Source of the DNA: Christiangramia lutea
Lineage (GTDB): Bacteria; Bacteroidota; Bacteroidia; Flavobacteriales; Flavobacteriaceae
Length of the DNA stretch: 64,000 bases
Assembly (NCBI RefSeq): GCF_022489035.1
Contig: NZ_JAKVTV010000002.1
Span: 62,001-126,000, forward strand
Direction: 5' to 3'
In this document: positions 1 through 64,000 of the stretch, one piece after another
Layout of the letters: each line of letters opens with the position of its first letter
How positions within the stretch are numbered: position 1 is the stretch's first letter
Made by a program: the position numbers and the translations under genes
The notes under the pieces: generated by a model
Told to the model about the DNA's origin: nothing
The model's input: the letters and a program-made list of their open reading frames with translations, nothing else
Databases searched by the model: none

Positions 1-1025
1 TTTTTAGAATAACTCACATGAGTTTCTACATTTACCAAGGGCCATTTTTTTCTTCGCGCATACATTTGAATGGTCATCGAGGTACAGGCTGCTAGTCCGC
101 TGGAAATCAATTCATATGGGTCTGGGCCAAGATCATTCCCTCCAACTTTAACCGGTTCGTCTGCAACAAAATGGTGTTTTCCAGCTATGATCTGAGTAGT
201 GAAGCCTTCAGATCCAAGATTGGCCATTACCTGGTGGTCTGTGTCCAGTTCTGAAGCTTCCCTTTCAGAAATATATTTGCTCGCCCAGGCAGAAATCACT
301 GTTCCTGCATATTCTGAATCAGATTTATTACTTAGCATATGATCTGCTCCATTAAGCGTAATGAAGCTTTTTGGATGCCAGGCAGATTGGTATAATTCTT
401 CTGCGTGCTTAATTGAGACGATCTCATCTTGTGGAGAATGCATAATGAGCAATGGTTTTCGAATTTCACCAAGTGCTTTTGAATCTTCATTTCTCTTAAG
501 ATCTTCGATAAAATGCTTTTTGATCTTGAAACTCCGTCCGCCAATTTTAATATTAGCAGAACCTTCATTTTCGATCTCGTCCAGGTTAGATTCAAAATGT
601 TTCTGCACATGGGAAAGGTTGGAAGGAGCATTGATTGTTACTATTGCCTGAACGGAATCTATTTTGAGTGCTGCGAATAGCGCGGCAGCACCACCTAAAG
701 AATGCCCAATAATGAGGGTAGGTGCAGAGTATTCTTTTTCCAGGAATTTGGCTGCGGCAACCAGATCATTCACGTTACCTGTAAAATTGGTATCCTCGAA
801 ATCACCTTCACTATCACCAAGTCCCGTAAAATCGAACCTTAAAACCCCGTATCCTTTTGAAGCCAGACTCTTACTGATATTAGAGGGAGCATGAAAATTC
901 TTATTACAGGTAAAGCAGTGGGCGAATAGAACGAAGTTTTCTGGATTTTCATTAAAAGGCAGTTCCAATACACCTTTTAAAGATTTTGAATCGGAATTTT
1001 CAAAACTCACATTTTTTTTCTGCAT
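1..1025 (-). CDS. alpha/beta-hydrolase-OsmC fusion protein (3'-truncated by window edge)
   Basis: Reading the minus strand from the ATG at 1025 gives about 341 codons with no stop before the window edge, so the C-terminus is missing. Residues 1 to about 255 are an alpha/beta hydrolase: the nucleophile elbow GHSLGG puts the serine near residue 109, FDFTGLGDSEG lies near 64-74, and GADHML holds a candidate catalytic His. From about residue 265 the protein continues into an OsmC/Ohr-like domain (GFTTQIIAGKHHF, then GLAACTSMT with the first peroxidatic Cys near 312). The family is known as bifunctional alpha/beta hydrolase/OsmC. OsmC domains reduce organic hydroperoxides; the hydrolase substrate is unknown. 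A terminator at 1066-1088 separates it from the upstream operon, so it is probably its own transcription unit. Confidence 0.88.
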   Translation of the reverse strand, partial: MQKKNVSFENSDSKSLKGVLELPFNENPENFVLFAHCFTCNKNFHAPSNISKSLASKGYGVLRFDFTGLGDSEGDFEDTNFTGNVNDLVAAAKFLEKEYSAPTLIIGHSLGGAAALFAALKIDSVQAIVTINAPSNLSHVQKHFESNLDEIENEGSANIKIGGRSFKIKKHFIEDLKRNEDSKALGEIRKPLLIMHSPQDEIVSIKHAEELYQSAWHPKSFITLNGADHMLSNKSDSEYAGTVISAWASKYISEREASELDTDHQVMANLGSEGFTTQIIAGKHHFVADEPVKVGGNDLGPDPYELISSGLAACTSMTIQMYARRKKWPLVNVETHVSYSK

Positions 1026-1065
1026 GACTTAGATTTTAGGTTTCGGCTCAATATCAAGTATAAAA

Positions 1066-1088
1066 AAAGCCGCGCATTTGGCGGCTTT
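1066..1088 (-). terminator. Intrinsic terminator of the DUF1080 operon
   Basis: An 8-bp perfect stem (AAAGCCGC / GCGGCTTT) with a 7-nt loop is followed on the minus strand by a T-rich run. It lies 20 bp past the DUF1080 stop codon and ends the five-gene minus-strand operon. Confidence 0.8.
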
Positions 1089-1107
1089 CAATTTTGGTAA
1101 ACTCTTC

Positions 1108-1857
1108 TTAAAGTTCTTTTATTTTAATGTTCCTAAACCATACTTTATCGTCATGATCCTGAAATGCGATCTTTCCGCGACGGGTAGAACCAAAATCTTC
1201 CCAATCGCTGAATTTGGAATCTTTTATCAACTCTTTCCATTCTTCACCCTGTAGAGGGAATTCCACTATTTTTTTTCCGTTCAATTTCACCCATCCTAAA
1301 TTCTCATCATAATTGATGTGGATCACTTCCTTGTTCCATTCTCCTGCAGGCTTAGCAACATCTTCACTTGGAGGTACAAGATCGTATAATGCTCCGGCTG
1401 TTCGGTCTAACCCATTTTTCGCATCTGGGTGATTCTGGTTGTCCAGTACCTGAATCTCCGGACTTATATAATAAGGTTCATCATATTTCTCTGTTTCTTT
1501 CACTCCCCACATGATACCGCTGTTTCCACCTTCAGAGATCTTCCATTCCAGTGAAAGTTCAAAATTGCCAAATTCATCTTCGGTGATCAAATATTCTTTT
1601 ATCCTTTTGTCGCCTTTTGCCGGAGCGAAGGCTATTGCTCCATCTTCCACTTTCCACTGTCCAGAAATGGAATCCCTGTTGTAGGCCTTCCAACCTTCAA
1701 GATCTTCTCCATTGAATAGGGTTTGCCATTCATCTTTTTCCTGGCTTTCAGTCTTCATTTCTTTTTCAACCTCGACTACCTCTTCAGATTCTTTATTTTC
1801 ATTCTTACAGGCCGTCATGAGTAGAATTGAACAACCGATTAACATTAATCTTTTCAT
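1108..1857 (-). CDS. DUF1080 / 3-keto-disaccharide hydrolase-like lipoprotein
   Basis: A 249-aa protein whose first 17 residues form a lipoprotein signal (LLMTAC, lipidated Cys17), followed by an acidic Glu/Lys-rich linker. From about residue 44 a single DUF1080 domain begins with the hallmark WQTLFNGEDLEGW. It contains GGNSGIMWG and ends with the typical DHDDKVWFRNIKIKEL. Pfam names this family 3-keto-disaccharide hydrolase; characterised members act on 3-keto-glycosides made by a GMC-type 3-dehydrogenase. The gene is last in the minus-strand operon, 3 bp after the isomerase gene. It probably acts in the periplasm or at the outer membrane on the oxidised glycoside. The family call is firm; the substrate is inferred from context. 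Confidence 0.9.
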   Translation of the reverse strand: MKRLMLIGCSILLMTACKNENKESEEVVEVEKEMKTESQEKDEWQTLFNGEDLEGWKAYNRDSISGQWKVEDGAIAFAPAKGDKRIKEYLITEDEFGNFELSLEWKISEGGNSGIMWGVKETEKYDEPYYISPEIQVLDNQNHPDAKNGLDRTAGALYDLVPPSEDVAKPAGEWNKEVIHINYDENLGWVKLNGKKIVEFPLQGEEWKELIKDSKFSDWEDFGSTRRGKIAFQDHDDKVWFRNIKIKEL

Positions 1858-1860
1858 TCT

Positions 1861-2922
1861 TTAGTTTGTTTTAATTCCTAGAATTCTTTTTAGTTTATTT
1901 TCATCAATTTCAGATCCTGAAAAATCATCGAATCTTTTTTGGGTAGCTTCAATAATATTGCTCTGAATAAATGGAGCGCCCTCCTTGGCTCCCTGTTCCG
2001 GAGATTTAATGCAGCATTCCCATTCCAGTACGGCCCAAACATCGCAACCATATTCTGTTAGTTTAGAGAATACGGTTTTGAAATCAACCTGACCATCGCC
2101 CGGATGCCTGTATCTTCCTGCTCTGTCTTTCCAATCGCCATAACCACCAAACATTCCTTTTTTGCCGGTAGGATTGAATTCAGCATCTTTAACATGGAAC
2201 ATTTTAATAAAATCGTGATAATGATCTATATATTCAATGTAATTAAGCTGCTGCAGCACAAAATGGCTGGGATCATATAAAATGTTTACTCTTTTGTGAT
2301 TGTGGGTCGCGTCCAGAAACCTCTCGAAGGTCACACCGTCGTGAAGGTCTTCGCCCGGATGGATCTCGTAACAAACATCTACACCCTGTTCATCAAATTC
2401 ATTAAGAATAGGAAGCCAACGTTTGGCAAGCTCTGCAAACCCCATTTCCACCAGTCCATCAGGCCTCTGAGGCCAGGGATGGGCAGTATGCCATAAAAAT
2501 GAACCACTAAAAGTCCCATGTACATCCAGGCCAAGATTTCTACTCGCCTTCGCGGCATATTTTAACTGGTCAATGGCCCATTGAGTCCTTTTTGCCGGAT
2601 TGTTCTTAAAAGCTTCCGGGGCAAAATTATCAAACATGATGTCGTAAGCCGGATGTACTGCCACTAACTGCCCCTGAAGATGAGAGCTGAGTTCTGTGAT
2701 CTCAAGTCCGTATGATTCAACTTTTCCTTTCAGTTCGTCGCTGTATGTCTTGCTTTCTGCGGCTTTTTCCAGATCGATCAACCTGGTTTCCCAGGTTGGG
2801 ATCTGTATTCCTTTATAACCAAGGTCTGCTGCCCATTTACACAAACCATCCAACGAATTGAAAGGTTCATTATCGTCCATGAACTGAGCTAAAAATACAG
2901 CCGGTCCTTTAATAGTCTTCAT
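1861..2922 (-). CDS. Sugar phosphate isomerase/epimerase family TIM-barrel protein (cytoplasmic)
   Basis: A 353-aa protein of the AP-endonuclease-2-like (xylose isomerase-like) TIM-barrel superfamily, with no signal peptide. The expected metal ligands can be seen: Glu186 in YEIHPGE, Asp217 in YDPSHF, His243 in FHVKD and Glu300/302 in VLEWE. Homologues in 3-keto-glycoside loci act as epimerases, hydratases or lyases on keto-sugars rather than on sugar phosphates. The gene sits 13 bp downstream of the Gfo/Idh/MocA gene and 3 bp upstream of the DUF1080 gene. It is likely one of the cytoplasmic keto-sugar steps of this operon. The exact reaction cannot be read from sequence. Confidence 0.88.
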   Translation of the reverse strand: MKTIKGPAVFLAQFMDDNEPFNSLDGLCKWAADLGYKGIQIPTWETRLIDLEKAAESKTYSDELKGKVESYGLEITELSSHLQGQLVAVHPAYDIMFDNFAPEAFKNNPAKRTQWAIDQLKYAAKASRNLGLDVHGTFSGSFLWHTAHPWPQRPDGLVEMGFAELAKRWLPILNEFDEQGVDVCYEIHPGEDLHDGVTFERFLDATHNHKRVNILYDPSHFVLQQLNYIEYIDHYHDFIKMFHVKDAEFNPTGKKGMFGGYGDWKDRAGRYRHPGDGQVDFKTVFSKLTEYGCDVWAVLEWECCIKSPEQGAKEGAPFIQSNIIEATQKRFDDFSGSEIDENKLKRILGIKTN

Positions 2923-2935
2923 TCTCTTTTCTTTT

Positions 2936-4072
2936 TTATTCCTTCATATTTATCCAGACATTACCCTGTTTATGAGAGGAAACTGTTTTTTCTATGAAAC
3001 TCATTCCTCTCAATCCATCATTGAGTTTTGGATAGGCACCATCATATTTTGACTGGTCTTTTATAGCCATGGCTACACCATAATAGATATTCCCCATGGA
3101 ATCGAATATTCCTTCCGGGTGTCCCGGAGGTAGTTTTGTTCCTTCCAAGGAAAATTCGCTTAAAAAGCCATGGCCTGGTTTCAGAACCTGTAAAGGTTGA
3201 TCTTCTTTCATTAAATAAAGATAGTTTGGATTTTCCTGTTGCCATTTCAAACCACCCTTATCTCCATATATCTGTACGCTAAAGCTGTTTTCTTCTCCGG
3301 TAGCGATCTGGCTTGCCCTTATAACTCCTTTAGCTTTATCTGTAAACCTGATAAGCACCGTTCCATCAATATCCATTGGATTATCTTCATACAAGTAATT
3401 CAGATCTGCCAGGATATTTTCTACTTTCATTCCGGTTACATATTCTGCCATATTGAAAGCATGAGTGCCGATATCACCAATACAACAGCTAATTCCTGAT
3501 TTCTCAGGGTCTAATCTCCAGGTTGAAGACCTTTTCTCTTTGTCATGTATAAGTTGGTTAATCCATCCCTGGTAGTACTGAACATCAACTTTCTGAACTT
3601 TACCAATTTCACCATTAGCGATCATGGTTTTCATTTGCCTGATCATAGGATACCCGGTGTAGGTATAAGTTACACCAAAAATTGTATTCTTCTTTTGCTG
3701 AATCTCATTCAGGATTTTAGCTTCTTCGTAAGTTGTGGTGAGAGGTTTTTCACAGATCACATTAAAACCATTTTCAAGCAATTGCTTGGCCATGGGAAAG
3801 TGAAGAAAATTTGGGGTAAGTACTGAAACCACCTGCATTTTCTGATCTTCCGGAAGGCTGTTCTCTTTTGCAATTAGTTCATCCAGGTTTTTATAGATCC
3901 TTTTCTCATCAAGCTTCAGCTTTTCGCCGAATTTTAAACTTTTATCATGATGCTGGTCAAAAATTCCACCCACTATTTCGAACTGATCGAACATATTTGC
4001 AGCCACTCTGTGCAAAATCCCGATCAGAGAATCTTCTCCACCTCCTAAAATACCAAGTTTGATCTTAGCCAT
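2936..4072 (-). CDS. Gfo/Idh/MocA family NAD(P)-dependent oxidoreductase
   Basis: A 378-aa cytoplasmic oxidoreductase. The N-terminal Rossmann fold starts with KLGILGGGEDS. The family signature EKPLTTTYEEA (Glu108-Lys109-Pro110) and the catalytic GDIGTHAFNMAEY segment (Asp200, His204) are intact. The C-terminal half is the usual alpha/beta substrate domain. Such enzymes oxidise or reduce sugar C-OH/C=O groups with NAD(P). Here the context suggests reduction of a 3-keto-hexose to the plain sugar, or the reverse. It lies in the middle of the minus-strand operon, 14 bp after the permease gene and 13 bp before the isomerase gene. The N-terminal GGGEDS replaces the more common GxGxxG spacing but is often seen in this subgroup. 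Confidence 0.9.
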   Translation of the reverse strand: MAKIKLGILGGGEDSLIGILHRVAANMFDQFEIVGGIFDQHHDKSLKFGEKLKLDEKRIYKNLDELIAKENSLPEDQKMQVVSVLTPNFLHFPMAKQLLENGFNVICEKPLTTTYEEAKILNEIQQKKNTIFGVTYTYTGYPMIRQMKTMIANGEIGKVQKVDVQYYQGWINQLIHDKEKRSSTWRLDPEKSGISCCIGDIGTHAFNMAEYVTGMKVENILADLNYLYEDNPMDIDGTVLIRFTDKAKGVIRASQIATGEENSFSVQIYGDKGGLKWQQENPNYLYLMKEDQPLQVLKPGHGFLSEFSLEGTKLPPGHPEGIFDSMGNIYYGVAMAIKDQSKYDGAYPKLNDGLRGMSFIEKTVSSHKQGNVWINMKE

Positions 4073-4086
4073 AATTTACTTTACTT

Positions 4087-5325
4087 TTAAATTTCAATAT
4101 CCTTTTTATCAATCTTTTCATTTTTAAAAAATAAGACAAAAAGTACCATTACACCAAATGCAAAGGCAGCCGGGTACAACCAAATGGTCTCCCAGTCGTG
4201 CATTTTCTCACCTGTTAGGTAGGCGTTGGTGATTAGACCAGCTACATAAAAACCTATGAGCATTCCAACTCCATAAGTTGCCAGGGTGATTAATCCCTGT
4301 GCAGAACTCTTAAACTTTGTTCCTGCTTTAAAGTCTGTGTAGATCTGCCCTGATACAAAAAAGAAATCGTAGCAGATACCGTGCAGGGCAATACCTATTA
4401 ATAACATGAAAATAAGTTCCCCTGAATTTCCGTAAGCAAAGAGGATATACCTTAACGTCCACGCCAGCATCCCGGCTATAATGGTCATTTTGAAACCGAA
4501 TTTTTTAAAAAAGAAGGGGAGAAGCAGCATGAAAAGTACTTCAGAAACCTGTCCTATGGTCATTAGTCCCGTAGGATTGTTCACTCCAATTTCAGATAAA
4601 AACGGATTCGTGTTCTGGTAGTAAAATGCCAGTGGAATACAAATTAGGACCGATGCCAAAAAAAACATTAGAAAGTTTCTGTCTTTTAGCAATCCAAGAG
4701 CATCCAGACCTAAGGTTTCTACGATACTAACTTTTTTAGAACGGTCGGCTGTTGGAGGCGTTTTTGGAAGGGTGAAGCTGAATAGTCCTAAAAAGGCCGA
4801 TGCAATGCTCACCATTAGGAAAGTGTATTTCAGCATTCCATCCTGCCGGGCATCCGGAGCATCCCAATAGAATACATAACTTATAACCAGGCCAGCGACG
4901 ATCCATCCAATCGTTCCAAATACACGAATGAAAGAAAACTCTTTTGCGGGATCTTTCATCTGGTTAAAACTTACCGAATTTACAAGGGCAAGGGTAGGCA
5001 TATAGGCGATCATATAACCAAGAACGAGCGGATAAAATTCAGCGAAATCGGTACTTATATACATCATGTATAAAAGAACTGATCCTACAATATGTAGGAA
5101 GCCCAGGATCCTTTCAGCATTAAAGAACCTATCTGCAATTAATCCAATAATAAAAGGTGCAATGATTGCTCCCCAGGATTGAGTTGAAAAGGCTGTTGAA
5201 ATTTGTACATCGGTAGCATTTAGATTATAGCCTAGAAAGGTTCCTAGCGTTACAAACCATCCTCCCCAAATGAAAAATTCCAGAAACATCATCAGGGAAA
5301 GTTGAAATCTTATAAATTTATTCAT
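4087..5325 (-). CDS. MFS transporter of the NupG / nucleoside-H+ symporter-like group
   Basis: A 412-aa inner-membrane protein with about twelve hydrophobic segments. It begins directly with a helix (RFQLSLMMFLEFFIWGGWF), a start typical of the NupG/XapB-like nucleoside permease group, and contains the MFS-type loop GLIADRFFNAER between helices 2 and 3. In Bacteroidetes, members of this group are often encoded with sugar isomerase-like and Gfo/Idh/MocA genes rather than nucleoside genes. The probable job is import of the oxidised or released sugar from the periplasm. It is 13 bp after the isomerase-lipoprotein gene and 14 bp before the oxidoreductase gene. Nucleoside transport cannot be excluded from sequence. 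Confidence 0.85.
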   Translation of the reverse strand: MNKFIRFQLSLMMFLEFFIWGGWFVTLGTFLGYNLNATDVQISTAFSTQSWGAIIAPFIIGLIADRFFNAERILGFLHIVGSVLLYMMYISTDFAEFYPLVLGYMIAYMPTLALVNSVSFNQMKDPAKEFSFIRVFGTIGWIVAGLVISYVFYWDAPDARQDGMLKYTFLMVSIASAFLGLFSFTLPKTPPTADRSKKVSIVETLGLDALGLLKDRNFLMFFLASVLICIPLAFYYQNTNPFLSEIGVNNPTGLMTIGQVSEVLFMLLLPFFFKKFGFKMTIIAGMLAWTLRYILFAYGNSGELIFMLLIGIALHGICYDFFFVSGQIYTDFKAGTKFKSSAQGLITLATYGVGMLIGFYVAGLITNAYLTGEKMHDWETIWLYPAAFAFGVMVLFVLFFKNEKIDKKDIEI

Positions 5326-5338
5326 CGATTAAAAATGA

Positions 5339-6343
5339 TTAGTTATTAGCAATATTTTCAGCAGACTTTAACACGAGATTTTTAAGATGTAAAATACCTT
5401 CATCCTCTGGGTACTTGTCGCTTTCATATTCTATACCTATAAAACCTTCATAACCTGAATCTTTAACTATTTGCATCATTTTTTCATAATCTATTTCCAT
5501 ACCGGCATCTGGAAAATCTTCGCTCTTAGCACTCACGCCTTCAGCTTTTGGAAGCATAAGTTTTACGCCTTTGTATGGGTCAAAATGCTCTTCACATTCA
5601 CCCCATTTTTGACCATCCTTACGTTTGGTGCAAAAGTTCCCTGTATCTGGAAGTGTGCCACAATTTTCCATATTCACTTCATTAATAGCCGCCATTAGCT
5701 TGGTGATATCAGAAGATAACCAGCCATGATTTTCAACAAGTATATTAATTTTCTTTGTGGCAGCGTATTCAGAAAGTTTGGTTAGGCCATCAATTACTGC
5801 ATTATGCCACTCCTGTGGATCATTAGTCCCGAACGTGTTCACTCTTATTGAATGGCAGCCAAGAAATTCTGCAGCATCCACCCATTTCTTATGGTTTTCA
5901 ACCGCCTTATTTCTTACTTCTTCAGAAGGATCTGCAAGGTCACCTTCACCATCAACCATGATAAGTACATTCCTAATATTAAATTTTTCACTTTTTGATT
6001 TCAGACTGTCCAATACAATTTTCATCTCTGCTTCAGGATCTTCTGCTTCATTAATTCTTTCAGAATAAAAGGTAGATACATATTCAATTCCTGAAAATCC
6101 CAATTCGCTGGCTTTCTCAGCAAAATCTAATGGATCTAATTTACCGCTTTGAATGGCTTTGTGTAAAGACCACTGGGCTAATGAGAGTTCAAAAAATAAA
6201 GAGTCTGTATTCTCATTAGATTCTTTCTGTACAATCATTTCGTTTTCAGCCTTATTCTCTCGGTTTTGCTTGCATCCCGTAACGACAAAAAATAAGGCAC
6301 ACAGAGCTAGTAGAACATGTGTTTTTGAAGAAGTGAAATTCAT
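5339..6343 (-). CDS. Sugar phosphate isomerase/epimerase-like TIM-barrel lipoprotein (periplasmic)
   Basis: A 334-aa TIM-barrel protein of the xylose isomerase-like family. Its lipoprotein signal peptide (FFVVTGC, lipidated Cys24) places it outside the cytoplasm, where no sugar phosphate is expected. Conserved pieces include LAQWSLHKAI at the barrel start, NILVENHGWLSSD (Glu ligand), TLPDTGNF (Asp ligand) and FIGIEYES near the C-terminus. It is the first gene of the minus-strand operon and starts about 150 bp from the divergently transcribed GMC dehydrogenase gene. Its export fits a periplasmic step on a keto-sugar or oxidised glycoside, such as elimination or epimerisation. The specific reaction is inference. 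Confidence 0.85.
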   Translation of the reverse strand: MNFTSSKTHVLLALCALFFVVTGCKQNRENKAENEMIVQKESNENTDSLFFELSLAQWSLHKAIQSGKLDPLDFAEKASELGFSGIEYVSTFYSERINEAEDPEAEMKIVLDSLKSKSEKFNIRNVLIMVDGEGDLADPSEEVRNKAVENHKKWVDAAEFLGCHSIRVNTFGTNDPQEWHNAVIDGLTKLSEYAATKKINILVENHGWLSSDITKLMAAINEVNMENCGTLPDTGNFCTKRKDGQKWGECEEHFDPYKGVKLMLPKAEGVSAKSEDFPDAGMEIDYEKMMQIVKDSGYEGFIGIEYESDKYPEDEGILHLKNLVLKSAENIANN

Positions 6344-6440
6344 AGGGAAATTTTTATTAGGAGTGTTTTTAAAAAATTAGAAAAATGAAATTTAAAAGTA
6401 GTCTTTTTTTTAAAGATGTAAAATTATGCCCGTATATTTA

Positions 6441-6448
6441 TATATTTG
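6441..6448 (+). promoter_or_regulatory. Candidate -7 element for the GMC dehydrogenase operon
   Basis: TATATTTG matches the Bacteroidetes -7 consensus TAnnTTTG, 41 bp before the GTG start of the dehydrogenase gene. No clear TTTG is present at -33, so this is a tentative call within the divergent intergenic region. Confidence 0.4.
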
Positions 6449-6489
6449 ATACAATTTGAGAGAAATTTTTATTAATAAAACGGGTAATT

Positions 6490-8193
6490 GTGAGTAAATA
6501 CTATGAAAATGACAATTATGATGCGATAGTTGTAGGAACCGGAATTAGCGGTGGCTGGGCCGCAAAGGAATTATGCGAAAAGGGATTTAAAACCCTGGTT
6601 TTGGAAAGAGGTAGAATGGTGGAGCATGTGAAGGACTATCCAACCATGAATGACGACCCCTGGGATTATAAATTTAAGGGACAGGTTACAGCAGAGGAAA
6701 AAAAGAGACAATTCAAGCAGGCCAGAACAGGCTATACAGTCTCAGAACCTAGTAAACACTGGTTTGTTGATGATATAAAGCATCCGTATAACGAAGTAAA
6801 AAGATTCGATTGGATGCGTGGATACCACGTTGGGGGAAGGTCCATCATGTGGGGTCGCCACAGCTACAGGCTAGGAGACCTCGATTTTGAAGCAAATAAG
6901 AAGGATGGAATTGCCGTAGACTGGCCCATAAGATATAAGGATATTTCTCCCTGGTATGACTATGTTGAATCATATATAGGAGTTTGTGGAGAAAAACTTG
7001 GATTGAGTCAGCTGCCAGACGGGCAGTTTCTGCCGCCCATGGATCTGAATTGTGTTGAAGACCATTTCAGGGAAAGTATTGCTGAAAATTTCAATGGCCG
7101 GGTGATGACCTCAGGAAGAGTTGCTCATATAACTGGAGATAAGAAATTTGAAGGCAGATCTAAATGTCAGTTCAGGAATCGTTGTATAAGAGGTTGCCCA
7201 TACGGAGGGTATTTCAGTAGTAATTCTTCTACACTACCAGCTGCTGAAAGAACCGGTAATATGACCTTAAGACCAAATTCTGTGGTTAGCCAGGTGACTT
7301 ATGATCCCGAAACAAAATTGGCTACAGGGGTTAAGGTTATTGATGCGAACACTAAAGAGACTATGGAGTTTAAAGCAAATGTTATTTTTCTTTGCGCTTC
7401 TGCTGTTGCCTCTACAAGTATTTTAATGCAATCAAAATCTGACAGATTTCCTGACGGAATGGGGAATGATTCAGGGGAATTAGGACATAATGTTATGGAT
7501 CATCATTTTAAAGCCGGAGCCTCTGGAAATTATGAAGGTTTTGAAGATAAATATTATAAAGGAAGAAAACCGAATGGCATCTACCTGCCACGTTTCAGAA
7601 ATTTAAATGGTAATGATAAGGACCTCAATTTTATAAGAGGATATGGTTACCAGGGCGGTGCAAGCAGAGGTAACTGGTCTGATTCTATCGCCGAAGCAGC
7701 TTATGGAGAAGATCTTAAGAAAGCTATCGTTGAACCAGGAGGCTGGAATATGGGACTAATGGGCTTTGGAGAAACGCTTCCTTACCATGAAAATAAAATG
7801 ACCCTGGATTATAATAAACTCGATGAGTGGGACCTTCCTACGGTCACGTTCGATGCCGAGTTTAAAGAAAACGAGCTGAAAATGCGTGAGGACATGGTTT
7901 CCCAGGCTGTCGAAATGCTCGAGAAAGCTGGTTTTAAGGATGTTCATGGATATGATGATATTGGAGCTCCAGGTCTTGGAATTCACGAAATGGGTATGGC
8001 TCGTATGGGAAGAGATCCAGAAACCTCGGTTCTTAACGGAAATAACCAGGTACATGCAGTTCCGAATGTATATGTAACCGACGGTGCATTTATGACCTCT
8101 GCCGGATGCCAGAATCCATCTCTTACTTATATGGCCATGACAGCCAGGGCCGCAGACCATGCTTCAAAGAATTTTAAAAAATCTAATGCTTAA
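6490..8193 (+). CDS. GMC-family FAD dehydrogenase with 3Fe-4S-type Cys motif (glucoside 3-dehydrogenase-like)
   Basis: A 567-aa flavoprotein with GTG start. The FAD Rossmann motif VVGTGISGG is at residues 15-22, followed by LVLER at 37-41. The substrate part contains the GMC active-site His (GIHEMGMARMG, His499) and the C-terminal Asn (CQNPSLTYMAM, Asn542). Cys226, Cys232 and Cys236 form a C-x5-C-x3-C pattern, the same spacing that binds a 3Fe-4S cluster in the alpha subunit of bacterial FAD-glucose dehydrogenase. There is no signal peptide, so it is probably carried through the Tat system by the next gene product, 12 bp downstream. Related complexes oxidise C3-OH of glucosides. The electron acceptor is not encoded nearby. 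Confidence 0.93.
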   Translation: MSKYYENDNYDAIVVGTGISGGWAAKELCEKGFKTLVLERGRMVEHVKDYPTMNDDPWDYKFKGQVTAEEKKRQFKQARTGYTVSEPSKHWFVDDIKHPYNEVKRFDWMRGYHVGGRSIMWGRHSYRLGDLDFEANKKDGIAVDWPIRYKDISPWYDYVESYIGVCGEKLGLSQLPDGQFLPPMDLNCVEDHFRESIAENFNGRVMTSGRVAHITGDKKFEGRSKCQFRNRCIRGCPYGGYFSSNSSTLPAAERTGNMTLRPNSVVSQVTYDPETKLATGVKVIDANTKETMEFKANVIFLCASAVASTSILMQSKSDRFPDGMGNDSGELGHNVMDHHFKAGASGNYEGFEDKYYKGRKPNGIYLPRFRNLNGNDKDLNFIRGYGYQGGASRGNWSDSIAEAAYGEDLKKAIVEPGGWNMGLMGFGETLPYHENKMTLDYNKLDEWDLPTVTFDAEFKENELKMREDMVSQAVEMLEKAGFKDVHGYDDIGAPGLGIHEMGMARMGRDPETSVLNGNNQVHAVPNVYVTDGAFMTSAGCQNPSLTYMAMTARAADHASKNFKKSNA

Positions 8194-8205
8194 AAATAAT
8201 AGATC

Positions 8206-8850
8206 ATGAAAAGAAGACAGGCATTAAAAAATATTGGTTTAGGAGCCGGGATATTCATTGTAGGTCCGTCTACGCTTAGCCTTTTGCACAGTTGTAAGAC
8301 CGATCCTGAATATGATTGGGAACCAGTTTTTCTTACAGCATCCCACGGTTTCGCGCTGAAAAAGATCCTTGATATAATTTTACCCGTAACCGATACTCCA
8401 GGAGCTTTAAGTTTAAATATACCGCAATTTATTGATTCCTATATGGATCAGGTAGCAGATGAGGACTCAAAGACAAGATTTTTGAGGTCTGCTGATGCAT
8501 TTTCTCAAGCCTTTGAAAATGAATTTGATAAGGCTCAGGAGGAAGGTGAGAAAGAGGATTATGAGAACATCATAAAAAAATACCTGAAGGCTACACCGGC
8601 CGAGCAGGAGGAATTCGCAAAACGAAATACTGAAACTCAAGATGCACAGCAACAGGCTTCTGAAATACAAATCGATGCCGATGCAGGCGCGTATGCTTAT
8701 CTAACCAGTATAAGGAATCAGGCAATTTGGACATGGAAGAACAGTGAGGAAATAGGGGAAAATGTAATGTGGTATGATCCTATCCCTGGAGAGTATATTC
8801 CATGTGGACCGGTATCTGAACTAGCAAAAGGTAAAGCTATGTCTTTGTAA
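8206..8850 (+). CDS. Gluconate 2-dehydrogenase subunit 3-family protein (Tat-signal small subunit)
   Basis: A 214-aa protein starting MKRRQALKNIGLGAG, a twin-arginine signal (Arg3-Arg4) with a following hydrophobic stretch to about residue 27. A Cys at 30 (LLHSC) is not an ideal lipobox. The mature part has the subunit 3 features FALKKILDIILPVTDTPGA near 45-62 and a C-terminal WYDPIPGEYIPC. In known gluconate 2-dehydrogenase and FAD-glucose dehydrogenase complexes this small subunit provides the Tat signal and is needed for maturation of the GMC catalytic subunit. Its position directly after the GMC gene fits. A strong terminator follows at 8867-8909. Confidence 0.88.
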   Translation: MKRRQALKNIGLGAGIFIVGPSTLSLLHSCKTDPEYDWEPVFLTASHGFALKKILDIILPVTDTPGALSLNIPQFIDSYMDQVADEDSKTRFLRSADAFSQAFENEFDKAQEEGEKEDYENIIKKYLKATPAEQEEFAKRNTETQDAQQQASEIQIDADAGAYAYLTSIRNQAIWTWKNSEEIGENVMWYDPIPGEYIPCGPVSELAKGKAMSL

Positions 8851-8866
8851 GAATTAAATATAAAAT

Positions 8867-8909
8867 AAAACATCTTAAATATCTGATTTACAGATATTTA
8901 AGATGTTTT
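8867..8909 (+). terminator. Long perfect-stem terminator after the dehydrogenase operon
   Basis: A 19-bp perfect inverted repeat (8867-8885 and 8891-8909) with a 5-nt loop ends in TTTTT. It begins 16 bp after the subunit 3 stop codon and separates the dehydrogenase operon from the SusC/SusD operon. The A-run on the other side would allow function in both directions. Confidence 0.8.
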
Positions 8910-9158
8910 TAACTTATTTTTAATTTTAACGATAAAATTTTGTATTTCAGGTGATTACACATCTGTTATTTGAACATAAATTTTTTTAACGTAATTATTA
9001 AATTCCAAAAAAACGCATCGAATTATTATATATAATGAGGGTTGAACAAATAATAAATTTTGATTTCTTTAGTTTTTAATATTCTTATTAACAAATATTT
9101 ATATATATTTAAATGCGTTCAATGAAAGTTTGAACCACTCCAACTAAAATTTTTATTT
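8910..9158 (+). other. AT-rich leader/promoter region of the SusC operon
   Basis: These 249 bases hold no gene. They are very AT-rich and must contain the promoter and a probably long untranslated leader of the SusC-like gene. No full TTTG-N19-TAnnTTTG promoter and no convincing hairpin could be identified; the best partial -7 match is an AT-rich TATATTTA near 9105. Confidence 0.4.
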
Positions 9159-12100
9159 ATGAAACAAATTATCTTTAGGGGCCTTTTGTTTATTTCGGTC
9201 TTCCTGTTTTACGGGATGGTAAATGCACAGCAAACGGTAACCGGTACGGTAAGTGACGAAACTGGACCGCTTCCCGGCGCGACAGTAGCAATTAAAGGTA
9301 CTTCTACAGGAACCACAACAGATTTTGACGGAAACTATACTTTGAATGATGTTCCTGAAGATGCAACTCTGGTGTATAGTTTTGTAGGTTATGAAACCCA
9401 GGAAGTTGCGGTTGATGGTAGAACAACAATCGACGTGAATCTGGCAACAGATGCTTCCGAACTTGATGAGGTAGTGCTTATAGGTTACGGTCAAACCACT
9501 GTAAGAGATGCAACTGGAGCCGTCTCTTCTGTTAAATCGGAAGAATTCAATAAAGGTATTAATACCTCACCAGACCAGTTACTTCAAGGTAGGGTAGCAG
9601 GTGTTCAGATTACTCAGGCCAGTGGTGAGCCGGGAGCGCCGGCAAACATTAGGGTTCGTGGTACTTCTTCAATTAGAGCAGGTAACGATCCCTTGATTGT
9701 TGTAGATGGGGTTCCTTTAAGCGGTGGAAACGTAAGCCCAGGTAATGATACTGGTTTAGGAAGGAGAGGATCTACTAACCCTCTTTCTTTTATTAATTCC
9801 GCTGACATTGCCAGTATAGATATTTTAAAAGATGCTTCTGCCACCGCTATCTATGGTTCTCGTGGAGCTAATGGTGTGGTGCTTATAACTACTAAAGGAG
9901 GTAGAAGTGGAAAGCCTCAAATTAGTTTTAATTCTTCTTTTCAAACTGGTAAAATATCAAATGAATACGATCTCATTAGTGCTGAAGACTATCCTGGAAT
10001 TGCCAGTAGTGTAGGTAATCCCAATCCAGATCTAGGAGCGCGTTTAGATCCTTTAGGCTCTATCCTGCGTACAGCGTTTACTCAACAACATGATTTTTCT
10101 TACGGATCTGGTGGAGAAACAGGTAATTATAGAATTTCCTTAGGTTTACTTGATCAGGAAGGTATCGTTAAAGGAACTGGGCAGGAAAGATATTCTGGGA
10201 ATATTAATATCACCCAGCGCGCTTTTGATGATGTGGTAACTTTTAAATCTAATATTATTTACTCATACATTAAGGATGACGGAGAGGCTATTTTTGAGAA
10301 TGCTTCAGCGGAAGGAGATTTAATGTCTTCAACCTTGAGGTGGAATCCAACCAGGCCATTTTTTAATGAAGACGGTTCGTATAATCAACCTAGCGATAAC
10401 CAAAGAAACCCTCAGGCTTTCCTGGACTATTTTGAAGATAAAACAGAAACTTCAAGGATACTTGCAAACCTTTCTGCAAGTGTAAAACTTACTGAAGGTC
10501 TTGATTATAAATTTAATATAGGTTTAGATAGAAGTGAATCTACTAGAAGAACTGCTATATCCAATGCTTTTAATGCTAACAACATTCTCGGTAGAGGGGT
10601 GGCATCTTATGAAGATAATTATAATTTCAACAAGCTTTTTGAGCATACTCTTAACTATAATTCAGATATCGCTACCGATTTACAGCTGGATGCGGTTCTT
10701 GGTTATTCTTATCAAAGCTTTGAATCTAAAGGAAACAGTTTAGTTGGTCGTGATTTCAGTATAGCAGATCAGGATAAGTATATCAAGGATATTGGATACG
10801 CTGCTACTTTTCAGCCAACAGAAACACTCGCTTATTATAATCCATCCTCTGAACTTCAATCATTCTTTGGTAGAGCAAACTTTAACTGGAAAAGCCGGTA
10901 TTTATTAACCGCAACTTTAAGAGCTGACGGTTCGAGTAAATTTGGTAGTAACAATAGATATGGATATTTCCCTTCTGTAGGTGCTGCCTGGAGAATTGTA
11001 GAAGAAGGTTTTATGCCTTTAGCAGTATCAGATCTTAAGTTAAGAGGTAGCTGGGGTATTACTGGTAACCAGGAATTCCCTGCGGGATCTGCTCAAACTC
11101 AATTTGGACCAACAGATGACGGTTCTGCCGTACAACAGGTGAACGTAGCTAATCCAGACCTGCAGTGGGAAACAACTGAACAGTTTGGTGTTGGTATCGA
11201 TTTTGGATTGTTCAGTGATAGAATTACAGGATCATTTGATTATTTTACCAGAACTACAAATGATCTTTTATTCAGACTTCCAGCTATTCAGCCTGCTCCA
11301 GATGTAAACTACTGGACCAACTTTGATGATATCGAAATTGAGAACGAAGGTTTTGAAATTTCCTTTAATGCAGCTGTTGTAGAAACTGAAGACTGGACGT
11401 TCGATGTTTCATATAACATGGCCTTTCTGGATAATAAAATTACCAATGTAAGTAATCAGTTCCCAATTGGGATACCAACAGGTGAGGTGAATGGTAGAAG
11501 TTTAACTGGGCAAAGATCACAGTTGTTGTATGATAATCAGCCGCTTTATGCTTTTTATCTACCTGTTTTTGATGGATATGATGAAAATGGAGCACCAACT
11601 TATGTAGATGTAAATGGTGATGGAACAATTAATCCTAATTTTGACGGACCAGGAAGAAGTTCAGACAGAGATTTCGTAGGTGATCCTAACCCTGATATTA
11701 CATTAGGTATTGCATTAAACGCTACCTTTAGAAACTTTGATTTTAGTGCAAACCTGAACGGAGCCTATGGTCATCAGATCTATGACAATACTAATGCAGC
11801 TTTATTTTATAAAGCAGCCGTGGCTAACGGAGATAATGCTACCTACGCTGAGGTGAATTCAGGAGCAGATGCTGCCAATGGCGGACCTTTCCTTTCCACT
11901 AAAGATTTGTCAAGCGGTGACTTCTTGAGGCTTAATAGTGCATCTATTGGATATACCTTCATGGGAGACGATTTTTCAGTTGACTGGATGAACTCATTAA
12001 GAATCTATGTGGCTGGACAGAACCTTTTCGTAATTACTCCTTATGATGGATTCGATCCTGAAGTGAATGTGAATAAGGCTATAGATGATGTTCCATCCTT

Positions 12101-12167
12101 TGGTATAGATTATACTTCCTATCCTAGAAACAGAAGTGTTACGGTAGGAATCAATGCAAACTTTTAA
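9159..12167 (+). CDS. SusC/RagA-like TonB-dependent outer-membrane receptor
   Basis: A 1002-aa protein. A signal peptide ending at VNAQQ is followed by a carboxypeptidase-regulatory-like domain (GPLPGATVAIKGTSTGT, residues about 37-100). A TonB-box-like segment DEVVLIGYGQ is near 102-111. The plug holds the SusC signature DASATAIYGSRGANGV near 226-241, and the beta-barrel runs to an aromatic C-terminal end (GINANF). It is the energised importer of a SusCD pair, with SusD encoded 12 bp downstream. The cargo is unknown. It is separated by a terminator from the dehydrogenase operon but shares its orientation, so it may import the glycoside treated by the flanking keto-sugar genes. Confidence 0.97.
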   Translation: MKQIIFRGLLFISVFLFYGMVNAQQTVTGTVSDETGPLPGATVAIKGTSTGTTTDFDGNYTLNDVPEDATLVYSFVGYETQEVAVDGRTTIDVNLATDASELDEVVLIGYGQTTVRDATGAVSSVKSEEFNKGINTSPDQLLQGRVAGVQITQASGEPGAPANIRVRGTSSIRAGNDPLIVVDGVPLSGGNVSPGNDTGLGRRGSTNPLSFINSADIASIDILKDASATAIYGSRGANGVVLITTKGGRSGKPQISFNSSFQTGKISNEYDLISAEDYPGIASSVGNPNPDLGARLDPLGSILRTAFTQQHDFSYGSGGETGNYRISLGLLDQEGIVKGTGQERYSGNINITQRAFDDVVTFKSNIIYSYIKDDGEAIFENASAEGDLMSSTLRWNPTRPFFNEDGSYNQPSDNQRNPQAFLDYFEDKTETSRILANLSASVKLTEGLDYKFNIGLDRSESTRRTAISNAFNANNILGRGVASYEDNYNFNKLFEHTLNYNSDIATDLQLDAVLGYSYQSFESKGNSLVGRDFSIADQDKYIKDIGYAATFQPTETLAYYNPSSELQSFFGRANFNWKSRYLLTATLRADGSSKFGSNNRYGYFPSVGAAWRIVEEGFMPLAVSDLKLRGSWGITGNQEFPAGSAQTQFGPTDDGSAVQQVNVANPDLQWETTEQFGVGIDFGLFSDRITGSFDYFTRTTNDLLFRLPAIQPAPDVNYWTNFDDIEIENEGFEISFNAAVVETEDWTFDVSYNMAFLDNKITNVSNQFPIGIPTGEVNGRSLTGQRSQLLYDNQPLYAFYLPVFDGYDENGAPTYVDVNGDGTINPNFDGPGRSSDRDFVGDPNPDITLGIALNATFRNFDFSANLNGAYGHQIYDNTNAALFYKAAVANGDNATYAEVNSGADAANGGPFLSTKDLSSGDFLRLNSASIGYTFMGDDFSVDWMNSLRIYVAGQNLFVITPYDGFDPEVNVNKAIDDVPSFGIDYTSYPRNRSVTVGINANF

Positions 12168-12179
12168 TAAAATATTCTT

Positions 12180-13712
12180 ATGAAAAAAATAGTATTAATT
12201 TTATTCGTTAGTGTTCTTGTTTTTGGGTGTACCACCCTGGATGAAGAATTGAACGATACAGTAGGTAGTGAAGTTGCTGCTACCACTGCAGATACAGAGT
12301 CACTGCTCATTTCAGCATATCAGGCAATGAGGATTTTTGATACTCAGGATAATATATTTGCCCTGCAGGAGCATACCTCAGATGAACTAGCAGGGCCAAC
12401 TCGTGGCCCAGACTGGGATGATGGTGGTGTATGGAGAAACTTACATACTCATTCATGGGCGAGTTCTAATAACTTTATCAATAGTGCTTACACTGGATTG
12501 TTAAGTGGAATTTTCCGTTCAACACAGGTTTTGGAGTTCGATCCAACACCAGAACAGGCTGCACAGGCAAGATTCTTGCGTGCATTCTTTGCTTTTCATT
12601 TAGTAGATAATTTTGGGTTGGTTCTTGGAAGAGAACCAGGAGAAGATCTTACCACACCACCTTCTATTACGCTTAATAGACCAGAAGGTATCAATTTTGT
12701 GATCTCCGAGCTTGAAGAGGTAATTAATGATCTTCCAGATGTAGGAGATGCCACAGTGGCGAATAAAAATGCTGCCCACTTCTTACTGGCTAAGGCATAT
12801 CTAAACCGAGCGGTTTATATGGCGACAGATGCCAGTTCTAATGCAGCATCAGCAGGACCATTTAGTTTTGATTCTGGAGATATGAATAGTGTGATCTCAA
12901 ATGTCGATGCTATCATTAATTCTGGTGAATATGAATTGGAAACTATGTATTTCGATAACTTTTCTCCTACTAATACCGATGATAGTTCTGAAAATATTTT
13001 TGTAAGTGAAAATGTTAGGGGTAATAACCCTGCCAATACTCACTCGAGATGGCACATGACATTACATTATAACAATCAACCAGATGGATGGAACGGTTTT
13101 GTGACCCTTGCTGAGATTTATGATCTTTATGAAGATGGAGATATGAGAAGGGAATTCACTCCAGATTATTTTGAAGGAAATACCGGAATGAATGCAGGAT
13201 TCTTACTTGGTCAGCAGTATGCAGCCGATGGATCACCATTAGAAGATAGAAACGGCGATCCATTAGCCTTTACAAAGGATTTTTCAATAACAGCATCCAG
13301 TGAGGTGGCAGGAATTAGGGTTATTAAATATCCTGTAGACTTTACGAATATTGGGTCTGTTGGTAATGATTATGTTCATTTTAGATATGCAGATGCCTTA
13401 TTAATGAAGGCTGAAGCTATCCTTCGAGGTGGCGCTGCTACAAATGGGGATACACCTGAATCTCTGGTTAATTCTATAAGAGCCTTAAGGGGAACTTCAA
13501 ATCTCGATGCGGTTACTTTAGACGAAATTCTTGACGAAAGAGCAAGAGAATTATATTGGGAAGGATGGAGAAGAAATGATCAAATCCGTTTTTCAACTTT
13601 CTTAGATGCTCATCATGAAAAACCAGCATCTTCAGAAACCTATTTGTTATTCCCAATTCCACCAGATGCATTGTCTACGAACCCTAATTTAACTCAGAAC
13701 CCTGGATATTAA
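12180..13712 (+). CDS. SusD/RagB-like surface lipoprotein
   Basis: A 510-aa lipoprotein with signal ending VFGC (lipidated Cys17). It has the SusD/RagB layout: an N-terminal SusD-like helical TPR segment (AARFLRAFFAFHLVDNFG near 134-152, with the family's ARxLRA-type motif) and a C-terminal RagB/SusD part with DYVHFRYADALLMKAEA near 397-413, ERARELYWEGWRR near 456-468, and the typical terminal FPIPPDALSTNPNLTQNPGY. It caps the SusC pore and binds the substrate at the cell surface. It is 12 bp after SusC. A hairpin follows at 13735-13765. Confidence 0.97.
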   Translation: MKKIVLILFVSVLVFGCTTLDEELNDTVGSEVAATTADTESLLISAYQAMRIFDTQDNIFALQEHTSDELAGPTRGPDWDDGGVWRNLHTHSWASSNNFINSAYTGLLSGIFRSTQVLEFDPTPEQAAQARFLRAFFAFHLVDNFGLVLGREPGEDLTTPPSITLNRPEGINFVISELEEVINDLPDVGDATVANKNAAHFLLAKAYLNRAVYMATDASSNAASAGPFSFDSGDMNSVISNVDAIINSGEYELETMYFDNFSPTNTDDSSENIFVSENVRGNNPANTHSRWHMTLHYNNQPDGWNGFVTLAEIYDLYEDGDMRREFTPDYFEGNTGMNAGFLLGQQYAADGSPLEDRNGDPLAFTKDFSITASSEVAGIRVIKYPVDFTNIGSVGNDYVHFRYADALLMKAEAILRGGAATNGDTPESLVNSIRALRGTSNLDAVTLDEILDERARELYWEGWRRNDQIRFSTFLDAHHEKPASSETYLLFPIPPDALSTNPNLTQNPGY

Positions 13713-13734
13713 TTAGTTTTTGTATTTATACTTT

Positions 13735-13765
13735 AAAAGCCTTTCCGTATTTTGGAAAGGCTTTT
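13735..13765 (+). terminator. Hairpin between SusD and the first FG-GAP gene
   Basis: A 12-bp perfect stem (AAAAGCCTTTCC / GGAAAGGCTTTT) with a 7-nt loop ends in TTTT. It lies 22 bp after the SusD stop and about 33 bp before the next gene start. It could be a partial terminator that lets SusCD be made in excess over the downstream lipoproteins. Confidence 0.65.
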
Positions 13766-13798
13766 AACTTTATATCGGCTTAACCCAAATTATTGATA

Positions 13799-16700
13799 TT
13801 GAAAAGATCAGTTTTATTTTTGTGTAGTCTTCTCTTAATTCTTTCCTGCGCAGATGAAACCGAAGATAGAGTAAATAAAAGGTTTCAGATCCTTCCTTCT
13901 AAAGCGAGCGGTATAGATTTCAGTAACGAGATCATTTCCAGCAAAGAACTTAATATTCTTAATTATCTCTATTTCTATAATGGAGCCGGTGTTGCTGCGG
14001 CAGATTTCAACAACGACGGACTAGTGGACCTCTACTTTGCCGCAAATATGGATAGTGATAAACTGTATTTGAATCATGGAAATTTAAAGTTCAGAGAGGT
14101 TTCAACCCCAGCAGGTATTTTGCAGAATAGAACCTGGTCTAATGGCGTTACTACTGTAGATATTAATGATGACGGGCTATTGGATATCTATGTATGTGAA
14201 GTAGGTAATTACAAAAATCTTCAAGGAGCAAATAAACTTTATATAAACCAGGGCAACGATTCAGAAGGGATTCCAGTATTTTCAGAAGAAGCAAAAAAAT
14301 ACAATCTTGATTTCAGCGGGATGTCCACCCATTCGGCATTTTTCGATTTTGATCTGGACGGAGATCTTGATATTTTCCTGTTAAACCATTCTGTTCATCC
14401 AAACGCGAACTATGGTGTAGGATCTACCAGAAATCAGAATGATAGTATTTCCGGAGACAAATTGCTTAGAAATGATAATGGCCGGTTTACCGATGTTACC
14501 GAAGAAAGTGGTATCTACAGCAGTAAAATTGGGTATGGTCTTGGTTTGGCTATTGGAGATATAAATAATGATGGTTTTCCTGATATTTATGTTGGGAATG
14601 ATTTCTTCGAAAACGATTACCTGTATATCAACCAGCAGAATTCCACCTTTAAAGAACATATTTCTTCAGAGAATAGCGGGATCTCACATACTTCTCATTA
14701 TTCCATGGGTGTGGATATTGCAGATTTCAATAATGACGGACTTCAGGATATCATAAGTTTGGATATGCTACCAGAGGATCTCACTACTTATAAGGCCTCA
14801 GGTACAGATTTTTCATACCAGATTTACCATAATTATTTGAATAAAGGTTATGCAAACCAGTATATGCAGAATGCTTTGCAACTAAATCTGGGAAATATTA
14901 ATTTCAGTGAGATTGCACATATTTCTGGAATCGCGGCTACCGAATGGAGCTGGGCACCCTTATTTGCCGATCTGGATAATGATGGGAAGAAGGATCTTTT
15001 TATCACGAACGGGATCCTGGGTGCTACTAATGATATGGACTATATCAGTTTCATCGCTAATGAAAATATTCAAAAAAGACTAAATAAAGGAATGACCGAT
15101 CAGGATATGAAGATCATCGAGGAAATCCCGGTAAAGCGAACAGCCAATTATTTTTTTAGAAATCAAGGTGATTTGTCTTTCAGTAATATGAAAGGGAATT
15201 GGTCAAAACCTGAGGAATCCTTTAGCAATGGTGCCGTGTATGCCGATCTAGATAATGATGGAGATCTGGACCTGGTAACCAATAATGTGAATTCAAAAGC
15301 CTTTATTTATGAGAACCGGAGTAATAGCCTGGATAGTTTAAGCTACTTAAAGCTGAACTTTAAAGGCCCTGAAAAGAATAAATTTGGTATTGGAACAAAA
15401 GTGAAAATTTATACCGGTAAGGACATTCAGTTTTTGGAGAATTATCCTTCCAGGGGTTTTATGTCATCTGTACCACCAATACTTCATTTTGGTCTAGGAA
15501 ATCGATTAAATGTAGACTCTCTTGAGGTAATCTGGCCTGGAGGCGCTATACAAAAATTGAAGAATGTTGCATCAGATCAATCCATAACCCTTAATTATGA
15601 AGATGCCGTTGTACAGGAAAAAGTATTAGAAGAAAAACCTGAAATTTCCAGCGTGCCACTTTTGGAAAATAGGCACCGGGAGTTTTCCTTTAAAGATTTT
15701 ACCTATGAACCATTAATTCCATATTCCCAATCAAACCTGGGGCCGGCTGTATCTGTTGTCGATTTTAATGGTGACGGATTGGAAGATATCTTCATTTCCG
15801 GCGATCAGTTTAACCCCGGTAGAATGTGGCTACAAAATACTAATTCAGCCTTTACCCTTGTGGAAAACATTCAAATAGGCTCTAATGCCAGAGAACCCGT
15901 AGACCAGGTTTTCTTTGATATGAACAACGATAAAGCTCTTGATCTTATAGTGGCTTACGGTGGTACAGATCCAAACAATTCAGGAAAGAATCATCCGGAA
16001 ATATATTTGAACAAAAACGGAAATTTAGAGAAGACGTCTTTTCTTGATAAAATTGATATAAATGCTTCAGTTGTAAAATCTGCAGATTTCAATAACGATG
16101 GATTTGCGGATATTTTTATCGCCAGCAATTCAGATTATGGAAGCTATGGAAGATCTGGAAAAGCAAAAATTCTTTTGAATCAAAATGGTGCCGAATTAAG
16201 CGATTCTTCATACTATAATAATTCTTTGAAAGATTTGGGTATGGTCTACGATGCCTATGTTACAGATATAAATAATGATGATTATACCGATATCATTATA
16301 GCTGGACATTATATGCCATTGACCATCCTTCTTAACTCTGCTGAAGGTAATTTTATTAAAAAGGAGATCAATAATACTGAGGGTTGGTGGAATTCAGTTG
16401 CCATCGAAGATTTCGACAAGGACGGAGACCTGGATATTCTGGCCGGGAACTGGGGGCTCAACAGCAGGCTGAAGGCCAGTTTAGAAAATCCTTTGCAATT
16501 ATACCTAAATGATTTCGACGATAACGGAAAGACAGATCCCATTCTAACTTATTTCTACAAAGGTAGAGAAACCCCGTTGGCCACTAAAGATGAGTTGTCC
16601 AAACAGATCCCGGCATTGAATAAATCCTTTTTGTCTTATACCGATTTCGCAGAAGCAGATTTTAATGATTATTTTTCAGAGGAGAAAATTGATGGTTCCA

Positions 16701-17089
16701 TAAAGAAAAAGGTAGTAACCCTGGAAACCACTTTATTTGAGAATACTGGGAACCTGGAATTCAGGAAAATGAGTTTACCCAGGGAAGTTCAATTTTCATC
16801 TGTTCATGATATATTAATTACTGACATTGATAATGATGGTCTATCAGATGTTGTTATGGGAGGTAATAATTATCACGTCAACACCCAATTGGGTAGATTA
16901 GACGCCAGTAAGGCACTAATTCTTAGAAATAAAGGGAATTTGAAATTTGAATTAATCAGGAACAAACTCTACATTAATGGAGCAGTAAAATCTATTAAGA
17001 AAATAAAAATTCAAGATGAAAATTATTTCATTTTTGGAATGAACAACGATAAAACCCAATTTGTTAAATACCCCGAATTAAATGAATAA
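13799..17089 (+). CDS. Giant FG-GAP/VCBS repeat lipoprotein with ASPIC/UnbV domain, paralogue 1
   Basis: About 1096 aa, with a TTG start chosen at 13799 because it gives MKRSVLFLCSLL and a clean lipobox (LILSC, Cys17). An in-frame TTG at 13793 is the alternative. Many Asp-rich loops of the form DxNxDGxxD (for example DFNNDGLVD near 69-77, DINNDGFPD, DLDNDGDLD, DFDKDGDLD, DIDNDGLSD) mark an FG-GAP/VCBS beta-propeller that should bind calcium. Mid-protein the ASPIC/UnbV (CRTAC1-like) domain contains FGIGTKVKIY, SRGFMSSVPP, HFGLGNR and VIWPGG. A second set of FG-GAP repeats follows, with GNNYHVNTQLGRLDAS near the end. Known roles are binding or adhesion; no catalytic motif is visible. It overlaps the next gene by 8 bp. 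Confidence 0.9.
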   Translation: MKRSVLFLCSLLLILSCADETEDRVNKRFQILPSKASGIDFSNEIISSKELNILNYLYFYNGAGVAAADFNNDGLVDLYFAANMDSDKLYLNHGNLKFREVSTPAGILQNRTWSNGVTTVDINDDGLLDIYVCEVGNYKNLQGANKLYINQGNDSEGIPVFSEEAKKYNLDFSGMSTHSAFFDFDLDGDLDIFLLNHSVHPNANYGVGSTRNQNDSISGDKLLRNDNGRFTDVTEESGIYSSKIGYGLGLAIGDINNDGFPDIYVGNDFFENDYLYINQQNSTFKEHISSENSGISHTSHYSMGVDIADFNNDGLQDIISLDMLPEDLTTYKASGTDFSYQIYHNYLNKGYANQYMQNALQLNLGNINFSEIAHISGIAATEWSWAPLFADLDNDGKKDLFITNGILGATNDMDYISFIANENIQKRLNKGMTDQDMKIIEEIPVKRTANYFFRNQGDLSFSNMKGNWSKPEESFSNGAVYADLDNDGDLDLVTNNVNSKAFIYENRSNSLDSLSYLKLNFKGPEKNKFGIGTKVKIYTGKDIQFLENYPSRGFMSSVPPILHFGLGNRLNVDSLEVIWPGGAIQKLKNVASDQSITLNYEDAVVQEKVLEEKPEISSVPLLENRHREFSFKDFTYEPLIPYSQSNLGPAVSVVDFNGDGLEDIFISGDQFNPGRMWLQNTNSAFTLVENIQIGSNAREPVDQVFFDMNNDKALDLIVAYGGTDPNNSGKNHPEIYLNKNGNLEKTSFLDKIDINASVVKSADFNNDGFADIFIASNSDYGSYGRSGKAKILLNQNGAELSDSSYYNNSLKDLGMVYDAYVTDINNDDYTDIIIAGHYMPLTILLNSAEGNFIKKEINNTEGWWNSVAIEDFDKDGDLDILAGNWGLNSRLKASLENPLQLYLNDFDDNGKTDPILTYFYKGRETPLATKDELSKQIPALNKSFLSYTDFAEADFNDYFSEEKIDGSIKKKVVTLETTLFENTGNLEFRKMSLPREVQFSSVHDILITDIDNDGLSDVVMGGNNYHVNTQLGRLDASKALILRNKGNLKFELIRNKLYINGAVKSIKKIKIQDENYFIFGMNNDKTQFVKYPELNE

Positions 17090-20000
17090 AAGTTCTTTTT
17101 TATTACTGTTTCTAATCATTGCCGTTTCCTGCGGAAAGGATAAGGAAGAAACAGGTGTTCAGAATTCTAATGATTTTCGTTTTACTGAAATGCCTTCAGA
17201 TTCTACGGGTATAGATTTTATAAACAAGGTGGATAACGAAAAGGAGTTCAATATTTTCAATTATCGAAATTTTTATAATGGTGGAGGAGTTGGAATTGGA
17301 GACCTGAATAATGACGGTTTGCCAGATGTATATCTAACTGCCAACAGGGAAAAGAACAAACTATACCTGAACAAAGGAAACTTCAAATTTGAGGACATTA
17401 GCAAATCTTCAGGCACAGAGGGAAGCAGGTCCTGGTCTACCGGGGTGACCATGGTAGATATTAACACAGATGGCTACCTGGATATCTATGTTTGTAATGC
17501 GGGCAACCTGGAAGGCGATGATAAAAAGAATGAACTTTTCATCAATAACGGAGATCTCACATTTACTGAAAAGGCCGCGGAATATAATCTCGATGATACA
17601 GGGTTTGGAACGCATGCTGCCTTTTTCGATTATGATTCAGATGGAGACCTGGATGTATATATCCTCAATAATAGCTTTATACCGGTAAGCAGTCTTGGCT
17701 ATGTGAATAAAAGGGAATTGCGAAGTGAAGACTGGGAAATTCCAGACCTTCTAAAAGGTGGTGGAGATAAGTTATTAAGGAATGATGATGGGAATTTTAC
17801 CGATGTTAGTGAAAAAGCTGGTATTTATGGTAGCCTTATAGGTTTTGGCCTGGGCGTTACCATTGGCGATATTAATGGAGATTTCTTACCGGATATTTAT
17901 GTTTCCAATGACTTTTATGAGCGAGATTACCTCTATATAAACCAGGGTGACGGAACTTTCAGGGAAAAAATAAAGGATTATATGCAGCACCTAAGTCTAT
18001 CCTCAATGGGTGCAGATATGGCCGATCTTAACAATGATGGACTTCCAGAGATCTTTGTAACCGATATGCTACCGGAAGATGATGCCCGGCTTAAAGAAAC
18101 CGGCGACTATGAACGATATGATCTTTATCAACTTAAAAAGAGCAGAGATTTTTACAATCAGTATATGCAGAATACCCTGCAATTGAATAATGGGAATGGT
18201 ACCTTTTCTGAAATTGCTCATTTTAGTGGTGTTGCCAAAACCGACTGGAGCTGGGGAGCCTTGCTTTTTGATATGGATAATGATGGTTACCGTGATATTT
18301 TCGTAAGCAATGGAATTTACCATGATCTAACCAATAACGACTTTATGGACTTTTTTGCTAACGATATCATTCAGAAAATGAGTATAACAGGGAAGAAAGA
18401 AGTTATAGAAGAGGTGATCAACAAAATGCCTTCTACTCCTATTCCTAATTACTCATTTAAAAACGGTAAAGACCTGGTATTTGAGAATAAGGCGGAGGAA
18501 TGGGGGCTTGACCAACCCGGGTTTTCCAACGGTTCAGCTTATGCCGATCTGGATAACGACGGAGATCTTGACCTGATCGTTAATAATTTTAATATGCAGG
18601 CTTTCGTATATAAGAACAATAGCGAGAGAGATAAAAAAAATTATATCAAGTTAGAAGTAAAAGGTGAAGGAAAAAATACCATGGCGATTGGAAGTGTCAT
18701 TGATATATTTTTAAAAGGTGAGGTCATCAGGCAGGAATTAATTCCAACCAGGGGATTCCAGTCTTCTGTAGATTATGTACAGACCATAGGCCTCGGTAAG
18801 GCAAAGAAGATAGACTCTTTACGAATCGTTTTTACTAATAGGAAGAAGTTGGTCGTAAAAGACCCTGAACTGAATTCAACCCTGGTTTTAGATCAAAAGG
18901 ACGCGGATGAAGATTGGTCCCAAATTTCCGATAGCAAAGAAGCCTGGTTCGAAGAAATGGATATAGATTTTGAGATAAACAAGGAAGACCGGCATGTAGA
19001 TTTCGATTATGAAGGCCTTATTCCGAAAATGCAGTCCCAGGAAGGTCCGGCTACCGCGGTGGCAGATATTGACGGGGACGGGAATGATGATCTCTATATA
19101 GGAGGTGCATTTGGCAGCCCCGGTAAGATCTACCTTCAGAAGGAACCGGGAAAACTTGAGCCTATCACCTTCAATGCTGGTGAAAATTTTGAAGATACCG
19201 ATGCTGAATTCGCAGATATCGACGGGGATAATGACCTTGATCTGCTGGTAACTTCCGGAGGTAACTTTAAGAATGCCAGGACAGGCCTCAGGGCATATAT
19301 CAACGATGGAAATCAGAATTTCAGTGATTATAAGATCGTGTCTTATTCTCCAAATAACACTTCGAACGTTGAAGTTTCCGACATTGACGCAGACGGAGAT
19401 CTGGACCTTTTTCTTGGCGTATATACCGTTCCTGGTATTTATGGGCTAAAAGTTTCCAGCCTGATCCTAGAAAATAATGGTAAAGGTGAGTTTAAGGATA
19501 TCACGGAATTTGCCGCACCAGGCTTGAAGGATATCGGGATGGTGAAAGCAGCGGTTTTTGAAGATTTAAATAAAGACGGAAATTCCGATCTCACTGTTGT
19601 GGGAGAATGGATGAGTCCGAAAATTTTTATAAATAACCAGGGAAGATTTGAGCTGAAGAAAGATGAGTTATCAGATTATGCCGGTTTGTATAACAGCGTG
19701 CTGGCAAAGGATATCAACAATGATGGTTTCCCAGATCTTATCCTTGGAAATAGAGGGGAGAATGCCAGTTATCAGGCTACGAAGTCTGAACCGGCAAAAA
19801 TGTTCGTTACAGATTTTGATCTGAATGGAACTACAGAACAGGTTTTTACAAAGACCATAGATAGCCGTGATATACCTTTACATACAAAAAGGGAATTAGC
19901 AGGGCAGATTGTATCTATCAAGAAAAAGAACATGAAGTTCAGCGAGTATTCCAGTAAATCTATTCAGGAGCTTTTCGCAGCCGATATACTCAAAAATGCC

Positions 20001-20390
20001 CAGGTTAGTGAAATTCATAATTTCAAAAGCATAATTGCCTATAATGATGGTAAGGCTAACTTCAAAGTTGAAGCTTTACCAACCCAGGCGCAATTTTCCT
20101 GTATTTGCAGTATTAACACAGCCGATCTCAATAGAGATGGCAGGCAGGACCTTATTCTTGCAGGAAATAATTATTCTTTAAAACCTCAGTTTGGAAGGCT
20201 TGATGCCAGTTTTGGGACCATACTGCTTAATGATAAAGACGGATTCAAAGTAGCCAGTTCTGATGATTCAGGTTTGCTTCTTAAAGGAGAAGTAAAATCC
20301 CTGGAGTGGTTGCAGGACAAAAATGGTAACAGGTATCTTTTAGCAGGTATAACGAATGACAAACCCAAACTCTTTAAGCGAAATGAATAA
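17082..20390 (+). CDS. Giant FG-GAP/VCBS repeat lipoprotein with ASPIC/UnbV domain, paralogue 2
   Basis: A 1102-aa lipoprotein (IIAVSC, Cys17) with the same architecture as its upstream neighbour. The N-terminal segment FNYRNFYNGGGVGIGD leads into Asp-rich repeats (DLNNDGLPD, DINTDGYLD, DYDSDGDLD, DMDNDGYRD, DLDNDGDLD). The ASPIC/UnbV domain follows with AIGSVIDIF, TRGFQSSVDY and IGLGKAKKIDSL. A second propeller half contains DIDGDGNDD, DIDGDNDLD, DIDADGDLD and DINNDGFPD, and ends with GNNYSLKPQFGRLDAS. It begins inside the stop region of the previous gene with the shared string ATGAATAA, which suggests translational coupling. It is probably exposed on the outer membrane. The ligand is unknown. 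Confidence 0.92.
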   Translation: MNKSSFLLLFLIIAVSCGKDKEETGVQNSNDFRFTEMPSDSTGIDFINKVDNEKEFNIFNYRNFYNGGGVGIGDLNNDGLPDVYLTANREKNKLYLNKGNFKFEDISKSSGTEGSRSWSTGVTMVDINTDGYLDIYVCNAGNLEGDDKKNELFINNGDLTFTEKAAEYNLDDTGFGTHAAFFDYDSDGDLDVYILNNSFIPVSSLGYVNKRELRSEDWEIPDLLKGGGDKLLRNDDGNFTDVSEKAGIYGSLIGFGLGVTIGDINGDFLPDIYVSNDFYERDYLYINQGDGTFREKIKDYMQHLSLSSMGADMADLNNDGLPEIFVTDMLPEDDARLKETGDYERYDLYQLKKSRDFYNQYMQNTLQLNNGNGTFSEIAHFSGVAKTDWSWGALLFDMDNDGYRDIFVSNGIYHDLTNNDFMDFFANDIIQKMSITGKKEVIEEVINKMPSTPIPNYSFKNGKDLVFENKAEEWGLDQPGFSNGSAYADLDNDGDLDLIVNNFNMQAFVYKNNSERDKKNYIKLEVKGEGKNTMAIGSVIDIFLKGEVIRQELIPTRGFQSSVDYVQTIGLGKAKKIDSLRIVFTNRKKLVVKDPELNSTLVLDQKDADEDWSQISDSKEAWFEEMDIDFEINKEDRHVDFDYEGLIPKMQSQEGPATAVADIDGDGNDDLYIGGAFGSPGKIYLQKEPGKLEPITFNAGENFEDTDAEFADIDGDNDLDLLVTSGGNFKNARTGLRAYINDGNQNFSDYKIVSYSPNNTSNVEVSDIDADGDLDLFLGVYTVPGIYGLKVSSLILENNGKGEFKDITEFAAPGLKDIGMVKAAVFEDLNKDGNSDLTVVGEWMSPKIFINNQGRFELKKDELSDYAGLYNSVLAKDINNDGFPDLILGNRGENASYQATKSEPAKMFVTDFDLNGTTEQVFTKTIDSRDIPLHTKRELAGQIVSIKKKNMKFSEYSSKSIQELFAADILKNAQVSEIHNFKSIIAYNDGKANFKVEALPTQAQFSCICSINTADLNRDGRQDLILAGNNYSLKPQFGRLDASFGTILLNDKDGFKVASSDDSGLLLKGEVKSLEWLQDKNGNRYLLAGITNDKPKLFKRNE

Positions 20391-23300
20391 AATTTCATGG
20401 GTCCTTTATTTGTCAATTTTCGTTCTTCTTATTTCCTGTGCCGAAGATAAAACTGAAAAAAGTGAGAAGAAACAGGAACAGCTTTTTACCCGGCTAAAAT
20501 CTAATGATACCGGGATAGATTTCAGAAATGATCTCACGGAAACCGATTCCATGAATATTCTGGAATACCTCTATTATTATAATGGGGGAGGAGTGGCCAT
20601 TGGAGATATCAATAATGATGGCTTGCAGGATTTATTCTTTACTTCGAACCAGGAAGAAAACCGGTTATATCTCAACCAGGGAAATATGAAGTTTCAGGAT
20701 ATATCGGAGACTGCAGGAATAACCGGTAATTCAGACTGGAATACCGGTGTTACCATGGCCGATGTTAATGGCGATGGAAATCTGGATATTTATGTTCTTG
20801 CCGTAAGTGGGATCAAAGGCTTGAAAGGACAGAATGAATTATTTATAAACCAGGGTGATAATACCTTCATCGAAGCTGCCTCAGAATATGGAATAGGACT
20901 TGAAGATTACGGAACTTCTACTGCATTTTTTGATTATGACAACGACGGAGATCTAGATCTTTATATACTGAATCATGCGGTGCATACAGATGAATCTTTC
21001 AGTCCTGCAGAGATTCGAGAAAGAAGGAATGCGTACAGTGGGGATAAATTGTTTCGCTATGAAAATGGGAAATTCACAGATGTGAGTGAAGAAGCAGGCA
21101 TTTACGGCGGTCCCAATGCCTATGGCCTGGGCGTCGCTACAGCCGATCTTAATAATGATGGTTTTACCGATATATATGTGAGTAACGATTTTCATGAGGA
21201 TGACTACCTGTACATGAATAATGGTGATGGAACCTTTTCAGAGGAAATGAAAAAGAAAATGACCCAGGTTAGCAGGTTTTCTATGGGAAGTGATATTTCA
21301 GATATCAACCATGACGGTTATCAGGACATTTTAACTGTAGACATGCTACCCGAAGATGAAACAGCTTTAAAAGCTTCAGTAGGCGATGAGGATATCAATA
21401 TTTTGAATCTAAGAATGCAATACGGTTATCATCGCCAGTTTAGCCGGAATATGCTGCAATTGAATAATCAGGGAAAGAATTTCCAGGAAATCGCCTTACT
21501 AAGCGGAATCGAAGCTACAGACTGGAGCTGGTCTCCCTTATTTGCCGATTATGATATGGACGGGGAAACCGACCTGTTCGTTTCCAATGGAATTGTCCGC
21601 AGGCCAAACGACCTTGATTATATTCGTTTCATTTCGAATTCCCAGATAAATAAAAACAGCAATGATTCTGAATTTATGGATAAGGAATCATTGAATATGA
21701 TGCCAGAGGGGAAAGTGAATAATTACTTTTTTAGAGGTACTAAAAATCTTGATTTTCAGGATAGATCTTCCAGTTGGATCTTGCCTGAAGATTCCTTTTC
21801 CAATGGTGCCGCATATGGCGACCTGGACAATGATGGTGATCTGGATCTTGTAACCAATAATATCAATTCTGAAGCCTATGTTTATATGAATTCAGCTTCA
21901 AATAAGAATAACTATTTGAGGTTCCAGTTCCATTCTGATGAAAAAAATACTTTTGGGATTGGAACAAAGGTCTACTCCTATAGTAATGGAGAATTGCAAT
22001 ATGATCAGCTCTTTACAAGTAAAGGATTTCAATCTTCTTCTGAGCCTTTTTTACATTTTGGATACGGGAATAAAAAACTTATAGATTCGATACATGTTAT
22101 CTGGCCCGAAGGAACTGTCCAGAAATTACATGATATTGAAACTAACCAGGTTCTAGTTCTCAGTCCTACCGAAAATGAGATTAACAGTTCATTGAAACGC
22201 TCGAAATATCCCAACAGGCAGATTTTTGAAAAGGTTGATAGTATCCCCGGTTTTTCATTCAGGCATAGAGAGAACTCCTATAATGATTTTGACCGGCAGA
22301 AGCTTATTCCCTATCGAATTTCAGATGAAATGCCCGTAGCGGCTACCGGAGACTTCAATAATGATGGTCTGGACGATCTATTTATTGGCAATTCCCGCGG
22401 GGTGAGTTCTGAAGTATATTTACAAACTGCTGAAGGTTTAAAAAAGTCCAGTTTTCCTTTTTTAGAGGAAACCAGGAATTCTGAAGTAAGAGGAGTGGAG
22501 ATCGCCGATTTTAATAACGACGGAAAAGACGATATTTTCTTTGTAACCGGCGGTGGAGAATTTACCGGAATATTTGATGTTTTAAAGGATAGTTACTGGA
22601 CCGAAATTAGTGGTACCTGGGAAAAAGTTTCCTTGCCGGAATATTATTCTGATGCGGGAGTGGTTGTTTCAGCCGACATAGATAAAGATGGCGACCTGGA
22701 TATTTTTGTAGGTGGACGTGCAGTGGCCGGGGATTATGGTAAAATACCCGAATCATTCCTGCTAGAAAATATCGATGGAAAATTTCAGCTGGTAGTAAAT
22801 GATGATCTAAAAAATGCCGGATTGATCACCGATGCTATCTGGGACGATATGAATGAAGATGGTTTTCCGGAATTGATCCTGGTAGGAGAGTGGATGGCCC
22901 CAAAGATATTTGAGAATAAGAATGGTAGACTTGAACTCTCTGAAAAATTAGAATTGAACGATCTTTCTGGTTTATGGCAATCTATTGAAGCATTTGATAT
23001 AGATGGGGATGGCGATCAAGATTATATTCTGGGTAACTGGGGTGATAATTCAAAATTTAAAGCCTCTACTCAGGAGCCCTTGCGAATGTATTATGGCGAT
23101 ATCGATGGGAACGGTAATTCAGAAACTATTCTTGCCAGGAATATTGATGGACAATACTACACCTTTGCAGGTCTGGATGAACTTAGCAGTCAGATGAATT
23201 TTTTGAAAAAGAAATTTCCAAATTATAAGAAATTCGCTGGTAAGAATATTCAGGAGATATTCGGAAAAAGCCTGGGTAAAATGGAGGTTCGAGAAATTCA

Positions 23301-23664
23301 AACCACCGGCTCCGGTTATTTAAGAAATGATCATGGAAAATTAACTTTTATATCCTTTAACAAAAATTTACAATTTGCGCCTATAAATTCTATATTTGTA
23401 TGGAACGATCTCATTGACATTAAACCAGCTGCTATTTTAGGCGGGAACTATTTTGGGGTTACTCCCTACCATGGTGCCTACGGGGCTTTTCCCGGTGCGG
23501 TGATTACTCCCGAAATGAAAATCTTGTCTGGCGATCTAACCGGTATCGATTTTACTGGAAAGGCCGTAAGGAGCCTTATTAAAATAGAGATTCATAAAAA
23601 GAAATTTTTGATCGGGTTATTGAATGATGACGAACCGATCATCTATAAATACGAGGCTAAATGA
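20383..23664 (+). CDS. Giant FG-GAP/VCBS repeat lipoprotein with ASPIC/UnbV domain, paralogue 3
   Basis: About 1093 aa from the ATG at 20383. An upstream in-frame start at 20356 would add nine residues inside the previous gene and spoil the signal peptide. The lipobox is LLISC (Cys19). Asp-rich repeats (DINNDGLQD, DVNGDGNLD, DYDNDGDLD, DLNNDGFTD, DLDNDGDLD) precede an ASPIC/UnbV domain (FGIGTKVYSY, SKGFQSSSEP, HFGYGNK, VIWPEG). A second propeller half follows. Unlike the other two copies, the C-terminal GNNY...GRxDAS motif is replaced by GNYFGVTPYHGAYGAFPG. It overlaps the previous gene by ATGAATAA and the next by ATGA, so the cluster is read as one operon. Confidence 0.92.
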   Translation: MNKISWVLYLSIFVLLISCAEDKTEKSEKKQEQLFTRLKSNDTGIDFRNDLTETDSMNILEYLYYYNGGGVAIGDINNDGLQDLFFTSNQEENRLYLNQGNMKFQDISETAGITGNSDWNTGVTMADVNGDGNLDIYVLAVSGIKGLKGQNELFINQGDNTFIEAASEYGIGLEDYGTSTAFFDYDNDGDLDLYILNHAVHTDESFSPAEIRERRNAYSGDKLFRYENGKFTDVSEEAGIYGGPNAYGLGVATADLNNDGFTDIYVSNDFHEDDYLYMNNGDGTFSEEMKKKMTQVSRFSMGSDISDINHDGYQDILTVDMLPEDETALKASVGDEDINILNLRMQYGYHRQFSRNMLQLNNQGKNFQEIALLSGIEATDWSWSPLFADYDMDGETDLFVSNGIVRRPNDLDYIRFISNSQINKNSNDSEFMDKESLNMMPEGKVNNYFFRGTKNLDFQDRSSSWILPEDSFSNGAAYGDLDNDGDLDLVTNNINSEAYVYMNSASNKNNYLRFQFHSDEKNTFGIGTKVYSYSNGELQYDQLFTSKGFQSSSEPFLHFGYGNKKLIDSIHVIWPEGTVQKLHDIETNQVLVLSPTENEINSSLKRSKYPNRQIFEKVDSIPGFSFRHRENSYNDFDRQKLIPYRISDEMPVAATGDFNNDGLDDLFIGNSRGVSSEVYLQTAEGLKKSSFPFLEETRNSEVRGVEIADFNNDGKDDIFFVTGGGEFTGIFDVLKDSYWTEISGTWEKVSLPEYYSDAGVVVSADIDKDGDLDIFVGGRAVAGDYGKIPESFLLENIDGKFQLVVNDDLKNAGLITDAIWDDMNEDGFPELILVGEWMAPKIFENKNGRLELSEKLELNDLSGLWQSIEAFDIDGDGDQDYILGNWGDNSKFKASTQEPLRMYYGDIDGNGNSETILARNIDGQYYTFAGLDELSSQMNFLKKKFPNYKKFAGKNIQEIFGKSLGKMEVREIQTTGSGYLRNDHGKLTFISFNKNLQFAPINSIFVWNDLIDIKPAAILGGNYFGVTPYHGAYGAFPGAVITPEMKILSGDLTGIDFTGKAVRSLIKIEIHKKKFLIGLLNDDEPIIYKYEAK

Positions 23665-25022
23665 AGTTTATTAATAGAATAAATATTTTTCTATTTGGGC
23701 TGGTTCTTTTCAGTTCTTGCCAGAATGATGAACCCATTGTGGTAACTTCTGAAGATTACCATACCGCGATAGATAAAATCACTGAAGTTCAGGTACACGA
23801 TATTTTTTCTCCGCCTGTGGCCAGCAGGATCTATGCTTATTCTAATATTGCTGCCTATGAAGCCTTGCAGGCTGGTAATTCAGAATATAAAAGCCTGGCA
23901 GGGCAGTTGAATGAACTCACCCCGGCACCTGCTCCTAAGGATACCACAGGATTAAATCTCAGGGTTTCCTCTATAGTGGCGTTCTATGAAATAGGAAAAA
24001 GTTTGATCTTTTCTGAAGAAAGTGTGGTAAACTTCAGAGATAGTATTTATAAAAACTGGGAAAGTAAAAATCCCGAAAGTTTTAGGAAATCTAAAGCATA
24101 CGGGCTTGAGATTGCCACTCATATCAAAGGTTGGATGAGCAATGATAATTATGCAGAAACCCGCACGATGCCTAAATTTTCCCTTTATACTGAGGATGAA
24201 AGTAGATGGCAGCCCACCCCGCCGTCGTATATGGATGGTATAGAACCGCACTGGATGAAAATAAGACCCTTTGTAATCGATTCTGCAGCACAGTTTAGAC
24301 CAGCACCACCACCGGAGTTTTCCATGGAACCTGACTCCAGATTTTATAAAGAGTTAACCGAAGTTTACGAAGTGAAACGTGAAATGGATGAAATAGGTGA
24401 CAGCAATGAAAATGAAAAGCTGGAAATAGCGAAATTCTGGGATTGCAATCCGTATGTTTCTACTCAAAAAGGACACCTTATGTTCGCTACTAAAAAGATC
24501 ACCCCTGGCGGTCACTGGATTGGGATTACCAAGATCGCCTGTAGAAAATCTAAGGCAGATTTTAATAAGACTGTTTATGCCTACACCAGGACTTCTATTG
24601 CTATAGCAGATGGTTTTATCAGCTGCTGGGACGAGAAATATAGAAGCAATCTCGTTAGACCGGAAACTTTGATTAATAAATATATCGATGAGAACTGGTC
24701 TCCAGTATTGCAAACACCGCCATTTCCTGAATACACCAGCGGACATTCCGTAGTATCAGGGGCAGCAGCGATAGTTCTTACCGATATTTTCGGTGATAAT
24801 TTCTCCTTTGAAGATGATACCGAGGTAGCTTATGGATTACCCGTAAGAAATTTCAATTCATTCAATGAAGCTTCTTTGGAAGCAGCCAATAGTAGATTAT
24901 TTGGAGGAATACACTATAGAGCGGCTATTGAAGTTGGATTAAAGCAAGGTAGAGATCTGGGTAATTTTGTAGTAAATAATCTACAGTTAACTATTGAGAA
25001 CCAAAGCCTGGCATCGAATTGA
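23661..25022 (+). CDS. Vanadium-dependent haloperoxidase / PAP2-superfamily lipoprotein
   Basis: A 453-aa lipoprotein (LVLFSSC, Cys20). The whole vanadate/phosphate-binding set of the haloperoxidase-PAP2 superfamily is present: Lys326 and Arg333 in WDEKYRSNLVRP, Ser360-Gly361-His362 in EYTSGHS, and Arg412 with His418 in SRLFGGIHYR. The length and helical content match bacterial vanadium-dependent haloperoxidases rather than short PAP2 phosphatases. The known reactions are halide oxidation by H2O2 with bound vanadate, or phosphomonoester hydrolysis. Sequence alone does not tell which applies. It is coupled to the third FG-GAP gene by a 4-bp overlap, so it should be made with the propeller proteins and act in the periplasm or at the cell surface. 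Confidence 0.88.
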   Translation: MKFINRINIFLFGLVLFSSCQNDEPIVVTSEDYHTAIDKITEVQVHDIFSPPVASRIYAYSNIAAYEALQAGNSEYKSLAGQLNELTPAPAPKDTTGLNLRVSSIVAFYEIGKSLIFSEESVVNFRDSIYKNWESKNPESFRKSKAYGLEIATHIKGWMSNDNYAETRTMPKFSLYTEDESRWQPTPPSYMDGIEPHWMKIRPFVIDSAAQFRPAPPPEFSMEPDSRFYKELTEVYEVKREMDEIGDSNENEKLEIAKFWDCNPYVSTQKGHLMFATKKITPGGHWIGITKIACRKSKADFNKTVYAYTRTSIAIADGFISCWDEKYRSNLVRPETLINKYIDENWSPVLQTPPFPEYTSGHSVVSGAAAIVLTDIFGDNFSFEDDTEVAYGLPVRNFNSFNEASLEAANSRLFGGIHYRAAIEVGLKQGRDLGNFVVNNLQLTIENQSLASN

Positions 25023-25024
25023 TC

Positions 25025-25945
25025 ATGAAAAAGGTCACTTTAACCCTATTGCTGCTCATTTTCGCAGGATTAGCTTGGTATCTATTTATTAAAAAATATG
25101 ATTATCAGTTCGAAACAACTGCCAGATATGGTCCAGGTGCAGTATCATATGAATTGTCTGAATGGAAGAAGCTAAATCTAACCGAGAATTCCGCTGATAT
25201 TGAACTCATTAATAAGGAAGATTTCAAGACCCTTACCCAAAGAATAAAAGTTGATAGTTTCCATAGCCTTGAATTTAACTGGGAGTTGGAAAAGCTGAAT
25301 GATAGCGCTACGTCTATAACGCTAAATGTTTATTCTAAAAAGAACAAGCTGGGTAACCGGATAGATATTGTAAACCCTTTTCAAACCAGTAATTATATAG
25401 ACAGCCTGAAGGAGAAGGTAATTAACTTTAAAAAGCAGTTAAGAGACCACCAGAACCTTTATAGGATAACTCCTGAAACCTCTTTAGTAAATACACCCGG
25501 GATGGAGTGTATATGTAGTTCATCTAAAGGTATTCCTCTAACCGGCAAGGCATCTGAAATGATGAGAACAATTTCTGTTTTAGAAAATTATGTTCTTAAA
25601 AATGAAATTAGCTTGAATGGTTATCCCTTTCTGAAAGTTACCAACTGGAACAGGGAGCAGGATCTTATTGCTTTTGATTTTTGTTTTCCGGTGAAAGACA
25701 TCTCAAACTTACAGGAGACTGCAAAGATCAGTTTGAAAAAATTCTCATCCCAAAAAGCGCTTAAGCTTTTATTTAATGGTAATTATAGACTCTCTCACAT
25801 TAGCTGGTTCGATCTTATTTTTATGGCGCAAGATCGTGGAATGGAGATAGAGGAGTGGCCCATGGAGATCTATCATGACAACCCAAAGATCGATAGCGAT
25901 CATCTTAACTGGAAGGCTGAGGTCTATCTACCGGTGAGTGAATAA
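25025..25945 (+). CDS. Membrane-anchored SRPBCC/GyrI-like effector-binding domain protein
   Basis: About 306 aa from the ATG at 25025. A TTG at 25019 overlapping the previous stop is less likely. One N-terminal membrane segment (residues 4-19) is followed by FIKKYDYQFETTARYGPG, a start seen in flavobacterial proteins with an SRPBCC-like half and a C-terminal GyrI/AraC effector-binding-like half ending in WKAEVYLPVSE. I recognise the pattern but no catalytic residues. Such domains bind small hydrophobic or aromatic ligands. It is last in the SusCD/FG-GAP operon and its stop abuts the stop of the converging lipid kinase gene. Assignment is moderate and the function unknown. Confidence 0.6.
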   Translation: MKKVTLTLLLLIFAGLAWYLFIKKYDYQFETTARYGPGAVSYELSEWKKLNLTENSADIELINKEDFKTLTQRIKVDSFHSLEFNWELEKLNDSATSITLNVYSKKNKLGNRIDIVNPFQTSNYIDSLKEKVINFKKQLRDHQNLYRITPETSLVNTPGMECICSSSKGIPLTGKASEMMRTISVLENYVLKNEISLNGYPFLKVTNWNREQDLIAFDFCFPVKDISNLQETAKISLKKFSSQKALKLLFNGNYRLSHISWFDLIFMAQDRGMEIEEWPMEIYHDNPKIDSDHLNWKAEVYLPVSE

Positions 25946-26818
25946 TCATGGAATCGCGATCCTCAATTTTTCAGGAGGTAACTTGATTTCAATCTCTGTT
26001 TTCTTTCCTATATACTCACCGTCAATCTGAAAAGCGACTGGTTTCTTACAGGTTATCCTGGCTTCTTTGGCAGAAATGATCTCCACAAAGTCTTTGTCAA
26101 AATCGGTTTCATTTTTTAGGGTTTTCAGGATTTCGCCCAAATTTAGTTTCTTGAAGATAAGGATTTCGAATACTCCGTCATCAGGAATTCCCTTCGGGTT
26201 GACGTTTGCGCCGGTTCCATACTTCTTCATATTAGCGAAACCAAGCAAAACTGCCTGTTCATCTCTAGAATGTTCTTCGGTCTCAATATGAAAATTGAAA
26301 GGAAACTCGCTTTGAATCAATGTGGGGATAGAATGAATCAAATACCCAAATTTTCCTCTAATTGATGAATGCTCATAATTCTTTATTAATTCTGCATTTA
26401 TCCCAAGATCGCTCATGTGAAGGCAAATAGTATTATTAAGGCATAATAGATCGAGATCGATAAAATTATTTCCCAGAGCAATATCCACCTGTTTCTTTAA
26501 AGACGGGGGGAGCTCCAGGTTAACTGCCAGGCCGTTTGCCGATCCGGCTGGAATGATGCCCATTTCCAGATCGAATCCTTTAATAGCATTGGCGACCAGG
26601 TTAATGGTTCCGTCTCCACCTGCTATCAAAACACGATCTATATTCTCTTCCTTTATCTTTTTTTGAATTTCTTCTGAATCGTTCTCTCCAGAGGTTGAAT
26701 ACAAATGAAAATTTACCTTTTCCAGCTCCAATTGGTCACGAACTTCAGAAATGATCTTTTTTTTGTCTGTGTGCCCGGCTACGGGATTTACAATCAATAA
26801 AACTTCCTTAAAATTCAT
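25946..26818 (-). CDS. Diacylglycerol kinase-family lipid kinase (YegS/DagK-like)
   Basis: A 290-aa cytoplasmic kinase of the DAGK catalytic family. The N-terminal IVNPVAGHTDKKK and the nucleotide-binding GGDGTIN (67-73) followed by IIPAGSANGLA (88-98) are the family signatures. The length is typical of YegS/BmrU-like kinases. It phosphorylates diacylglycerol or a related lipid to a phosphatidate. It is transcribed away from the App1-like phosphatase gene, with a short AT-rich spacer between. The two proteins could act in opposite directions on phosphatidate. Confidence 0.9.
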   Translation of the reverse strand: MNFKEVLLIVNPVAGHTDKKKIISEVRDQLELEKVNFHLYSTSGENDSEEIQKKIKEENIDRVLIAGGDGTINLVANAIKGFDLEMGIIPAGSANGLAVNLELPPSLKKQVDIALGNNFIDLDLLCLNNTICLHMSDLGINAELIKNYEHSSIRGKFGYLIHSIPTLIQSEFPFNFHIETEEHSRDEQAVLLGFANMKKYGTGANVNPKGIPDDGVFEILIFKKLNLGEILKTLKNETDFDKDFVEIISAKEARITCKKPVAFQIDGEYIGKKTEIEIKLPPEKLRIAIP

Positions 26819-26889
26819 CCGGTAATCTTTTTGAAACCCCTAAAATTAATTAATTTGGAATGAAGGAATTTTAAAAAAAGCCCAATATT

Positions 26890-27855
26890 TTGAAACTTGA
26901 TCTTAAGTTGTACCGCGGTTATGTGAATGATGAAGAGCTGATAGTTTTTGGACATTTATTTCAATCCTGGGCTCCAGACAAGTATAGTGTTGATAAGAAA
27001 GGAATTAAACATGCCTATGCTCTTTTGCATAAATTCCGAATCAAACCCCTGAAGAATTTTGAAGTCCGTTTAAAATTCAGGGATCTTGAGGTAACTACCA
27101 AGACCATGGAAGACGGTTATTTCCGATTTACAATACCTTACGATCTTGAACTAGAACCTGGCTGGCATGAGTATGAGGTCACCTGCAAGATGTATGAATT
27201 TGGAATGATCGAAAAAGGAGAACTATTAAAGCCTTATCCGAGTAAACTTGGAATAATATCAGATATTGATGATACTTTTCTAATCTCCCACAGCAATAGT
27301 TTTTTTAAAAAGCTTTTCGTCATGCTGTCCAAGAATATCAATAAAAGGAAGATATTCGATGATGTAGTAAAGCATTATACGAGGCTTAGTCAGGCCGGGC
27401 AAAATCAGCATTCCGCTTCAAATTCATTTTTCTATGTTTCCAGTAGTGAATGGAACCTTTACGATTTCATTTCAGAATTTGCAGATTTGCATGATCTTCC
27501 CAAAGCAGTAATAAAACTAAAGAAGATCAAAACAGGATTACGTGATTTTGTAAGTTCCGGAAGGGGTAACCATGATCATAAATTCATTAAGATCAAGGAT
27601 ATTATCTCTTTTTATCCACACCTTAACTATGTTCTTTTAGGAGATGACTCGCAGCATGATCCTTATTTATACGAAAGGATATGCAAGACTTTCCCCTTGA
27701 ATATCAAAGCTGTTTATATAAGGCAAACCAAGAGCAAGCAAAATGGAAAGGTACAACGGGTATTGGCCAACCTGGAATCAATGAATGTAAGTACATGTTA
27801 TTTCAGAGATAGCGAAAAGGCCATTCATCATTCAGAAAGAGAACATATAATTTAA
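26890..27855 (+). CDS. App1-family phosphatidate phosphatase-like protein (DUF2183)
   Basis: A 321-aa protein with TTG start and no signal peptide. The N-terminal 110 residues form a beta-rich region. A HAD-like phosphatase domain follows, with DIDDT at residues 125-129 (LGIISDIDDTFL), VSSSEWNLYDFI as motif II-like segment and LLGDDSQHDPYLY as the acidic motif. This is the App1 phosphatase catalytic (DUF2183) family, whose yeast member dephosphorylates phosphatidate to diacylglycerol. It lies divergent to a diacylglycerol kinase gene, which supports a lipid substrate. No RBS helps to decide the start; TTG is used because no ATG precedes the conserved region. Confidence 0.85.
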   Translation: MKLDLKLYRGYVNDEELIVFGHLFQSWAPDKYSVDKKGIKHAYALLHKFRIKPLKNFEVRLKFRDLEVTTKTMEDGYFRFTIPYDLELEPGWHEYEVTCKMYEFGMIEKGELLKPYPSKLGIISDIDDTFLISHSNSFFKKLFVMLSKNINKRKIFDDVVKHYTRLSQAGQNQHSASNSFFYVSSSEWNLYDFISEFADLHDLPKAVIKLKKIKTGLRDFVSSGRGNHDHKFIKIKDIISFYPHLNYVLLGDDSQHDPYLYERICKTFPLNIKAVYIRQTKSKQNGKVQRVLANLESMNVSTCYFRDSEKAIHHSEREHII

Positions 27856-27919
27856 AAAGTCCCCAAATTTTTAATTTGAGGTCCTATATAATTAAGACTT
27901 TCGGTATTCAAATTTCTAT

Positions 27920-28771
27920 TTAATCCAGCAGATTTAATAACCTTTTCCATGCTTTATCATGGGCATTTTTATTTGCATCTATCGCATCCGTTTCGTGGCC
28001 ACTTCTCATAAATGCATGACCGGCTTCCTCATAGATCTCGTATTCATAAGTTTTATCATTCTCCTTCATAATCTTTTCGGTTTCTTCGATAGTAGAATTT
28101 ACTCTGTTATCATTTCCACCGTAATATCCATAGACCGGAGATTCGATTTTTGCCAATTCTGAAGCATCTTTTGGAGCTGTACCATAGAAAACATGTGCTG
28201 AAGTGATCTCGGGATTATTGGTAGCATATCTAAAGGTCTGTGAACCTCCCCAGCAAAAACCTACCACAGCAACTTCTCCAGTTGAAGCGGGATCCTTTTT
28301 GATATATTCATAAGCGGCATCAAGATCTTTAGTAACCTGATCTTTATCCAGGTCGTAAATGGCGTCCCTGGCGGCATCAGGATTTTCGAAATCTGTGGTT
28401 CTTTCTTTTCCTTCCACGGTATTTGAAATTAGGTCTGGTGCAATTACGAGGTATCCTTTGGAGGCAAGTTTATCGGTGAAAACACGAGCCCAGTCGTTAA
28501 GACCTCGATTTTCATGAATTACTATTACTGCCTTAGTTTTTTTATCTGATTCGGGATATGCAACAAAAGCCTTAAAGCTTCTTTCTCCATGGGATAGATC
28601 AATCCATTCATGATGTCTCGGCGATTCTGAAAGTTCTCCGGTTTCACTTTTCATGGTAGTTTGCTTCTTTTCCCGGCTTTCGGAATTTTCATCTTTTTTC
28701 CCCTCATTCTTGCAAGAACATAGAAGTGAAATAAAAAGGATCAGGACCAGATTTAATTTCAGGTTTTTCAT
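27920..28771 (-). CDS. Dienelactone hydrolase-family lipoprotein
   Basis: A 283-aa alpha/beta hydrolase with a lipoprotein signal (ISLLCSC, Cys20) and a charged linker to about residue 50. The dienelactone hydrolase triad is visible: Cys173 in GFCWGGSQ, Asp221 in YYGGNDNR and His252 in EEAGHAF. HENRGLND near 86-93 is also typical. Classical dienelactone hydrolases open lactones in aromatic degradation. Exported flavobacterial members have no known substrate. It is 15 bp after the M28 peptidase gene and probably cotranscribed with it. Confidence 0.88.
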   Translation of the reverse strand: MKNLKLNLVLILFISLLCSCKNEGKKDENSESREKKQTTMKSETGELSESPRHHEWIDLSHGERSFKAFVAYPESDKKTKAVIVIHENRGLNDWARVFTDKLASKGYLVIAPDLISNTVEGKERTTDFENPDAARDAIYDLDKDQVTKDLDAAYEYIKKDPASTGEVAVVGFCWGGSQTFRYATNNPEITSAHVFYGTAPKDASELAKIESPVYGYYGGNDNRVNSTIEETEKIMKENDKTYEYEIYEEAGHAFMRSGHETDAIDANKNAHDKAWKRLLNLLD

Positions 28772-28786
28772 AATTTATAAATTTTG

Positions 28787-30139
28787 TTATCTAAAGGTTC
28801 CGGAAGGAAAAGAAACCAGGCTTTCATGCCGGTTTTTACCTACCGCAACTACTCCGAACAGGTAGTTGTCTATAACAATTCCTTCTAAGGTGAATTCGGT
28901 CACATCTCCCACAAACCTGGAATGCTGCCATTGCGGAGCCGTTGTATCACGCCAGTATATCTTGTAACCGGCAATATCACCATTTACGGGTTCCCACCTT
29001 AACTTAGTGCTAGGTTCAACGATCCCTCCAATTTCAACATTTTTAGGAGAGGGTGGTGCCCAGGCCAGGCTGGCCAGGTTTATCGCATTTACAGCTGTTA
29101 ACTTTTTTGCATAGTCGAAATTCACTCCTTCTACAACATCTCCATATTCAATTCCATCCTCGGTACGAATATCCTGGTGCTGACGGTTATAATTCTCGTG
29201 AGCTTCCATAATTCTCACACCCGCAAATCCCAGGTCATTAAAAGGCCTGTGATGGCCACCACGACCAAACCTATCCAAACGATAGATCATCATCGGGTTC
29301 ATTTCCGGCATATAAGTTTCTGTATTTTTATGAATGTACCTGGCCAGTTGCCTGGAGATACCATCAACCTCTCCGCCATAGTATCTGCGCATACTTCTTT
29401 CTCTTTCTGTTTCGGTAGGAGGTACCGGTTCAGAAAAAATCCTGAAACTTCTGTTGTCTATTACTCCGTCTACTCCTTCAATGTTACCAATCATATCATT
29501 ATTAAGAACCCCGATGATCTCCCAGTTATTCTTTTTGGCATATTCCGCAAGTCCCTGTCCTCCAAACAGACCCTGTTCTTCACCTGAAAGTCCAACGTAG
29601 ATGATGCTGCTTTCAAATTCATATTGTGACAGGACCCGGGCCGCTTCCATAGTTCCGGCCATCCCGCTGGCATTATCATTTGCTCCCGGAGCATCTGTTG
29701 TAAAATCCATGGTATTGCTTGCGCGGGAATCTATATCACCACTCATGATGACGTAACGATTAGGGTATTTAGTACCTTTTTGAATGGCAACAACGTTTAC
29801 CACCCAGGCTTCTTTCGGAATTCTTTCCCCATCTTCTGGAGTTACAAAGTCTTTCTGATAAAATACTTCCAGGCAGTTTCCGCAATCTGAAGAGATCTTT
29901 TCGAAATCTGATTTTATCCATCTCCTTGCGGCACCTATTCCGCGGGTGTCTGAGACAGTATCACTAAAAGTATTCCTGGTGCCGAAACCAGCTAGTTTTC
30001 GAATATCCTGCTCAATGCTATCTGCAGATATCTTATCGATAATATCATATAATTTTTTACTAGTGTCCTGTGCCTTTATATTAAATCCAGCACAAACGAT
30101 TAATATTAAAGAAAATAGTTTTTTGGGGGATAGATCCAT
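28787..30139 (-). CDS. Secreted M28-family metallopeptidase with C-terminal Fn3-like domain
   Basis: A 450-aa protein with signal peptide ending FNIKAQ. The peptidase domain covers about 30-355. It contains the dinuclear zinc motifs GANDNASGM (Asp155) and GLSGEEQGLFG (Glu187-Glu188), then NNDMIGN and RGGHHRPFND. The segment where most M28 enzymes have a His ligand (GxHxDS) reads SGDIDSR here. Residues about 360-450 form a fibronectin III-like domain (PSTKLRWEPVNGDIAGYKIYWR). The enzyme is expected to be an exported aminopeptidase. It heads a two-gene unit with the dienelactone hydrolase gene. Confidence 0.88.
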   Translation of the reverse strand: MDLSPKKLFSLILIVCAGFNIKAQDTSKKLYDIIDKISADSIEQDIRKLAGFGTRNTFSDTVSDTRGIGAARRWIKSDFEKISSDCGNCLEVFYQKDFVTPEDGERIPKEAWVVNVVAIQKGTKYPNRYVIMSGDIDSRASNTMDFTTDAPGANDNASGMAGTMEAARVLSQYEFESSIIYVGLSGEEQGLFGGQGLAEYAKKNNWEIIGVLNNDMIGNIEGVDGVIDNRSFRIFSEPVPPTETERERSMRRYYGGEVDGISRQLARYIHKNTETYMPEMNPMMIYRLDRFGRGGHHRPFNDLGFAGVRIMEAHENYNRQHQDIRTEDGIEYGDVVEGVNFDYAKKLTAVNAINLASLAWAPPSPKNVEIGGIVEPSTKLRWEPVNGDIAGYKIYWRDTTAPQWQHSRFVGDVTEFTLEGIVIDNYLFGVVAVGKNRHESLVSFPSGTFR

Positions 30140-30199
30140 GTTGTATCATTTATTTAGCTCTCTAAAATACAGAAGTTTCGAGGATATAAAAAAAACAAA

Positions 30200-30222
30200 G
30201 CCCCGGAGAAAAACTCCGGGGC
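30200..30222 (-). terminator. Terminator of the YtxH gene
   Basis: A 9-bp GC-rich perfect stem (GCCCCGGAG / CTCCGGGGC) with AAAAA loop is followed on the minus strand by TTTG and a run of Ts. It lies 28 bp after the YtxH stop codon. Confidence 0.88.
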
Positions 30223-30249
30223 TCGACTATTACTCAATTTTACTATAAA

Positions 30250-30534
30250 TTAACTGGCCATATCGTGCATTTCTGCTTTAGCCTTATTAATTTTTTCTTC
30301 AGACTTAGAGCTTGATACTGTAGCTTTAGTTCTGGCTTTTAGAGCATCTACTTTATGACCTATAGAATCGGATAGATCATGAATACTTTTATTAGCTCCT
30401 TTAATGTAATCATCACCTTTTTTCGTGATGGCTCTTCTTGTATCTTCACCTTTTTTAGGCGCATATAAAAGACCTACTACCGCACCAGCTACAGCTCCTG
30501 ATACTAGTCCTAATAACAATTTTCCTGATTTCAT
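30250..30534 (-). CDS. YtxH domain-containing small membrane protein
   Basis: A 94-aa protein from the ATG at 30534, chosen because MKSGKLLLGLVSGAVAG is the usual YtxH start; an ATG at 30570 would add 12 polar residues. One glycine-rich transmembrane helix is followed by LLYAPKKGEDTR, the YtxH hallmark, and then a long charged helical tail. The family is a general stress-related membrane protein group of unknown activity. It lies upstream of a strong terminator and next to the trehalose synthesis gene, so an osmotic-stress link is plausible but not shown. Confidence 0.87.
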   Translation of the reverse strand: MKSGKLLLGLVSGAVAGAVVGLLYAPKKGEDTRRAITKKGDDYIKGANKSIHDLSDSIGHKVDALKARTKATVSSSKSEEKINKAKAEMHDMAS

Positions 30535-30672
30535 AGAATTTGGTTTTAAATTGGTTCGATTTAAATTCATAGGATAAAAGTAAACAGAAAACCTACTGAA
30601 GCCATATTCTTTGAGTTAATGTATATTTAAACTTTTTTTCAAATTGCTAAAGAAATTAACAGAGAAAAATTT

Positions 30673-32886
30673 TTATGAATTTTCTCTGAATTTTTCAAGC
30701 AGGGTTCTCACCTTTGGAGTGCCTTCAACATAGAATCTTGCGCTGGTCTTTTTTATACCAACTTTCACGGTATATGAAGATTCAGGTAGTTCACGGAACA
30801 TATATTCATCTGTCCAGTCATCTCCAATTGCAAAGATGAAATCGTAATTCTTACCAATAAGTTTCTTGGTAGAGGCCTTTCCTTTGTTTACGTCACTACT
30901 TTTAATTTCCAATACCTTATTACCTTCAAGTACACTCAAGCCTCGATTAGATATCAACTCTTTTAAAACAGTGCTTAATTCGTTTGCACGTATTTCTCCC
31001 AGTTCGGGGTCTGCCTTTCTATAATGCCAGGCCAGGGAATAATTTTTTTCTTCAATAAAGGTACCGGGAGTTCGGTCTACAAAGTTTTCGATCACAGGTC
31101 TCACTGCATCCATCCATTCACTTTTCACATTTTCTGCGAGTTCCCATTCTCCGTCTATTTGTCTCATCCAAACCCCATGTTCTGAAATAAGTTCTACAGG
31201 TACATCTTTCCACCAGCTTCCAAGGGTATTTTTATCCCTTCCGCTAATAAGGATTACATCTGTTTTATCATCTGCATTGAGTGACCTTATCAATTCTTTG
31301 AGATCTTCATCTGGACGGGCATTTTCTGGTTTCTCAACAAAATTCACCAGGGTGCCGTCGTAATCAATGAAAAAGATTCTTCTTTCGGCATTTCTGTACT
31401 GGGTCATGATCTCTTCTGAGATCTCGGGTGTAATTCTTATAGATTTAAATGAATCTCTATTCTCCCTTGTACCTTTGAGTGCCTTCATAAAATCCTGAGC
31501 CCATTTTTCAACGCTATATCTACGCAATCTCTTCTGAAGCATTTTATTTCTTTCTATCTGCTCTTCTTCAGGCATTTCAAAAGCCGTTTTTAAAGCTTCA
31601 GAGACCTGTTCAAAATTATTTGGGTTGATGATAAGAGCTTCATTCATCTCGTGAGCAGCACCGGCCATTTCGCTTAAAATAAGCACCCCGGTGTGATTTG
31701 TCCTGGTAGCGATATATTCTTTGGCTACAAGGTTCATACCGTCACGAATAGGTGTTAATAACGCAATATCGCAGGTAGTGTATAGATCTATTAAATTATT
31801 GAAAGGCATGGAACGGTAAAAATACCATATTGGGGTCCAGCTTACCGTTGAGAATTTTCCGTTTATCCTACCCACCAGTTCATCGATCTCGCGTTTAAGC
31901 CTTCGGTATTGCGGAACATTGGATCTGGAAGGAACTGCCAGCATTACGAGTCGAACTTTTTCTATATATTCCGGGTTCTTATCGAGGAAATATTCATAGG
32001 CGCGAATACGGTGTGCTATACCTTTTGTATAATCCAACCTGTCTATGCTCAGGATCATTTTTGCATCTGGAGTTGCTTCAAGATGGTGATCCAGTCTTCT
32101 TTGTAATTCCGACTGATCTGCGGTAGTACTTTCAAAATGATTCAAAGCGGCCTGTTCAAATTTCTTATAATCTATCCCCATTGGGAATGAATCTACCTTA
32201 ACGATCCTGTCTGGCAGGGTAATTTCATTGAAGTCTACCTGATGCCTTAAAATACGGCTTACAGAACTTAAAAAATGACGCTCATAATCATAGGTATGGA
32301 AGCCGATAAGGTCTGCACCGAGTACACCCTTAAGAACCTCATCTCTCCATGGAAGCGTTCTGAAAACTTCATAAGAAGGGAAGGGGATATGATTAAAGAA
32401 ACCAATAACAGCCTCTGGTTCTTTTTCCCTGATCATATTTGGCACCAACAGTAATTGATAGTCATGTACCCAGATCACATCACCGTCTTTATAATGTTTC
32501 AGGATCTCATTTGCATATTTTTGATTTACCTGCTGATAAATTCTCCAATATTGGTCATCAGATTCGGTATATTCCATAAAATAGTGGAATAATGGCCAGA
32601 TTGTTCTGTTACTAAATCCATAATAAAAACCGTCAATTTCATCTGAAGACAAATGCACTGCCACACAGTTCTCTGCCTGGGCTTTTTCCTGAACATTCTC
32701 TTTAAGATTTTCAGGAATTTCCTCCTCGGTAAGTCCGGGCCAGCCTATCCAAACACTATCTCCGTCCTTATGAAATGATTTTAAGCCGGTTGCGAGACCT
32801 CCTACACTGGGAGTTACCTCCAGCTCACCATTTTCAATTGAAATTTGCAGTGGTAACCTGTTGGAAATAATGATTGTTTTACTCAT
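30673..32886 (-). CDS. otsAB: Bifunctional trehalose-6-phosphate synthase / trehalose-6-phosphatase (OtsA-OtsB fusion)
   Basis: A 737-aa fusion. Residues 1 to about 470 are a GT20 synthase: GGLATGLKSF near 29-38, VIWVHDYQLLLVPNM near 138-152, LPWRDEVLKGVLGADLIGFH, SIDRLDYTKG near 280-290 and DGMNLVAKEY. Residues about 495-737 are a HAD-type phosphatase with FIDYDGTLVNF (DYDGT near 507-511), LISGRDKN and AIGDDWTDEYMF. The enzyme makes trehalose from UDP-glucose and glucose-6-phosphate in the cytoplasm as a compatible solute. The GH15 gene is divergent, about 95 bp away. Fusions of this kind are common in Bacteroidetes. Confidence 0.95.
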   Translation of the reverse strand: MSKTIIISNRLPLQISIENGELEVTPSVGGLATGLKSFHKDGDSVWIGWPGLTEEEIPENLKENVQEKAQAENCVAVHLSSDEIDGFYYGFSNRTIWPLFHYFMEYTESDDQYWRIYQQVNQKYANEILKHYKDGDVIWVHDYQLLLVPNMIREKEPEAVIGFFNHIPFPSYEVFRTLPWRDEVLKGVLGADLIGFHTYDYERHFLSSVSRILRHQVDFNEITLPDRIVKVDSFPMGIDYKKFEQAALNHFESTTADQSELQRRLDHHLEATPDAKMILSIDRLDYTKGIAHRIRAYEYFLDKNPEYIEKVRLVMLAVPSRSNVPQYRRLKREIDELVGRINGKFSTVSWTPIWYFYRSMPFNNLIDLYTTCDIALLTPIRDGMNLVAKEYIATRTNHTGVLILSEMAGAAHEMNEALIINPNNFEQVSEALKTAFEMPEEEQIERNKMLQKRLRRYSVEKWAQDFMKALKGTRENRDSFKSIRITPEISEEIMTQYRNAERRIFFIDYDGTLVNFVEKPENARPDEDLKELIRSLNADDKTDVILISGRDKNTLGSWWKDVPVELISEHGVWMRQIDGEWELAENVKSEWMDAVRPVIENFVDRTPGTFIEEKNYSLAWHYRKADPELGEIRANELSTVLKELISNRGLSVLEGNKVLEIKSSDVNKGKASTKKLIGKNYDFIFAIGDDWTDEYMFRELPESSYTVKVGIKKTSARFYVEGTPKVRTLLEKFRENS

Positions 32887-32981
32887 AATAAAATGTAAAT
32901 GCTGTTGTGACGAATTCGATTTTTATTAAATTTCCGAAAATCATTTCAGACAGCAATTGATTTATAAGATTTTTATGATAT

Positions 32982-34778
32982 ATGGATAACCTTGATTACG
33001 GTATAATAAGCAATTGTAAAAGTGCAGCATTAATTTCTAAAACCGGTTCCCTAGACTGGTGTTGTATGCCCAATTTTGATTCTTCGGCAATGTTTGCCAA
33101 AATACTGGATGAGAAAAAAGGAGGGAGCTTCGAAATAATTATTGGAGATGATTATAAGGTAGAACAGGAATACCTCTGGGAAACAAATATTTTAAGCACT
33201 ATTTTCGATAACGGTACAGATTCCTTTCAACTTATTGATTTCATGCCAAGGTATCCAAGAGAGGATGGTTCTTACTATGCTCCGCCGGATATAATTCGGT
33301 TTTTTAGACTTACCGGAGGAAAACCAAAATTTACTATCAAATATGATCCAAAGCTAGACTTTGCAAAAGAAGAAACCTATAGCGAGCTTAAAGGGGAATA
33401 TATAAAGAGTTTTACCAAGCAGGGTAAATATGATTCATCCTATTTCTATTCGAGTTTCAACCTGCAGGATATTATAGATCGTAAGGAAATTACTTTAACC
33501 GGAAATGAATATTGCCTGGTAGGTTATCATGAAAAACTGGTAGAACAGACCTTGGACAGATCTTATCTAAAATTCCAGCGAACCAAGGTTTACTGGATGA
33601 ACTGGAGCGATAAGACCACCAGATATACTCACTACGGAAATGAAATAATGCGAAGTGCCCTGGTTTTAAAGGCATTGAGCTATAAAAAATCTGGAGCTGT
33701 ACTGGCTGCTGCAACCACTTCCTTACCGGAAACTATTGGAGAAGAGCGAAACTGGGATTACAGGTTTTGTTGGATTCGGGATGCTTCCATGGTAATAAAA
33801 GTAATGGCTGGTCTTGGACATATCAAATCTGCCAAAGATTTTCTTCAGTTCATTCTTGATATTATTCCTCATAAAGATGAAAAGATACAGATCATGTATG
33901 GGATCAATGGAGAGAAGGAACTCACTGAGCACATACTGAATCACCTTGATGGTTATCAAGGCTCTAAACCGGTGCGTACCGGAAACGCGGCTTATATTCA
34001 GAAGCAAAATGATATATACGGCATTCTGATGGAGGTGATTTATCAGCAATTCCTCATGTTCGAAACATCTCTTGAAAACTCTGAAGCACTATGGACAGTG
34101 GTAAGAGGAATCGTAATGATCGTTAAGGAGAACTGGAAAAAGCCAGATAAAGGTATCTGGGAACTTAGAACAGAAGATCGCCATTTTGTATTCTCCAAGT
34201 TACTTTGCTGGGTTGCCGTAGACAGGGCAATTAAAATAGGAGAGGTTCTTAGAATGGGAATTAATGATACCCAATGGAAAGCTTTAAGGGAAGAAATATA
34301 CCAGGATATTTATAAAAACGGCTGGAACGAAGAAAAACAGGCTTACACCCAGTATTATGGTTCTTCAGACCTGGATGCATCTACCTTATTAATGGAATCC
34401 TACGGTTTTATTGAAGCAGATGATCCTAGATTTGTAAGTACCGTTATTGCTACCGAAAAAGAATTATGTGAAGACGGTTTAATGTACCGATACAGGAATA
34501 ACGATGATTTTGGAAAGCCAACTTCTTCTTTTACTATCTGTACTTTTTGGTTGATAGACAGTCTTTATAAGATTGGCAAAAAGAAAGAAGCTAAGGCTAT
34601 GTTCGATCAACTTTTGTCTTACAGCAATCACCTGGGATTGTTCAGTGAAGATATAGATTTCAAGACCAAAAGACTTACAGGTAATTTTCCGCAAGCGTAT
34701 TCGCACCTGGCACTCATAGAGACTGCGGCTAATTTCAGTAAGGGAATTTATCCGGAAGGACTGAATTTCCAGGATTAA
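32982..34778 (+). CDS. Glycoside hydrolase family 15 protein (glucoamylase/trehalase-like)
   Basis: A 598-aa cytoplasmic protein without signal peptide. The N-terminal beta-sandwich begins LDYGIISNCKSAALISKTGS, with SLDWCCMPNFDS, typical of bacterial GH15. The (alpha/alpha)6 barrel has ERNWDYRFCWIRDAS near 255-270 and two candidate catalytic acids, Glu394 in GIWELR and Glu556 in LFSEDID. Family members hydrolyse alpha-1,4-glucans or trehalose. The position opposite the trehalose synthesis gene makes trehalase activity the best guess. Its stop codon is one base from that of the converging MscS gene, with no terminator between. Confidence 0.9.
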   Translation: MDNLDYGIISNCKSAALISKTGSLDWCCMPNFDSSAMFAKILDEKKGGSFEIIIGDDYKVEQEYLWETNILSTIFDNGTDSFQLIDFMPRYPREDGSYYAPPDIIRFFRLTGGKPKFTIKYDPKLDFAKEETYSELKGEYIKSFTKQGKYDSSYFYSSFNLQDIIDRKEITLTGNEYCLVGYHEKLVEQTLDRSYLKFQRTKVYWMNWSDKTTRYTHYGNEIMRSALVLKALSYKKSGAVLAAATTSLPETIGEERNWDYRFCWIRDASMVIKVMAGLGHIKSAKDFLQFILDIIPHKDEKIQIMYGINGEKELTEHILNHLDGYQGSKPVRTGNAAYIQKQNDIYGILMEVIYQQFLMFETSLENSEALWTVVRGIVMIVKENWKKPDKGIWELRTEDRHFVFSKLLCWVAVDRAIKIGEVLRMGINDTQWKALREEIYQDIYKNGWNEEKQAYTQYYGSSDLDASTLLMESYGFIEADDPRFVSTVIATEKELCEDGLMYRYRNNDDFGKPTSSFTICTFWLIDSLYKIGKKKEAKAMFDQLLSYSNHLGLFSEDIDFKTKRLTGNFPQAYSHLALIETAANFSKGIYPEGLNFQD

Positions 34779-34779
34779 A

Positions 34780-35589
34780 TTACTGATCTTTTTCAATGCT
34801 CACCCGGGACTTAGGTAAGGACTCGGGATAATTCTCCTGGATGAATTTTAATAACTTTTCTCTGAGAAAAACTCTTAGATCCCAGGCAGTAGGTGAATCC
34901 TTAGCACTTACCAGGACTCTTAGTTCAACAGATTTCTCAGTGGTATTAGTGACCTGTAAAACATCAACTTTTCCATCCCAAAGATCTGTGGAGTTAAGCA
35001 GCCTGGTTTGTTCTTTTCTCAAATCATCTATAGATAGGGCGTAGTCTGCATAAATATATACCGTTCCCAGAATATCGGCAGAAGTTCTGGTCCAGTTCTG
35101 GAACGGGTTTTCTATGAAATATGTAGTAGGAACCACAAGCCTTCGTTTATCCCAGATCCTAACAATTACGTATGTTAGATTTATCTCTTCTATCCAGCCC
35201 CATTCACCTTCAACGATCACCACATCATCTAAGCGAATAGGTTGGGTTAACGCGATCTGAATTCCGGCCAGTAACGTGCCAATTGCTTTTTGGGCTGCCA
35301 GACCAATAATGATTCCTGCAATTCCAGCAGATGTTAGCAGACTAATCCCAACAGATATGATGCTGTCAAAGCTCATCAATGCTATTCCAATGGCCAGGAT
35401 AACGATTATAAAGATTATGATATTTTCCAAGATCATATACTGGGTGTATACTTTCCTTGCTTTTAAGTTGTTGGAACTCTCTACATCATACTTTCTGAGC
35501 ATTCTTCTTTTCAAAACCTTAAAGATCAAAATAAGAAACCAGGCGATACTTAAAATTATTCCGATAATACTAATATGACCAACAATCAA
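34780..35589 (-). CDS. MscS-family mechanosensitive channel, main part of an interrupted gene
   Basis: The open frame from a TTG at 35589 encodes 269 aa: transmembrane helices, the pore-lining helix TSAGIAGIIIGLAAQKAIG and the MscS beta-domain (RLDDVVIVEGEWGWIEEI, VVPTTYFIENPFQNW) with the C-terminal alpha/beta part. Reading upstream, the same frame continues past the TTG to a TAA at 35680-35682 and beyond it to an ATG at 35820, so an N-terminal membrane helix is cut off. Without the stop the protein would be about 346 aa. Expression would need re-initiation at a weak codon. Alternatives are a real nonsense mutation or a sequencing error. Confidence 0.8.
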   Translation of the reverse strand: MIVGHISIIGIILSIAWFLILIFKVLKRRMLRKYDVESSNNLKARKVYTQYMILENIIIFIIVILAIGIALMSFDSIISVGISLLTSAGIAGIIIGLAAQKAIGTLLAGIQIALTQPIRLDDVVIVEGEWGWIEEINLTYVIVRIWDKRRLVVPTTYFIENPFQNWTRTSADILGTVYIYADYALSIDDLRKEQTRLLNSTDLWDGKVDVLQVTNTTEKSVELRVLVSAKDSPTAWDLRVFLREKLLKFIQENYPESLPKSRVSIEKDQ

Positions 35590-35679
35590 TTTAGTAGCTT
35601 CGAAAATAAATATATCGGCTAAAATGGCAGTTTGCGCTATGAGGGAAGCAAGAAAAATAAGAAGTGGAACCCGAATTTT

Positions 35680-35820
35680 TTACGCAAAATTAACCGGTAG
35701 AATATTCCGGGGATTTTTTCCCAACCGTTTTAGAATGTAAAATGCAACGGAGAAAGAAAGTGCCAGAATTACTATTCCGGCAATGATATATGTGGTCATA
35801 TTCTTTTCCAGTTCTATCAT
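35680..35820 (-). pseudogene. 5' fragment of the interrupted mscS-like gene
   Basis: From the ATG at 35820 the minus strand encodes 46 residues (start MIELEKNMTTYIIAG), with one hydrophobic helix and KRLGKNPRN, then an in-frame TAA. The codons after the TAA (KIRVPLLIFLASLIAQ) continue as a plausible channel sequence without a frame change. This points to a single base substitution making the stop. Confidence 0.65.
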
Positions 35821-35911
35821 TCAGATTATTTAAATATTAAATTTAGGCAAAAGGCTGAAAGACACAGGTTTGATAATATAGTTTAACCTATAAGGTTTTC
35901 GAAGATTATTT

Positions 35912-37678
35912 CTAACTCTCTTTTATGTCTCTGTCTTCCAATTCTACTCTTTCTTTTGTAAGGTAAAAACCATCTTCAAGTTCTGCGATATATTTCACAA
36001 GCTTTTCCCTTAATTCGCAATGCAGATCCCAGGTTGTTGGATAATCCTTTCCACTGCAAAGACATCTTATTTTTAGCGCTTTGTTATCCATTTCTGACAC
36101 CTGAACAATTGGAGCCCTCTCTTCATCTCCATCCCATTTGTCTGAATTTCGAAGTAATTCTTCAAATTTTGCTCTTACTTTAGACACATCTATTCTGTGA
36201 TCGGCATAAACCTCTACATTACCAATAGACTGGGAGCTGGTCATGGATAGATTTTCGAAACTGTTTGAAACTACCGTTTTTAAGGGTATTACTTTTCTTC
36301 TAAGATCCCAAGTTTTTAATACCATATAGGTAAAAGTGATATCCTCTACAAACCCATAAGAATCTTCAATAATCACTGCATCACCAATTTTTGCCGGCTT
36401 TGTAATCGCGATCTGTATTCCTGCTATAATATTACCCAGTGTACTCTGTGCAGCAATACCAACTACAACCGTGGCTATACCAGCAGAAGCCATTAAGGAG
36501 ACACCTAGTTTTTCCAAGGAAGGGAACTGGGAGAAGATCACCGAGGCACCCAGGAAAACAATGACAAAGATGAATATTCGTCTGCCCACAGAAATATAGG
36601 TCATCATTTTCTTGGCCTGGGCATTCTGTTCATCATTCAGGTCTCCAACTGAATGTTCTGCAAAGAAATCCATGACATAATCTATTACTCGCATTATCAG
36701 CCAGGTGATTATCCCAATTACTGATATCAATAAAAGTGTATATAGTCCTCTTGCAAGTGGTCCTGTGAAAGAGATCAGGTTGTTCAAAAGTAAATAGAAT
36801 ACCAAAATACCCATAGCGGCGCCTGCCGGAGAAGCAAGGCGATAAGCGATGTTTTTAATCCAGTATTTTTCTGTGTTGGAAAAGATTTTCCTGATGTAAT
36901 GTGAAACGATTTTTGAAAGAAAATAGGACAAAAGTATCAACAGAAAAGTCCCTATTAGTTTCCATACTGGAATTCGAAACACTTCAAAACTGATCCATTT
37001 TGGAATTAATCTATCCAGTTTTCTGGGACCGAATCTTTTATAAAGTGGTTCAATATTTTCAACTGTTTGAGGTGAAATTAGCCAGATTGGGCTTTTGTCT
37101 TTATATTTTATTCTTTGGAGTCTAAAATTTATATCTCTGTTATTCAGTTCAGTTTTCCCAAAACTTATACTTCTTCTAGGTTTTCCCGCAATTGCTTTAT
37201 TCGTGGAGGTACTGAAATCAATTTGTCCATCTGGTCTGTCAGAAAGTTCATCCCAGGAAATCGAAATTCGTTGTTCCAGTACAAAATTTAATTTTTCAGC
37301 CAGAACAGAGGCTTCCACCTGGCTGAGATCATCAGGCAAAAGATTCAGGTTAAGTGCGTAGGCGGCCTGCTTATAATTCTTATTTCTTGAATTAATTATA
37401 AAGTGTTCCAGGGCGGCTTGTGGGGTAAGAAGATTAATATCATCCGGAGGAAAGCTCACGCCTGGATTCCAGCGATCGGCCTTGAAGTATGCATCTTCAA
37501 ACTTTCCCAGGGAAGTCCCAGCATTAGCCACACTGTCCTCAATAGATATTTCTTTGGAAGGTAATTGTTGATCCTCAGATTGATTTGTAGTATCAATTTG
37601 TTCAGATTGGGCAAAAGAAAACCCAATATTTAAAAAGAGACTAAAGTTTATGAAGGTCTTAATTAAAGATTCAGGCAT
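35912..37678 (-). CDS. Large MscS-family mechanosensitive channel with periplasmic N-terminal domain
   Basis: A 588-aa protein. A signal peptide (ending GFSFAQ) and a soluble region of about 200 residues come first. Then several membrane helices follow, including LIGTFLLILLSYFLSKIV, and the pore helix region SLMASAGIATVVVGIAAQSTLGN near 395-417. The beta-domain AKIGDAVIIEDSYGFVEDI and the C-terminal domain with WDLHCELREKLVKYI complete it. It should open under hypo-osmotic stress in the inner membrane. It lies upstream of the smaller interrupted MscS gene on the same strand and next to trehalose genes, so the region reads as an osmoadaptation block. Confidence 0.9.
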   Translation of the reverse strand: MPESLIKTFINFSLFLNIGFSFAQSEQIDTTNQSEDQQLPSKEISIEDSVANAGTSLGKFEDAYFKADRWNPGVSFPPDDINLLTPQAALEHFIINSRNKNYKQAAYALNLNLLPDDLSQVEASVLAEKLNFVLEQRISISWDELSDRPDGQIDFSTSTNKAIAGKPRRSISFGKTELNNRDINFRLQRIKYKDKSPIWLISPQTVENIEPLYKRFGPRKLDRLIPKWISFEVFRIPVWKLIGTFLLILLSYFLSKIVSHYIRKIFSNTEKYWIKNIAYRLASPAGAAMGILVFYLLLNNLISFTGPLARGLYTLLLISVIGIITWLIMRVIDYVMDFFAEHSVGDLNDEQNAQAKKMMTYISVGRRIFIFVIVFLGASVIFSQFPSLEKLGVSLMASAGIATVVVGIAAQSTLGNIIAGIQIAITKPAKIGDAVIIEDSYGFVEDITFTYMVLKTWDLRRKVIPLKTVVSNSFENLSMTSSQSIGNVEVYADHRIDVSKVRAKFEELLRNSDKWDGDEERAPIVQVSEMDNKALKIRCLCSGKDYPTTWDLHCELREKLVKYIAELEDGFYLTKERVELEDRDIKES

Positions 37679-37769
37679 TTTGGGATTTTTGGTGTGGGTT
37701 TTAAGTTAGTTAATATAAGAATTTAAAAAAATCAATTTTTATTTCACCTGTTCAATTAAATAAATAAAA

Positions 37770-37798
37770 AAAGCGTTACCCTCGACGGATAACGCTTT
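37770..37798 (-). terminator. Terminator of the M43 protease gene
   Basis: A 9-bp stem (AAAGCGTTA / TAACGCTTT), extended by two further pairs across one mismatch, is followed on the minus strand by seven Ts. It lies 21 bp after the protease stop codon. Confidence 0.8.
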
Positions 37799-37818
37799 AG
37801 ATTGAAATTTGAAATTTT

Positions 37819-38871
37819 CTAGTTCACGAAACCAGTTCTTGGTCCGCCATCCATAAAGATAGTTCTCATACGAGCTTTTTGACCTTCTGAGAACATGTAC
37901 ATACATGCATCATTAGTATAATCCATATAGTTCATGGTCATATCTGTATTTCTGCAATTTACGGTAGGATAAGATGGGCATCCGTAGTTAGGTCCATCAG
38001 ACTCTGGCGTATCTGCTACAAAATCATCTTGTCTACATCTACCATCACCCCAGATGTGACGAAGATTCAAATAATGACCTACTTCGTGAGTAGCAGTTCT
38101 ACCTTTATTAAATGGAGCTGAAACGTATCCTGTCGTTCCAAAATATTGCGGAGCGATCACGATCCCATCTGTGGAAGCAGGACCTCCAGGGAATTGAGCA
38201 TATCCAAGAATTCCGCCACCGATGTTTGCAACCCAGATATTTAGGGTTGTTGATGGAGAAACTGGTGGGTAAGCTGCTTTAACCGCATCATTTGTTCCCC
38301 ACTGCGATGTTGAATTGCTGTGACGATAAACGTTTGCCAGGGTAAAAGAAATTTCAGAATCTGCCACAAGTCCTGCGAACTCTGAAGGAGTATTTGAAGC
38401 GTCGTTGTTAGAAGCTCTAAAATCGTCATTTAAAACAGCGATCTGAGAATTAATCTGCTGATCTGAGATATTCTGCTGGGAATTGCTATAAACAACATGT
38501 ACAACTACTGGAATATTGATAACTCCTAAATTATCTGTAACTGGTGGTTCAGATCCTCCACCGCCATTTCCTGGTTTACCTCCTTTACCATTGTTAGATT
38601 TGGCAAGGATGGACCGGGTATTCTTTTCAATTTTATACATTTTGTCATGAAGACCTTTGTTATCGTTCAATAAACGATTCAGGTTTTTCATCGAATAACA
38701 TTTTTCGGGCGCATTTTCAGACCTTTTCTCATCAGATGAGTCAGTGTAAAGATAGAAGTCACTCATGTCTACCTGAGCTTCCTGCTGTGCCGCAATGTTT
38801 TCCTGAGAATCTTGTTCACAAGAAGCAAATAGGAAAGCCAGTGCGGCCATCCCTAAATAAACTTTTTTCAT
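37819..38871 (-). CDS. Secreted M43-family (pappalysin/cytophagalysin-like) zinc metalloprotease lipoprotein
   Basis: A 350-aa protein with lipoprotein signal (AFLFASC, Cys18), an N-terminal propeptide-like region and a Gly-rich linker (GKGGKPGNGGGG) near residue 96-107. The catalytic domain has the extended zinc motif HEVGHYLNLRH near 258-268 and a Met-turn MNYMDYTNDACM about 55 residues later, both diagnostic of metzincin family M43. Four or more Cys may form disulfides. It has its own terminator and stands alone between the MscS and acyl-CoA dehydrogenase genes. It is expected to degrade extracellular protein; no sorting domain of the type IX system was seen at its C-terminus. Confidence 0.9.
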   Translation of the reverse strand: MKKVYLGMAALAFLFASCEQDSQENIAAQQEAQVDMSDFYLYTDSSDEKRSENAPEKCYSMKNLNRLLNDNKGLHDKMYKIEKNTRSILAKSNNGKGGKPGNGGGGSEPPVTDNLGVINIPVVVHVVYSNSQQNISDQQINSQIAVLNDDFRASNNDASNTPSEFAGLVADSEISFTLANVYRHSNSTSQWGTNDAVKAAYPPVSPSTTLNIWVANIGGGILGYAQFPGGPASTDGIVIAPQYFGTTGYVSAPFNKGRTATHEVGHYLNLRHIWGDGRCRQDDFVADTPESDGPNYGCPSYPTVNCRNTDMTMNYMDYTNDACMYMFSEGQKARMRTIFMDGGPRTGFVN

Positions 38872-38978
38872 AATAGCTTGGTTTTGTTTGATTTTGCGGC
38901 AATATATCTAAAAATTTAAGTTTAATTAACTTGAAATATGATTTTTTATAACACTTTTCGATGAATAATGTTAAAATT

Positions 38979-39012
38979 AAAAAAGCCACTCATTTAGATG
39001 AGTGGCTTTTTT
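38979..39012 (-). terminator. Terminator of the beta-oxidation operon
   Basis: A 15-bp perfect stem with a 4-nt loop and A/T runs on both sides lies 20 bp after the acyl-CoA dehydrogenase stop. It can act in both directions but only the minus-strand operon needs it. Confidence 0.9.
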
Positions 39013-39032
39013 CAGTTTAAAAGAATGTTTGA

Positions 39033-40841
39033 CTAGAAACAATATTTATTTTCTGAAGTCAGCTTTTCAGCGATCGTGTTTCTTAAGGCAACTACATTTG
39101 GCATATTCTGATATTTCGTAAATCTTTTTAGGCCCATTAACATCATGCGCTGTTCATCACCTGTAGCAAAGGAACCAATTCCTTCTTTAGCTTGAGTGTT
39201 TACAGTTTCAACTGCATGGTAAAGATATAGTTTTGCCATAGCGATCTCCACTTTACGACTCTCCTCTCCATCTTTCTTCGCATTCTTTTCAGCTCTAAGA
39301 ATTCCAGATTCAGCCATATAGATCTCGATAAGGATATCTGCAGCAGCAAGAAGTAGTTGTTGGTGCTCTTCCAATTGAGGTCCGAATTCCTGAACTGCAC
39401 TACCAGCAACCATTAAGAAGACTTTCTTTAGTTTAGCAACCATTTCTTTTTCCTCTGCGAAAAGTTCAGAATAATCTGGCTTGTCCATGGAAGGAATTCC
39501 GGTTAATTCATCAGCTACGCTTTTTGCAGGTCCAAGAAGATCCACATGTCCTTTCATCGCCTTTTTAACCAGCATTCCTACAGATAACATTCTGTTGATC
39601 TCATTGGTACCTTCATAGATACGAGCAATACGGGCATCTCTCCAGGCAGATTCCATTGGAGTATCTGCAGAGAATCCCATTCCACCATAAACCTGGATAC
39701 CTTCGTCGCTACAGTTCTGAACATCTTCTGAACAGGCAACTTTAAGGATAGAACACTCAATTGCATATTCTTCCACACCTTTCAATTCAGCTTCTGAATG
39801 TGAAGCTCCTTCTTCGAGACGGATATTTATTCTGTCTTCAATATTTTTCGCTGCACGATAAGAAGCCGCTTCACCAACATAAGCTGAAGTAGCCATTTCG
39901 GCAAGTTTTGATTTAATAGCGCCAAATTTCGCGATTGGAGTTTTAAACTGAACTCTGTCGTTAGCGTACTTTACGGCAAGATCAGTCACTCTTCTTTGGG
40001 CGTCAAGAGAAGCCGCGGCTAATTTGATTCGACCTACATTAAGGGCATTCATCGCTATTTTGAATCCGTTTCCACGCTCAGAAAGCATGTTCTCTACCGG
40101 TACCTTGGTTTCGTTAAAGAAAACCTGGCGGGTAGAGGAGGAGTGGATTCCTAATTTCTTTTCTTCTTCACCAAAGCTAATCCCATTTTCCTTATCGTTC
40201 TCCACGATAAAACCGGTGATGTTCTTGTCGTCCTCTATCCTTGCGAATACAATGAAAACATCAGCAAAACCGGCATTGGAAATCCACATTTTCTGTCCGC
40301 TGATGCTGTAATATTTACCATCATCAGAAAGAACCGCTTTGGTTTTTCCCGAATTAGCATCAGAACCTGCATCCGGCTCAGTCAAACAGTATGCACCAAA
40401 CCATTCACCGGTAGCAAGTTTAGGTACATATTTTTTCTTTTGCTCCTCGGTTCCGTATAGGGTGATCGGCATAGTACCAATCCCTGTATGTGCACCAAAA
40501 GCGGTAGCCACAGAACCTGTAGCACCAGAAATATAATCACAAACCAACATGGTAGAAACGAAGCCCATTCCAAGACCATCGTATTCTTCCGGAACAGCCA
40601 CACCCAGGAAACCTAGCTCCCCGGCCTTACGCATTACCTCTTCAGTTAGTTCATAATTTTTCTTTTCAAATTCTTCTTTGTGAGGCCAAATTTCACGCTC
40701 AACGAATTCCTTAACAGAATCACGCATCATTATTTGTTCCTCGTTAAAATCTTCAGGGGTGAAAACGTCCTCGCATTTAGTTTCCTTTACCAGGAACTGC
40801 CCACCTCTCAGAAGATCCTTTTTAGCTGTATCTGTGCTCAT
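39033..40841 (-). CDS. Acyl-CoA dehydrogenase (long ~600-aa type)
   Basis: A 602-aa FAD enzyme. It has the acyl-CoA dehydrogenase N-terminal helical domain from about residue 30, the middle-domain signature YCLTEPDAGSDANSG with WISNAGFADVF, and the C-terminal helical domain with GMGFSADTPMESAWRD. The catalytic base is a Glu in YEGTNE near 409. It is longer than the usual 380-aa family members, and the extra 150 C-terminal residues resemble VLCAD-type enzymes. It catalyses the first beta-oxidation step, acyl-CoA to trans-2-enoyl-CoA, passing electrons to an ETF not encoded here. It is last in the operon; its 111-bp upstream gap holds AT-rich repeats. Confidence 0.94.
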   Translation of the reverse strand: MSTDTAKKDLLRGGQFLVKETKCEDVFTPEDFNEEQIMMRDSVKEFVEREIWPHKEEFEKKNYELTEEVMRKAGELGFLGVAVPEEYDGLGMGFVSTMLVCDYISGATGSVATAFGAHTGIGTMPITLYGTEEQKKKYVPKLATGEWFGAYCLTEPDAGSDANSGKTKAVLSDDGKYYSISGQKMWISNAGFADVFIVFARIEDDKNITGFIVENDKENGISFGEEEKKLGIHSSSTRQVFFNETKVPVENMLSERGNGFKIAMNALNVGRIKLAAASLDAQRRVTDLAVKYANDRVQFKTPIAKFGAIKSKLAEMATSAYVGEAASYRAAKNIEDRINIRLEEGASHSEAELKGVEEYAIECSILKVACSEDVQNCSDEGIQVYGGMGFSADTPMESAWRDARIARIYEGTNEINRMLSVGMLVKKAMKGHVDLLGPAKSVADELTGIPSMDKPDYSELFAEEKEMVAKLKKVFLMVAGSAVQEFGPQLEEHQQLLLAAADILIEIYMAESGILRAEKNAKKDGEESRKVEIAMAKLYLYHAVETVNTQAKEGIGSFATGDEQRMMLMGLKRFTKYQNMPNVVALRNTIAEKLTSENKYCF

Positions 40842-40952
40842 TTTAGTATTTAGATATTAGTATTAAGATGTGAGATTTAAGATTCACTCATCTTAATTAT
40901 AGTTATTATTTTATTTTAAAAAGTCTCAAATCTAAGATCTCAGATCTTATGT
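40842..40952. repeat. AT-rich intergenic repeat block inside the beta-oxidation operon
   Basis: The block contains a 19-nt string (40842-40860, TTTAGTATTTAGATATTAG) repeated exactly at 42148-42166, each next to the start codon of the downstream operon gene. It also holds a 17-nt odd palindrome TAAGATCTcAGATCTTA at 40933-40949. Related words (AGATCT, CTCAGATC) recur at 42535-42573. Confidence 0.6.
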
Positions 40953-42143
40953 CTAATTAAGAAATTCAAAGACTCCGGCAGCACCCTGTCCGGTTCCCAC
41001 ACACATGGTCACCATACAGTGCTTGTTCTTCAATTCTCGCTTACGCATCTCGTCAAAGATCTGAACCGATAGTTTCGCACCAGTACATCCAAGAGGGTGT
41101 CCCATGGAAATAGCTCCACCGTTTACGTTCAGTTTATCTTTATCAAGTCCTAATTCCCTGATCACAGCTAGAGATTGAGAAGCGAAAGCTTCGTTCAGCT
41201 CAATTAATTCAAGGTCGTCCTGCTTAAGTCCGGCTTGTTTTAGAGCCTTCGGAATTGCATGAACTGGTCCTATTCCCATAATTCTTGGTTCCACGCCAAC
41301 AGCGGTATAACTTACCATTCTGGCAATAGGTTCAAGATTTAGTTCCTTTACCATGTCTTCGCTCATTACCATCACGAAAGCTGCACCGTCACTCATCTGA
41401 GAAGAGTTACCTGCAGTTACGCTTCCACCTTCAGCAAATACCGGTCTTAGTTTATTAAGAACTTCAATGGAAGTATCTTTTCTTGGACCTTCATCCTTAT
41501 TCACCGTATAAGATTTCGTTTTTTTCTTACCATCTTCATCTACATAGGTTTCATCGATAGTAATAGGAACGATCTGGTCCTGGAAACGATCTTCAGCCTG
41601 AGCTTTGATCGCTTTTTGATGTGAGTTATAGGCAAATTCATCCTGATCTTCACGGGAAACCTTGTATTTATTAGCTACTGCTTCTGCAGTTAATCCCATT
41701 CCCCAGTAATAGTCTTCGTTACCTTCTTTGGCTACTTTGTAATCCGGAACAGGTTTATAACCACCCATGGGAATGTAACTCATGCTTTCGGCACCACCGG
41801 CGATCACACAATCGGCCATCCCGCTTTGGATCTTTGCCATAGCAATGGAGATGGTTTCCAGTCCGGAAGCGCAATATCTGTTTACGGTCATTCCCGGAAC
41901 ATCTTCGATCTTTAAACCCATTAAAGAGATCAATCTACCAACGTTCAATCCCTGTTCTGCTTCCGGCATCGCGTTTCCTACCATCACGTCGTCGATACGA
42001 GTTTTATCAAAATCAGGTAATTTATCCATCATGTACTGAATAGTTTCCGCAGCCAACTCATCTGGTCTTTTGAAGCGAAATACCCCGCGAGGAGCTTTTC
42101 CTACTGCGGTTCTGTATGCTTTTACTATATATGCTGTTTTCAT
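40953..42143 (-). CDS. fadA: Acetyl-CoA C-acyltransferase (3-ketoacyl-CoA thiolase)
   Basis: A 396-aa thiolase. The nucleophilic Cys91 lies in [11 protein letters not shown]. The second half has [17 protein letters not shown] (catalytic His) and [14 protein letters not shown] (the acid/base Cys). The length and motifs are those of degradative thiolase I. It splits 3-ketoacyl-CoA with CoA to acetyl-CoA and a shortened acyl-CoA. It follows the hydratase/dehydrogenase gene in the operon, with the four-helix-bundle gene between. The 19-nt repeat lies just upstream of its ATG. A role in acetoacetyl-CoA metabolism only is less likely given the full set of neighbours. Confidence 0.93.
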
Positions 42144-42147
42144 TGTT

Positions 42148-42166
42148 TTTAGTATTTAGATATTAG
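42148..42166. repeat. Second copy of the 19-nt operon repeat
   Basis: Identical to 40842-40860. It lies 4 bp upstream of the thiolase ATG and overlaps the last codon and stop of the four-helix-bundle gene, so that stop codon is part of the repeat. Confidence 0.6.
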
Positions 42167-42534
42167 ATTTGAGGTTTGAGATTTTGAGAGAATTTCTTTA
42201 GAAGACTGAAATTCATCTTTTGGATCTCTATCAAATCATCTATTATCGGTTTAATATTTTCTTCAGAAATTAATTTTAGACGTTCCGAAATCAATAATTG
42301 CGTAATCAATTCGTTAGTAGAACCATTCGCAATACCCAGAAAGTTCTTAAACTCTCCGTTCGTGTTCCTTCCTGCGCCTTCAGCAATATTGGATGGAATA
42401 GAAACTGCACTTTTTCTAACCTGGCTGGTAAGGCCATATTTTTCTTCAACAGGAAACTTAGAAGATAAAATATAGACCTGCTCGGCAACTTGAATTGCCT
42501 TTTGCCAAATTTTAAGTTCCTGAAAATTGTGCAT
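42163..42534 (-). CDS. Four-helix-bundle protein (23S rRNA intervening-sequence protein family)
   Basis: A 123-aa protein with the family pattern FQELKIWQKAIQVAEQVY at the N-terminus, GLTSQVRKSAVSIPSNIAEG in the middle and long amphipathic helices to the end. The family was first found inside 23S rRNA intervening sequences and is scattered in Bacteroidetes genomes; its role is unknown. Here it sits between the hydratase/dehydrogenase and thiolase genes, an odd place that interrupts an otherwise standard beta-oxidation order. AT-rich repeat-like DNA lies on both sides, consistent with insertion of a small mobile cassette. No transposase or target duplication was proven. Confidence 0.9.
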   Translation of the reverse strand: MHNFQELKIWQKAIQVAEQVYILSSKFPVEEKYGLTSQVRKSAVSIPSNIAEGAGRNTNGEFKNFLGIANGSTNELITQLLISERLKLISEENIKPIIDDLIEIQKMNFSLLKKFSQNLKPQI

Positions 42535-42573
42535 GGTTCTAATTTCTATGGTCTAAAATCTCAGATCTATTAT
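42535..42573. repeat. AT-rich flank upstream of the four-helix-bundle gene
   Basis: This 39-bp stretch carries AAATCTCAGATCTATTATCTAG, words closely related to the block at 40921-40949. It bridges the stop of the hydratase/dehydrogenase gene and the ATG of the four-helix-bundle gene. Confidence 0.45.
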
Positions 42574-44979
42574 CTAGTTTCTAAGAGGTTTCCCTTTCTT
42601 CAACATATGCTGAAGTCTTTCCAGGGTTTTTCTTTCTCCAGTAAGCGATAGGAAGGCTTCTCTTTCCAGTTCTAATAAATATTGCTCACTTACCATTTGG
42701 TTTTCTGAAAGATCCCCACCGGCCATCACATAAGCCAGCTTGTTAGCTATCTTTTTATCGTGCTCGCTGATATATTTCCCGGCTGCCATCTGGTCTGTTC
42801 CTACAAGGAAAGCTCCTAAGGCCTGTTTACCAAGAACTTTAATATCTTTGCGTTCGATTGGCTTGGTATATCCGTTTTCAGCCATTAGCATTGCGTGTTT
42901 TTTGGCAATTGCGAGTTGCCTGTCTGGATTCACCACGACAATATCCTTTCCTTTCTGAAGAAGGTTCAGGTCGTAAGCTTCGTGAGCTGAAGTGGAAACC
43001 TTCGCCATTCCAATAGTAAGGAAGTGTTCTCTTAGTCGGTTTAACTCTACATCATCTTTCTGGAAAGTATCGGCAGCTCTCAAGGTCATTTCTTTGGTTC
43101 CGCCACCACCTGGAATTACGCCAACACCAAATTCAACCAATCCGATATAAGTTTCTGCGGCTGCAACTACTTTATCTGCGTGAAGCGAAAGCTCACATCC
43201 ACCACCAAGTGTCATCGCGTGCGGAGCGGAAACCGTTGGAATAGAGGAGTAACGCATTCTCATCATGGTATCCTGGAAGTACTTAATGGCCATGTTGAGC
43301 TCTTCATATTCTTGCTCTACAGCCATCATAAAGATCATCCCAATATTGGCACCTACAGAGAAGTTCTTACCATCATTAGCGACTACCAATCCCTGGTAAT
43401 CTTTTTCAGCCATATCAATAGCCTTATTTAGTCCATCCAATACATCACCTCCAATAGAATTCATTTTACTTCTGAATTCCACGTTTAGGATGCCATCTCC
43501 AAGATCTTCAACGACTACGCCGCTGTTCTTGAAAACTTCTTTAGATTCCCTGATATTGTCAAGAATAATGAATGCATCCTGACCAGGAACTTTGGTTTGT
43601 TTCTTATCCTGAATATCGTAATAATAGGTATTGCCTTCCTTTACGGTATAAAAACTATTACTTCCGTTCTCCAGCATTTCATTTACCCAGGCAGCAGGTT
43701 CGTATCCCTGTTCTTTCATCATATCGATTCCTTTCTGAACACCAATCGCCTCCCATATCTGGAATGGCCCGTGCTCCCAGCCGAATCCGGCTTTCATGGC
43801 ATCGTCAATTTTATAAAGCTCGTCTGAAATTTCCGGAATACGATTCGAGACATAGGCGAAAAGGGCAGAAAATGTTTTTCTGTAGAATTCTCCTGCTTTA
43901 TCTTTTCCGTTTACCAGAACTTCAAAACGATCTACTACATTATCGATAGATTTGGTTTGTTCCAGGGTGGCGAAGGAAGCTTTTTTCTGATCTCGGTATT
44001 CCATGCTATCCAGGTCAAGCGATTTGATCTCACTGGAACCGTCATCCTTTTTGATCTTTTTATAGAATCCCTGTCCGGTCTTGCTCCCCAACCATTTATT
44101 TTCCATCATGGTATTGATGAAATCTGGCAATTTGAACAACTCATGCTGCTCATCATTGGGAACGTTTTCGTAAAGACCATTTGCAACATGTACTAACGTA
44201 TCTAAACCAACAACGTCTACTGTTCTAAAAGTTGCCGACTTCTGTCTTCCTATTACCGGACCGGTAAGTTTATCTACCTCTTCGATGGTCATGCCCATAT
44301 CCTTAACCATATGGAAAAGGCTCATAATCGAAAATATACCAATTCGGTTACCGATGAATGCCGGAGTATCTTTTGCAAGAACTGTCTTTTTACCCAGGTA
44401 TTTACTTCCGTACATCTCAAGGAAATCAAGAACATCCTTCGAAGTTTCCTTTCCAGGAATAATCTCAAATAATCTCAAATATCTTGGCGGATTAAAAAAG
44501 TGAGTTCCACAGAAATGCTTTTTAAAATCATCACTTCGTCCATCGGTCATGAAGTTGATTGGAATACCGGAAGTATTAGTAGTGATCAGGGTTCCTGGTT
44601 TTCTGTGCTTTTCCAGGTTTTCAAATACCTGTTTTTTGATATCCAGTCGTTCAACTACTACCTCGATGATCCAGTCTACTTCGGATACTTTATGAATATC
44701 ATCTTCAAGGTTTCCTGTTTCGATCCTGTTTACGAAATCTTTATGGTAAATAGGTGAGGGTTTAGACTTCACCGATTCCTGAAGCGAATCGTTTACGATC
44801 CTGTTTCGAACAACCTTGTCGTCCAGACTCAGGCCTTTCTTCTTCTCTTTTTCGTTCAGTTCACGCGGAACAATGTCCAGAAGTAATACTTCCACGCCAA
44901 TATTGGCAAAATGGCAAGCAATACCACTACCCATAATTCCGGATCCGATCACTGCAACTTTATTAATCCTTCTTTTCAT
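42574..44979 (-). CDS. Bifunctional 3-hydroxyacyl-CoA dehydrogenase / enoyl-CoA hydratase
   Basis: An 801-aa fusion with reversed domain order compared with E. coli FadB. The NAD-binding 3-hydroxyacyl-CoA dehydrogenase comes first (VAVIGSGIMGSGIA, residues 8-21; TNTSGIPI; FIGNRIGIFS) with its C-terminal helical domains. An enoyl-CoA hydratase/isomerase domain lies at about 500-720, with NDGKNFSVGAN, LGGGCELSLHAD and VEFGVGVIPGGGG, including the two oxyanion/catalytic acidic segments. It hydrates enoyl-CoA and oxidises the 3-hydroxy product. It is 18 bp after the MarR gene in the same operon. This form is common in Bacteroidetes and other non-enteric bacteria. Confidence 0.94.
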   Translation of the reverse strand: MKRRINKVAVIGSGIMGSGIACHFANIGVEVLLLDIVPRELNEKEKKKGLSLDDKVVRNRIVNDSLQESVKSKPSPIYHKDFVNRIETGNLEDDIHKVSEVDWIIEVVVERLDIKKQVFENLEKHRKPGTLITTNTSGIPINFMTDGRSDDFKKHFCGTHFFNPPRYLRLFEIIPGKETSKDVLDFLEMYGSKYLGKKTVLAKDTPAFIGNRIGIFSIMSLFHMVKDMGMTIEEVDKLTGPVIGRQKSATFRTVDVVGLDTLVHVANGLYENVPNDEQHELFKLPDFINTMMENKWLGSKTGQGFYKKIKKDDGSSEIKSLDLDSMEYRDQKKASFATLEQTKSIDNVVDRFEVLVNGKDKAGEFYRKTFSALFAYVSNRIPEISDELYKIDDAMKAGFGWEHGPFQIWEAIGVQKGIDMMKEQGYEPAAWVNEMLENGSNSFYTVKEGNTYYYDIQDKKQTKVPGQDAFIILDNIRESKEVFKNSGVVVEDLGDGILNVEFRSKMNSIGGDVLDGLNKAIDMAEKDYQGLVVANDGKNFSVGANIGMIFMMAVEQEYEELNMAIKYFQDTMMRMRYSSIPTVSAPHAMTLGGGCELSLHADKVVAAAETYIGLVEFGVGVIPGGGGTKEMTLRAADTFQKDDVELNRLREHFLTIGMAKVSTSAHEAYDLNLLQKGKDIVVVNPDRQLAIAKKHAMLMAENGYTKPIERKDIKVLGKQALGAFLVGTDQMAAGKYISEHDKKIANKLAYVMAGGDLSENQMVSEQYLLELEREAFLSLTGERKTLERLQHMLKKGKPLRN

Positions 44980-44997
44980 TTCTTGGTTTTTATTGTT

Positions 44998-45471
44998 TTA
45001 TCTGATACTAATTTCTTTGGTGTAAATTTTCTTTTCCCCTATTAAATCTAATATGGTATTAGCCACCTCTATAAAAGTTTTTAGATCCTTGTCTGATACA
45101 TTTTCCTTAACAGCTTCATCGAACCTAAGAACTACCCTTTTTGAGTAATCTCTCATTTCCTTTCCAAATTCGGTTAGGTGAATAAGAACGCTTCGGCCAT
45201 CATTAGGATTCTTTTTCCTGATAATGAGGCCTTTTTCTTCCATAGTTTTTAAAATCCTGGAAAGACTGGTAGCTTCCATGCCCATTTTGGGTCCTAGCGA
45301 AGTAGATGGGGTGCCTTCTTCAGGGTCTATACTTAATAGCGCAAACCCTGTAGCCATTGTGCTTCCTGCTTTCCCGGCTTCCTCATTATACATTTTGGAG
45401 ACTGCCATCCAGGTAGCACGCAATACATAATCTATAGTTTTTTCTTTCATCTGGATTTTGAATGAATCCAA
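44998..45471 (-). CDS. MarR-family transcriptional regulator of the beta-oxidation operon
   Basis: A 157-aa protein with a MarR winged helix: TSLSRILKTMEEKGLIIRKKNPNDGRSVLIHLTEFG forms the recognition helix and wing (residues about 88-123), between helical dimerisation parts. It is the first gene of the operon with the hydratase/dehydrogenase, thiolase and acyl-CoA dehydrogenase genes. An 18-bp palindrome lies 14 bp before its ATG. MarR proteins bind such sites as dimers and release them on ligand binding. Autorepression of the operon, relieved by acyl-CoA or fatty acid, is the natural model, but the ligand is inferred. Confidence 0.9.
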   Translation of the reverse strand: MDSFKIQMKEKTIDYVLRATWMAVSKMYNEEAGKAGSTMATGFALLSIDPEEGTPSTSLGPKMGMEATSLSRILKTMEEKGLIIRKKNPNDGRSVLIHLTEFGKEMRDYSKRVVLRFDEAVKENVSDKDLKTFIEVANTILDLIGEKKIYTKEISIR

Positions 45472-45484
45472 AGTTAGGAAAAAA

Positions 45485-45502
45485 TATTATGCATGCATAA
45501 TA
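45485..45502. promoter_or_regulatory. Palindromic operator candidate for the MarR regulator
   Basis: TATTATGCATGCATAATA is a perfect 18-bp palindrome 14 bp upstream of the marR ATG. The size, symmetry and place match MarR-family operators, so it is likely bound by the product of the adjacent gene. Confidence 0.75.
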
Positions 45503-45557
45503 AAATAAGCTTAAAAATATTAATTTACTGAATTTAAGGATCTAATATTCTTAAAAC

Positions 45558-45590
45558 AAAAAAACTCCTCTGGTTTAGAGGAGTTTTTTT
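45558..45590 (-). terminator. Terminator between the acyl-CoA ligase and MarR units
   Basis: A 14-bp perfect stem with loop GGTTT is flanked by A and T runs. It lies 21 bp after the ligase stop codon and separates the ligase from the MarR-led operon. Confidence 0.9.
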
Positions 45591-45611
45591 TATCAGATTC
45601 TTAATAAGAAT

Positions 45612-47390
45612 TTAGAATCGATCGTATAATTTTTCATAGAGATCACTGTATTGATCTCTAATTACACGCCGTTTTAATTTCATGGTAGGGGTTAGGTGTC
45701 CATCATCTATAGTCCATGCCTCAGGAGTAAGTTCAAATGTTTTCACTCTTTCCCATTTACCAAATTTCTGGTTGTAGAAATCAATTTCCTCCTGAATTCT
45801 TTCTTTTACAAAGTTATTGCTGGCAATTTCCTTTTCACTTCCGTCACCCAAATCTATCTTCTTTCTTTTCGCCCAGTCCTGAATGAATTCAAAATTAGGC
45901 TGAATAAGAGCAGCAGGCATTTTCTCACCATCTCCAACAACCATTATCTGTTCAATAAACCTGGACTGCTTCATAGTATTCTCTATAAGTTGAGGAGCCA
46001 CATATTTTCCTCCAGAGGTTTTGAACATTTCCTTTTTCCTGTCGGTAATCTTAAGGAAACCATCCTTATCTATTTCACCAATATCACCTGTGTGGAAGTA
46101 ACCACCGTCCAAAGCCTCGTTGGTCTTTTCTTCGTCTTTATAATAACCTTTCATAATGTTAGGACCTTTCGCCAGGATCTCACCATCATCTGCAATCTTC
46201 ACCTCTACATTATCCAGAACTTTTCCTACTGTTCCAATACGGAATCCATATTCTCTTTCATCATTTACAGCAATTACCGGGGAGGTTTCTGTAAGTCCGT
46301 AACCTTCCATTACCGGAATTTCTGCCGCTGCAAATACACGCGCCAATCTTGGCTGTAAAGCAGCACTACCAGAAACGATTAGTTCGATATTACCACCAAG
46401 ACCTTCTTTCCATTTCGAAAAGATCAGTTTTCTTGCCAGCTTCAGTTTAGTTTCATACCACCATCCGTTGGCTCCGTATGGTTCGTATTCCAATCCTAAC
46501 TCCACCGCCCAGAAGAACAAATTCTTTTTGATTCCGTCCAGAGCTGTACCTTTTGCAATTATCTTGTCATATACTTTTTCCAGAAGTCTAGGAACTGCTG
46601 TAATAACATGCGGTTTCACCTCTTTAAGGTTATCACTAATCTTTTCGATAGATTCTGCGAAATACACAGAGACAGAATAGTATTGATATAGATACAATAT
46701 CATTCTTTCAAAAATGTGACAAACCGGAAGGAAACTTAAAGCTACATAGGTTCCTATTTCAAAAGGTACTCTCTTGGCGCTGCCAAGTACATTACTTACG
46801 ATATTGTCATGAGTTAACATAACCCCTTTAGGTCTTCCGGTAGTTCCTGAAGTATATATTAAGGTGGCCAGGTCATCTGGTTGTACCGCGGCCTTTAATT
46901 TTTCAACTTCATCCTGGTTACTTTTGTCTTCACCTTCTTTGAGAATCTCTTTCCAGTTTTTGCAATTTTCGATCTCATCAAAACTATAAACCTCTTTTAG
47001 TTGAGTTGTAGCTTTAATATTGTTGACCTTATCAAGCACTTCCTGGTCTGAAACGAAACAATAGGTCGCACCACTATGATTTAAAACATATTCATAGTCT
47101 TCTTCTGAAATCGTTGGATAGATTGGTACATTTTGAGCTCCAAGTTGAAGAATACCAATATCCATTACGTTCCATTCAGTACGGTTCGTAGTGGAGATCA
47201 CTGCGATCTTTTCATTAGGTTTTATGCCTAATCTTAAAAGTCCACGGCTAACCGTATTGGCCTTATCTATATATTGTTGAGTTGAAAGTGTTTTCCATTC
47301 ATTGCCATATTTTGTGGCGAATGCTTCGTCTAAAGGAAAATTTTCAAGCTGATAATAAGGAAAGTCAAAGAGTCGTTTTATGTCATTCAT
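45612..47390 (-). CDS. Long-chain fatty-acid-CoA ligase (AMP-binding)
   Basis: A 592-aa protein from the ATG at 47390 (MNDIKRLFDF). An upstream in-frame ATG at 47429 overlaps the promoter and is unlikely. The AMP-binding signature YTSGTTGRPKG is near 178-188. GYGLTETSPVIAVN, DGGYFHTGDIGEID and ITDRKKEMFKTSGGKY are the other adenylation motifs. It activates fatty acids to acyl-CoA at the membrane and feeds the beta-oxidation enzymes encoded just downstream. It has its own promoter and terminator. This form, about 590 to 600 aa, resembles the bacterial FAA1/FadD15-like long-chain ligases. Confidence 0.93.
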   Translation of the reverse strand: MNDIKRLFDFPYYQLENFPLDEAFATKYGNEWKTLSTQQYIDKANTVSRGLLRLGIKPNEKIAVISTTNRTEWNVMDIGILQLGAQNVPIYPTISEEDYEYVLNHSGATYCFVSDQEVLDKVNNIKATTQLKEVYSFDEIENCKNWKEILKEGEDKSNQDEVEKLKAAVQPDDLATLIYTSGTTGRPKGVMLTHDNIVSNVLGSAKRVPFEIGTYVALSFLPVCHIFERMILYLYQYYSVSVYFAESIEKISDNLKEVKPHVITAVPRLLEKVYDKIIAKGTALDGIKKNLFFWAVELGLEYEPYGANGWWYETKLKLARKLIFSKWKEGLGGNIELIVSGSAALQPRLARVFAAAEIPVMEGYGLTETSPVIAVNDEREYGFRIGTVGKVLDNVEVKIADDGEILAKGPNIMKGYYKDEEKTNEALDGGYFHTGDIGEIDKDGFLKITDRKKEMFKTSGGKYVAPQLIENTMKQSRFIEQIMVVGDGEKMPAALIQPNFEFIQDWAKRKKIDLGDGSEKEIASNNFVKERIQEEIDFYNQKFGKWERVKTFELTPEAWTIDDGHLTPTMKLKRRVIRDQYSDLYEKLYDRF

Positions 47391-47417
47391 CAATTTGAAA
47401 CATTTTGTATGTGCCTT

Positions 47418-47448
47418 GCAAAATAGCAAAAAAGGGGGCTACTTCAAA
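47418..47448 (-). promoter_or_regulatory. Bacteroidetes-type promoter of the acyl-CoA ligase gene
   Basis: On the minus strand TTTG (47445-47448), 19 bases, then TATTTTGC (47418-47425) approximates TTTG-N19-TAnnTTTG with a one-base shift in the -7 box. It lies 28 bp before the ATG at 47390 and supports that start over the upstream one. Confidence 0.5.
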
Positions 47449-47464
47449 TCGATAATTCAAAAAA

Positions 47465-47489
47465 GAAGGGATATTTTTATTATCCCTTC
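47465..47489 (-). terminator. Terminator of purL
   Basis: A 9-bp stem (GAAGGGATA / TATCCCTTC) with a 7-nt loop is followed on the minus strand by TTTTTT. It lies 25 bp after the purL stop codon. Confidence 0.82.
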
Positions 47490-47513
47490 ATTTTAAATCA
47501 TAATTAATTCTGC

Positions 47514-50500
47514 TTACTGCTTCTTTTTCAGCCAATTTCTGGCATTTACGAATCCTTCCAGCCAGGGAGAAACTTCATCCTTTCTTCCTTCAGGATAGTG
47601 AGCCCAGTTCCATTGGAAAGTAGAACGCTCCAGGTGAGGCATCATCACCAGGTGTCTACCGGTGTCATCTGTTAAAACAGCCGTATTAAAATGAGATCCG
47701 TTTGGGTTAGCAGGATAACCCTCATAACCATATTTACCTACTATATTGTATTTTTCTTCCTCATAAGGAAAACTGAACTTACCTTCTCCGTGTGCTGCCC
47801 ATATACCAAGTTTACTTCCTGCAAGAGTAGAAAGCATTACTGAATTATTCTCCTGGATCTCTACAGAAGTAAAGTTACATTCGAATTTATGAGATTCATT
47901 ATGAATCATCTTAGGCTTTTGCTCATGATCTGGATTAATTAGTCCTAACTCAATGAATAGCTGGCAGCCATTACATACACCCAGTGATAAAGTGTCTTTT
48001 CTGGCAAAGAACTTATCTAAAGCCTGCTTGGCTTTTTCGTTGTATAAAAATGCTCCGGCCCAGCCTTTGGCACTTCCTAACACATCTGAATTTGAGAATC
48101 CTCCCACAGCTGCGATGAACTGAATGTCTTCTAGAGTTTCACGACCAGAAATAAGATCGGTCATGTGTACATCTTTTACATCGAATCCGGCCAGGTACAT
48201 GGCTCTAGCCATTTCTCTTTCAGAATTAGAACCTTTCTCACGAATAATCGCAGCTTTTATTTTTGGTTGAGATTTCTCACTTTCGTTCGAAATAACAGGC
48301 AGTTTTCCAGTAAAATGTTCTGGAAATTTGAATTCCAGGGGTTGCTCTTTGTAGTTATGATATCGCTCGGTCGCTTTATCTATCCCGCTCTGTTTCTCAT
48401 CAAGAAGGAAAGATGTTTTATACCAGGTATCTCTAAGCTCTGGAATATCGAAACTAAGATTAGCGCCTGTATTCTTTATTTTCAATTCTTTTCCTTCGGA
48501 AACTTTACCAATATTGAAAAACTCAACTCCGTTTTGATCCAAAATTTCTTCTACAGAATCATTCTTCGCCTGGAATACGATTCCGCAATTCTCATTGAAA
48601 AGAAGTTTTACAATGTCCTTTTCATTTAATGCCGAAAGATCAAGATTGGCACCAAGGTTTACATCTGCAAAACACATTTCCAGAAGAGTGGTGATTAGAC
48701 CACCCGAAGCTACATCGTGTCCAGCAAGGATAAGGTCTTTCTTAATAAGTTCCTGTACTGTGTTGAAAGCCTCTGCAAATTTCTTATCATTTTTAATGGT
48801 TGGAACTTCACTTCCTACTTTATTCAGGATTTGAGCAAAGGAAGAGCCTCCCAGTTTAAATGAATCCTGGGAAAGATTAATATAGTAGATATCACCGCCA
48901 TCTTTCTTCAAAACCGGTTCAACTACTTTGGTAATGTCGTTACAATGTCCAGCTGCCGAAATGATCACAGTACCTGGAGAGATCACCTGACCGTCCTTAT
49001 ATTTTTGTTTCATGGAAAGAGAATCCTTCCCGGTAGGAACATTTATACCAAGTGAAATGGCAAAATTGGAAATTCCTTCCACAGCTTCATATAATCTAGC
49101 ATCTTCACCTTCATTATTACAGGGCCACATCCAGTTAGCCGAAAGTGAAATAGATTTTAAACCTTTTTCGAGTGGAGCCCAAACAATATTTGACAGAGAT
49201 TCAGCAATAGAATTTTTTGATCCTGCAACCGGATCTATAAGTGCCGAAACAGGGGAGTGGCCAATAGAAGTAGCTACACCTTCTTTTCCTTTATAATCCA
49301 GGGCCATTACTCCACAGTTATTCAATGGCAACTGAAGAGGTCCGGCGGTTTGCTGTTTGGCAACTCTACCAGAAACGCAACGGTCTACCTTGTTGGTTAA
49401 CCAGTCTTTACAGGCTACTGCTTCCAGTTGTAAAAGCTGATCTAAATAATCGTGTATTTTCGAAGTCTGGTAATTAACAGCCTCATAATTTCTTTTAACC
49501 GTTTTATCGGTCATGATGGTTTTTGGTGAACTTCCAAACATATCAGAAAGTTCAAGATCCATTGGTTTTTGGCCAGATTTCGTTCCTTCGAATGTAAACC
49601 TATGATCACCAGTAACATTTCCCACCTCATACATTGGAGATCTTTCACGGTCTGCCACACGTTTTAATTTGGCAATTTCATCTTCACCTATAACCAGTCC
49701 CATTCTTTCCTGGGATTCGTTACCTATGATCTCTTTTGCTGAAAGGGTTGGGTCCCCAACTGGAAGCGCGTCAAGGTCTATCTTACCGCCTTTTTCTTCT
49801 ACAAGTTCACTAAGGCAGTTTAGATGTCCACCGGCTCCATGGTCATGAATGGATACAATAGGGTTTTCTTCACTTTCAACCATTCCCCTCACGGCATTCG
49901 CCGCACGCTTTTGCATTTCGGGATTGGAGCGCTGAATGGCATTAAGCTCAATTCCGCTGCTGAATTCACCGGTATCTGCTGAAGACACAGCAGCACCACC
50001 CATTCCAATTCTATAATTTTCTCCTCCTAAAACAACTATTTTGTCACCTTTATTCGGAACATCTTTTATAGCCTGATTTTCTTTTCCGTAGCCAATTCCA
50101 CCGGCAAGCATGATAACCTTATCATAACCTAATGCCCTGTCATGTTCAGAATGTTCAAACGTAAGTACAGATCCCGAGATCAAAGGCTGACCAAATTTAT
50201 TTCCAAAATCGGAAGCTCCGTTGGAAGCTTTTATAAGGATATCCATTGGAGTTTGGTATAGCCAGTCCCTTTCCTTCATTCCGTTTTCCCATTTTCGATT
50301 TTTTTCCAAACGCGAATAGGAAGTCATATAAACCGCTGTTCCTGCTAGTGGGAGAGAACCTTTACCTCCTGCAAGCCTGTCGCGAATTTCTCCACCACTT
50401 CCGGTAGCAGCTCCGTTAAAAGGCTCAACAGTCGTCGGGAAATTATGAGTTTCAGCTTTAAGAGAAATTACCGAATCAAAATCTTTAACCTGGTAATATT

Positions 50501-51191
50501 CGGGTACATCTGCAGCTTTAGGAGCAAATTGTTCTACTCTTGGTCCTTTAACGAAGGCGACATTATCTTTATATGCTGAAACTATATCATTTGGATTTTC
50601 TTCAGAAGTCTTCCTAATGAGCTTGAATAAAGAAACCGGTTTCTCTTCACCATCGATCACAAAAGTTCCGTTAAAGATCTTATGGCGACAGTGCTCAGAA
50701 TTTACCTGGGAAAATCCGAATACCTCAGAATCGGTCAATTTTCTCCCTAGCTTTTTTGCTAAATCTTCAAGATAGGTTACTTCTTCTGCATTAAGAGCTA
50801 ATCCTTCCTGCTGATTGAATGTTTCAATATCATCCACCTCAATGATAGGAGCGGGATTAATGTGGATATCGAAAATGTCCTGATCCAGCCCGTCATATTT
50901 TTGAGAAAGCATAGGATCAAAATCATGGAAATGCTCGTCTACTCTCAAAAACTCCTCGATTCTTATCAAGCCGTGTATACCCATGTTCTGAGTAATTTCA
51001 ACAGCATTAGTACTCCATGGAGTGATCATTGCCGCACGTGGACCAACAAAAAAATCTGCCAGTGCAGATTTATGAATTTGTTGAGTGTCCCCAAAAAGCC
51101 AGTTAAGTTTAGAAATTTCCTGGGCTGAAAGTTCTGAGTGTGTTTCCACCGCAAAGATCTTGGTAGTTTGGTTTCCGAAGAAAAGGATCAT
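47514..51191 (-). CDS. purL: Phosphoribosylformylglycinamidine synthase (large form)
   Basis: A 1225-aa single-chain FGAM synthase of the large PurL type. The N-terminal domain is followed by the linker and synthetase part (FGFSQVNSEHCRH near 159-171; LKAETHNFPTTVEPFNGAATG near 250; HDHGAGGHLNCLSE near 445) and a second AIRS-like half. A C-terminal class I glutaminase domain starts near 1000, with its nucleophilic Cys in LGVCNGCQLF near 1070 and a catalytic His in AAHGEGKF. It converts FGAR, glutamine and ATP to FGAM in purine synthesis. It is transcribed alone, with a terminator before the acyl-CoA ligase gene. Confidence 0.97.
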   Translation of the reverse strand: MILFFGNQTTKIFAVETHSELSAQEISKLNWLFGDTQQIHKSALADFFVGPRAAMITPWSTNAVEITQNMGIHGLIRIEEFLRVDEHFHDFDPMLSQKYDGLDQDIFDIHINPAPIIEVDDIETFNQQEGLALNAEEVTYLEDLAKKLGRKLTDSEVFGFSQVNSEHCRHKIFNGTFVIDGEEKPVSLFKLIRKTSEENPNDIVSAYKDNVAFVKGPRVEQFAPKAADVPEYYQVKDFDSVISLKAETHNFPTTVEPFNGAATGSGGEIRDRLAGGKGSLPLAGTAVYMTSYSRLEKNRKWENGMKERDWLYQTPMDILIKASNGASDFGNKFGQPLISGSVLTFEHSEHDRALGYDKVIMLAGGIGYGKENQAIKDVPNKGDKIVVLGGENYRIGMGGAAVSSADTGEFSSGIELNAIQRSNPEMQKRAANAVRGMVESEENPIVSIHDHGAGGHLNCLSELVEEKGGKIDLDALPVGDPTLSAKEIIGNESQERMGLVIGEDEIAKLKRVADRERSPMYEVGNVTGDHRFTFEGTKSGQKPMDLELSDMFGSSPKTIMTDKTVKRNYEAVNYQTSKIHDYLDQLLQLEAVACKDWLTNKVDRCVSGRVAKQQTAGPLQLPLNNCGVMALDYKGKEGVATSIGHSPVSALIDPVAGSKNSIAESLSNIVWAPLEKGLKSISLSANWMWPCNNEGEDARLYEAVEGISNFAISLGINVPTGKDSLSMKQKYKDGQVISPGTVIISAAGHCNDITKVVEPVLKKDGGDIYYINLSQDSFKLGGSSFAQILNKVGSEVPTIKNDKKFAEAFNTVQELIKKDLILAGHDVASGGLITTLLEMCFADVNLGANLDLSALNEKDIVKLLFNENCGIVFQAKNDSVEEILDQNGVEFFNIGKVSEGKELKIKNTGANLSFDIPELRDTWYKTSFLLDEKQSGIDKATERYHNYKEQPLEFKFPEHFTGKLPVISNESEKSQPKIKAAIIREKGSNSEREMARAMYLAGFDVKDVHMTDLISGRETLEDIQFIAAVGGFSNSDVLGSAKGWAGAFLYNEKAKQALDKFFARKDTLSLGVCNGCQLFIELGLINPDHEQKPKMIHNESHKFECNFTSVEIQENNSVMLSTLAGSKLGIWAAHGEGKFSFPYEEEKYNIVGKYGYEGYPANPNGSHFNTAVLTDDTGRHLVMMPHLERSTFQWNWAHYPEGRKDEVSPWLEGFVNARNWLKKKQ

Positions 51192-51457
51192 TTAAGTTGT
51201 GTTTGTGTTGTTTTTTAAAGGCACAAATTTACTTTTTTATACCTAATACTTAAAATTAATAGTCAGAATAATTCTCAATACTGGTTATATGAAAATCGGA
51301 AACGAAATTTTATTTAGAAATGAGATTAAGCGAAAAGGAAAATTAATCCAAAAACAATAATTTTTAACTCAATAACTTGAATAATAGTTATTTATGTCGA
51401 TGAAAGGTAAGTGTCTTTGATTTATTTCTTATCTTGTTGTAATCAATCAGCTACATC

Positions 51458-52021
51458 ATGAAAAACAAATTACATCTTGCCGCAATCATTTTATCCATGT
51501 TTCTTTTAACCGGATCTGCATGTTCATTTAAAGGAGGACCTATAGGTAACGTGGAAATTGTAGAACTTAGAGTTAATCATTTCAAACAGACCGCTATTGG
51601 ATTAATTCCGCAGCTAGTTTTACAGATTCAGGAGGAAGAAGAAATAGGTACCGATAACTGGTCTTTTTGGTATGACGAGATTGTTCGCTTCGATTTTGAA
51701 CCAGGGTATGTTTATGACCTGAAAGTTAGAAAAATCGAGGTGGAGAATCCTCCTCAGGATGAATCCTCGATAAAATATATTATGATTAATGTCTTGTCTA
51801 AGGAAAAGGTCTCTGCAGATGAGCAATTTAAAATTGGATTGAAGAAATTCGGAGAAAATTTTATTCAGGGTATAAATCCGGAATATTCCCTGTTGTATGA
51901 ATATAATATAGATTGTAATAGTTTCTGTGATCAACTAGAGGAGAAACTTGATGATCCCGAACTAACAGGAAACTTTATTCATGGGCCAGACCAAAGTCTG
52001 ATACTTCAATCCTTGAATTAA
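51458..52021 (+). CDS. DUF4377-domain putative lipoprotein
   Basis: A 187-aa exported protein with signal MKNKLHLAAIILSMFLLTG and a possible lipidated Cys22 in GSACSF (lipobox not ideal). The region FDFEPGYVYDLKVRKIEVENPP followed by DESSIKYIMINVLSKE near 85-120 is the DUF4377 pattern, known from META-like lipoproteins of unknown function. Two later Cys (DCNSFC) could form a disulfide. The gene has its own 266-bp AT-rich upstream region, in which I found no convincing promoter, and ends at a bidirectional terminator shared with the converging methyltransferase gene. Confidence 0.8.
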   Translation: MKNKLHLAAIILSMFLLTGSACSFKGGPIGNVEIVELRVNHFKQTAIGLIPQLVLQIQEEEEIGTDNWSFWYDEIVRFDFEPGYVYDLKVRKIEVENPPQDESSIKYIMINVLSKEKVSADEQFKIGLKKFGENFIQGINPEYSLLYEYNIDCNSFCDQLEEKLDDPELTGNFIHGPDQSLILQSLN

Positions 52022-52024
52022 AAA

Positions 52025-52048
52025 AAAAGCGACCAACCGGTCGCTTTT
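52025..52048. terminator. Bidirectional terminator between converging genes
   Basis: A 10-bp perfect stem (AAAAGCGACC / GGTCGCTTTT) with a 4-nt loop lies between the DUF4377 stop (52021) and the methyltransferase stop (52054) and serves both strands. Confidence 0.88.
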
Positions 52049-52053
52049 CTTAA

Positions 52054-53265
52054 TTATTCTTTCTGGAGGGCTGCCATATAAAAACCATCGTATCCACTTT
52101 CACTTGAAAGAATACTCTTTTCTTTCAGTAGCCTGAATTGTTTTCCTTCCTCGGTTTTAAGGAAATTCTGTACCTGTTTCTGGTTTTCAGACGGTAATAC
52201 GGAACAGGTCGCATATACCATTTTACCGCCCTTTTTTACGATTTTGGAATATTGCTCCAGGATTTCCAATTGCGTGTTCCTGATTCTGTCCAGGAATTCT
52301 GGTTCGAGTTTCCATTTAGCATCTGGATTTCTACTTAGAACTCCCAGTCCACTGCACGGAGCATCGATAAGTACGCGATCTGCAGAGCCATATAATTTCT
52401 TGATCACTTTGTTTGAGTCAATACTTCTTGTTTCTACATTATGCGCTCCGGCACGTTTTGCTCTTCGTTTTAATTCCTTGAGTTTATTACCATATATATC
52501 TAAAGCGATTATCTGACCCTTATTTTCCATCAAGGCTGACAGATGAAGAGTTTTTCCACCGGCACCGGCACAAGTGTCAACTACTCGCATTCCAGGTTCA
52601 ACATCCAGGAATTCAGCTACTCTTTGAGAACTTGCATCTTGAACTTCAAAAAGTCCTTCTTTGAATGCTTTGGTTCTGAATATATTTGCTCTTTCCTTTA
52701 ATACAAGTGCTTCAGGATAATTTCTGAGATTGAAGGTTTCAATCCCTTCTTCTTTGAGCTTTTCCGCAAGATCTTTAGCCGTAGTTTTTAGTTTGTTTGC
52801 TCTAATTACAACCGGGGCCTGTTCGTTTAAAGCATGTATCTCTTTCGTCCAGACTTTCTCTCCCAGTTCCTTCACACCTAAATCATCCATCCAGTCTGGA
52901 ACCGATTCACGGAATTTTCTTATTCTGCTTAGTTCATCAAACTTGCCTTTTATGCGTCTTTCCGGTGTTTTTTCAAATTGAGGCCAGTCGGGGATTTTTA
53001 TTCCACGTAGTACACACCATACCGCGAACATCCTGAATAGGTCTTCCCTTTTAAAAGGCTCTTTTACTTCGGCAATTTCAGCATATAATCTCTTCCATCT
53101 AACAATGTCATAGGTAGTTTCTGCAATAAAGCTTCTATCTCTCGATCCCCAGCGTTTGTCCCTTTTAAGCGTTTTCTCTATAACCTTGTCGGCATAATTA
53201 CCTTCATTAAATATTTCGGCAAGAGCATCAACGGTTGCAAATACAAGATTCCTGTGTAGGCGCAT
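52054..53265 (-). CDS. RsmB/NOP2-family RNA (cytosine-C5)-methyltransferase
   Basis: A 403-aa protein. An N-terminal NusB-like helical part is followed by a class I SAM methyltransferase domain from about residue 145. VVDTCAGAGGKTLHLSAL near 232-249 binds SAM, VLIDAPCSGLGVLSRNPD near 300 holds motif IV, and MVYATCSVLPSENQ near 353 holds the catalytic Cys. The paired PCSG/TCS cysteines are diagnostic of m5C RNA methyltransferases. The likely target is 16S rRNA position 967 as for RsmB, but RsmF-like or tRNA activity cannot be excluded. It is transcribed alone toward the shared terminator. Confidence 0.92.
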   Translation of the reverse strand: MRLHRNLVFATVDALAEIFNEGNYADKVIEKTLKRDKRWGSRDRSFIAETTYDIVRWKRLYAEIAEVKEPFKREDLFRMFAVWCVLRGIKIPDWPQFEKTPERRIKGKFDELSRIRKFRESVPDWMDDLGVKELGEKVWTKEIHALNEQAPVVIRANKLKTTAKDLAEKLKEEGIETFNLRNYPEALVLKERANIFRTKAFKEGLFEVQDASSQRVAEFLDVEPGMRVVDTCAGAGGKTLHLSALMENKGQIIALDIYGNKLKELKRRAKRAGAHNVETRSIDSNKVIKKLYGSADRVLIDAPCSGLGVLSRNPDAKWKLEPEFLDRIRNTQLEILEQYSKIVKKGGKMVYATCSVLPSENQKQVQNFLKTEEGKQFRLLKEKSILSSESGYDGFYMAALQKE

Positions 53266-53427
53266 AAATATTCTTTAAGGCGGCAAAGTTACGTTTTTTT
53301 GAATCGGATTAATTTATATTTGAATCAAATTCTAGGTAGACGATGTCATACGCTGGCTTTGTGAGAAATTAAGATCTGATTTTCGTCCTAAAACATTTCT
53401 GTCTTAAAATAAAACACCAATACAAGA

Positions 53428-54492
53428 ATGAAAAAATTAAGTTTTTTATTGATATTACTAACTCTTGCCTGTAAGAATAATTCAGGGGAAGAAGAAAAAA
53501 CTGAAGCTAAATTAGAACTGAAACCCTTCACCTCTGTAGAAGCCGAAATTATCCTGGAAAATGATTCACTTAGTATTAGGGCAATCGAAGTAATGGGAAA
53601 TAATCTGGCCTTTGCAGCAAACGGGGGCACCTATGGATTGTATAATTCAGCAAGTAACCGGTGGAAGATCAATACTCAGGAATTAGATACCTTAAAACCG
53701 GAATTCAGGGCGGTGGCGAGTACTTCAAACGACTTTTTTATGTTAAGCGTGGCCAATCCGGCATTGCTGTATAAAACAGGAGATAGTGGAGAGATGGAGC
53801 TGGTTTACAGGGAGGATGATGAAAAAGTGTTTTATGATTCAATGATTTTCTGGAATGACCAGGAAGGAATCGCCATGGGAGATCCTACAGATGGATGTAT
53901 TTCTATCATTATTACTAGGAATGGAGGTAAGAGCTGGAATAAAATCAATTGCAAAGATCTACCGAAGGCGATAGAAGGGGAGGCGGCTTTTGCTGCCAGT
54001 AATTCAAATATCGCTATTTATGAAAATCATACCTGGATAATTACGGGAGGAATGAGTTCCAGAGTGATGTATTCTCCAGATAAGGGTAAAACATGGGAGG
54101 TTTATAAAACTCCTTTAACCCAGGGAAAGGCGACAACAGGAGGTTATAGTATTGACTTTTTCGATGCTAAAAACGGTGTAATCATTGGAGGTGACTATAC
54201 AAAACCTGAGTTAAAAACTGCAAATAAGGCTATCACAAATGATGGTGGAAAGACCTGGGAATTAATGGCTGATGGGCAAGATCCAGGTTATAAAAGCTCG
54301 ATTAGATTTGTGCCAAATTCTGAGGGAAAAGCATTGGTAGCTACAGGATTCACAGGAATAGAATACAGTCAGGACCGTGGTGAGAACTGGGTAAGGCTCT
54401 CTGATGAAGGATTCTATACTCTCAGGTTTATAAATGATTCAATAGCATATGCTGCCGGTAAGGGTAGGATAGCTAAATTGACCTTTCGGTAA
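53428..54492 (+). CDS. BNR/YCF48-like beta-propeller lipoprotein
   Basis: A 354-aa lipoprotein (LLTLAC, Cys15). It contains repeated BNR/sialidase-type Asp-box-like turns (RNGGKSWNKI, DKGKTWEVYK, NDGGKTWELM, DRGENWVRLS) spaced about 50 to 60 residues. This is the WD40/YVTN/BNR-like, Ycf48-related propeller group; plant and cyanobacterial members help photosystem II assembly, but flavobacterial ones have no known role. Catalytic sialidase residues were not recognised. The gene stands alone and is followed by an inverted repeat. Confidence 0.85.
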   Translation: MKKLSFLLILLTLACKNNSGEEEKTEAKLELKPFTSVEAEIILENDSLSIRAIEVMGNNLAFAANGGTYGLYNSASNRWKINTQELDTLKPEFRAVASTSNDFFMLSVANPALLYKTGDSGEMELVYREDDEKVFYDSMIFWNDQEGIAMGDPTDGCISIIITRNGGKSWNKINCKDLPKAIEGEAAFAASNSNIAIYENHTWIITGGMSSRVMYSPDKGKTWEVYKTPLTQGKATTGGYSIDFFDAKNGVIIGGDYTKPELKTANKAITNDGGKTWELMADGQDPGYKSSIRFVPNSEGKALVATGFTGIEYSQDRGENWVRLSDEGFYTLRFINDSIAYAAGKGRIAKLTFR

Positions 54493-54498
54493 AAAGAA

Positions 54499-54532
54499 AA
54501 TAATCCGGCAAAATTTAAACTGCCGGATTATT
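54499..54532. terminator. Inverted repeat after the BNR-repeat gene
   Basis: A 12-bp perfect stem (AATAATCCGGCA / TGCCGGATTATT) with a 10-nt loop lies between converging genes. The T-run is weak, so termination is likely but not certain. Confidence 0.6.
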
Positions 54533-54571
54533 AACTACTAACTAACCAAAAAACTAAATATGAATAGATTT

Positions 54572-55027
54572 CTATTCACTTTCTTCATTGTCTTTACGGT
54601 CTCTTTTTGACCGGTATTCCTTTATAAGCTTTTTATGAAACTCGTCTTCGAGCTTATGTAATTTTATAATGTCTTTTGCTGAAATTATTTGTTTAAGATC
54701 TTTAAACAGCTGCTTTTTGATCTTATATTCTTCATTCTCTACTGAGAGGAATTCGTCTATAAGATTTTCAGCTTCATCTTCTGAAATGCATTCAACATTT
54801 TTAATGTCTATATGTTCTCTTTTATGAAGTTCACGCCTTTCTTTTTCGTATTTATTGTAGATAGGCCAGAATTTTTCAGCAGTTTGTTCATTCAAATTGA
54901 GTTCCTGGGTGAAAAAAGCAACCTTCAATGCTTTAATTCGTTCTCTTTGAGAATCCCGATCTTCTTCCTGGGATAATACAGGTAAAGTCGTTAAAAGGAA
55001 ACAAAAAATGACAAGTATTTTTTTCAT
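54572..55027 (-). CDS. Periplasmic partner ('sensor') of the ECF sigma factor operon
   Basis: A 151-aa protein with signal peptide ending LPVLSQEE. The mature part is almost fully helical and highly charged (FFTQELNLNEQTAEKFWPIYNKYEKER near 37-63), like the flavobacterial proteins often labelled sensor of ECF-type sigma factor and similar in style to CpxP/Spy-type periplasmic helical sensors. It is third in the operon, 2 bp after the membrane-protein gene. A role in sensing envelope stress and controlling the sigma factor through the membrane protein is inferred from order and family habits. Confidence 0.75.
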   Translation of the reverse strand: MKKILVIFCFLLTTLPVLSQEEDRDSQRERIKALKVAFFTQELNLNEQTAEKFWPIYNKYEKERRELHKREHIDIKNVECISEDEAENLIDEFLSVENEEYKIKKQLFKDLKQIISAKDIIKLHKLEDEFHKKLIKEYRSKRDRKDNEESE

Positions 55028-55029
55028 AT

Positions 55030-55563
55030 TTAATCTAAAATAAAAGATGGGTCATCGATATTTTCATCAATATAATCAAAGGCTGCTTCAGAATTAATAT
55101 CGTTAAAATCCTCTTCATCTATCAGCTGTTCATTTTTAGAAATAAATTCTGAATAATCCGAGGTATTTAGTTCAATATATCCCATTTCATATCCTTCATC
55201 TATATAATTCTCCATTGCAGAAATTTCAAGGTCATCCCAGCCGGGAGTATACTCCGGTCTGGTTTTAAAAACATCTCCAATCATCATGATAAATAAAGCA
55301 GCTACTGCAGCAGCATAATATAAGTACTCCTTTTTAAACAGGTTTATGACCTTTGATTCTTTCTTGGCAGATCTAGCCAGAATCTTATCCTCGAGGTTTT
55401 CAAAATAACTATCAGGGACTTTAAAACCGGAATTCTTCTCAGAAGGAAGCAAAGATTTTGAGTCATCGAATTTCTGCATCATTCTTTCTTCAAGATTCTC
55501 AAAATAATTTTCGGGAACCTTGAAGGGTGAGTGGTTTGATATGTTCTTTTTTTGCGGACTCAT
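55030..55563 (-). CDS. Single-pass membrane protein, probable anti-sigma-like factor
   Basis: A 177-aa protein with one hydrophobic segment (YYAAAVAALFIMMIGDVF near 91-108), a 90-residue N-terminal cytoplasmic part and an acidic C-terminal part. The N-terminal part holds two copies of FKVPxxYFENLE, starting at Phe14 and Phe47. It lies between the sigma gene and the sensor gene with short spacers, as anti-sigma factors do, but no classical zinc anti-sigma (HxxxCxxC) motif is present. The anti-sigma role is inferred. Confidence 0.7.
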   Translation of the reverse strand: MSPQKKNISNHSPFKVPENYFENLEERMMQKFDDSKSLLPSEKNSGFKVPDSYFENLEDKILARSAKKESKVINLFKKEYLYYAAAVAALFIMMIGDVFKTRPEYTPGWDDLEISAMENYIDEGYEMGYIELNTSDYSEFISKNEQLIDEEDFNDINSEAAFDYIDENIDDPSFILD

Positions 55564-55594
55564 TAATTATTTGACGCTTTTTTATATAAAAGGT

Positions 55595-56143
55595 TTAATT
55601 TGACTTTAAATAATCCTCTATTTTTTTTGATGCGATATGGTAAGAGGCCTTCAATGCTCCTTCACTGGTTTCCAATATTTCGGCCATTTCGCGATATTTT
55701 AATTCTTCAAAATACTTCATATTAAAAACCTGTTGTTGTTTATCTGGTAGACTGGCTATAGCTTTTTGAAGTTTCAATTGAATTTCTTCTCCTTCAAAAT
55801 AAACATCGCTTTCAAGATTATCTATGATCTGATTTTGTAATTCTTCTGAAGTGATCTGCAATCTTCGGGCCTTTTTATTCAAAAAGGTTATAGATTCGTT
55901 CGTGGCAATACGGTACATCCAGCTGTAGAGTTTACTATCACCCTTAAATTGACCAATATTCCTGTAGATCTTTAAAAAAGTGTTCTGAAGGATATCATCG
56001 GTATCGTCATGATCTTTAACCATATTTCTGATATGCCAGTAAAGCCTCTGCTTATATTCAGAAATAAGATCCCGGAAAGCCTCTTGAGATGTAGAGCTGT
56101 TCTTTAGTTTTTCTACAAAATGACTTTCAGAATTTTTATCCAC
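55595..56143 (-). CDS. ECF-type RNA polymerase sigma factor
   Basis: A 182-aa sigma-70 family protein with GTG start. Region 2 includes HDDTDDILQNTFLKIYRNI and YSWMYRIATNESITF (about 42-86). Region 4 includes LPDKQQQVFNMKYFEELKYREMAEIL and GALKASYHIASKKIED, with a helix-turn-helix. It heads a three-gene minus-strand operon with a membrane protein and a periplasmic helical protein, a layout typical of envelope-stress or signal-responsive ECF units. Its regulon cannot be read here. Self-activation is usual for the class. Confidence 0.93.
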   Translation of the reverse strand: MDKNSESHFVEKLKNSSTSQEAFRDLISEYKQRLYWHIRNMVKDHDDTDDILQNTFLKIYRNIGQFKGDSKLYSWMYRIATNESITFLNKKARRLQITSEELQNQIIDNLESDVYFEGEEIQLKLQKAIASLPDKQQQVFNMKYFEELKYREMAEILETSEGALKASYHIASKKIEDYLKSN

Positions 56144-56298
56144 AGGCTTTAGATTTCTTTTTTCAGGCTATAAAGGTATTGAAAACATTAAATTTTTTCC
56201 TCTCATTTAAAGTACCTTGTTATGTAAGAGTTTAGACCTGATTTAAGTTACTTTAATCGATGAAGTGTATTAAAAAACAGATAAAAGGCAATTTTAAC

Positions 56299-56328
56299 TT
56301 TGTTAGGCATTAAAATTTTTTACCTTTA
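56299..56328 (+). promoter_or_regulatory. Promoter of the candidate small RNA
   Basis: TTTG (56299-56302), 18 bases, then TACCTTTA (56321-56328) closely matches the Bacteroidetes promoter TTTG-N19-TAnnTTTG. No coding gene starts downstream on this strand; hairpins and a terminator follow within 125 bp. Confidence 0.55.
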
Positions 56329-56333
56329 CGGCC

Positions 56334-56453
56334 TTAATTGATTTAATCTTTTTTTGCCCCAAACAAAATTAAATTGGATCGCCTTATTCTCACCAGCCCC
56401 AAGGTGAGAATATTTTTAGAAATGGGTAGTATGTTTATACTGCCCATTTTTTT
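56334..56453 (+). ncRNA. Candidate stand-alone small RNA of about 120 nt
   Basis: In a 614-bp gene-free gap a promoter-like sequence is followed by a 10-bp perfect hairpin (56385-56394 with 56403-56412, loop AGCCCCAA). A second hairpin (56421-56431 with 56438-56448, one G-U pair) then runs into a run of Ts. This is the layout of a short terminated transcript with no reading frame. The 5' end is estimated from the promoter. I cannot name the RNA family; a known flavobacterial RNA motif is possible. Confidence 0.5.
56421..56453 (+). terminator. Terminator of the candidate small RNA
   Basis: An 11-bp stem with one G-U pair and a TGTTTA loop is followed by seven Ts. It ends the candidate RNA; the nearest coding gene on either side is on the opposite strand. 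Confidence 0.7.
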
Positions 56454-56724
56454 ATGCTACAGGTGGTTTAGTCATTGAATCATAGTACTTAAACCCGCAG
56501 AAATATTTCTCATCTTGTTTTTTTGGTCAATGGTGTTGAAAGCCCAAAGTATATAACTTTAGGTTGTAGAACTTCTTTGATTAGGGAGTTCCAATGATAT
56601 TTGATACTCTTATTTGAAATATTGGTTTGTGCCCTTAAACTGGTTTCTGAAATAAGTTCAGGTAGGATAGATGAGAAAAATGTAGTCTGATTGAAGGATA
56701 TTAAGAATTATCCCGAACTAAATA
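56454..56724. other. Gene-free stretch
   Basis: About 270 bp between the small-RNA terminator and the ABC exporter terminator. Neither strand shows a convincing gene, promoter, repeat or RNA structure. It could be a decayed sequence. Confidence 0.4.
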
Positions 56725-56756
56725 AAAAAAGCCTGGAGTTTTCTTCAGGCTTTTTT
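56725..56756 (-). terminator. Terminator of the ABC exporter gene
   Basis: A 14-bp stem with one G-U pair and a TTTT loop, flanked by A and T runs, lies immediately after the ABC exporter stop codon on the minus strand. Confidence 0.85.
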
Positions 56757-56757
56757 A

Positions 56758-58584
56758 TTAATCGAAAGATTGCATATCTACGAGTTTCTTGTAGGTGCCA
56801 TTAGAGGATATTAATTCCTGATGCCTACCCTGTTCAACGATCTCTCCTCGCTGCATGACTACAATAGTATCTGCATTCTGGATCGTAGATAACCTGTGGG
56901 CAATTACTACCGAGGTTCTGTTTTTCATCATATTCTCCAATGCCTTTTGAACCAGCTTTTCACTTTCAGTATCCAGGGCAGAAGTAGCCTCATCCAGTAT
57001 CATTACCGGAGGATTCTTAAGTACAGCTCTTGCTATGGAAAGTCTTTGTTTTTGCCCTCCACTTAATTTGTTTCCACTATCTCCAATATTGGTATCAAGT
57101 TTTCCTGGTAAATCTTTAACAAATTCCCAGGCATTGGCGATTTTTAAGGCTTCAATGATTTCTTCATCGCTAGCATCTACCTTTCCAAGAGAAACATTAT
57201 TCCTAATTGTGTCATTAAAAAGTATGGAATCCTGAGTAACCAGCCCCATAAGGTCTCTTAGAGATGCCTTTTTGATCTCTCTGATATCTTTTCCGTCCAC
57301 TTTTATTGCGCCTGAATCAACATCATAAAACCTTGTGATCAAATTGGCTATTGTAGATTTTCCTGATCCTGATTGGCCAACCAGGGCAACAGTTTCACCC
57401 TTGGGAACCTTTATACTGAAATTCTTTAATACGCGTTCATCTTTTTCATAGCTGAATTCGATGTTTTCGATACTTATTTCAGAATTGAATTCTTTTTTAT
57501 CAATGGCATTCGGTGCGTCTATGATGGTTGAAGGCGTTTCCAGTACGCTTAGAATTCTTTCGGCTGCCGCATTCCCCTTTTTAACGCTATACGTAGCTTT
57601 AGAAATTTGCTTTGCCGGAGTAAGAATATTATAAGCAAGCCCTAGAAACGCGATAAAAGTTGCCGCATCAAGGCTTCCATCTACAAGAACCATATTTCCA
57701 CCAAACCAAAGAATGATCACGATCACAAAAATTCCCAGGAACTCACTGGTAGGCGAGGCCAGGTTCTGACGGTTTACTAGTTTGTTAAGAATGTGGTTCA
57801 ATCTATTTGTAGAATCCTGAAACCTGTGGTAGAACTTTCTTTCTGCATTGAAACCTTTTACGATCTTAAGACTGGAAAGGGTTTCTTCTACAATACTCAA
57901 AAAATGACTGTTTTCTTCCTGAGCCAGGTTAGATTGCTTTTTTAATTGCTTTCCTATAATTGAGATTATAAATCCTGCAACCGGAAGAAATATAAATACA
58001 AAGAGCGTTAGTTTAGCGCTCATCAACAGCATGGCAATGATCGTAAAAAGGATAGTCAATGGTTCTCTTACAATCAATTCCAGAATCGAAAGAAAAGAAT
58101 TCTGTACCTCATTTACATCGGCTGTTATCCTGGAGATCGTATCTCCTTTTTTCTTTTCAGAGAAATAAGAAACAGGTAATTCCAGAATTTTCTTATACAT
58201 CGCATCGCGAAGATCACGAAGAACTCCGTTTCTTAAAAAGGTTAGAAAGAAAGAACTCAGGTAACCGAAGAAATTCTTCAGAAAGAATAAAAGCACTACA
58301 ATTCCACATATAAAAACCAGGGCTGCAACTTCATCTTCATTCACCCGCTGAGTTACCTCGTAGTTGAAATAGTCGGTTACATAATCTTTAGCCTTGCCAA
58401 TGCCTTCCCAGACTGGCTTTTTTGATACTCTTTTGGTTTTATCGAATAACACCTGGATAACAGGGATCAGGGCGATAAAAGAGAGAGTACTGAAAATAGC
58501 GTATAGAACGTTGCAAATAATATTCAATATCGCAAATCGCTTATAAGGGATTGCGAATTGAAGTATTTTACGGAAATAGGTCAT
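56758..58584 (-). CDS. MsbA-like ABC exporter (fused permease-ATPase)
   Basis: A 608-aa half-transporter. About six membrane helices lie in residues 1-330, then the nucleotide-binding domain: Walker A VGQSGSGKST near 397-406, signature LSGGQKQRLSIARAVL and Walker B MILDEATSALD. The architecture is that of type IV ABC exporters such as MsbA, which flip lipid A or phospholipids, or export drugs. It is 10 bp after the phosphosugar mutase gene in a likely operon with a glycosyltransferase and DUF4199, which would suit an envelope lipid substrate. Specificity is not visible in sequence. Confidence 0.93.
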   Translation of the reverse strand: MTYFRKILQFAIPYKRFAILNIICNVLYAIFSTLSFIALIPVIQVLFDKTKRVSKKPVWEGIGKAKDYVTDYFNYEVTQRVNEDEVAALVFICGIVVLLFFLKNFFGYLSSFFLTFLRNGVLRDLRDAMYKKILELPVSYFSEKKKGDTISRITADVNEVQNSFLSILELIVREPLTILFTIIAMLLMSAKLTLFVFIFLPVAGFIISIIGKQLKKQSNLAQEENSHFLSIVEETLSSLKIVKGFNAERKFYHRFQDSTNRLNHILNKLVNRQNLASPTSEFLGIFVIVIILWFGGNMVLVDGSLDAATFIAFLGLAYNILTPAKQISKATYSVKKGNAAAERILSVLETPSTIIDAPNAIDKKEFNSEISIENIEFSYEKDERVLKNFSIKVPKGETVALVGQSGSGKSTIANLITRFYDVDSGAIKVDGKDIREIKKASLRDLMGLVTQDSILFNDTIRNNVSLGKVDASDEEIIEALKIANAWEFVKDLPGKLDTNIGDSGNKLSGGQKQRLSIARAVLKNPPVMILDEATSALDTESEKLVQKALENMMKNRTSVVIAHRLSTIQNADTIVVMQRGEIVEQGRHQELISSNGTYKKLVDMQSFD

Positions 58585-58594
58585 TTAATAATAG

Positions 58595-60325
58595 TTAGCC
58601 CAGTTGTAATTCTTGTCTGATTCGGGCAATTTTGTCACTCAATTTTTGATCTTCCCTCTCGTAATTCTCTACTGAGTCCAGATCTGTATTTACACTGATG
58701 TAGAATTTGATCTTTGGCTCAGTACCACTTGGCCTGGCCGCGATCTTGGTTCCACTTTCGGTATAATAGATGAGTACATTAGATTTAGGAATATCGATAG
58801 TGCTTTGGGTGCGATCCTGAAGGTTCCTGGCTACCGAGGATTTATAATCTTCTATGAGTACAACCTTTTCTCCATCGATCTCTTCCCATGGATTTTCACG
58901 AAGGTCGATCAACATTTGTTTGATCTCTTTTTCTCCTTCAATACCCTTCTTAACCAGGGATATCAATTCTTCCTTATATAGTCCGTATTGCGTATAAAGC
59001 TCAAGTAATTTTTGATAAAAGGAATTGCCTTCTCCCTTCATTTTCGCAGCGATCTCACAAGCGAGAAGGGTAGCGGTAACCGCATCTTTATCTCTTACGA
59101 AGTCACCAACCATATAACCGAAACTTTCTTCACCACCACCAATAAAATCTAGTTCAGGATGATCCTTGATAAGTTTTGCGATCCATTTAAAACCGGTAAG
59201 CACCTCTTTGTATTCCACACCATATTCTTCGGTAAGGTTTTTGAGCATTGGGGTAGAAACGATGGTAGAAGCGACAAATTCATTACCTTTTAATTTTTTC
59301 GAATTTTTCCACTCTTCCAAAAGGAACCAGGTCATAACCAGCATGGTTTGATTACCATTAAGCAAGATCATATTTCCGTTTAGGTCACGCACGGCTACTC
59401 CAAGACGATCACAATCTGGATCTGTACCAATAACGATATCAGCATTTTCTTTATCGGCAATTTCAAGGGCCATCTTTAAAGCTTCGGGCTCTTCTGGATT
59501 TGGAGATTCTACAGTTGGGAAATTCCCGTTAGGTTTTCTTTGTTCCTCAACGATATGAACATTGGTGAAACCAGCTTTTTCCAGTACTTCTGGAACCATG
59601 GTGATCGAAGTTCCGTGTAAAGAAGTAAATACGATCTTTAGATCTTCGCGAGCCGAAGAAGTGGTGTCGAAACTTCCATTTTCAACTGAAGCTTCAGCAA
59701 AAGCCTTATCTACTTCAGAATCAATTTTCACGATGAGATCTTCGTTCGCATCGAATTTTATAGCGCTGTAGTCAAGATTATTAATAACACCTATTAATTC
59801 TGAGTCCTGGGGTGGGACCAATTGACCTCCATCTTCCCAGTATACTTTATATCCGTTATACTCAGGCGGATTATGACTTGCGGTTAAAACAATCCCACAC
59901 TGGCAGTCCAGGTGCTTAACTGCAAAAGAAAGTTCAGGCGTAGGCCTTAATTCAGAAAAAAGAAAAACCTTGATACCATTGGCTGAAAATACATCGGCCA
60001 CAACCTTGGCTAGTTCCTGACTGTTATTACGGCAATCATAAGCTATAGCTACTTTAATTTCCCTGTTAGGGAAAGATTCTTTCAGGTAATTTGAAAGTCC
60101 CTGAGTGTTCTTGCCAAGAGTATATTTGTTGATGCGGTTAGTTCCCACACCCATCACACCGCGCATTCCACCAGTGCCGAATTCAGCATTCTTGTAAAAG
60201 CTTTCTTCAAGTTCTTTCGGGTTCTCGTCAATCAGTCTTTTAATTTCAGACCGGGTGTCCTTATCAAATATATCGGTAAGCCATTCTTCAGCTTTCTGAA
60301 GAATTTCAGGTTTATTAGTAGCCAT
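58595..60325 (-). CDS. Phospho-sugar mutase (phosphoglucomutase/phosphomannomutase family)
   Basis: A 576-aa alpha-D-phosphohexomutase. The phosphoserine loop VLTASHNPPEYNGYK (Ser near 148), the metal loop IGTDPDCDRLG, the sugar-binding loop GGEESFGYM and the phosphate-binding RPSGTEPKIKF are intact. The length of about 570 aa matches the longer phosphoglucomutase/phosphopentomutase-like subgroup. It interconverts hexose-1- and hexose-6-phosphates, supplying glucose-1-phosphate for nucleotide sugars. It is probably cotranscribed with the ABC exporter and the GT2 gene, and could also serve the trehalose and glycan routes. Confidence 0.94.
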   Translation of the reverse strand: MATNKPEILQKAEEWLTDIFDKDTRSEIKRLIDENPKELEESFYKNAEFGTGGMRGVMGVGTNRINKYTLGKNTQGLSNYLKESFPNREIKVAIAYDCRNNSQELAKVVADVFSANGIKVFLFSELRPTPELSFAVKHLDCQCGIVLTASHNPPEYNGYKVYWEDGGQLVPPQDSELIGVINNLDYSAIKFDANEDLIVKIDSEVDKAFAEASVENGSFDTTSSAREDLKIVFTSLHGTSITMVPEVLEKAGFTNVHIVEEQRKPNGNFPTVESPNPEEPEALKMALEIADKENADIVIGTDPDCDRLGVAVRDLNGNMILLNGNQTMLVMTWFLLEEWKNSKKLKGNEFVASTIVSTPMLKNLTEEYGVEYKEVLTGFKWIAKLIKDHPELDFIGGGEESFGYMVGDFVRDKDAVTATLLACEIAAKMKGEGNSFYQKLLELYTQYGLYKEELISLVKKGIEGEKEIKQMLIDLRENPWEEIDGEKVVLIEDYKSSVARNLQDRTQSTIDIPKSNVLIYYTESGTKIAARPSGTEPKIKFYISVNTDLDSVENYEREDQKLSDKIARIRQELQLG

Positions 60326-60374
60326 AATTAGATTGTTTTGCTGAACAAAAATAACGATTAAAACCAGAATGCTC

Positions 60375-61334
60375 CTAAATATTAGGAGTGGTTTTCTTTA
60401 TTAGGTAACGTTCCTTATCGCGTTTTGATCTCAGGATAAGTTCCCCAAGGAAACCTGCAAGGAAAAACTGGGTTCCTATAACCATCACAATAAGAGCTAT
60501 ATAGAACCAGGGGTTATCTACTACCAGGATGTTAGGCATGCCATGGTATAATTTGTATAGTTTCGATAGGCCTATCCAGCCGGCAGTGACAAAACCAATA
60601 ATGAACATCAACACACCAAGTGCTCCAAAAAGGTGCATAGGTCTTCTTCCGAATTTAGATAGGAACCAGATGCTAATTAGGTCTAAAAATCCATAGATGA
60701 AACGATTGACCCCAAATTTAGTAGTACCGTATTTACGGGCCTGGTGTTGTACTTCCTTTTCGGTGATCCTATAAAAACCCGCATTTTTAGCGAGAACAGG
60801 AATATACCTGTGCATTTCTCCGTAAACGTCTATATTCTTGATCACTTCTTTTCTGTAGGCCTTCAATCCGCAATTAAAATCATGCAATTTTACTCCGGAA
60901 GTTTTCCTGGCTGCGGCATTGAAAAGTTTTGAAGGAAGGTTCTTGGTAAGCACATTATCGTAACGCTTCTTTTTCCATCCGGAAACCAGGTCATTTTCGT
61001 CCCTAATGATCATATCATAAAGTTCCGGGATCTCTTCCGGATTGTCCTGCAGGTCGGCATCCATGGTGATGATCACGTCTCCTTCAGCTTTCAGGAAGCC
61101 TGCATGAAGCGCCTGCGATTTTCCGTAATTTCGGTTAAATCGTATTCCTTTAACACGATCGTCATTTTCAGAAAGCGCCTCTATAGTTTGCCAGGAGCCA
61201 TCAGTACTTCCATCATCTATGAATATGATCTCATAAGAAAAGGAATTGGATCGTAAAACCTTTACGATCCAATTATATAATTCAACAAGAGATTGTTCCT
61301 CGTTTAAAAGTGGTATTACAACCGATATTTGCAT
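60375..61334 (-). CDS. Family 2 glycosyltransferase with C-terminal membrane helices (DPM1/ArnC-like)
   Basis: A 319-aa protein. The GT2 catalytic domain holds VVIPLLNEEQSLVELY at the start, EIIFIDDGSTDGSW near 34-47 and the DxD region ITMDADLQDNPEEIP near 89-103. It is followed by two membrane helices (LFGALGVLMFIIGFVTAGW; FYIALIVMVIGTQFFLAGF). This is the polyprenyl-phosphate sugar transferase group (dolichol-phosphate-mannose synthase/ArnC/GtrB-like). It probably loads a sugar on undecaprenyl phosphate at the inner membrane for envelope glycan modification. It is 13 bp after the DUF4199 gene. Confidence 0.92.
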   Translation of the reverse strand: MQISVVIPLLNEEQSLVELYNWIVKVLRSNSFSYEIIFIDDGSTDGSWQTIEALSENDDRVKGIRFNRNYGKSQALHAGFLKAEGDVIITMDADLQDNPEEIPELYDMIIRDENDLVSGWKKKRYDNVLTKNLPSKLFNAAARKTSGVKLHDFNCGLKAYRKEVIKNIDVYGEMHRYIPVLAKNAGFYRITEKEVQHQARKYGTTKFGVNRFIYGFLDLISIWFLSKFGRRPMHLFGALGVLMFIIGFVTAGWIGLSKLYKLYHGMPNILVVDNPWFYIALIVMVIGTQFFLAGFLGELILRSKRDKERYLIKKTTPNI

Positions 61335-61347
61335 AAGTTATGCTTTA

Positions 61348-61866
61348 CTATCCCAGAGCCGGATCTTTCTTCTTCATAATCGCTCCAGCGATCAAAGATA
61401 TAAGTAATCCGAAGAATAAGCTTGAAATTAGCGTCATAGTTGCAAAAAACCAGGGTTTCATGGTAAATTCAGTCATTTTCATGTTAGTCTCGATTTGAGA
61501 ATCGGTCAATCCCTGATCTGACATGTTTTGATAGGCAGTTTCTTTTACAATGTCTATGAATTCCGGATATATAAAACTATAATGAACATAAGCATAGATC
61601 GCACCTACAAGGCCTCCAATAGCGGCAGTAGCCAGACCCACTTTCAATGCTTCTTTTATGCTTAAATAATTATTGTTTTTTGATTTGTAGCTTTTTATAG
61701 CCATCGATAAAATAGCAATGGTAACTACTATATTTACTACACTTAATATCCAGTTTTCCTGAGACAGGTTAAAAGCATAAATTAAAACAAGTACTAAAAT
61801 AGTATAGGCTGCCAATAATAAACCGTAAGTGTAGGCAATTGGCTTAATTGAAGGAGAATTTTCCAT
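61348..61866 (-). CDS. DUF4199-domain membrane protein
   Basis: A 172-aa protein with four hydrophobic segments (near 11-30, 40-57, 75-95 and 138-163). YLSIKEALKVGLATAAIGGLVGAIYAY and MKPWFFATMTLISSLFFGLLISLI match the DUF4199 pattern common in Bacteroidetes and often found next to a DPM1-like glycosyltransferase. Function is unknown. Its neighbour on the 3' side is that GT2 gene, with 13 bp between. A TATATTTG element lies 39 bp before the ATG. Confidence 0.88.
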   Translation of the reverse strand: MENSPSIKPIAYTYGLLLAAYTILVLVLIYAFNLSQENWILSVVNIVVTIAILSMAIKSYKSKNNNYLSIKEALKVGLATAAIGGLVGAIYAYVHYSFIYPEFIDIVKETAYQNMSDQGLTDSQIETNMKMTEFTMKPWFFATMTLISSLFFGLLISLIAGAIMKKKDPALG

Positions 61867-61904
61867 AATTTGATTGAAGATTGATTAATTTAGCAGTTAG
61901 TTAA

Positions 61905-61912
61905 CAAATATA
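61905..61912 (-). promoter_or_regulatory. Candidate -7 element for the DUF4199-GT2 operon
   Basis: On the minus strand TATATTTG matches TAnnTTTG. No TTTG lies 19 bases further up, so support is partial. It is the best candidate for the divergent promoter opposite the rpmE2 promoter. Confidence 0.35.
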
Positions 61913-61958
61913 GGAAAACGTTACATTTAAATTTCAGTAAAAAGTTTTTTCAAATTTA

Positions 61959-61989
61959 TTTGTAGTTGAGAAGTTATTACTTAAATTTG
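61959..61989 (+). promoter_or_regulatory. Consensus Bacteroidetes promoter of rpmE2
   Basis: TTTG (61959-61962), exactly 19 bases, then TAAATTTG (61982-61989) is a full match to TTTG-N19-TAnnTTTG. It lies 27 bp before the L31 ATG, as expected for a strongly expressed ribosomal protein gene. Confidence 0.85.
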
Positions 61990-62016
61990 CACCTCGAAAA
62001 TTAAAAGATCAAAGCG

Positions 62017-62271
62017 ATGAAGCAGGGAATCCATCCGGAAAATTATAGACTGGTAGCTTTTAAAGATATGTCCAACGAAGATGTATTTATTACAAAGTCT
62101 ACAGCAAAGACAAAAGAAACTATTGAAGTTGACGGAACTGAGTACCCGTTGGTAAAACTGGAGATTTCCAGAACTTCTCACCCATATTACACAGGTCAGA
62201 CTAAGCTTGTGGATAGTGCAGGTAGAATTGATAAGTTTAAGAACAAATACGCAAAATTCAAGAAGAAGTAA
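62017..62271 (+). CDS. rpmE2: 50S ribosomal protein L31 type B
   Basis: An 84-aa protein with the L31 type B pattern ([20 protein letters not shown] and [20 protein letters not shown], then a basic tail). No Cys is present, so this is the zinc-independent (C-minus) form. It binds the large subunit near the bridge to the small subunit. The start is fixed by the homology and by the promoter 27 bp upstream. A terminator follows at 62297. Confidence 0.97.
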
Positions 62272-62296
62272 TTTTTTCTGTTTTTACAAAATATAT

Positions 62297-62318
62297 AAAG
62301 CCGCGTAATAGCGGCTTT
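62297..62318 (+). terminator. Terminator of rpmE2
   Basis: An 8-bp perfect stem (AAAGCCGC / GCGGCTTT) with a 6-nt loop is followed by Ts. It lies 25 bp after the L31 stop codon. Confidence 0.88.
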
Positions 62319-62388
62319 TTTTTGTTAGGGATTCTCTAAATTCCTTTTATGTTGAATAGGAACTATTACTTTTGAAAAAATTTCAAAA

Positions 62389-63561
62389 ATGATGAATTAT
62401 ATTCTTTTTGATGGTGAAACCAGAAAAGATCTTCTCCCCTTAACCTTTACCCGTCCCGTTGCAGACATTAGAATTGGGATTAATACCATCCGGGAAAAGT
62501 GGGAAATGTTATTATCAGAAAAGACTTTTACCAAAACTGAAGACTATCTAAGGGCTAAATGGCCATTAAGACTTACTGAAAAGAATATTTTCATTAATTC
62601 CTCCTTTATACCTACTCAAAACCTGGTTAAACAGCTGGAAATAATTAAGCCAGGTCAAAAGATTGTTCACGAGAATATCCTTGTTGCTTATTTTCACGGT
62701 GAAGAGGAGCCTGAAATCAATAATCTCGAGACAGTTATTTTTGAAGGAGATTTATTAAAAGTTTCAAATACCTGGGATATTTTTTCTAAGAATGGGGAAG
62801 CTATACATCTGGATTTTGATCTGGTTACTGCAGATCGCGAATCCCAAAAGATCCCTGATTCAAATTTCGTAAAGTCAGGTGAAAACATTTTTATCGAGGA
62901 AGGCGCTTCTGTAGAGAATTGTTCGTTAAATGCTTCTTCAGGTCCTATTTATATTGGAAAAAATGCGACCATTATGGAAGGTTCTCTTATTAGAGGTCCT
63001 TTTGCGATCTGTGAGGGCGCTACTGTTAAAATGGGGGCAAAGATTTATGGACCTACAACTATTGGTCCTTATTGCAAAGTTGGAGGAGAAGTGAATAATT
63101 CTGTCTTGTTTCAGAATAGCAATAAAGGTCATGAAGGTTTCCTGGGTAATTCCGTGCTAGGTGAATGGTGTAATATTGGGGCTGACACAAATAACTCCAA
63201 TCTTAAGAATAACTATGCTGAAGTTAAGCTATGGAACTATAACACCGAAAATTTCGCCAGAACCGGATTGCAGTTTTGTGGGTTAATAATGGGGGACCAC
63301 AGTAAATGCGGTATAAATACTATGTTCAACACCGGAACTGTTGTTGGAGTTAGTGCGAATATATTCGGAACTGGATTTCCCCGAAATTTTATCCCGGGAT
63401 TCAGCTGGGGCGGAAGTGCAGGAACCACTACCTATAAGCTTGAAAAAGCATTGGAAACGGCAGAGATCGTCATGAGTCGGAGAAATGTAGAACTAACCCA
63501 GGAAGACAGAGATATCTTTAAAAATGTATTTGATTATTCTGCTAAATGGAGAAGAGCTTAG
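62389..63561 (+). CDS. GlmU-family putative sugar nucleotidyltransferase/acyltransferase
   Basis: A 390-aa protein. The first 150 residues (start MMNYILFDGETRKDLLPLT, then FTRPVADIRIG) match the GlmU-like family of Bacteroidetes with a reduced nucleotidyltransferase half. From about 185 a left-handed beta-helix of hexapeptide repeats runs to about 350 (IGKNATIMEGSLIRGPFAI, GPTTIGPYCKVGGEV, GMNT-like segment CGINTMFNTGTVVG). It probably makes UDP-GlcNAc or a related sugar nucleotide, but the weak N-terminal motif leaves this open. TACTTTTG 15 bp upstream of the ATG resembles a -7 box. The stop is 2 bp from that of the converging small gene. Confidence 0.87.
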   Translation: MMNYILFDGETRKDLLPLTFTRPVADIRIGINTIREKWEMLLSEKTFTKTEDYLRAKWPLRLTEKNIFINSSFIPTQNLVKQLEIIKPGQKIVHENILVAYFHGEEEPEINNLETVIFEGDLLKVSNTWDIFSKNGEAIHLDFDLVTADRESQKIPDSNFVKSGENIFIEEGASVENCSLNASSGPIYIGKNATIMEGSLIRGPFAICEGATVKMGAKIYGPTTIGPYCKVGGEVNNSVLFQNSNKGHEGFLGNSVLGEWCNIGADTNNSNLKNNYAEVKLWNYNTENFARTGLQFCGLIMGDHSKCGINTMFNTGTVVGVSANIFGTGFPRNFIPGFSWGGSAGTTTYKLEKALETAEIVMSRRNVELTQEDRDIFKNVFDYSAKWRRA

Positions 63562-63563
63562 GT

Positions 63564-63803
63564 TTAAAAGATAATCAATAATGCTATACAGATAAAAAGG
63601 AGTAAAAGTATGAAGATCAAGGTTCTTGAATTTCTTCTTTTGTGTGATTCAATAATGTTCAATCTCAAGTGCTCAAGATCTTCTTCAGTAATTCTACTTC
63701 TTTCTATAATTCGAAGTGGCCGGGTACTTGAATCGTTTAAAACAGCATCTTCAGTATTTTTTACCTGATTAATATTGGCTCGGTTCGAGTTGCCAAAATT
63801 CAT
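63564..63803 (-). CDS. Small single-pass membrane protein of unknown function
   Basis: A 79-aa protein with a polar N-terminal half (LRIIERSRITEEDLEHLRLN near 30-49), a basic patch SHKRRNSR and one C-terminal hydrophobic helix (LIFILLLLFICIALLIIF). This tail-anchored shape suggests an inner-membrane protein with a cytoplasmic domain. I do not recognise a family. It converges on the GlmU-like gene. Coding is likely but not proven by homology. Confidence 0.6.
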   Translation of the reverse strand: MNFGNSNRANINQVKNTEDAVLNDSSTRPLRIIERSRITEEDLEHLRLNIIESHKRRNSRTLIFILLLLFICIALLIIF

Positions 63804-63921
63804 AATGAATCTATTCTAAAAAGAGTTGGAATATACGAAAAAGAGTTTGATTAATACTTAATATTCACATTCTCTTTACATTACAATCTAATTCGCATTT
63901 TACAGAAACATTTTAAGTTGG

Positions 63922-63929
63922 TATCTTTG
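63922..63929 (+). promoter_or_regulatory. -7 element for the gene starting at 63968
   Basis: TATCTTTG fits TAnnTTTG and lies 39 bp before the ATG at 63968. A good TTTG at -33 was not found. A short hairpin CCCGT/ACGGG follows in the leader. Confidence 0.5.
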
Positions 63930-63967
63930 CAGCCCGTTTTACGGGATTCGATTTTAAATGAGGGATT

Positions 63968-64000
63968 ATGAGCACTAAAAAAGTGGCATTTTACACATTG
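63968..64000 (+). CDS. mtaB: Start of a probable tRNA methylthiotransferase MtaB gene (truncated by window edge)
   Basis: Only eleven codons are visible (MSTKKVAFYTL). Flavobacterial MtaB proteins begin with this type of sequence (KKVAFYTLGCKLN). MtaB is the radical SAM enzyme that adds the methylthio group to t6A37 of tRNA. The upstream -7 element supports a gene start here. With so few residues the identity is a recognition from memory and should be treated as tentative. Confidence 0.5.
   Translation, partial: MSTKKVAFYTL

Follow-up and report, generated by a model that had tools for sequence, protein, structure and literature searches.

The 64,000-nucleotide stretch of DNA analysed here (the window) carries, at 9159-25945, seven plus-strand open reading frames arranged head to tail: SusC, SusD, three giant FG-GAP/ASPIC lipoproteins (FG1, FG2 and FG3), a lipoprotein of the vanadium haloperoxidase type (VHPO) and a membrane-anchored protein, ORF7. 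We tentatively interpret this cluster as a conserved Bacteroidota surface nutrient-uptake locus whose outer-membrane enzyme is predicted to be an iodoperoxidase and not a glycosidase, a reading that is quite possibly correct, with putative roles and a putative complex for its products. The features are as follows.

8867..8909, no strand assigned: terminator-like hairpin after the GMC/gluconate-2-DH gene pair and before SusC (stretch 8862-8915: -22.1 kcal/mol, z -10.7)
9159..12167, + strand: SusC, TonB-dependent SusC/RagA importer, 1002 aa (TIGR04056, 730.7 bits)
12180..13712, + strand: SusD lipoprotein lid, 510 aa (PF07980, 81.8 bits)
13733..13767, + strand: terminator-like hairpin between SusD and FG1 (stretch 13727-13770: -20.2 kcal/mol, z -7.6)
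13793..17089, + strand: FG1, FG-GAP/ASPIC lipoprotein, 1098 aa (TTG start at 13793 or 13799)
17082..20390, + strand: FG2, FG-GAP/ASPIC lipoprotein, 1102 aa (FG-GAP_3 and UnbV_ASPIC profiles)
20383..23664, + strand: FG3, FG-GAP/ASPIC lipoprotein (reading frame from 20356, likely start ATG 20383)
23661..25022, + strand: VHPO lipoprotein of the Zobellia iodoperoxidase (4cit) type, 453 aa (homology to 4cit, PAP2 profile)
25025..25945, + strand: ORF7, 306 aa, N-terminal membrane helix followed by predicted SRPBCC-like and GyrI/AraC-effector-like ligand-binding domains (predicted fold)

Gene content and the predicted iodoperoxidase

An earlier note on this DNA had listed SusC, SusD, three paralogues of about 1100 aa, VHPO and ORF7, and all seven reading frames were recovered where it had placed them. 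SusC and SusD are separated by 12 bp and SusD and FG1 by 80 bp, and from FG1 through ORF7 the frames overlap by 4-35 bp (FG1/FG2, 8 bp; FG2/FG3, 35 bp, or 8 bp if FG3 starts at ATG 20383; FG3/VHPO, 4 bp; VHPO/ORF7, 4 bp), consistent with the overlapping or nearly touching genes described earlier from 13799 onward. Lipobox cysteines with acidic residues behind them were recognized by eye in SusD, FG1-3 and VHPO; a regular expression found four of these five and missed FG1 (LILSC). Apart from the three ASPIC domains and the VHPO match at this locus, the window's own genome contains none. The adjacent susC-susD pair expected of polysaccharide utilization loci (PULs) is present, and the solved SusC nearest in sequence is that of the dextran utilisome (8aa4, E 4.1e-108). 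Since Pfam/NCBIfam profiles identified no carbohydrate-active enzyme among the seven window genes, the locus was not classed as a classical PUL, and no linked regulator was detected by profile among these genes and ten neighbours. The earlier statement that glycoside hydrolases and PUL regulators are missing therefore holds for the window cassette but not for some relatives, in which both adjoin it.

FG1-3 are full-length paralogues with a mutual identity of 39-40%, each matching FG-GAP_3 in 8-9 stretches and UnbV_ASPIC (Pfam/NCBIfam) and containing 11, 10 and 11 DxDxDGxxD-type calcium-loop motifs, respectively, versus 0.01-0.02 in shuffled sequences. These profiles and motif counts confirm the Asp-rich propeller repeats and ASPIC/UnbV domains previously ascribed to the three tandem paralogues, which combine the FG-GAP repeats, calcium-loop motifs and ASPIC domain of CRTAC1-like proteins. 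CRTAC1 (cartilage acidic protein 1, 9etn), which also bears an ASPIC domain, and the integrin alpha propellers share FG-GAP repeats with calcium loops with FG1-3; unlike them, FG1-3 are bacterial lipoproteins, encoded three in tandem, in which FG-GAP repeats flank the ASPIC domain on both sides. ASPIC genes occurred in 175/175 genomes with a strong VHPO match versus 135/222 other genomes; the latter 135 rule out ASPIC as a VHPO-only marker and indicate that FG proteins have other settings too.

VHPO aligns over residues 12-446 of 453 with the vanadium iodoperoxidase of Zobellia galactanivorans (4cit/4usz) at 65% identity to PDB 4cit (E 1.8e-203). Its residues K326, R333, G361, H362, R412 and H418, which we take to be the vanadate ligands, are the same in 4cit, as are W323, D324, Y265, F355 and S360, presumably second-shell positions, giving identity at 11/11 inspected positions. 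The earlier claim that VHPO keeps all vanadate-binding residues thus stands (six of six), and these six positions are as in the window in 100/100 loci of the family, 80/80 named loci and 37/40 loci of other families. A relative's VHPO that is 98.8% identical to 4cit sits in the same FG1-FG2-FG3-VHPO-ORF7 cassette; the genome with the VHPO nearest 4cit has no SusCD within reach, and beyond the cassette it carries polymerase and LacZ-type genes. Given the 65% identity to 4cit, an iodoperoxidase of known structure, and the presence of a nearly identical copy of 4cit in this type of cassette, halogen chemistry is favoured on sequence grounds over dephosphorylation, the other activity that the earlier note had entertained. 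Literature searches found no account of the gene neighbourhood of the 4cit enzyme as a SusCD/ASPIC cassette and, despite the crystal structure, no settled physiological role for bacterial iodoperoxidases.

The predicted model of ORF7 (pLDDT 92.2) gave Foldseek matches of its C-terminal half to GyrI-like ligand-binding domains (best E 3.5e-9; isolated domains within the ten top-ranked hits had a TM by target of 0.72-0.83), and lower-ranked two-domain matches were StAR-like ARO/CYC proteins. ORF7 matched no Pfam family at the curated cut-off and no relevant Pfam/NCBIfam family, GyrI-like included, so that the initial SRPBCC/GyrI-like guess draws its support from the predicted fold. The C-terminal fold is that of SOUL and of the GyrI-like/AraC effector-binding domains (CtaZ, CTR107, EcmrR); unlike GyrI-like domains, ORF7 possesses a membrane anchor and a predicted SRPBCC-like half, and its identity to the nine top-ranked hits is 16-19%.

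Conservation, neighbouring genes and the hairpin after SusD

FG genes lie upstream of VHPO on its strand in 94/100 family loci, 31/40 loci of other families in the phylum and 76/80 named loci (63/67 after removing the 13 of 80 that duplicate family loci), and downstream in 0/100, 3/40 and 0/80, respectively; the loci are mostly best-scoring matches, not a random sample, and related genomes are not independent. SusD together with FG was found within flanks of at most 10 kb in 67/100 family, 20/40 other-family and 26/80 named loci; by a rough estimate, chance would place a SusD upstream on the same strand in ~3 per 100. SusD was not seen in 33/100 family loci, and 20/40 other-family loci were without SusD plus FG as scored with the profiles used, which miss divergent SusD types (locus L236 carries PF12771). 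FG was also compared with SusD over independent pairs, of which there were too few (median p 0.25). More distant examples include SusC-SusD-FG2-VHPO-FG2 on a plasmid of Gemmatirosa (Gemmatimonadota) and TonB receptor-SusD-VCBS-hypothetical-VHPO on a Hymenobacter plasmid, and SusD-FG2-FG3-VHPO-ORF7 was present in 10/12 Arenibacter loci examined. A Metallophos-Omp85 gene occupies the flank in 46/100 family and 42/80 named loci. The combination of SusCD, FG and VHPO thus recurs far beyond close relatives, and the earlier concern that synteny might not extend that far falls away. Among the literature matches listed, no title or abstract opening linked SusCD, FG-GAP/ASPIC proteins and a haloperoxidase; an Arenibacter genome note lists both SusD proteins and homologues of the iodoperoxidase among the contents of the genome, without connecting the two (PMC5064120).

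Sugar genes join the cassette repeatedly in relatives, which the earlier note had not described. With neighbour clusters named from a single representative each, the 100 family loci included XylA in 30, XylB in 30, SSF in 48 and a LacI-type gene in 10, in addition to GH65, GH97, GH13 and MFS; XylA (36/36) and XylB (35/35) were always on the cassette strand, SSF (21/81) and GH65 (9/24) in part. XylA is single-copy in 28 of the 30 genomes with a cassette-linked XylA, and on the VHPO tree the XylA state changes no fewer than 12 times. Since a glycosidase is missing from the window cassette and a xylose isomerase match from its genome, the link to sugars rests on the relatives.

Also new is the hairpin that divides SusCD from the FG-VHPO module. 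It recurs in 45/76 relatives' junctions versus 0.2 expected (44/74 in the unique set, two gaps being duplicates). Within 160 nt after SusD, a hairpin was found in 46/74 cassette gaps versus 4/29 other SusD genes, drawn from four genomes (Fisher p 8e-6), which argues against a general SusD trait. With so strong a hairpin between them, SusCD and the FG-VHPO block may belong to different transcripts, or transcription may be attenuated at the junction. The Bacteroidetes-type promoter consensus TTTG-TAnnTTTG was absent before SusC, its 3 hits in the window comparing with 2.3 expected by chance. The upstream GMC oxidoreductase pair (6490-8850) was rejected as a general source of H2O2 for the cassette, since a terminator-like hairpin and 308 bp lie between it and SusC and only 2/100 family loci have a match to it alongside. 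Two GMC genes lie near L242, a locus of another family.

Across 24 cassettes and the window, SusC and SusD distances correlate with r 0.90, and FG2, which among FG1-3 tracks SusCD best, with r 0.78 to SusC and 0.70 to SusD (partial 0.66 and 0.57); SusCD distances follow those of VHPO and ORF7 only partly. For a stable outer-membrane complex with SusCD, as in utilisomes, this co-divergence was the sole signal seen. One locus, L086, is close to the window in SusD (77%, full length) and in a 242-aa piece of SusC (76%), with FG at 50-56% and VHPO at 61%; it was left out of the 39 complete cassettes because its SusC is cut. Among these 39, 33 pairs combined SusC >=65% with VHPO <68% and none SusC <45% with VHPO >=78%, which gives no clean recombination signal for SusCD swapping.

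Proposed mechanism and alternative explanations

In the nutrient-uptake reading, SusCD would import a sugar-bearing substrate, and the FG-GAP/ASPIC lipoproteins would be calcium-dependent double propellers that serve as scaffolds or bind the substrate, standing in for SusE/F-type surface proteins, FG2 probably being closest to SusCD. Supplied with H2O2 and vanadate, the VHPO lipoprotein at the cell surface would oxidize iodide, and the hypoiodous acid so formed could modify, loosen or detoxify captured material. ORF7, probably an inner-membrane protein with its domains on the periplasmic side, may bind an aromatic or hydrophobic small molecule co-imported with or derived from the substrate, and SusCD and FG-VHPO-ORF7 would form two expression modules with a putative terminator or attenuator between them. 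As in the SusCD PULs and the levan/dextran utilisomes (PMC7618045), adjacent SusC and SusD are followed by surface and enzyme lipoproteins; unlike those loci, the window has a predicted oxidative enzyme for the glycosidase, giant FG-GAP/ASPIC proteins for the glycan-binding lipoproteins, a hairpin seam after SusD and no regulator in the cassette. The SusD-FG1 hairpin, the partial co-divergence and the absence of SusCD near the 4cit-like VHPO count against one rigid system.

The locus could instead serve halides, VHPO forming I2/HOI from iodide so as to accumulate iodine, remove H2O2 or provide chemical defence, with FG proteins as calcium-dependent surface anchors and SusCD and the sugar genes as neighbours supplying carbon or reductant. 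We regard this as possible but unlikely. Arenibacter sp. C-21 accumulates iodine in a process requiring glucose, for which an H2O2 source can stand in, as well as oxygen and calcium, and possesses five or more Zobellia iodoperoxidase homologues (PMC5064120); the Arenibacter cassettes noted above agree with this, as does the upregulation of Zobellia vIPO3 on A. nodosum versus alginate (PMC9296495). Iodine species, however, should need no SusCD, the repeated joining of sugar genes would go unexplained, and a GMC oxidoreductase as possible H2O2 source is matched beside so few family loci. Cassettes also occur in lineages not bound to iodide-rich water, namely Hymenobacter (air) and Gemmatirosa, which is of soil origin. 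A surface phosphatase scavenging phosphorylated organic matter is the least probable alternative and, to us, a very remote one: PAP2 is the sole Pfam match of VHPO, and VHPOs and PAP2 phosphatases have a common fold and oxyanion site, but the identity to iodoperoxidase extends to every active-site residue inspected, and the recurrent neighbours that were named are sugar genes, not phosphate genes.

We also find it improbable that SusCD, FG and VHPO are independent lipoprotein systems co-located through vertical descent. The SusD-FG1 hairpin, the loci without SusD and the chromosomal flank conserved in many genera (Metallophos-Omp85) would fit such a history; recurrence across other families, classes and a plasmid of a second phylum, the touching or overlapping frames of FG-VHPO-ORF7 and the one-sided placement of FG upstream of VHPO argue against it. 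Returning to the uptake locus, an elaborated version is doubtful, and slightly more so than the halide alternative: calcium-bound double propellers would hold the iodoperoxidase over the SusCD mouth, hypoiodous acid would attack phenolic or aromatic glycosides, SusCD would import the loosened sugar-bearing product, ORF7 would take the periplasmic aromatic part, and XylAB, SSF and GH65/97/13 of relatives would burn the sugar.

VHPO genes of the iodoperoxidase type are embedded in a conserved SusCD/FG-GAP-ASPIC cassette, both in Flavobacteriaceae and in more distant groups. This points to candidate partners of VHPO for knock-outs and pull-downs, offers a genetic context for testing the enzyme's role and places the widespread ASPIC propellers in a genomic setting. 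It suggests that hydrolases are not obligatory as the basis of SusCD loci and, if the proposed function is true, would tie halogen chemistry (marine iodine cycling and algal defence) to Bacteroidota nutrient uptake.

A seven-gene cassette around a haloperoxidase

Seven plus-strand genes lie between 9159 and 25945 in the window, in the order SusC, SusD, FG1, FG2, FG3 (FG-GAP/ASPIC lipoproteins), VHPO (vanadium haloperoxidase), and ORF7 (a membrane-anchored protein). SusC and SusD are separated by 12 bp and SusD and FG1 by 80 bp, while the genes from FG1 to ORF7 overlap successively by 8, 35, 4, and 4 bp, the 35-bp FG2/FG3 overlap shrinking to 8 bp if FG3 starts at 20383. An opposite-strand DAGK gene, ending at 25946, adjoins the cassette. 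The 3.47-Mb host genome contains three ASPIC domains and one VHPO match, all in this cassette, and eight SusD matches. The best named matches of the VHPO are from Christiangramia species (Flavobacteriaceae), including C. gaetbulicola (85%).

DAGK-like and phosphatidate-phosphatase APP1-domain genes (window 25946-27855) were found 3′ of the cassette in 8/8 Christiangramia/Gramella loci examined; at loci L102 and L120, the cassette is inverted between these genes and a GMC oxidoreductase/gluconate-2-DH pair. At 30673-34778, a fused trehalose-6-phosphate synthase/phosphatase gene lies opposite a GH15 trehalase-like gene, and both are present in three named Christiangramia loci.

In each FG protein, a UnbV_ASPIC domain (residues ~532-601) is accompanied by 8-9 FG-GAP_3 stretches, which places propeller repeats both before and after it. 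The three share 39-40% identity over their length and carry 11, 10, and 11 canonical calcium-loop motifs, respectively, versus 0.01-0.02 expected (500 shuffles each). Among solved structures, FG2 is closest to CRTAC1 (9etn) and, when a profile is used, to integrin alpha chains.

The ORF7 model, built from a 55-sequence alignment (pLDDT 92.2), comprises a helix (residues 2-22) followed by two alpha/beta parts. Foldseek matched it to GyrI-like/AraC-effector and SOUL domains, the named matches being CtaZ with closthioamide, CTR107 with rhodamine, EcmrR, and BrlR; StAR-like di-domain ARO/CYC proteins ranked lower and matched over most of its length. These folds support the SRPBCC/GyrI-like assignment of the earlier note, more weakly for its SRPBCC half. 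ORF7 may face the periplasm and bind aromatic or hydrophobic ligands there.

Conservation of the linkage

Among 397 family genomes surveyed, 239 had a VHPO match at E<=1e-3. ASPIC domains were present in 175/175 genomes with a strong match (about 1e-90 or better, hand-picked from the table) versus 135/222 others (Fisher 1e-26, a p value that is too small since the genomes are related). In a phylum-wide sample, 98/395 genomes had a VHPO match. Flanks were compared at 100 family loci (taken from the listed matches, mostly best-scoring), at 40 other-family loci from 39 genomes, out of the listed phylum-wide matches, and at 80 named loci, 13 of which duplicate family loci; FG, SusC, SusD, and ORF7 were called with profiles built from the family.

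Gene arrangement and putative vanadate ligands at VHPO loci (feature; family; other-family; named)
FG upstream on the VHPO strand; 94/100; 31/40; 76/80 (non-repeated 63/67)
FG downstream; 0/100; 3/40; 0/80
SusC downstream; 1/100; 6/40; 1/80
FG end <=300 bp from the stop-to-stop VHPO frame; 78/100; 22/40; 69/80
SusD and FG; 67/100; 20/40; 26/80 (flank at most 10 kb)
ORF7 immediately 3′; 70/100; 0/40; 69/80
Six putative ligand positions as in the window; 100/100; 37/40; 80/80

In three of the 40 other-family loci (L219, L223, L229), ORF7 precedes VHPO. A Gemmatirosa plasmid (phylum Gemmatimonadota) also has SusCD-FG-VHPO, and a Hymenobacter plasmid has the order TonB receptor-SusD-VCBS-hypothetical-VHPO, with VHPO split across two annotated genes; near an Adhaeribacter plasmid VHPO, no VCBS or SusD is annotated. 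The cassette is real and conserved and, within the literature searched, undescribed as such.

Recurrent unlabelled neighbours were clustered, each cluster being named from a single representative. A calcineurin-phosphoesterase protein of ~1050-1170 aa with an Omp85-like C-terminus (L066:15888-19400 and relatives) is encoded downstream in 46/100 family and 42/80 named loci, on the opposite strand in all cases but one. A lipoprotein-like protein of ~285 aa, with only a marginal NHL-repeat match (L098:1717-2658 and relatives), occurs in 48/100 family and 39/80 named loci, in many of them after the cassette. Another of ~196 aa, for which no family was found (L096:5509-6105 and relatives), lies near or between FG genes in 21 loci, often in cassettes without ORF7. 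L136:14255-17464 encodes a 1069-aa Sortilin/BNR-repeat protein adjoining a Christiangramia cassette, with no counterpart at the equivalent position in the window.

A proposed seam between SusCD and the FG genes

In the window, the gap between SusD and FG1 holds a hairpin of 15 pairs (-20.2 kcal/mol, z -7.6), followed by a weak T tail. Requiring a perfect stem of >=9 and a T-rich tail, with dinucleotide shuffles as control, we found hairpins at 45/76 SusD-FG junctions of relatives versus 0.2 expected (44/74 without duplicates). The same criterion returned 0/91 SusC-SusD, 0/176 FG-FG, 0/170 FG-VHPO, and 0/139 VHPO-ORF7 junctions, most of which are too short for one. Within 160 nt after SusD, a hairpin followed 4/29 other SusD genes (four genomes) versus 46/74 in cassettes. 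We interpret this hairpin as a boundary between two expression modules, either a terminator with a new promoter or an attenuator making SusCD the most abundant product.

Distance correlations were computed for 24 complete cassettes plus the window, and for a second set of 39 cassettes. SusC and SusD correlated most closely (r 0.90; 0.89 in the second set), followed by FG2 with SusC/SusD (0.78/0.70; SusC-FG2 0.67 in the second set). In the first set, FG1 gave 0.60/0.48 and FG3 0.56/0.43; VHPO gave 0.55/0.49 (SusC-VHPO 0.52 in the second set), and ORF7 was lowest (0.39/0.33).

Enzyme, substrate, and function

The VHPO matched the Zobellia galactanivorans vanadium-dependent haloperoxidase, solved as the iodoperoxidase structures 4cit/4usz, at E 1.8e-203; the runner-up among solved VHPOs scored 0.0012. 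All 11/11 active-site positions inspected are the same in the window VHPO and 4cit; the roles assigned to individual residues, vanadate ligands included, follow the literature. Y265 and D324 vary among other-family loci (Y in 12/40, D in 26/40). Among the loci examined, the VHPO nearest 4cit (98.8% over 432 aa) is that of L063, in genome G001; since it sits in the order FG1-FG2-FG3-VHPO-ORF7, 4cit itself very likely comes from such a cassette. Farther upstream, G001 has sodium symporter, IMS-type polymerase, DnaE-type, and LacZ-type genes instead of SusCD, and L068 (88%), in a second genome with the same genus code, has both SusC and SusD. A 2026 halogenase survey (PMC12871659) describes a VIPO sequence cluster but nowhere uses the words Bacteroid-, Flavobacteri-, SusC, or genomic context.

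Sugar genes recur at the cassette; like the other neighbours, they were named from a single representative per cluster. The 100 family loci include xylose isomerase (XylA) in 30, a xylulokinase-like FGGY kinase (XylB) in 30, SSF sodium symporter in 48, LacI in 10, GH97 in 8, MFS in 8, GH65 kojibiose-hydrolase-like in 6, and GH13 in 5; the 40 other-family loci include GH65 in 6, SSF in 4, MFS in 3, and XylB, GH97, and GH13 in 1 each, with XylA in 0/40. XylA and XylB share the strand of the cassette in every case, whereas SSF (21/81) and GH65 (9/24) do so in a minority. The two Xyl genes are placed between SusD and FG, upstream of VHPO, or following ORF7. XylA is single-copy in 28/30 genomes with XylA at the cassette, and its state requires at least 12 changes on the VHPO tree (140 rows: 139 loci and the window; L253, a 5.2-kb stretch, excluded). 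This recurrence points to a sugar-bearing substrate in relatives with linked sugar genes. The window genome has no xylose isomerase match, and no sugar gene lies within the window cassette.

Just upstream, window 1108-8850 encodes a 3-keto-disaccharide hydrolase, two sugar-isomerase-like TIM barrels, a Gfo/Idh oxidoreductase, a nucleoside symporter, a GMC oxidoreductase, and gluconate-2-DH subunit 3, which together look like a 3-keto-glycoside pathway.

Gene order, conservation, and the active site all support the view that a surface iodoperoxidase, the FG propellers, and SusCD act together as a functional unit. Published work on iodine matches this view in part: iodine uptake by Arenibacter C-21, a strain with five or more homologues of the Zobellia iodoperoxidase, requires glucose, oxygen, and calcium, and proceeds without glucose when H2O2 is generated (PMC5064120). 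The order SusD-FG2-FG3-VHPO-ORF7 was found in 10/12 Arenibacter loci examined, and a requirement for calcium would be in keeping with FG-GAP loops. We compare the SusCD-FG-VHPO cassette to utilisomes, as described in PMC7618045. We propose that the cassette is a variant SusCD nutrient-uptake locus built around a haloperoxidase.
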